A stretch of DNA of 17,652 nt from Bacteroidaceae bacterium (GTDB taxonomy: Bacteria; Bacteroidota; Bacteroidia; Bacteroidales; Bacteroidaceae): NCBI GenBank assembly GCA_021443285.1, contig JABUUG010000002.1:1-17652 (forward strand), read 5' to 3'. Shown here one piece after another: positions 1 to 17,652 of the stretch (positions within the stretch are counted from its first letter, which is position 1; every line of letters begins with the position of its first letter). The notes beneath the pieces were generated by a model. It saw nothing but the letters and a program-made list of their open reading frames with translations, did no database searches and had not been told where the DNA came from. Made by a program: the position numbers and the translations under genes.

Positions 1-374
1 CACGTATTCCTGCCACTGTATGCCACAGCAGCCGGGCGTTGCGATAAAGGCGCGTTCCGTGCTTGAGAGTGTTATTCAAAACAAGTGTGTGGTATATTAT
101 TCGGAACGGATGTGTGCGAGCTATCCATCCGAATGTCTTTCATGGAAAATGTCGTGTCTGTTGTGCTGGTATCAGGCGCGAAGTTAATACATAGTGAACA
201 ATACGCACAAATTTATCGGCGAATATTTTGGGCATAATGCCATTTTCTTCCAATACCGACCAATAAATTGGGCGAAAAGAACTCACAAACAGGAGTCTAT
301 ACGCGGTGATACAGGGTTTAAGACTGTTGGCACAGATTATCTTTGCGTATGTGAAAGCATCTGACAGGGAGTGA
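1..374. other. Left edge, no supportable gene
   Basis: This stretch lies downstream of the GH43 gene and runs to the window edge. Frames here are short or shadow the GH43 reading frame. A minus-strand frame that starts with a TTG near position 80 stays open to the left edge but has no recognisable motif. A TAAATTTG on the minus strand (208-215) matches the Bacteroidetes -7 box, but no matching -33 box lies at the right distance. I see no hairpin with a T tract that would serve as a terminator for the GH43 transcript. Confidence 0.5.
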
Positions 375-1733
375 TTATTTTTGAATCTGCCACCAGTCGA
401 ATTCGAAGAGTGATGATGCAGATTTGCTGTCTGCGCAGAATCGGAACCACAGGTCATGTTTGCCGGCAACAGGTTTCAGGGTTGCTTTTGCAGTGCCGTC
501 ATTTTGTATTTTTACTGTTCCTATGAGTTGTCCTTCAGGGCTGTCTAAGCGTAGCTCGATGGTTGCGGGGGTTTGCACATTCTTGACGTCTGCGATGAAG
601 GTGCCTGCAGAAGCCTTCTGGAAGAGAACGCCCTTGAGCATGAGGCAGTCGTTGTTGTGTATGTGTGTGAGGAGGATGTTTCCCTGATTGTCTTTTCGTG
701 TCTTTAGTCCCCATGCATACGCCATTGTCTCTGCCTGGACGCGCTGATATGGATTGAAAGTACCAACCTGCTCTACGCCGTCCTTACTCCAATAGGGTAC
801 TGGCTCTATCGTTCCATCGGAACGGTAGTTTAGTTCCTGGCATGAGACGGAGCGTCGCTCGGCATGGCGGTATGGTGTGCCTACATACTTGAGTCGCGCT
901 GCCCAGAGGTCGTAGTTCAGTCCGAAGACATAGTCTTTTCCTTTATAGCTTATGATGCCTGGGTGGTTTCCTCGTGAAAGCTGTGTGTGTGGCATGACAT
1001 CGCCTTTGTACTGCCACGGCCCTGTTATCTTATCGCTCATGGCGTATCCTATTCCTTCGGGGCAGCATGTTGAGGCGAACGCCATGTAATATCTGCCATC
1101 ACGCTTGTAGAGCCACGGCCCTTCCTGATAGTCTTGTATTTTTGGGTGCTGTACAATACTGCCCGATGTGGATATCATGTCGGGATTGAGCTTTATGCTG
1201 TAGAGGTTGGGATTTCCCCAGTAGAGGTACGCCTGGTTGTCATCGTCAATCCATACTGTAGGGTCGATGTCATACCAGTGTTCACGCTGCCATACGAGCG
1301 GTTTTCCGAGAGGGTCTTTGAATGGGCCGTAAGGGCTGTCGGCTACGAGCACACTGATACCGTTTCCGTGTATAGGGCAGTACATGTACCACTTGCCGCT
1401 GCGCTCTATGACCTGCTCCGCCCATGCTCCGTTGTTGTTTCTGTACCATTTGAAGTCGGCGAGTGATGCCACTGCCCCGTGGTCTGTCCAGTTGACCATA
1501 TCTGTGGAGGTGTACAGGAGCCAGTCGAACATCTTGAAGCCTTCGGCGTCGTCTTCGTCGTGTGTGGTGTAGAGATACACAGTGTCTCCGTGGACGTATG
1601 GTGCTGGGTCGGCGGTGTATTTGGTCCAGACAATGGGGCGCTGGGCAGAAACTGTTAAGAAGGTGAAGAAAGCGAAAAGGGAAAACGCCATGCGCTGACG
1701 CGCAAGGCACAGGGGTAGGAAACGGGTGTTCAT
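375..1733 (-). CDS. Secreted GH43 glycoside hydrolase with C-terminal CBM6-like domain
   Basis: Probable arabinofuranosidase, xylosidase or arabinoxylan arabinofuranohydrolase acting on plant hemicellulose or pectin side chains outside the cytoplasm. The N-terminus has a signal peptide ending near SAQ (residues 29-31). The five-bladed propeller domain follows, with the three GH43 acidic residues visible: Asp42 in ADPAP, Asp157 in DIDPT and Glu204 in QEGPW. From about residue 330 (QAETMAYAWG) to the end (FEFDWWQIQK) the sequence looks like a CBM6 domain. Two starts are possible: the ATG used here, and ATG at 1691 (M15), which gives a more compact signal peptide. M15 lies inside a copy of the 28-bp hairpin element found elsewhere in the window. 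It is the last of the minus-strand run and follows a secreted DUF2147 gene after 45 nt that contain T8/G7 homopolymers. Family assignment is firm; the exact substrate is not readable. Confidence 0.93.
   Translation of the reverse strand: MNTRFLPLCLARQRMAFSLFAFFTFLTVSAQRPIVWTKYTADPAPYVHGDTVYLYTTHDEDDAEGFKMFDWLLYTSTDMVNWTDHGAVASLADFKWYRNNNGAWAEQVIERSGKWYMYCPIHGNGISVLVADSPYGPFKDPLGKPLVWQREHWYDIDPTVWIDDDNQAYLYWGNPNLYSIKLNPDMISTSGSIVQHPKIQDYQEGPWLYKRDGRYYMAFASTCCPEGIGYAMSDKITGPWQYKGDVMPHTQLSRGNHPGIISYKGKDYVFGLNYDLWAARLKYVGTPYRHAERRSVSCQELNYRSDGTIEPVPYWSKDGVEQVGTFNPYQRVQAETMAYAWGLKTRKDNQGNILLTHIHNNDCLMLKGVLFQKASAGTFIADVKNVQTPATIELRLDSPEGQLIGTVKIQNDGTAKATLKPVAGKHDLWFRFCADSKSASSLFEFDWWQIQK
1688..1715 (-). 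repeat. 28-bp box-hairpin element, copy 1 (GH43 signal peptide region)
   Basis: Read on the minus strand: box CCCCTG (1715-1710), two bases, arm CCTTGCGC, loop GTCA, arm GCGCATGG. Seven of the eight arm positions pair. It shares both arms except two bases, and the loop, with the intergenic copy at 10133-10160. It is translated as PLCLARQRM, and its final ATG (1689-1691) is the second possible start of the GH43 gene. The pyrimidine-rich stretch after it (to about 1650) resembles the 9-bp repeat that follows the intergenic copy and encodes the FAFFTF signal-peptide core. Confidence 0.75.
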
Positions 1734-1743
1734 GGTTTTAATG

Positions 1744-1758
1744 TTTTTTTTGGGGGGG
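1744..1758 (-). promoter_or_regulatory. Homopolymer pair (T8 then G7) just upstream of GH43
   Basis: On the plus strand eight T (1744-1751) are followed by seven G (1752-1758). On the GH43 sense strand this is C7 then A8, ending 11 nt before the first ATG. Such tracts can change length by slipped-strand mispairing, which could alter translation or transcription of the downstream gene. Length variation is not visible from one sequence, so a switching role is only a possibility. Confidence 0.4.
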
Positions 1759-1778
1759 TAACTGGGGATAGCCGGGAA

Positions 1779-2216
1779 TTACTTGATCCTTTTCCAGTAT
1801 ATGCGCTTGAAGAATGGTCCGACCTTTCCTCTGAGTTCGAGGGTGTTCTCGTCCTTGAACCTTACATCGACATTGAACTTCATGCCTCTGGTTGGGTCGT
1901 AGATTTTGCTGTCTTTCCAGATGTCGTCTTCTTTGTCATAGATGAGCTTGTCGATGAGGACGATTTGTGATGTCGGAATGTTACGCAGGGACTTGTCGGG
2001 ATTCTTGACATCGAGCTTTGTGCTTCCGTCCGGGTTCTTGCTGTCGCTGACCCAGTAAATCTGTGCGCGATAGCCGTCCTGATACTTGAAGAACTTGACC
2101 TTGGATTGCTTGCCGTTATGGTCAACCCAGTAGTTTCCAATGAGTTTGTCTGCCTGTGCCATCACTGAAAGGGTGGCAAAGAGGGAGAGGATAATGAATG
2201 AGTAAAAGCGTTTCAT
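1779..2216 (-). CDS. Secreted DUF2147 family protein
   Basis: A 145-residue protein with a clear signal peptide (MKRFYSFIILSLFATL then VMAQA, cleavage near residue 21) and a mature part that fits DUF2147: an opening GNYWVDHNGK, a strand KVKFFKYQDGYRAQIYW, then LDVKNPDKSLRN, IYDPTRGMKF and the closing LELRGKVGPFFKRIYWKR. Members are small periplasmic or secreted beta-rich proteins of unknown biochemical role, so no function can be given. It lies 61 nt downstream of the CE12 esterase and 45 nt upstream of the GH43 enzyme, all on the minus strand. It may share a transcript with them, although an ATGATTT repeat array occupies the gap before it. Confidence 0.88.
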   Translation of the reverse strand: MKRFYSFIILSLFATLSVMAQADKLIGNYWVDHNGKQSKVKFFKYQDGYRAQIYWVSDSKNPDGSTKLDVKNPDKSLRNIPTSQIVLIDKLIYDKEDDIWKDSKIYDPTRGMKFNVDVRFKDENTLELRGKVGPFFKRIYWKRIK

Positions 2217-2223
2217 TGTTTAT

Positions 2224-2268
2224 GTGATTTTTTGGTTTATGATTTGCGGATGTATGATTTATGATTTA
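2224..2268. repeat. Degenerate ATGATTT array upstream of the DUF2147 gene
   Basis: The gap between the CE12 gene and the DUF2147 start contains GTGATTT, TATGATTT, GTATGATTT and ATGATTT units. These are the same motif that forms a cleaner tandem array in front of hisS (4574-4617). It is AT-rich and non-coding in any supported frame. Whether it affects expression is unknown. Confidence 0.6.
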
Positions 2269-2277
2269 TCCGGCTCT

Positions 2278-3177
2278 TTAGCGTCGTCTTTGTTTGAGGT
2301 CGGGGACTTCGTGGCATAGCTCGTCAATGAGCAGTTTCGCGACTACTCTTGCCCCATATATGTTATAATGGGTGTTGTCTCTCCTGCCCTTGGGAAGTTC
2401 GGGGATTTCGCCTGCATCATACCAGAGATGCAGTTTCCTTGACTCCATCGGCCCGAGCTTCTGCTCAAGCTGGTGGGTTATCTTGTTTGCATCGATGAAC
2501 GTAACTCCCTGCTCAAGTGCGACTTCGCGAGGGGAATAGCGGTAGTAGCCGTGGGTGTCGATAAGGGTGTCGCCTTCGAGAGATTTCGGAGCTGATGCTC
2601 CGAAGGCGGTGGTATTTGGGGAGGCGGTGGTGTTGCGGAGAGCCTCGTCGTCATGGTCTTTGGGGAGTTTGCCTGTGAAGTTCCGCCTTGCAACAGGGTT
2701 CATGACGACGGGATGCCCACCCTTGCTTTTTGTTTCGATGATGAAACGGCGGATGTTGGCGTCGAAAGTTGTGCCGGGATCGGTATGGCGACTTACTTCC
2801 GCCTTCTGGTCGTTATGTCCGAACTGTATTATGACGTAATCGCCGGGCTTAACCTTATCAAGCACGGTCTGCCACCGTCCTTCATCGATGAAGCTTTTTG
2901 AGGAACGTCCGTTCACAGCATGGTTGTCCACGACGAGCAGGTCTGGGTTGAACAGTTCCTGCACCATCATCCCCCATCCGCGTTCGGGTCCCTTAGTGGT
3001 ATCCTTCTGAGCCATGGTGGAGTCTCCAATCATGAACAGGGTAACAGCTTTGTCGGGCTGCATGGAGCAGAGGAGAAGAATAACGAATAGAGAACAGAGA
3101 ATAGTGAATAGTTTGCTGCCGCGGAAATTTCGGAGCCGATGCTCCGAACACGGTGGCTCTTTTTTGTTATTGCGCAT
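2278..3177 (-). CDS. Secreted SGNH/GDSL esterase, rhamnogalacturonan acetylesterase-like (CE12)
   Basis: Likely removes acetyl groups from pectin (rhamnogalacturonan) or a related acetylated polysaccharide outside the cytoplasm. All SGNH blocks are present: GDSTMA with nucleophile Ser53, the oxyanion Asn89-Gly90 in VNGRSS, GHND (residues 120-123) and the DNTH pair Asp267/His270. A hydrophobic segment at residues 22-37 acts as signal peptide or anchor; its LLLC ending is not a good lipobox. The start overlaps the hisS stop by 11 nt. Two repeats are built into the protein. Residues 8-36 or so are made of a hairpin element plus heptad block (reading [10 protein letters not shown] then RGSKLFT). 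Residues 191-198 (AFGASAPK) come from a second hairpin element placed just before the conserved LIDTHG segment. Native copies elsewhere should lack these. Family call is firm; the substrate is inferred. Confidence 0.92.
2585..2612 (-). repeat. 28-bp box-hairpin element, copy 2 (inside CE12 gene)
   Basis: On the minus strand: box CCACCG (2612-2607), CC, arm TTCGGAGC, loop ATCA, arm GCTCCGAA. The eight arm pairs are perfect. It is read in frame as TAFGASAPK, the same phase as the copies in hisS and porU, and lies in a loop between the conserved RRNF and DTHG parts of the esterase. Confidence 0.82.
3078..3123 (-). repeat. Heptad repeat block at the 5' end of the CE12 gene
   Basis: On the minus strand the head CGCGGCAGCAAACT is followed by four 7-bp units (ATTCACT, ATTCTCT, GTTCTCT, ATTCGTT) and ATTC. 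The first 19 bases are identical to the blocks at 10197 and 13067. It encodes [16 protein letters not shown], the hydrophobic part of the signal sequence. It lies six bases after a hairpin element (3129-3156). Confidence 0.82.
3129..3156 (-). repeat. 28-bp box-hairpin element, copy 3 (CE12 N-terminus)
   Basis: On the minus strand: box CCACCG (3156-3151), TG, arm TTCGGAGC, loop ATCG, arm GCTCCGAA, with perfect arms. It begins 19 nt inside the CE12 gene and is read in a different phase from the three internal copies, giving PPCSEHRLR. It is followed directly by the heptad block, so this is a composite copy. Confidence 0.8.
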
Positions 3178-4570
3178 TGTTTTTCAGGGTGGTAATCAGG
3201 TCTTGTATGGTAAGGGTTGTTTGCTGACCTGTTGCCATATTTTTAAGAGTGACAGTTTGGTCAGCCATTTCTGTTTCACCGGTGAAGGCGACAAAGGGGA
3301 TGTTCTTTGCGTTTGCATAGTTCATCTGCTTCTTCATCTTTGCGGAATCGGGATACAGCTCTGCACGTATGCCAGCCTGACGCACTTCGGATATGACGGA
3401 CAGGGCATAGAGTGCCTCCTTCTCCCCGAAATTTATGGCGAGCAGCTGTGTGCCTTGAATGGAGTCTTTGGGGTAGAGGTTGAGGGCATTGAGAACGTCA
3501 TATATGCGGTCTGCACCGAAAGAAATGCCTACGCCGGAAATGCCGGGCATGCCAAAAATGCCGGTGAGGTTATCATAACGTCCTCCGCCTGTGATACTGC
3601 CTATCTGAACATCAAGAGCCTTGACCTCGAAAATTGCGCCTGTGTAGTAGTTGAGTCCGCGTGCGAGGGTGAGGTCGAGCTGGAGTTCATTCGGAGCTGA
3701 TGCTCCAAAAGCGGGGGTAGTTTTGCCTCCATCGTGCCTTGAAGCCTCAAAGGTGTTTATTATAAAACGACATTCTTCGACACCTTTAAGTCCGGTTTCA
3801 GAATCTTTGAGTACTTCAGCTATGGTGTCAAGTTTCTCTTCGTTAGTACCTGTAAGCTTTATGATTGGCTGCAACTTCTCTATCTGCTCTTCGGAAAGTC
3901 CGTCATCCAGAAGTTCTTTGTTAACATTATCTATGCCAATCTTGTCGAGTTTGTCTATTGCGACAGTTATATCGACAATCTTGTCGGCGGCTCCAATGTA
4001 CTCTGCTATGCCGGAGAGTATCTTGCGGTTGTTAATCTTTATCTGCACCCGTATGCCGAACTTCGTGAAAACGGTGTCGACAATCTGCATAAGCTCCACC
4101 TCATTGAGAAGGGAGTCGGACCCTACGACATCAGCATCACACTGATAGAACTCTCTGTACCTGCCCTTCTGCGGCCGGTCGGCACGCCATACTGGCTGTA
4201 TCTGATAGCGCTTGAAGGGGAGTTGGAGTTCGTCACGGTGCATCACGACATATCGTGCAAAGGGGACTGTCAGGTCATAGCGGAGTCCCTTCTCGCAAAG
4301 CCTTGAGGCGAGCTTTAGGGAGTTTCTTGAGGCAAGTTCCTCTTCGGAAATCTTTGAGAGGTAGTCTCCGGAATTGAGTACCTTGAACAGGAGCTTGTCG
4401 CCCTCCTCGCCATACTTGCCCATGAGTGTGGAGAGGTTCTCCAGAGAGGGGGTCTCTATCTGCTGGAAGCCATAGAGGGCATACACCTCCCGGATAGTGT
4501 TGAAGATATAGTTACGCTTCGCCATCTCCACAGGAGAGAAGTCCCGCGTACCTTTTGGAATGGAAGCCAT
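3167..4570 (-). CDS. hisS: Histidine--tRNA ligase
   Basis: Class II synthetase that charges tRNA-His with histidine in the cytoplasm. Visible are the opening KGTRDF, motif 2 around [11 protein letters not shown] (about 137-146), [12 protein letters not shown] (98-109), the histidine-binding [10 protein letters not shown] (302-311), motif 3 in [10 protein letters not shown], and a C-terminal anticodon-binding domain. At 467 residues it is a little long for the family. The excess includes residues 283-295 ([13 protein letters not shown]), which come from a hairpin element (3690-3717) placed directly before the conserved [11 protein letters not shown]. From memory of Bacteroides HisS proteins this loop is normally short, so I infer an in-frame insertion. 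The gene follows purA after 61 nt holding a tandem repeat, and overlaps the CE12 start by 11 nt. Being essential, it must work despite the insert. Confidence 0.97.
3690..3717 (-). repeat. 28-bp box-hairpin element, copy 4 (inside hisS)
   Basis: On the minus strand: box CCCCCG (3717-3712), CT, arm TTTGGAGC, loop ATCA, arm GCTCCGAA. Seven of eight arm positions are Watson-Crick and the eighth is a wobble-type G/T in RNA. It is read in frame as [10 protein letters not shown] in HisS, in the same phase as the copies in the CE12 gene and porU. Confidence 0.82.
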
Positions 4571-4573
4571 ATT

Positions 4574-4617
4574 ATGATTTGGTGATTTATGATTTATGAT
4601 TTGGTGATTTATGATTT
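4574..4617. repeat. Tandem 22-bp repeat (two exact units) between purA and hisS
   Basis: Two identical 22-bp units, 4574-4595 and 4596-4617, each made of ATGATTT, GGTGATTT and ATGATTT. They fill nearly all of the 61-nt gap and end 3 nt before the hisS start codon on the minus strand, so they would form the hisS leader. A looser version of the same motif precedes the DUF2147 gene. Confidence 0.85.
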
Positions 4618-4631
4618 CGCGGGAGGCGGGA

Positions 4632-5915
4632 TTACTTCCTGATTATGGTCTGCTCGCGGTCAGGACCGATGGAGATAATCCTGATTGGGGTTTTGAGTTC
4701 CGCCTCGAGGAATGCCACATAATCCTTGAAAGCCTGCGGGAACTGGTCTTCGGAGGTCATCTGTGTCATGTCTGTCTTCCATCCCGGCATTTCCTTGTAT
4801 ATAGGCTCTATGCCCTCCTCTATGGAGTATGGGAAATGGTCGGTTTCAACGCCATTCTGCTTGTATGCCACACAAGCCTTGATTGTGTCAAAGCCATCGA
4901 GCACATCGCTCTTCATCATAATGAGTTGTGTAACGCCATTGACGATAATGGCATATCTTAATGCGACAAGGTCAATCCATCCGCAACGGCGCTCACGACC
5001 AGTAACAGCTCCGTACTCATGTCCGATGGCACGCATTTTGGTGCCTGTCTCATCAAAGAGTTCTGTAGGGAACGGGCCTGCACCCACACGAGTGCAATAA
5101 GCCTTGATGATACCGAAGACCTCACCAATCTTGTTCGGACCGATGCCGAGTCCGGAACAAGCACCGGCACAGATTGTGTTGGAAGAGGTGACAAATGGGT
5201 ATGAACCGAAATCAACATCGAGCATGGTACCCTGAGCTCCCTCGCAAAGCATAGACTTGCCGCTTTCGAGCAATTTGTTTATTTCATGCTCTGAGTCGAT
5301 AACCTGGAACTTGCGGAGGTATTCTATACCTTCCATCCAGTGCTTCTCAATCTCTGTGATGTCATAGTCTGTGTAGTTAAGGGCCCGGAGCATCTCCTCA
5401 TGGCGTGCCTTGTGGGCAGCATATTTCTCCTCGAAATTGCAGAATATGTCGCCAAGCCGCAGTCCGTTTCGAGACGTCTTGTCTGTATATGTCGGGCCGA
5501 TGCCTTTGCCTGTTGTCCCCACCTTGTTCTTTCCCTTTGCAGCCTCATAAGCGGCGTCGAGTACTCGGTGTGTAGGCATAATGAGGTGGATTTTCTTGGA
5601 AAGCATCAGTCGTTCAGGGATATTATATCCGCTCTTTTCCAGGTCTTTTGCCTCATCCATAAAGAGGTCCGGCGCAAGTACCACTCCGTTTCCGATGATA
5701 TTTGTCTTGTCTCCTTGGAAAATGCCCGATGGTATGGAACGCAGCACATACTTCTTTCCCTCAAATTCAAGGGTATGCCCGGCATTCGGACCGCCCTGAA
5801 AGCGTGCCACGATGTCATAATTCGGTGTGAGCACGTCAACAACTTTACCTTTTCCCTCGTCACCCCATTGGAGTCCGAGCAGTACATCAACTTTACCAGT
5901 TTTCATTGTATTCAT
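4632..5915 (-). CDS. purA: Adenylosuccinate synthetase
   Basis: Joins IMP and aspartate with GTP hydrolysis to give adenylosuccinate, the first committed step to AMP, in the cytoplasm. The N-terminal loop [11 protein letters not shown] (residues 14-24) with catalytic Asp, the [10 protein letters not shown] segment (IMP/His catalytic), the [11 protein letters not shown] stretch, the [22 protein letters not shown] block and the guanine-binding end ([11 protein letters not shown]) are all present. The 427 residues equal the family length. Two in-frame ATGs exist (5915 and 5906); the first is used here. It starts 3 nt after the stop of the Fur-like gene, so the two are almost certainly co-transcribed and perhaps translationally coupled. 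Confidence 0.97.
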
Positions 5916-5918
5916 TTG

Positions 5919-6401
5919 TTATATTGTAGATTTATTTTTTTTCTTGTTCTCTGCCTTCGTCAGTTTTGCCTTGCACGAGGCGCATATACCGTCGATAGTT
6001 ATACGGAACGATTCTCGTGAAAACCTCTTCAGCTTTATATTGCCTATAGCCTCTTCGGCGGACTGGGTGTCGAGGAAGGTGGTCTTTCCGCACACCCGGC
6101 ATACCTGCACACAGGCGTTCCTGCTGAGTATGATGTCGTAGTATGAGCGCGAGTCCATGCGTACACACCGCATGAGTCCGAGTTTCTGGAAGAGCCTCAA
6201 CGCGTTGTAAACGGTGGACCTGCAGATGGGGAATGATGTGGCCTGACTGAGCTTTTCCTCCAAATCATCGAAGGTGAACCTCCGAGAGAACGAGTAAACG
6301 GTCTTCAGCACAGTTTCGCGTTCTGGCGTTTTCCTGCAGTTGTTCTTTTCTATATAGTCGTGCAGTGTCCTGAGGGCGATATTGTAGTCCGTTTCCTTCA
6401 T
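5919..6401 (-). CDS. Fur-family transcriptional regulator lacking the usual metal-sensing histidines
   Basis: A 160-residue DNA-binding protein with the Fur layout. The winged helix contains CRKTPERETVL (22-32) and the recognition helix CRSTVYNALRLFQKLGL, followed by a dimerisation domain with two CxxC pairs (CRVCGK and CASCKAK) that normally hold structural zinc. What is missing is notable. The His-rich stretch before the first CxxC (HYHAICENCGK in PerR) is ACVQVCRVCGK here, with an extra Cys, and the first-domain His (PerR H37 position) is replaced within RRFTFDDLE. Only one His is present in the whole protein. Metal sensing of the standard kind is therefore doubtful, and it may respond to something else or use cysteines. 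It sits 3 nt upstream of purA. The AAA-rich tail (KAENKKKNKSTI) is basic. Confidence 0.9.
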   Translation of the reverse strand: MKETDYNIALRTLHDYIEKNNCRKTPERETVLKTVYSFSRRFTFDDLEEKLSQATSFPICRSTVYNALRLFQKLGLMRCVRMDSRSYYDIILSRNACVQVCRVCGKTTFLDTQSAEEAIGNIKLKRFSRESFRITIDGICASCKAKLTKAENKKKNKSTI

Positions 6402-6408
6402 TATCCGA

Positions 6409-6999
6409 TTATCCTATTACACTACGCAGGGCGTTCTCGACGATTCTCTCGTGTTCTTCGCTCAAAGACGCAAGTTTGTTCAGGCAGTTGATAGCAGCGT
6501 GCGAGCGGCATGCGAGAGCCTGGTCTATGAGTTCGTTCATATCCCTCACTGCCGGCTGTTTTCCCTGCGAGAACAGCCCTGACAACGTGTTATAGCCGCA
6601 AATCTGCTGTATGTCGTTGATCGAGGCTATCCACTGGAAAGCAAGCGAGGCGGCATCGGCGGTGTATTGCATCAGGTAAAACGCGAGGTACTGCGCTATC
6701 TCTGGAGTAGTGGTCTGCTCAATCCACAGCTGCGCAAGGTCTTGGGGGAACTTCTCTGGCGGCATCAGCATAGTGGCGAGAATCTTGCACTCCCTTGTAT
6801 TGCTCTTCCACAGCTCAGCTGCGAGTTCATAGTCTTTGTCATAGTCGGAGGCTATCTGCTTCAGGTGCTGTATCTTCAAGCCCCAGTTCACCTTATACTC
6901 AACACCCTTCTCACGCATCGATGCTGATGCGACACCGTCCATATACAGATGGAACTGCCGCTTTATGGTCCTTACCTTTTCAATAGTCTCCTCTGCCAT
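6409..6999 (-). CDS. AlkD-like HEAT-repeat protein (DNA alkylation repair family), short form
   Basis: A 196-residue all-helical protein fitting the DNA alkylation repair/AlkD family: the opening MREKGVEYKVNWGLKIQHLKQIA, then ELAAELWKSNTRECKILATML, and helical pairs to the end. Family enzymes excise alkylated bases. In AlkD the key Trp/Asp pair sits in a WDxxD-type stretch of the central helices; at the matching place I read WIEQTTTPEIAQYLA, without that pair, so glycosylase activity is uncertain. The protein is also shorter than the usual 220-240 residues. Its start overlaps the DPP III stop by 20 nt and its stop is 7 nt from the Fur-like start, so it belongs to the same transcript. Confidence 0.8.
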   Translation of the reverse strand: MAEETIEKVRTIKRQFHLYMDGVASASMREKGVEYKVNWGLKIQHLKQIASDYDKDYELAAELWKSNTRECKILATMLMPPEKFPQDLAQLWIEQTTTPEIAQYLAFYLMQYTADAASLAFQWIASINDIQQICGYNTLSGLFSQGKQPAVRDMNELIDQALACRSHAAINCLNKLASLSEEHERIVENALRSVIG

Positions 7000-8899
7000 A
7001 CCTTAACATTTGGTCTGTATATGATTCGGTATAATCGACAGCAACATCAGCCACAGCTCCGTTTTCATCCATGACAAGCGACAGTCTCGGATTGATGAAT
7101 CCCTTGTATGGTGCGATATTCAGTTTCCTGTATCGTTCAAGTATCTCCTGATGAAGGTCTTTGTCAATCTTCACAGCATATTTCTCTATCAATTCCTTTG
7201 CAGCATCATAGTCGCCTTCGCTCTTTATGCGCTGTATTTCTGCAAGCTGGAAAGCAAATATCTGCCGAAGTCTGCCGAAGTCGTTTATACGCACAAAAGT
7301 CTTTGATTCACTACGATATTTCTCTATGACTGCATTTCCGCCGAGGTCGGCTGCCCATCGGGCTATCAAGGCACGGTTTCTCATGTGGTCTTCCTCAATG
7401 TCATCGCCGAGCTTTATCCGCACAAGCTGTGTCATCAGTCCGTTCAGTATGTATGTGTAATACATTGACTTGTGGGCTTCCATATCAGGCAGCAGACCGA
7501 GTTCCACCATTTTTTCGTCGGCACAGTAATACAGTCCGAACAGGTCGGCACGGGCTTCCTCTATCGTACTGAAATAGTTCTTCAGCGCATCCGTAGCCAC
7601 TCCGGGCATCAGCTGTCCACTGCCATGTCCGAGACATTCGTGCAGGTCGGTATGCAGCGAGTCGCAGTCGTCGGCATACCTGTCTATGAGGGATATCATA
7701 TCCTCATCACAGGTAAACTCCCTTTTCATCGGACTTCCCTTCGCCGCCTCGTTATATGCGGCTATGACATTGCTTATGCTTATGCTCTTGCTGCCATACT
7801 GTTCTCGAATCCAGTCTGCATTGGGAAGGTTTATGCCTATCGCGGTTGCGGGGTATTCATCGCCGCCAAGCATCGCAGCGCATATCACCCTTGCGGAAAC
7901 GCCCTTCACCACGGGTTTCTTGAAACGTCTGTCAACAGGAGAATTGTCTTCGAACCACTGCGCATTGTCTGCTATAAGGCGTGTCTTCATTGTCGCCTCG
8001 TGGTCAACATACTCGACAAGAGCCTCCCAAGTGCCCTTGTAGCCGAGCGGGTCGCCATATACCTCTATAAAACCATTTATGAAGTCGGTCTCCCCTTCCC
8101 TCTCGGTAACCCAAAGTTTGCAGTATTCATCAAAAGCCTCCAACGAACCCGTATGATAGTAATCAATAAGGATTTCTATCAGCCGCTTCTGCTTGTCGTT
8201 TTCGGCATACTCCTTTGCCAGATTCAGATAATCGCAAACCTGCGACAACTCCCGTGCATATCTCCCGCCATTGTCTATGCACCACACCTCTTCCTTTATC
8301 TCACCAGTCGGACTCTTCACAAGTGTAGAGTTGAGCCCGAATGAAGGCTTTTCACATTTATCTCCATTGCGGTGTTGAGTATAGACACGGGACATTTCGC
8401 CATAATACCCCTCCACTTCCTGCTGCGTAACATTCTCATAAAAACCGCAGGCAGAGGCTTTAATCAAATCTACGCCATCCTCTTTGCTGACACGTTTCCG
8501 CAGGATATCGGGATTGAATATCACATCTAACAATTCTGCGGAAGGTTTAGATGGTAAAGAGGGTATAACAGTCTCCAACCATTCCCTTGAGAATCCGGGG
8601 TCGAACTTCTCCATTCCATAGTGGTGGTGTATGCCGTTGCTGAACCACACCCTCTTCAGATACACCTCAAAAGCCTTGAAATCCTCACTGTCCCGGTCTC
8701 CCTTATAGGAAAGCCAGACATTCTCAAGCAGTCTTCTCACCGCAAGATTCACCTTGCAGTGCTGGTTGAAAGTAATGTCTCGCCCTGCTAATGCCGCTTT
8801 AGACAGATAGTATATGTACAGTTTCTGGCTGAGGGATAGTTTTTCAAAACCCTTCAGCCTGTATCTCAGCATCTCTATGTCGGCAAACTGTTCCTTCAT
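6980..8899 (-). CDS. Dipeptidyl peptidase III (M49 zinc metallopeptidase)
   Basis: Releases dipeptides from the N-terminus of short peptides. The M49 zinc site is clear: HECLGH at residues 420-425 (the hexapeptide hallmark HExxxH) and the downstream EEARAD at 447-452 supplying the third ligand. Cys in the hallmark is a known feature of the Bacteroides thetaiotaomicron enzyme. Length is 639 residues, somewhat shorter than that enzyme, and there is no signal peptide (MKEQFADIEMLRYRLKGF), so a cytoplasmic location is inferred. It starts 4 nt after the stop of the TPR gene and overlaps the AlkD-like gene by 20 nt. This close packing with the AlkD-like, Fur-like and purA genes suggests one operon, with no obvious metabolic link among them. 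Confidence 0.95.
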   Translation of the reverse strand: MKEQFADIEMLRYRLKGFEKLSLSQKLYIYYLSKAALAGRDITFNQHCKVNLAVRRLLENVWLSYKGDRDSEDFKAFEVYLKRVWFSNGIHHHYGMEKFDPGFSREWLETVIPSLPSKPSAELLDVIFNPDILRKRVSKEDGVDLIKASACGFYENVTQQEVEGYYGEMSRVYTQHRNGDKCEKPSFGLNSTLVKSPTGEIKEEVWCIDNGGRYARELSQVCDYLNLAKEYAENDKQKRLIEILIDYYHTGSLEAFDEYCKLWVTEREGETDFINGFIEVYGDPLGYKGTWEALVEYVDHEATMKTRLIADNAQWFEDNSPVDRRFKKPVVKGVSARVICAAMLGGDEYPATAIGINLPNADWIREQYGSKSISISNVIAAYNEAAKGSPMKREFTCDEDMISLIDRYADDCDSLHTDLHECLGHGSGQLMPGVATDALKNYFSTIEEARADLFGLYYCADEKMVELGLLPDMEAHKSMYYTYILNGLMTQLVRIKLGDDIEEDHMRNRALIARWAADLGGNAVIEKYRSESKTFVRINDFGRLRQIFAFQLAEIQRIKSEGDYDAAKELIEKYAVKIDKDLHQEILERYRKLNIAPYKGFINPRLSLVMDENGAVADVAVDYTESYTDQMLRYGRGDY

Positions 8900-8903
8900 A
8901 ATA

Positions 8904-10109
8904 TCATTTTCTCACTTTCTTTGCCTTCTCTACTTTCTTTACCTTCTTGCTCTGCCTCAGCACATCGCATATCTCGTCAAACTCCCTACCCATATTCAGG
9001 TTAAGATATATGTTGTACAGGGGCGACCCCCACTTGTCCTGACGGTTAGGCTCACGCATCCTGTATGTCTGGAAATAGGGCAAGGCCTTCTTGTAGTAGG
9101 ACAGCATCTTTTCCTTCTCCCCACTGTTTGAAACGGCCTTATCCTTCAGACCCTCAGCGAGATATACATTTGCAATGCCCCCAATGTAGAAGCAGTCCGC
9201 TATCGAGTCTGTCAGTGCAATGGCGGAGTCAGCGGCAGCAATGCAATCCTCAAACCTCTCCATGCCCAGCAAGATTGAAGCCTTCACATAGCGGAACAGC
9301 ACACGGTCGGGGCATTGTTTCAACGAATTGTCCGTCAGTGCCAGTCCCTCTGACATTCTTTGGTTAGACAGGTGGTATTTCAGCAGACGGGTGAAGAAGA
9401 ACTCCTCGCACGGATAGCTTTGCAAACCTGCCTCCAGAGTATGTATATACTCATCGTAAGAGCCTTCATTCCTCTGGTATATCTCAGCCAGATACTTCAA
9501 CGACAACTCATGACCACGCTCAAACGCAAGTGCCAGGTCCTTATACTTCACCGTCTTGTCAAAGTCTGAAAGTCTGTATCCACAGCACAAAGCTCTGAAC
9601 GCCGCTGTTTGCTTCCTCGTGTCAGGTTCATTGTAAACATTCACCCGCAGCCCTGTAGTCTCCCGGAGATAAGTGTCGAACAAATCCCAGGCTTCCGTAT
9701 AGTTCTCCTTTCTGAACATGAACGCACCGCCCGCAAACAGGTTTGACACATATTTCGTCAGGAAATTCGCATTCTTCTTTCTTTCTTCAGGGAACACACT
9801 GTCAGTCATTTCTGCATAGCGGTATGCCCTCATCAGCGTATTGAACATTGCTGCCGAATCGACCGTCTGTTTCAGGTACAGTTTCTCATTCATACCCTCA
9901 TACTGCACTCTGACAGCCTCATTCAGTATCCTGTATATTTTCACGTTATGCTTGTTCTCCTCTTTACTTAGCAGACCAAGCATACCTGTCTCCACCTTAT
10001 CAAGATTCTTTTTCGCTTTCAGCAGGTCTTTCGCCTCAGAAATCTCTTTCTTTTGTGCGGGAACAACCATTGCGACAAACAAAAAGAACAAAACCGTTAT
10101 AACTCTCAT
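8904..10109 (-). CDS. Secreted or periplasmic TPR-like protein with repeat-derived Lys-rich tail
   Basis: A 401-residue protein with a signal peptide (MRVITVLFFLFVAMVVPAQ, cleavage after residue 18 or 19) and an all-helical body. Helix pairs such as NYTEAWDLFDTYLRE, KYLAEIYQRNEGSYDEYIHTLEAGL and RFEDCIAAADSAIAL match tetratricopeptide repeats, so a scaffold or binding role is likely, but no specific function is visible. The last 14 residues (KKVKKVEKAKKVRK) come from four 9-bp units (8907-8949). Without them the protein would end at about VLRQS. It is followed after 4 nt by DPP III. The 131 nt upstream consist mostly of repeats. Confidence 0.82.
   Translation of the reverse strand: MRVITVLFFLFVAMVVPAQKKEISEAKDLLKAKKNLDKVETGMLGLLSKEENKHNVKIYRILNEAVRVQYEGMNEKLYLKQTVDSAAMFNTLMRAYRYAEMTDSVFPEERKKNANFLTKYVSNLFAGGAFMFRKENYTEAWDLFDTYLRETTGLRVNVYNEPDTRKQTAAFRALCCGYRLSDFDKTVKYKDLALAFERGHELSLKYLAEIYQRNEGSYDEYIHTLEAGLQSYPCEEFFFTRLLKYHLSNQRMSEGLALTDNSLKQCPDRVLFRYVKASILLGMERFEDCIAAADSAIALTDSIADCFYIGGIANVYLAEGLKDKAVSNSGEKEKMLSYYKKALPYFQTYRMREPNRQDKWGSPLYNIYLNLNMGREFDEICDVLRQSKKVKKVEKAKKVRK
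8907..8949 (-). repeat. 9-bp purine-rich repeat forming the TPR protein C-terminus
   Basis: On the minus strand, AAGAAGGTA, AAGAAAGTA, GAGAAGGCA and AAGAAAGTG units run to the stop codon and encode KKV KKV EKA KKV. The complementary pyrimidine version (TTACCTTCTTTACCTTC) occurs at 10164-10180, just beyond the other end of the same gene, and a relative lies in the GH43 signal peptide. Confidence 0.7.
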
Positions 10110-10244
10110 TTCACCTTCTTTTACCTTCTATACCCCCGTTCCTTGCGCGTCAGCGCAGGGTGTTTACCTTCTTTACCTTCATCTGCCCCCGCCTTGCGCG
10201 GCAGCAAACTATTCATTCTTCATTATTCACTCTTCGTTATTCAC
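10110..10244. repeat. Composite intergenic repeat: pyrimidine 9-mers, box-hairpin element, second box and heptad block
   Basis: The gap between the unknown gene and the TPR gene is almost wholly repeat. In plus-strand order: pyrimidine units (10111-10130), a full 28-bp element at 10133-10160 (box CCCCCG, TT, arm CCTTGCGC, loop GTCA, arm GCGCAGGG), 9-bp pyrimidine units (10164-10180), a second CCCCCG box at 10186-10191, and a heptad block at 10197-10244. That block has the 19-base core CGCGGCAGCAAACTATTCA then ATTCATT, CTTCATT, ATTCACT, CTTCGTT units. The stop codon of the upstream gene (10241-10243) lies in the last heptad. No promoter of Bacteroidetes type is evident in it. Confidence 0.8.
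10133..10160 (+). repeat. 28-bp box-hairpin element, copy 5 (intergenic)
   Basis: Box CCCCCG, TT, arm CCTTGCGC, loop GTCA, arm GCGCAGGG. All eight arm positions pair, one as G-T. This is the only copy outside a coding region and is oriented opposite to the flanking genes. Its arms match the GH43 copy rather than the TTCGGAGC type. Confidence 0.8.
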
Positions 10245-10834
10245 AGCCTTTCCTCCGGCTCTGTAGAAATATCATCGTGCATTATGTCGTTGCACACTTT
10301 TTCCAGCAACAGCATCTTGCCTTCCTCGCGCTTGGCATATTCGCACGACTGTTTCCATTCTCCGTCAGTTATATCTCTGTGTCCAACAGTTTTAAGGGCT
10401 TCCTTCACATTCAGTGTATAGGTTATTCTGTCATCGACCTTATATCCCTGTAACAGCAGTTCCCTTTTTTGTGCAAGGAACTCCTCCTCTGTTGCATACT
10501 CCACATCATATTTCACTGCACCCTTTATCTTTACCGAGAACCCCCTACCCTTACCGTTCAGCGTTGAGATGGCTGCTAACAGCCTCTCACGCAACGACTC
10601 GTCCAAAGCCTTGGCTGCCAACAATGCACGCTCCCTGTTCTGCACCTTACTACCCTCCGGAAGCTCACTTTTGTTCTCCCAATGGTTCAGCCCTATGTAG
10701 ATGCTGTAGAACACATCATCGTCTATTACAAACTGCGCCGCCGCATAGCCATCTGGCAGTATGTAGTACTTCGTTGGCTTCGGTCTGCTGTTCGACGGGG
10801 TTACAAGTTCCCTGATTTCCTTGAAGATGCTCAT
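10241..10834 (-). CDS. Protein of unknown function
   Basis: I do not recognise this 197-residue protein. It has no signal peptide or membrane segment. The first half (YYILPDGYAAAQFVIDDDVFYSIYIGLNHWE) looks like beta strands, the second (NRERALLAAKALDESLRERLLAAISTLNGKG, then REEGKMLLLEKVCNDIM) is helical and charged, suggesting a soluble cytoplasmic protein. I chose ATG at 10834 (MSIFKEIRELV); a TTG at 10855 would add seven residues (MINNYRP). It has a good promoter of its own about 40 nt upstream (10876-10905), and its stop codon falls in a heptad repeat block, so its last few codons (STEPEERL) may have been changed by that insertion. It is the first gene of the minus-strand run and is divergent from the CobW gene. 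Confidence 0.72.
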   Translation of the reverse strand: MSIFKEIRELVTPSNSRPKPTKYYILPDGYAAAQFVIDDDVFYSIYIGLNHWENKSELPEGSKVQNRERALLAAKALDESLRERLLAAISTLNGKGRGFSVKIKGAVKYDVEYATEEEFLAQKRELLLQGYKVDDRITYTLNVKEALKTVGHRDITDGEWKQSCEYAKREEGKMLLLEKVCNDIMHDDISTEPEERL

Positions 10835-10875
10835 GGGGCGATAGTTATTAATCAATAATATTCCGACAATCGGCG

Positions 10876-10905
10876 CAAAAATACATAATTATTCATGTCG
10901 AACAA
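10876..10905 (-). promoter_or_regulatory. Leftward Bacteroidetes-type promoter
   Basis: On the minus strand a TTG (10905-10903) is followed by 19 nt and TATTTTTG (10883-10876). This fits the Bacteroidetes primary-sigma consensus of a TTTG-like -33 box and TAnnTTTG at -7. Transcription would start near 10870, leaving a leader of about 35 nt before ATG 10834 of the unknown gene. Confidence 0.6.
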
Positions 10906-10960
10906 GTTTTCATCCACTAAATCAGCACTTTATTTCTTTTATGTCAGTTCACAAACACTA

Positions 10961-11005
10961 ATTATGCGCATATTTTGCGGTCTCAAAATAAATTTGTCGC
11001 ATAAT
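10961..11005. promoter_or_regulatory. Nested inverted repeats upstream of the CobW-family gene (candidate operator)
   Basis: Two perfect dyads share a centre region: an outer pair ATTATGCG (10961-10968) and CGCATAAT (10998-11005), and an inner pair TATTTTG (10971-10977) and CAAAATA (10984-10990) with a 6-nt spacer. TAAATTTG (10989-10996) inside it fits a rightward -7 box, although a matching -33 box is not evident. Its place 60 nt upstream of a COG0523 GTPase makes a metal-responsive operator plausible, but the arms do not match a Fur or Zur box I can name. Confidence 0.4.
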
Positions 11006-11064
11006 AAACGCATACAAACGCGCGCAAACGACTTCGTGTAAACAGTTCCACAGCAAATGAAATT

Positions 11065-12357
11065 ATGAATCAGACACCTATTCTTTTGATTACCGGCTAT
11101 CTGGGCAGCGGTAAGACAACACTCGTTAACAATATTCTCGCCAACAAACAGGGCATCAGGTTTGCTGTCATCGTCAATGACATCGGAGAAGTGAACATCG
11201 ACGCAAGCCTTATACAGAAGGGCGGCATCGTAAACCAAGACGACGAAAGCCTTGTAGCCCTCCAGAACGGATGCATCTGCTGTTCACTGAAAATGGATTT
11301 GGTAAAACAGATTAACGACATCATATCGCAGGAGCGTTTCGACTACATTGTCATAGAAGCCAGCGGAATATGCGAACCCGCACCCATCGCACAGACCATC
11401 TGCTCCATACCAATGCTGAATATGCAGGAACTCGCTGGCAAAGGCATCGCACCTGACGCTTCAACGCCAATGCCCAGACTCGACGCAATCGTTACCGTAG
11501 TTGATGTGCTGCGCATGGTTGATGAGTTCGACACAGCAAAGTCACTGCAGATGCCAGAACTGGATGAGGAAGACATTGAAAGACTTGTCATCGAGCAGAT
11601 AGAATTCTGTAACATAATACTCCTGAACAAGGTTTCCGAAGTTACGAAGGAACAGCTCGGACTCGTAAGGCAAATCATCAGAACCCTGCAGCCCAAGGCA
11701 CAAATCATAGAATGCGACTATACGGACATCGACCTTAACCGCATTCTATACACAGAGAAATTCAACTTCGAGGAGGTTGCCACTTCCGCCGCCTGGGTGC
11801 AGAAGATAGAGGAAGAAGCCCACGAAGAACACCATCACCACCATGAGGACGGACATGAACACCATGAGGAGCACCATCATGAACACCATCACCACGGGGA
11901 GGATGACCATTTGGACCACTCTCACTGCGACCACGAGCACGGCCACTGCTGCCATCATCACCACGACCATGACCATAACCACGGCGATGAATACGGGATA
12001 GGCACTTTTGTCTATTACCGCCGCCGTCCTTTCGACCTCCGCTCTTTTGAAGACTTTGTCATTGGCAAGATGCACGGAATAATCAGAACCAAGGGTGTCT
12101 GCTGGTTTAAGGACGACAACGACATGTCGTTCCTCTTTGAACAGGCAGGGTCACAGAAACAACTGAAGGAAGCCGGCCAATGGTTTGCGACCATGGAAGG
12201 CGAGGAACTCGAAATCATGATGGAACGCGAGCCGCAGCTTCGCAAGGACTGGGACGAGAAGGTCGGCGACCGTATGCAGAAGATTGTCTTCATCGGACAG
12301 CACCTCGATGCCGAGAGAATCGTAGCAGACCTTGACACCTGCCTTGTAACAATCTAA
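11065..12357 (+). CDS. CobW/COG0523 family GTPase with His-rich metal-binding insert
   Basis: Probable GTP-dependent metal chaperone (the family includes zinc and cobalt/nickel insertases) in the cytoplasm. The G domain shows Walker A GYLGSGKT (residues 11-18), NDIGEVNID (38-46), the family signature CICC (70-73) and an NK motif followed by VSEV instead of the usual NKxD. Residues 253-310 are extremely rich in His with Asp, Glu and three Cys (for example HEEHHHHHEDGHEHHEEH), a likely metal reservoir. The CobW C-terminal domain begins at about GIGTFVYYRRRPFDLRSFEDF and ends with KIVFIGQHLD and the final CLVTI. It is the first gene after the divergent region with the nested dyad. The metal cannot be told from sequence; zinc is the most common for this arrangement. 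Confidence 0.92.
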   Translation: MNQTPILLITGYLGSGKTTLVNNILANKQGIRFAVIVNDIGEVNIDASLIQKGGIVNQDDESLVALQNGCICCSLKMDLVKQINDIISQERFDYIVIEASGICEPAPIAQTICSIPMLNMQELAGKGIAPDASTPMPRLDAIVTVVDVLRMVDEFDTAKSLQMPELDEEDIERLVIEQIEFCNIILLNKVSEVTKEQLGLVRQIIRTLQPKAQIIECDYTDIDLNRILYTEKFNFEEVATSAAWVQKIEEEAHEEHHHHHEDGHEHHEEHHHEHHHHGEDDHLDHSHCDHEHGHCCHHHHDHDHNHGDEYGIGTFVYYRRRPFDLRSFEDFVIGKMHGIIRTKGVCWFKDDNDMSFLFEQAGSQKQLKEAGQWFATMEGEELEIMMEREPQLRKDWDEKVGDRMQKIVFIGQHLDAERIVADLDTCLVTI

Positions 12358-12378
12358 GCTATAAGGGTAAAAATAACC

Positions 12379-12996
12379 ATGAAGATTTTCGCAATAGGAA
12401 TGAACTACCTGCAGCACACTCTTGAGCTGCACGGCGAGGCATTCAAACCAAAAGAGCCTGTGATTTTTCTCAAGGCAGACTCTTCCATCCTGAAAGACAA
12501 CAAGCCTTTCTTCCTGCCCGACCATCTTGGAAGGATTGACTATGAGACAGAACTCATAGTGCGTATCAACCGCCTCGGCAAGAGCATCGCGCCACAGTTT
12601 GCACACAGATACTATGATGCAGTAAGCGTAGGCATAGACTTCACCGCACGCGACATGCAGGCAAGACTCCGTTCAGAGGGCAACCCATGGGACTTGTGTA
12701 AGGGATTCGACGGGGCAGCCTGCATCGGCGAATGGATTCCAAAGGAGAAGTTTCTTGACGTACAGCGCATACACTTCCACCTCGACATCAACGGTAAAAC
12801 CGTACAGGAAGGCTGCACAAGCGACATGCTCTACAAGGTCGATGAGATTATCAGCTACATCAGCCGCTTCTTCACCCTGAAAACAGGAGACATCCTCTAC
12901 ACAGGCACTCCTGCCGGAATAGGTCCGGTAAGCATCAACGACCATCTCGAAGCATATATCGAAGACCGCAAAGTGCTTGATTTCAACATAAAATAG
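12379..12996 (+). CDS. Fumarylacetoacetate hydrolase family protein
   Basis: A 205-residue enzyme of the FAH fold, similar to acylpyruvate hydrolases/oxaloacetate decarboxylases (FAHD1-like) and to HpcE-type isomerases. The metal-binding acids are visible: Glu56 and Glu58 in DYETEL and Asp87 in GIDFTARD, with the substrate-binding KGFDGAACIG (Lys108, Asp111) and the closing GDILYTGTPAGIGPV. It cleaves or decarboxylates a small diketo acid; the precise substrate is not readable. It starts 21 nt after the CobW gene and is followed by porU after 64 nt, on the same strand. Confidence 0.9.
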   Translation: MKIFAIGMNYLQHTLELHGEAFKPKEPVIFLKADSSILKDNKPFFLPDHLGRIDYETELIVRINRLGKSIAPQFAHRYYDAVSVGIDFTARDMQARLRSEGNPWDLCKGFDGAACIGEWIPKEKFLDVQRIHFHLDINGKTVQEGCTSDMLYKVDEIISYISRFFTLKTGDILYTGTPAGIGPVSINDHLEAYIEDRKVLDFNIK

Positions 12997-13060
12997 CCGA
13001 TTACCTTTACATTTGCCCAATCCAGAAATGCCTGAATTATTTAACCATAGAAATACGAGA

Positions 13061-16000
13061 ATGTTTCGCGGCAGCAAACTATTCACTGTTCGCTATCCAC
13101 TATTCGTTATTCTTCTGCTCTCCAGCCTCAATGCCAAAGCGGAAGACCATGTCGTGTGGCAGCAGTTCTTCAACCTCACTCCCTCTGAACTGCGCATAGA
13201 CTCAGTGCTTCCATTGTTCAAGCACTCACTCCCGCTGCAAGGCAGCTACGAGGACTCCGTCTATTCCATCAAAATCGTCTACCCTGAATGTGTGGAGATA
13301 AAGGACAAGGAGAGGGACATCTGCAAGCAAGAGCACGACAAGCATCTGGTATTCGGCACGGAAGACATAGAGTTCATACCGCGCAAGGCAGGCTTCAAAC
13401 TAATACAAGGGCTGGAGCAGAGCATTGTCGTAGAGCGGAAGAAAGCACGTCTGGAGATCGTTTTCTCTCCAATTGTTTACAGCAGGAAGACCTTCAGCAA
13501 GATGAACAGTTTTATGCTTCGGGTAACATCGAAGGCAAAGACAAAAAGAACAGCAGCCCGAACCGGCAGCAGGGCGCAGGCTGACAGCACATCCATATAC
13601 GCCGCATCGTCCGTACTTTCTGGCGGAAAATGGGCAAAGATATACATTTCAGAGACAGGAATCACCGAGCTTCCGCAGGCAGTAGTCAAGGAGGCTGGTT
13701 TCTCAAACCTCGAAAAAGTCAAAGTTTACGGATATGGCGGACATCTGCAAAACGAGCAGATACTCAAGTCCGAACTCCGCGAACTCGACGACCTCAGGGA
13801 GATTCCCACCACATACACCGACGGACGTCTTTTCTTCTACGGCAAAGCCACAGTGAGCTTTACCGACAAAGACTCCGAACAGGGCACTTCCACCCTTCCC
13901 AAACGCATACGCAACAACTACTCTGAATACGGTTACTATTTCATTACTGAGGACGGGGAAGCACCGCAGCACATCGACAAAGACGCATTCATCGCAAAAT
14001 ACTATCCGCAGAACAACGACTACCACGTCCTACATGAGGTGGACAATTATGCATGGTTTCACGGCGGTCGAAACCTATATGAAGACACCCCGATAGAGAC
14101 CGGAAGCTCAAAGACATACACAATACCGCTGACCGCCTTCCCCAAAGGCACCAACTTTGCGGCAAGCATAAACGTTTCCGCGGGCAGCAGCTCCACATTC
14201 ACCGTTACCTGCAACGGACAGAAGAGCGGCGTCAGGACTGTTTCTTTGGGGAACTACGATGTAGGCAGTTCCAGCCTTTACACCACAAACCTTACAGGCG
14301 ACAGCGCAATAATAACCATTGAAGCCGTTTCGGGCGGACCGCTGCGCCTTGATTACATAGACATTTTCAGCCTTGACAATCCGAAGAACCTGCCTTCATT
14401 CACCTCGCAGGATATTCCCAAGGCAAAGTTTGCCGGCAAAGTCAGCAACCAGAATCTCCATGCTGATGCGGGCTACCACATGGTCATAATAATACCCACA
14501 TCCGGCAAACTCCTTGCACAAGCAGAACGGCTCAAGGCATTCCATGAGACTAACGATAACATGAAAGTCAAGGTTGTTACCGCCGACAAGCTCTTCAACG
14601 AGTTCTCAAGCGGCACACCTGACGCCAACGCCTACCGCCGGTACATGAAGATGCTCTACGACAGGGCAACCACCGAAGCGGACATGCCCCGCCACCTTCT
14701 GCTTTTCGGCAACGGTTCCTTCGACAACCGTATGCTCTCACCGTCATGGATAAAGATTAACCCCGACGACTATCTGCTCTGCTACGAGGGAGAGAACTCC
14801 TTCAGCAAGACAAGCAGTGTAGTGAACGACGGTTTCTTCTGCCTCCTCGACGAAGGAGAGGGCATAAAGCAGACAACATCCGACAAGGAGGACATCGCCA
14901 TCGGCAGACTTCCCGCAAACACTCCCGAAGAGGCTGAAATCATGGTGTCAAAGATTATAAGTTATGCCGAAAACAAGAATGCCGGCAAGTGGCAAAGCAA
15001 AGTGGTCTGCATCGGAGACGACGGCGACAAGAACATCCACATGAAGCATGCTGATGACGTTGCCATAGAGGTAGAGAGACTGGCACCAGCCATGATTGTA
15101 AAGAAGGTCATGATTGACGCCTATAAGCGCGAGTCTTCCGCTACAGGAAACACATATCCAGATGCCACGAAAGACGTCAAAGCACAAATAAACGACGGAG
15201 CACTCATATTCAACTACAGCGGACACGGCGCCCCGACACAGATGGCGCATGAGAACCTGATACAGGCCAACGACTTTTCTTCCGCCACAAACAGGAACCT
15301 GCCCCTCTGGTTTGCAGCAGCCTGCGACATAACACCCTACGACCGCGGCGTAACACACTTCGGTAACTCCGCACTCCTCAATCCCAATGGCGGCGCAATA
15401 GCCTTCTATTCCTCCGCACGCGAAGTGTTCCCCGCACAAAACAAGGCCATAAACCTCGCCTTCATCAAAGCAATCTTCACACCCGTCAAGGGGGAGTATG
15501 TCTCCATCGGAGAGGCACAGCGCATAGCAAAGAACAACCTCATCACCGGTGGCGCCACACAAGACCGAGACCTTTCCGAAAACAAGCTCCAATACTCACT
15601 CATGGGAGATCCCGCCCTCAAACTGAACATCCCGACACAGGAAGTCATCATTGACTCCATCAACGGAAAGAGCATCACCGACGAAGCCGACATCATACAG
15701 CTTAAGGCGGCAAGCATCGCAACCATCAAAGGGCATATCCAAACCACCACTCAGCCCAGCGGTCGCACCGCCACCGCCTCCGAAGCGTCAGCTTCCGATA
15801 CCGACTATACCTTCAACGGCACCGTTAACCTAACCATGCGCGATGCTGAACAGCAAATCGTCTGCCGACTGAACGACCCATCCGCAGCCGACGACCCCTT
15901 CACATTCTACGACCGTCCGACAAACATCTACAATGGCTCGACCTACATAAAGAACGGTGAGTTCACCATAACTTTCGCTGTGCCAAAAGACATAGACTAC

Positions 16001-16771
16001 AGTCAGAAAACCGGAAAGATAAACTGCCTCGCTGTGAGCGACAACAACAATACCGCTATCGGATACACAGAGAAGTTCTATGCCAGCGAAACGGAAGAAA
16101 CGCCAAACGACTCCATCGGACCATCCATCTACTGCTACCTCAACTCCCCTGCATTCATAAATGGCGGAAACGTAAACCCCACCCCACTCTTCTATGCAGA
16201 GATAACCGACAAAGACGGCATCAACGCCTCTGGAAGCGGCATAGGGCACGACATGCGACTCACCATAGACAACGACCCCAAGCTGACCTACAGCCTCAAC
16301 GACAACTTCACATTCGATATGGGGAGCTATCAGAAGGGTAGCACACACTTCACAATCCCACAACTACCCGAAGGAAAACACAAGCTCACCTTCAAGGCAT
16401 GGGACATACTCAACAACCCCAACACCACTTCCCTCACATTCAACGTCGTAAGCTCTCTTGCACCACAACTTCAGGACATTGCCTGCACAAACAACCCTGC
16501 ACGCGAATCGACGACATTCATCATAACCCACGACCGCATGGGTTCCGACCTCAACGCAGAAGTGGAGGTGATGACCGTTACAGGCATACTACTCTGGAAA
16601 ACCACCGTAAACACCACGGCAGCCGACAGCAACGCACTCGTTGTAAACTGGGACTTAACCACCAGCACCGGCGGCAAACTACAGACCGGCGTCTATCTCT
16701 ACCGCGTAAAGCTCATTTCTGGAAACATCTCCTCCACATCAAAGGCGAAGAAACTCATCGTCATACAATAA
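13061..16771 (+). CDS. porU: PorU, type IX secretion system sortase (C25 gingipain family)
   Basis: Outer-membrane-associated cysteine peptidase that removes the C-terminal signal of type IX cargo and links it to lipopolysaccharide, together with PorV, PorQ and PorZ. The C25 catalytic pair is clear: His in NYSGHGAP (codon 15224) and Cys in FAAACD (codon 15323), 33 residues apart, as in gingipain RgpB (H211/C244). Beta-rich domains flank it. The last 85 residues (TNNPARESTTFIIT to KKLIVIQ, with GVYLYRVKL) resemble a type IX C-terminal domain, which PorU itself keeps. I chose ATG 13061 because it puts the signal peptide (MFRGSKLFT to NAKA) at the start; ATG 13028 and TTG 13013 are in frame upstream. 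With 1236 residues it is longer than the P. gingivalis protein. The signal peptide is made from the heptad block, and a hairpin-element relative lies at 15771-15798. Confidence 0.93.
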   Translation: MFRGSKLFTVRYPLFVILLLSSLNAKAEDHVVWQQFFNLTPSELRIDSVLPLFKHSLPLQGSYEDSVYSIKIVYPECVEIKDKERDICKQEHDKHLVFGTEDIEFIPRKAGFKLIQGLEQSIVVERKKARLEIVFSPIVYSRKTFSKMNSFMLRVTSKAKTKRTAARTGSRAQADSTSIYAASSVLSGGKWAKIYISETGITELPQAVVKEAGFSNLEKVKVYGYGGHLQNEQILKSELRELDDLREIPTTYTDGRLFFYGKATVSFTDKDSEQGTSTLPKRIRNNYSEYGYYFITEDGEAPQHIDKDAFIAKYYPQNNDYHVLHEVDNYAWFHGGRNLYEDTPIETGSSKTYTIPLTAFPKGTNFAASINVSAGSSSTFTVTCNGQKSGVRTVSLGNYDVGSSSLYTTNLTGDSAIITIEAVSGGPLRLDYIDIFSLDNPKNLPSFTSQDIPKAKFAGKVSNQNLHADAGYHMVIIIPTSGKLLAQAERLKAFHETNDNMKVKVVTADKLFNEFSSGTPDANAYRRYMKMLYDRATTEADMPRHLLLFGNGSFDNRMLSPSWIKINPDDYLLCYEGENSFSKTSSVVNDGFFCLLDEGEGIKQTTSDKEDIAIGRLPANTPEEAEIMVSKIISYAENKNAGKWQSKVVCIGDDGDKNIHMKHADDVAIEVERLAPAMIVKKVMIDAYKRESSATGNTYPDATKDVKAQINDGALIFNYSGHGAPTQMAHENLIQANDFSSATNRNLPLWFAAACDITPYDRGVTHFGNSALLNPNGGAIAFYSSAREVFPAQNKAINLAFIKAIFTPVKGEYVSIGEAQRIAKNNLITGGATQDRDLSENKLQYSLMGDPALKLNIPTQEVIIDSINGKSITDEADIIQLKAASIATIKGHIQTTTQPSGRTATASEASASDTDYTFNGTVNLTMRDAEQQIVCRLNDPSAADDPFTFYDRPTNIYNGSTYIKNGEFTITFAVPKDIDYSQKTGKINCLAVSDNNNTAIGYTEKFYASETEETPNDSIGPSIYCYLNSPAFINGGNVNPTPLFYAEITDKDGINASGSGIGHDMRLTIDNDPKLTYSLNDNFTFDMGSYQKGSTHFTIPQLPEGKHKLTFKAWDILNNPNTTSLTFNVVSSLAPQLQDIACTNNPARESTTFIITHDRMGSDLNAEVEVMTVTGILLWKTTVNTTAADSNALVVNWDLTTSTGGKLQTGVYLYRVKLISGNISSTSKAKKLIVIQ
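13067..13112 (+). repeat. Heptad repeat block forming the PorU signal peptide
   Basis: Head with the 19-base core CGCGGCAGCAAACTATTCA, then 7-bp units ATTCACT, GTTCGCT, ATCCACT, ATTCGTT and ATTC. It is read in the same phase as in the CE12 gene (RGSKLFT, then LFVILLL), and starts 3 nt after the chosen ATG. Confidence 0.8.
15771..15798 (+). repeat. 28-bp box-hairpin element, copy 6, diverged (inside porU)
   Basis: Box CCACCG (15771-15776), CC, arm TCCGAAGC, loop GTCA, arm GCTTCCGA. Seven of eight arm positions pair. Compared with the TTCGGAGC copies there is a matched change in both arms (G to A and C to T) that keeps the stem. It is read in the same phase as in hisS and the CE12 gene, here as TASEASASD, in a linker after the C25 domain. 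Confidence 0.6.
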
Positions 16772-16783
16772 CCCTCTTATCAC

Positions 16784-17185
16784 ATGGCGACAGCAAACCC
16801 TTCACTCTTCATTTTTCACTATTCACTAAAATACATCCTCTCTGCCCTCTGTGCCGTTGCCATCGCAGTCCTCAGCCTCTTTCCTGTCAAGGAACTGCAT
16901 CTGGAGGACATGACACTCAGCGACAAATGGGCGCACTTCATAATGTATGGAGGCTTTATGGCAACCATACTCTTTGACAGGATGTACAGGCAGCGCAACT
17001 TCCGTATGCCCATCCCCATACTCCTTTTCCCAATAGCCTACGGCGGACTCATGGAACTCCTTCAGGCATACTGCACCAACGGCAACCGCTCTGGCGACTG
17101 GCTCGACTTCGCCGCAAACAGCATAGGCGCATTCCTCGTATATACAACAGCACTGATTATAAAATCCAACTACCATAAACCATGA
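16784..17185 (+). CDS. VanZ-like membrane protein
   Basis: A 133-residue inner-membrane protein with about four hydrophobic segments (near residues 16-32, 46-62, 74-88 and 111-126). Conserved VanZ features are DKWAHFIMYGGF (about 46-57), ELLQAY (about 86-91) and the late RSGDWLDFAANSIGAF. The family contains the teicoplanin-resistance protein VanZ, but most members are of unknown role and resistance should not be inferred. It begins 12 nt after porU and overlaps the next gene by 4 nt (ATGA). The first 14 codons after the Met (ATANPSLFIFHYSL) come from a heptad block, so the original start may have been lost and replaced; an internal Met follows only at the MTLSDK region. Confidence 0.82.
   Translation: MATANPSLFIFHYSLKYILSALCAVAIAVLSLFPVKELHLEDMTLSDKWAHFIMYGGFMATILFDRMYRQRNFRMPIPILLFPIAYGGLMELLQAYCTNGNRSGDWLDFAANSIGAFLVYTTALIIKSNYHKP
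16786..16827 (+). repeat. Heptad repeat block at the start of the VanZ-like gene
   Basis: A diverged head (GGCGACAGCAAACC, 17 of 21 positions shared with the other blocks when counted through the first TTCACT) followed by CTTCACT, CTTCATT, TTTCACT and ATTCACT. The gene's ATG directly abuts it. It is read in another phase than in porU, giving SLFIFHYSL. Confidence 0.7.
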
Positions 17186-17652
17186 AAAAGCTCTTTTCCC
17201 TAATCCTTGGGTTATCAATCACAGTAACAGCTATGGCACAAGTGTACCTCGACAAGAATGCCCCCATCGAAGACCGCGTGGAGGATGCCCTCAAACAAAT
17301 GACCGTCAACGAAAAGATTGACCTGTTCCACGCCTGTGGAAAGTTCACCTCACTCGGAGTGCCGCGACTCGGCATACGTCACCTCAACCACTCCGACGGT
17401 CCCCATGGATGCCGCGCAGAAATGGACTGGAACACATGGAACTCCGCCAACTGGAAGAACGATGCAATCGTAGCCTTCCCGTCACTCTCATGTCTTGCCG
17501 CAACATGGAACCCTCTTCTCAGCTCACTCATGGGAGAAAAGCTAAGCGAGGAGTTCGCATATCGCAACAAAGACCTCCTGCTCGGACCCGGCGTGAACAT
17601 CGTTCGCACCCCCCTCTGCGGCCGCAACTTCGAGTATATGGGCGAAGACCCA
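17182..17652 (+). CDS. GH3 family glycoside hydrolase (beta-glucosidase/xylosidase type), 5' part
   Basis: The first 157 codons of a secreted GH3 enzyme; it runs off the right edge. A signal peptide (MKKLFSLILGLSITVTAMAQ) is followed by DRVEDALKQMTVNEKIDLF and the GH3 hallmark series GVPRLGIRHLNHSDGPHG, CLAATWNP, and LLLGPGVNIVRTPLCGRNFEYMGEDP, all of the TIM-barrel N-terminal domain. The catalytic Asp and Glu lie beyond the window. Substrate (gluco-, xylo- or arabino-side chains) cannot be told. Its ATG overlaps the VanZ-like stop by 4 nt (ATGA), which suggests translational coupling. Confidence 0.93.
   Translation, partial: MKKLFSLILGLSITVTAMAQVYLDKNAPIEDRVEDALKQMTVNEKIDLFHACGKFTSLGVPRLGIRHLNHSDGPHGCRAEMDWNTWNSANWKNDAIVAFPSLSCLAATWNPLLSSLMGEKLSEEFAYRNKDLLLGPGVNIVRTPLCGRNFEYMGEDP

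Follow-up and report, generated by a model that had tools for sequence, protein, structure and literature searches.

Why should one short hairpin with an unpaired box beside it recur within a single 17,652-nucleotide stretch of DNA (the window), mostly inside open reading frames? All six intervals named in a preliminary description of this DNA were read, each was confirmed exactly, and they share one design: CC[AC]C[CT]G, 2 nt, an 8-nt arm, [AG]TC[AG] and the second 8-nt arm, with 0 or 1 mismatches between the arms of each copy. Four copies are on the minus strand. These are CCCCTG TG CCTTGCGC GTCA GCGCATGG (1688..1715), starting from codon 6 of an ORF assigned to GH43 by Pfam (375-1733, minus strand); CCACCG CC TTCGGAGC ATCA GCTCCGAA (2585..2612), in frame at codon 188 of a GDSL esterase ORF (2278-3177, minus strand), where it encodes 10 residues; CCACCG TG TTCGGAGC ATCG GCTCCGAA (3129..3156), at codon 7, the N-terminal end of the same esterase ORF, or in its leader; and CCCCCG CT TTTGGAGC ATCA GCTCCGAA (3690..3717), which encodes 10 residues in frame in hisS (3167-4570, minus strand). 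On the plus strand are CCCCCG TT CCTTGCGC GTCA GCGCAGGG (10133..10160), which is intergenic, and CCACCG CC TCCGAAGC GTCA GCTTCCGA (15771..15798), whose arms have diverged and which is in frame in a C25 peptidase ORF (13013-16771, plus strand), encoding ATASEASASD. The placement of the copies mostly inside genes holds by ORF for 5 of the 6; those in HisS (3690), the esterase (2585) and the C25 peptidase (15771) are internal, and the claim is weaker for 1688 and 3129, which may be part of a 5′ leader if translation starts downstream of their codons 6 and 7. A scan of both strands allowing up to 3 arm mismatches gave no seventh copy in the window. When at least 7 of 8 Watson-Crick pairs are demanded, the design is counted 6 times in the window against a mean of 0 and a maximum of 0 in 200 dinucleotide-preserving shuffles.

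A count over the whole genome, proposed with the preliminary description as a check, places the copy number far above chance. At 2 mismatches or fewer, the TTCGGAGC kind gave 41 matches and the CCTTGCGC kind 20, with 0 for the reversed-pattern control of each, the number of true sites being somewhat below 41 and 20 because a nearly perfect palindrome may be counted once on each strand. A model of the element finds about 65 matches at E <= 0.01 in this genome (G000). Of 120 sampled genomes of the genus 19 have a model match and the expansion is patchy, with at least 57, 52 and 44 matches in three expanded genomes and 1 to 4 in the remaining positives; these model counts are lower bounds, 62 or 150 candidates having been scored per genome (62 in the 120-genome survey). 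The family is present in dozens of copies per genome in some herbivore-gut relatives of Prevotella, and is found also in their phages. Site placement covered 69, 48, 42 and 24 sites of G000, G112, G088 and G136, using a gene caller that takes the longest ORFs; the intergenic share is 40 of 69 in G000, 21 of 48 in G112 and 6 of 42 in G088, in lists that include some chance matches. The dispersed copies of G112 and G088, among which dense clusters that might lead to a transposase were looked for, are mostly scattered singles. In comparisons with the listed relatives, the element is present in HisS and in the esterase of the window genome alone (the peptide of the esterase copy at 2585 is absent from the other 119 homologues among the matches listed). 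The relatives examined thus lack the insert, which speaks for the preliminary description. Alignments of G112, G136 and G000 fix no exact insert ends, as the flanks are too diverged.

Box and loop stay steady while the arms vary, as first described, and changes in the stem keep its pairing. The box CCMCYG is constant across the family and the loop RTCA nearly so; the box with its 2 nt is present in 48 aligned copies, and CCMCYG also describes the commonest boxes in 215 collected copies, which were found by that box. At the six outer stem positions, 158 of 165 matches have at least 5 of 6 standard pairs, with several pair types per position. This count required the box, the inner GC pairs and the RTCA loop and left the six outer pairs free, and it is not fully selection-free since some of the loci had been retrieved by searches biased towards pairing. 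Both-side stem changes number 78 on 47 distinct aligned copies, as against 30 in shuffles. The box-carrying strand is probably the strand that is read as a hairpin; on it, G.T outnumbers A.C (65 vs 28) in 128 distinct stems. Directly 5′ of the box AG is found in 102 of 242 collected copies, commonly in the sister genomes and less so in the window genome, and the full length of the element may thus be 30 nt.

Some copies lie in heptamer-like spacer repeats and some are adjoined by partial tandem copies. Both observations would suit passive spread, by gene conversion or slippage in low-complexity spacers, of an element that is not itself mobile, but a fixed box and loop with a covarying stem, in frame in unrelated genes and in a prophage, need a process that is aware of the sequence, and we hold passive spread to be very improbable. 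DGR-type reverse transcriptases were also seen near some loci; the RTCA loop does not match the hairpin loop of DGRs.

The orientation of the copies bears on another alternative, that the hairpin works in RNA as a terminator, attenuator, processing site or protein-binding site and is kept by selection in transcripts. In G112 the copies follow the direction of transcription: 24 of the 27 matches inside genes are sense (the 3 antisense ones being two chance-like matches and one in an ORF of 99 aa), and 20 of the 21 between genes are flanked by two co-directional genes. G136 leans likewise, with 12 sense copies, 1 antisense copy that is chance-like and 10 of 11 intergenic copies in co-directional surroundings, as does G088 (27 sense, 9 antisense; 6 of 6 intergenic copies co-directional). 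Several sites are common to G112 and G136, and at some of them the element is better kept than its flanks, which again would agree with a function in transcripts. In the window genome, however, intragenic orientation is mixed (14 sense, 15 antisense), and all 20 strict copies within 40 kb of a prophage lie on the same strand; they are mostly antisense to the prophage genes, the coding length there running largely the opposite way. A looser list for the prophage contig, allowing two box mismatches, has 30 matches, of which 4 are on the other strand and chance-like, and strands are mixed in the looser viral lists. Copies in unrelated proteins that are missing from the relatives examined also ill suit one regulatory role, and an Rfam search of the window gave no match at gathering scores. 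We therefore regard an RNA or regulatory hairpin of this kind as distinctly unlikely.

The preliminary description had also likened the element to REP sequences moved by Y1 (RAYT) transposases, and this idea is supported by one Y1-family clade that carries copies inside or beside its gene. A long HUH/Y1 family is present in 19 of 19 element-positive genomes as against 69 of 120 overall (hypergeometric 8e-6), in 17 of 17 (2e-5) when G000 and G112, the sources of the model rows, are left out, and in 6 of 6 further element-positive genomes; it is present also in 50 of 101 genomes with no detected element. The Y1 genes covered were those fetched or listed from 126 genomes, which are a subset. On their tree ten genes, including the window genome's own at C276:3339-4469, form a clade with support 100/99, and 10 of 10 have copies in or at the gene, compared with 3 of 55 other Y1 genes. 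The element label changes 4 times on this tree against a shuffled mean of 12.1, with 0 of 500 shuffles as low; the tree excludes 17 of 82 genes in which no HuH or Tyr motif could be detected, among them G137_C75 with three copies, weak matches in L398 and L451 were not labelled as element-bearing, and long-branch joins were flagged elsewhere in the tree. Between the HuH and Tyr motifs lie 16 of the 27 matches in or at Y1 genes, that is, 16 in 19.9 kb of this segment over 65 genes vs 6 in 212 kb of distant flank, while codon-shuffled controls of the segment gave a mean of 0.14 and a maximum of 1 in 100 runs. In alignments the clade proteins have about 340-440 aa, PDH[LI]H and YLxxNP motifs and a long C-terminal part, and thereby the HuH and Y...NP motifs of RAYT / TnpA_Y1 class 2. 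L126 and L131 score above the cut-off of Pfam Y1_Tnp and the G000 protein, at 17 bits, under it; a sequence search of the PDB gave no significant relative of the Y1 protein (best E 0.43).

Such linkage may also arise without a dedicated enzyme, if old palindromes are moved by an unknown or general one and the copies in Y1 genes are hitch-hikers in a linker that tolerates insertions. Such a mover has been proposed likewise for the CGTC repeats, for which PMC3733652 gives no linked transposase, and the HuH-Tyr linker does vary in length. Also, no clade gene was seen in G088, which has at least 44 copies: its best Y1-family match is weak (1.1e-35), and the one locus inspected there for this family (33 bits) has no copies. 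Against hitch-hiking stand the concentration of copies in the ten-gene clade rather than in its relatives, and the low-copy genomes G056, G121, G139 and G141, in each of which a Y1 gene contains one of the small number of copies listed (1 of 1, 1 of 1, 1 of 2 and 1 of 4); among the listed matches and listed Y1 genes, the other low-copy genomes have no copy so placed. In G000, G112, G136 and G138 the gene-linked copies, whose boxes were taken over by hand, have the same box dialect (CCCC or CCAC; G-C or G-T at positions 6-7) as the dispersed ones. Pair 6 is G-C in 19 of 20 gene-linked copies vs 5 of 186 dispersed ones, so the gene-linked copies are a subtype and did not serve directly as template for the dispersed copies now seen, and some gene-linked copies share their position by descent, so that the ten clade genes are not independent events. 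On this evidence we think hitch-hiking with a general enzyme unlikely. Other partners were tried and set aside: the small Y1 genes of G088 (L123, L129, L134) have no convincing copies nearby, an IS605-type Y1 gene in G000 adjoins tnpB with no copies in 6 kb, and a GTAG-type REP and Y1 gene pair in G011 has a different hairpin. No Y1 protein was found in the viral contigs by searching six short peptides.

It is likely, in our judgement, that all six sites represent a single REP-like mobile palindrome belonging to bacteria of the Prevotella group, with the long HUH/Y1 clade as its likely cognate enzyme. The element would consist of a 5′ guide box (CCMCYG and 2 nt, often with AG before it), an 8-bp hairpin closing with GC, and the RTCA loop. 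For its mobility we infer cleavage, transposition, an insert of 30 nt and a single-stranded target: the clade enzyme would cleave DNA in single-stranded form at the box that adjoins the hairpin and insert copies into single-stranded targets elsewhere, in the manner of TnpA_IS200 and RAYT enzymes. Copies would survive where harm is small, either in intergenic DNA or at in-frame positions of loops and linkers, the roughly 30 nt then adding ten small, mostly soluble residues. A more specific version seems to us possible but doubtful when its parts are taken jointly, namely that a distinct lineage of REP transposases, long Y1 proteins with a C-terminal domain, reads the hairpin with CCMCYG box and RTCA loop, keeps an inverted pair of hairpins inside its own gene as a part of the protein, inserts in-frame linkers of 30 nt into genes of host and phage, and has its strand set by the exposed DNA strand (the non-template strand in transcribed host genes, a fixed strand in phage). 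The strand-ordered phage record could serve to test enzyme action on single-stranded DNA from replication or transcription, and the in-frame copies offer a natural case of insertions of about ten residues written into housekeeping proteins.

We found no description of the element in the open-access literature, searched mainly at the level of titles and abstracts. It has several features of a REP in the broad sense: a short palindrome in many dispersed copies, a conserved unpaired tag at one end and linkage to a gene for a tyrosine (Y1) transposase, the exception being G088, in which no linked gene was observed. REPs are also mainly extragenic, and here the intergenic shares given above range from a majority of sites in G000 to a small minority in G088. 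It is not an IS200/IS605 insertion sequence, as the dispersed copies are 28-30 nt with no tnpA between ends. GTAG REPs, as described in PMC3733652, have an unpaired 5′ tag and a short hairpin, dozens of copies, a linked Y1 gene (RAYT, TnpA_REP) and some intragenic copies, tRNA synthetase genes included. Our element resembles them in all these respects; unlike them as there described, it has CCMCYG and 2 nt as its tag with no GTAG or GTGG at the hairpin foot, a near-fixed RTCA loop, and dispersed copies that are mostly single instead of dimers and often in genes. The same source describes CGTC-1, with an 8-bp stem and a 4-nt loop, and intragenic copies of CGTC palindromes, including RPE-4 and RPE-6 of Rickettsia. 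Our element shares the stem and loop lengths of CGTC-1, and also the intragenic copies for which it was likened at first to Rickettsia palindromic elements, but it has neither a CGTC (TGTC, CCTC) tag nor a stem that starts with AT; a Y1 clade is linked to it, unlike the CGTC repeats as reported there. Among the TnpA_Y1 subclasses, as described in PMC6006769, subclass 2.4 (about 194 aa, NH[IFV]H and WQ motifs, GTAG-type REPs) also has REP copies in frame within the transposase gene between HuH and Tyr, but our clade differs in DH[LI]H, its length of about 340-440 aa, the long C-terminal part and another tag. Subclass 2.6 (about 179 aa, NH[LIV]H and YIH[QN]NP) resembles our clade in coming mostly from Bacteroidetes and in going with 'atypical' non-GTAG structures, and is set apart by our clade's length and its PDH[LI]H and YLxxNP motifs. 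Like our clade, subclasses 2.1 and 2.3 comprise long proteins extended at the C-terminus by further domains; they are there reported without associated REPs, so that a REP-like family with a new tag gains a candidate enzyme from among long Y1 proteins of a kind described as REP-less. The best reading of these comparisons is that the copies are REP elements of a new dialect, with neither a GTAG nor a CGTC tag, together with a Y1 clade that had no earlier link to REPs.

All six copies claimed in the preliminary description were read from the sequence and match its design of box, spacer and hairpin; a scan of both strands of the window gave exactly these six sites and none besides, and the design occurred in none of its 200 dinucleotide shuffles. 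In the G000 assembly (2.56 Mb, 309 contigs, 77% complete) the window is contig C222, and genome-wide, too, the copies exceed the numbers given by controls: the two arm kinds have 41 and 20 matches (at most 2 mismatches) and the reversed-pattern controls of both have 0 in G000. A covariance model made from 48 copies, the six window copies among them, gave 105 matches at E<=5 and 65 at E<=0.01 in this genome, with 150 of 945 candidates scored. The element begins with the box CC[CA]C[CT]G, followed by 2 bases (CG or CT commonest in G000, TG or TT in sister genomes), an 8-base arm with a GC end, an RTCA loop and the returning arm.

The stem shows covariation: in 47 distinct copies 94.4% of its cells are paired, and both sides are changed in 78 cells as against 30 in shuffles, much of this contrast being the difference between the two arm kinds used to find the copies. 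When a pattern fixing the box, two inner pairs and the loop only was used, at least 5 of the 6 outer pairs were present in 158 of 165 matches, with several pair types per position, and the controls gave 2 (box reversed), 5 (loop altered) and 0 (loop reversed) matches. On the box strand of 128 distinct stems G.T outnumbers A.C (65 vs 28), which suggests that it is the box strand that folds.

A match at E<=0.1 was found in 19 of 120 genus genomes, at most 62 candidates being scored per genome. Three of these genomes are expanded (57 matches in G000, 52 in G112 and 44 in G088) and the remaining positives have 1 to 4 each. Across 84,980 species genomes the exact pattern for one stem group gave 32 stretches, whose record titles are all Prevotellaceae, Bacteroidaceae, Bacteroidales or Prevotella; Horse_feces, Red_deer and Sheep_Rumen are among the isolate names. 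The model has 30, 3, 22, 2, 6 and 4 matches in the further genomes G136, G137, G138, G139, G140 and G141, respectively, and IMG/VR viral contigs carry single or few copies each.

Fetched sites were sorted with a simple longest-ORF caller into sense, antisense and intergenic, giving 14, 15 and 40 in G000, 24, 3 and 21 in G112, 27, 9 and 6 in G088, and 12, 1 and 11 in G136. One frame is used by 19 of the 24 sense copies of G112 (peptides such as APVSEASASD), and 20 of its 21 intergenic copies are flanked by two genes co-directional with the element, a bias not seen in G000, where main-kind antisense copies encode FGADAPNAG or a peptide close to it. Copies of G112 and G136 lie nearly always along transcription, within and between genes, and G000 is unlike both.

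The HisS copy of G000 occupies a loop of variable length, where the closest hisS locus (from G112) is 13 codons shorter. Presence of the same insert in all distant relatives would have spoken against a mobile element, and in the relatives examined it was not found: the copy is missing from the 29 other hisS loci examined and from 118 other relatives with an excisable loop (best 120 of 7,999), and the peptide of the esterase copy from the other 119 relatives listed (best 120 of 7,735). In other species (loci L158, L160 and L174) the same HisS loop carries heptamer repeats of CTCTTCA and TCTCAAT types; the loop is one tolerant site, taken by different repeats. Several element sites are common to G112 and G136, among them a queA copy at the same place whose stems differ by two paired changes, and at an intergenic site common to G112 and G000 pairing is retained through changes. 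Such retention is compatible with selection acting on the hairpin, or else with conversion between copies.

Other repeats were noticed as well. One, also dispersed, consists of GCGGYAGCAAACTATTCACTATTC with heptamer-like units after it, forms inverted pairs in some places and gave 0 matches in the reversed control; it occurs in the window at 3122 (-), 10198 (+) and 13068 (+), and elsewhere at L003, L011, L027, L034, L048 and L153. It forms an apparent signal peptide (FRGSKLFT...) in both the esterase and the C25 peptidase, so that these two unrelated proteins have in common an N-terminus built from repeat DNA. At L076, L073 and L027 the hairpin element is embedded in a longer composite repeat, with near GTTTGAATATAAACAG before it and near AAATCCGCGGYAGCAAACTATTCA after, the downstream half of which is also at window 3129.

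As for the enzyme, Y1_Tnp matches in G000 are an IS605-type gene and a weak match on contig C276. The former adjoins tnpB, has no element copies near and was rejected as the partner. At L059 (G000 contig C243) an IS605-type tnpA/tnpB pair has for neighbours a reverse transcriptase and an ORF resembling a variable protein, which by eye look like a diversity-generating retroelement. The C276 protein belongs to a long Y1 family with motifs PDH[LI]H and YLxxNP. By a three-member profile (E<=1e-10) 69 of the 120 genomes from the genus have this family, and all 19 genomes with the element are among them (chance 8e-6, or 2e-5 if the two genomes supplying profile rows are left out); a forward test found it in 6 of 6 further positive genomes. 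Element copies lie within the coding sequence of a minority of its genes, for the most part in the segment that separates the HuH and Tyr motifs. Several of these genes have them as inverted pairs: an opposite-strand copy lies 126 nt past the HuH codons in four, and a same-strand copy starts 107-116 nt 5' of the Tyr codon in eight. In 65 genes with both motifs the HuH-Tyr segment has 16 matches in 19.9 kb, whereas distant flanks have 6 in 212 kb. Codon-shuffled versions of the segment gave a mean of 0.14 and a maximum of 1, and control hisS and queA loci gave 7 in 162 kb, of which four are the window's own and one is the known G136 queA copy. The tree of the 65 genes has a ten-gene clade (support 100/99), with members from G000, G112, G136 and G138. 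A Y1 gene next to a copy was one of the things to look for, and in 10 of 10 clade genes copies lie in the gene itself or at most 150 nt from it, vs 3 of 55 others. The box dialect of gene-linked copies agrees with that of dispersed copies in the same four genomes. When the G000 protein's relatives in the protein collection were compared with a loose expression describing the peptide of the element, 22 of the 119 others listed matched, most of them directly before the conserved LFE. Two observations count against the link, namely that pair 6 is G-C in 19 of 20 gene-linked copies vs 5 of 186 dispersed ones, and that no clade gene was seen in G088.

Contig C53 of G138 (L320-L322) holds a phage, with terminase large subunit, tail protein and reverse transcriptase (PHROGs), the last of which looks to be of the DGR type. 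Its first 40 kb carry 20 strict copies, all on the + strand and opposite to most of the coding length there; 10 of them lie in a 5,611-aa ORF that is open throughout. Looser matching added 10 more, four on the other strand, mostly chance-like. Two strict matches were present in 4 of ten listed viral loci, both on one strand in each. In a proposal modelled on the TnpA_IS200 and RAYT enzymes (PMC6006769), the substrate of the candidate Y1 protein would be single-stranded DNA, which it would cut at the guide box next to the hairpin, rejoining element copies at other places. A single-strand substrate fits the strand data, in which the strict phage copies all lie on one strand and the wobble is asymmetric (G.T over A.C).

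The REP-like reading of the preliminary description is supported. The elements behave as REPs do and, where inserted in genes, resemble the Rickettsia palindromic elements. By tag the element belongs to neither the GTAG nor the CGTC superfamily (PMC3733652). In other species of the genus, Y1 genes at L066 (G011 contig C12) and L069 (G002 contig C81) have in their vicinity numerous copies of a different hairpin, whose foot is GTAG or GCAG (L066 has GTAGGGTGCGGCCCTTGTGGCCGTCCT); this is a separate REP family. According to PMC6006769, long TnpA_Y1 subclasses 2.1 and 2.3 are reported without REPs, and subclass 2.4 is known to have REP copies within its own transposase genes, in the stretch from HuH to Tyr. 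The copies here are placed alike, but the HuH motif and the length of the protein differ from subclass 2.4.
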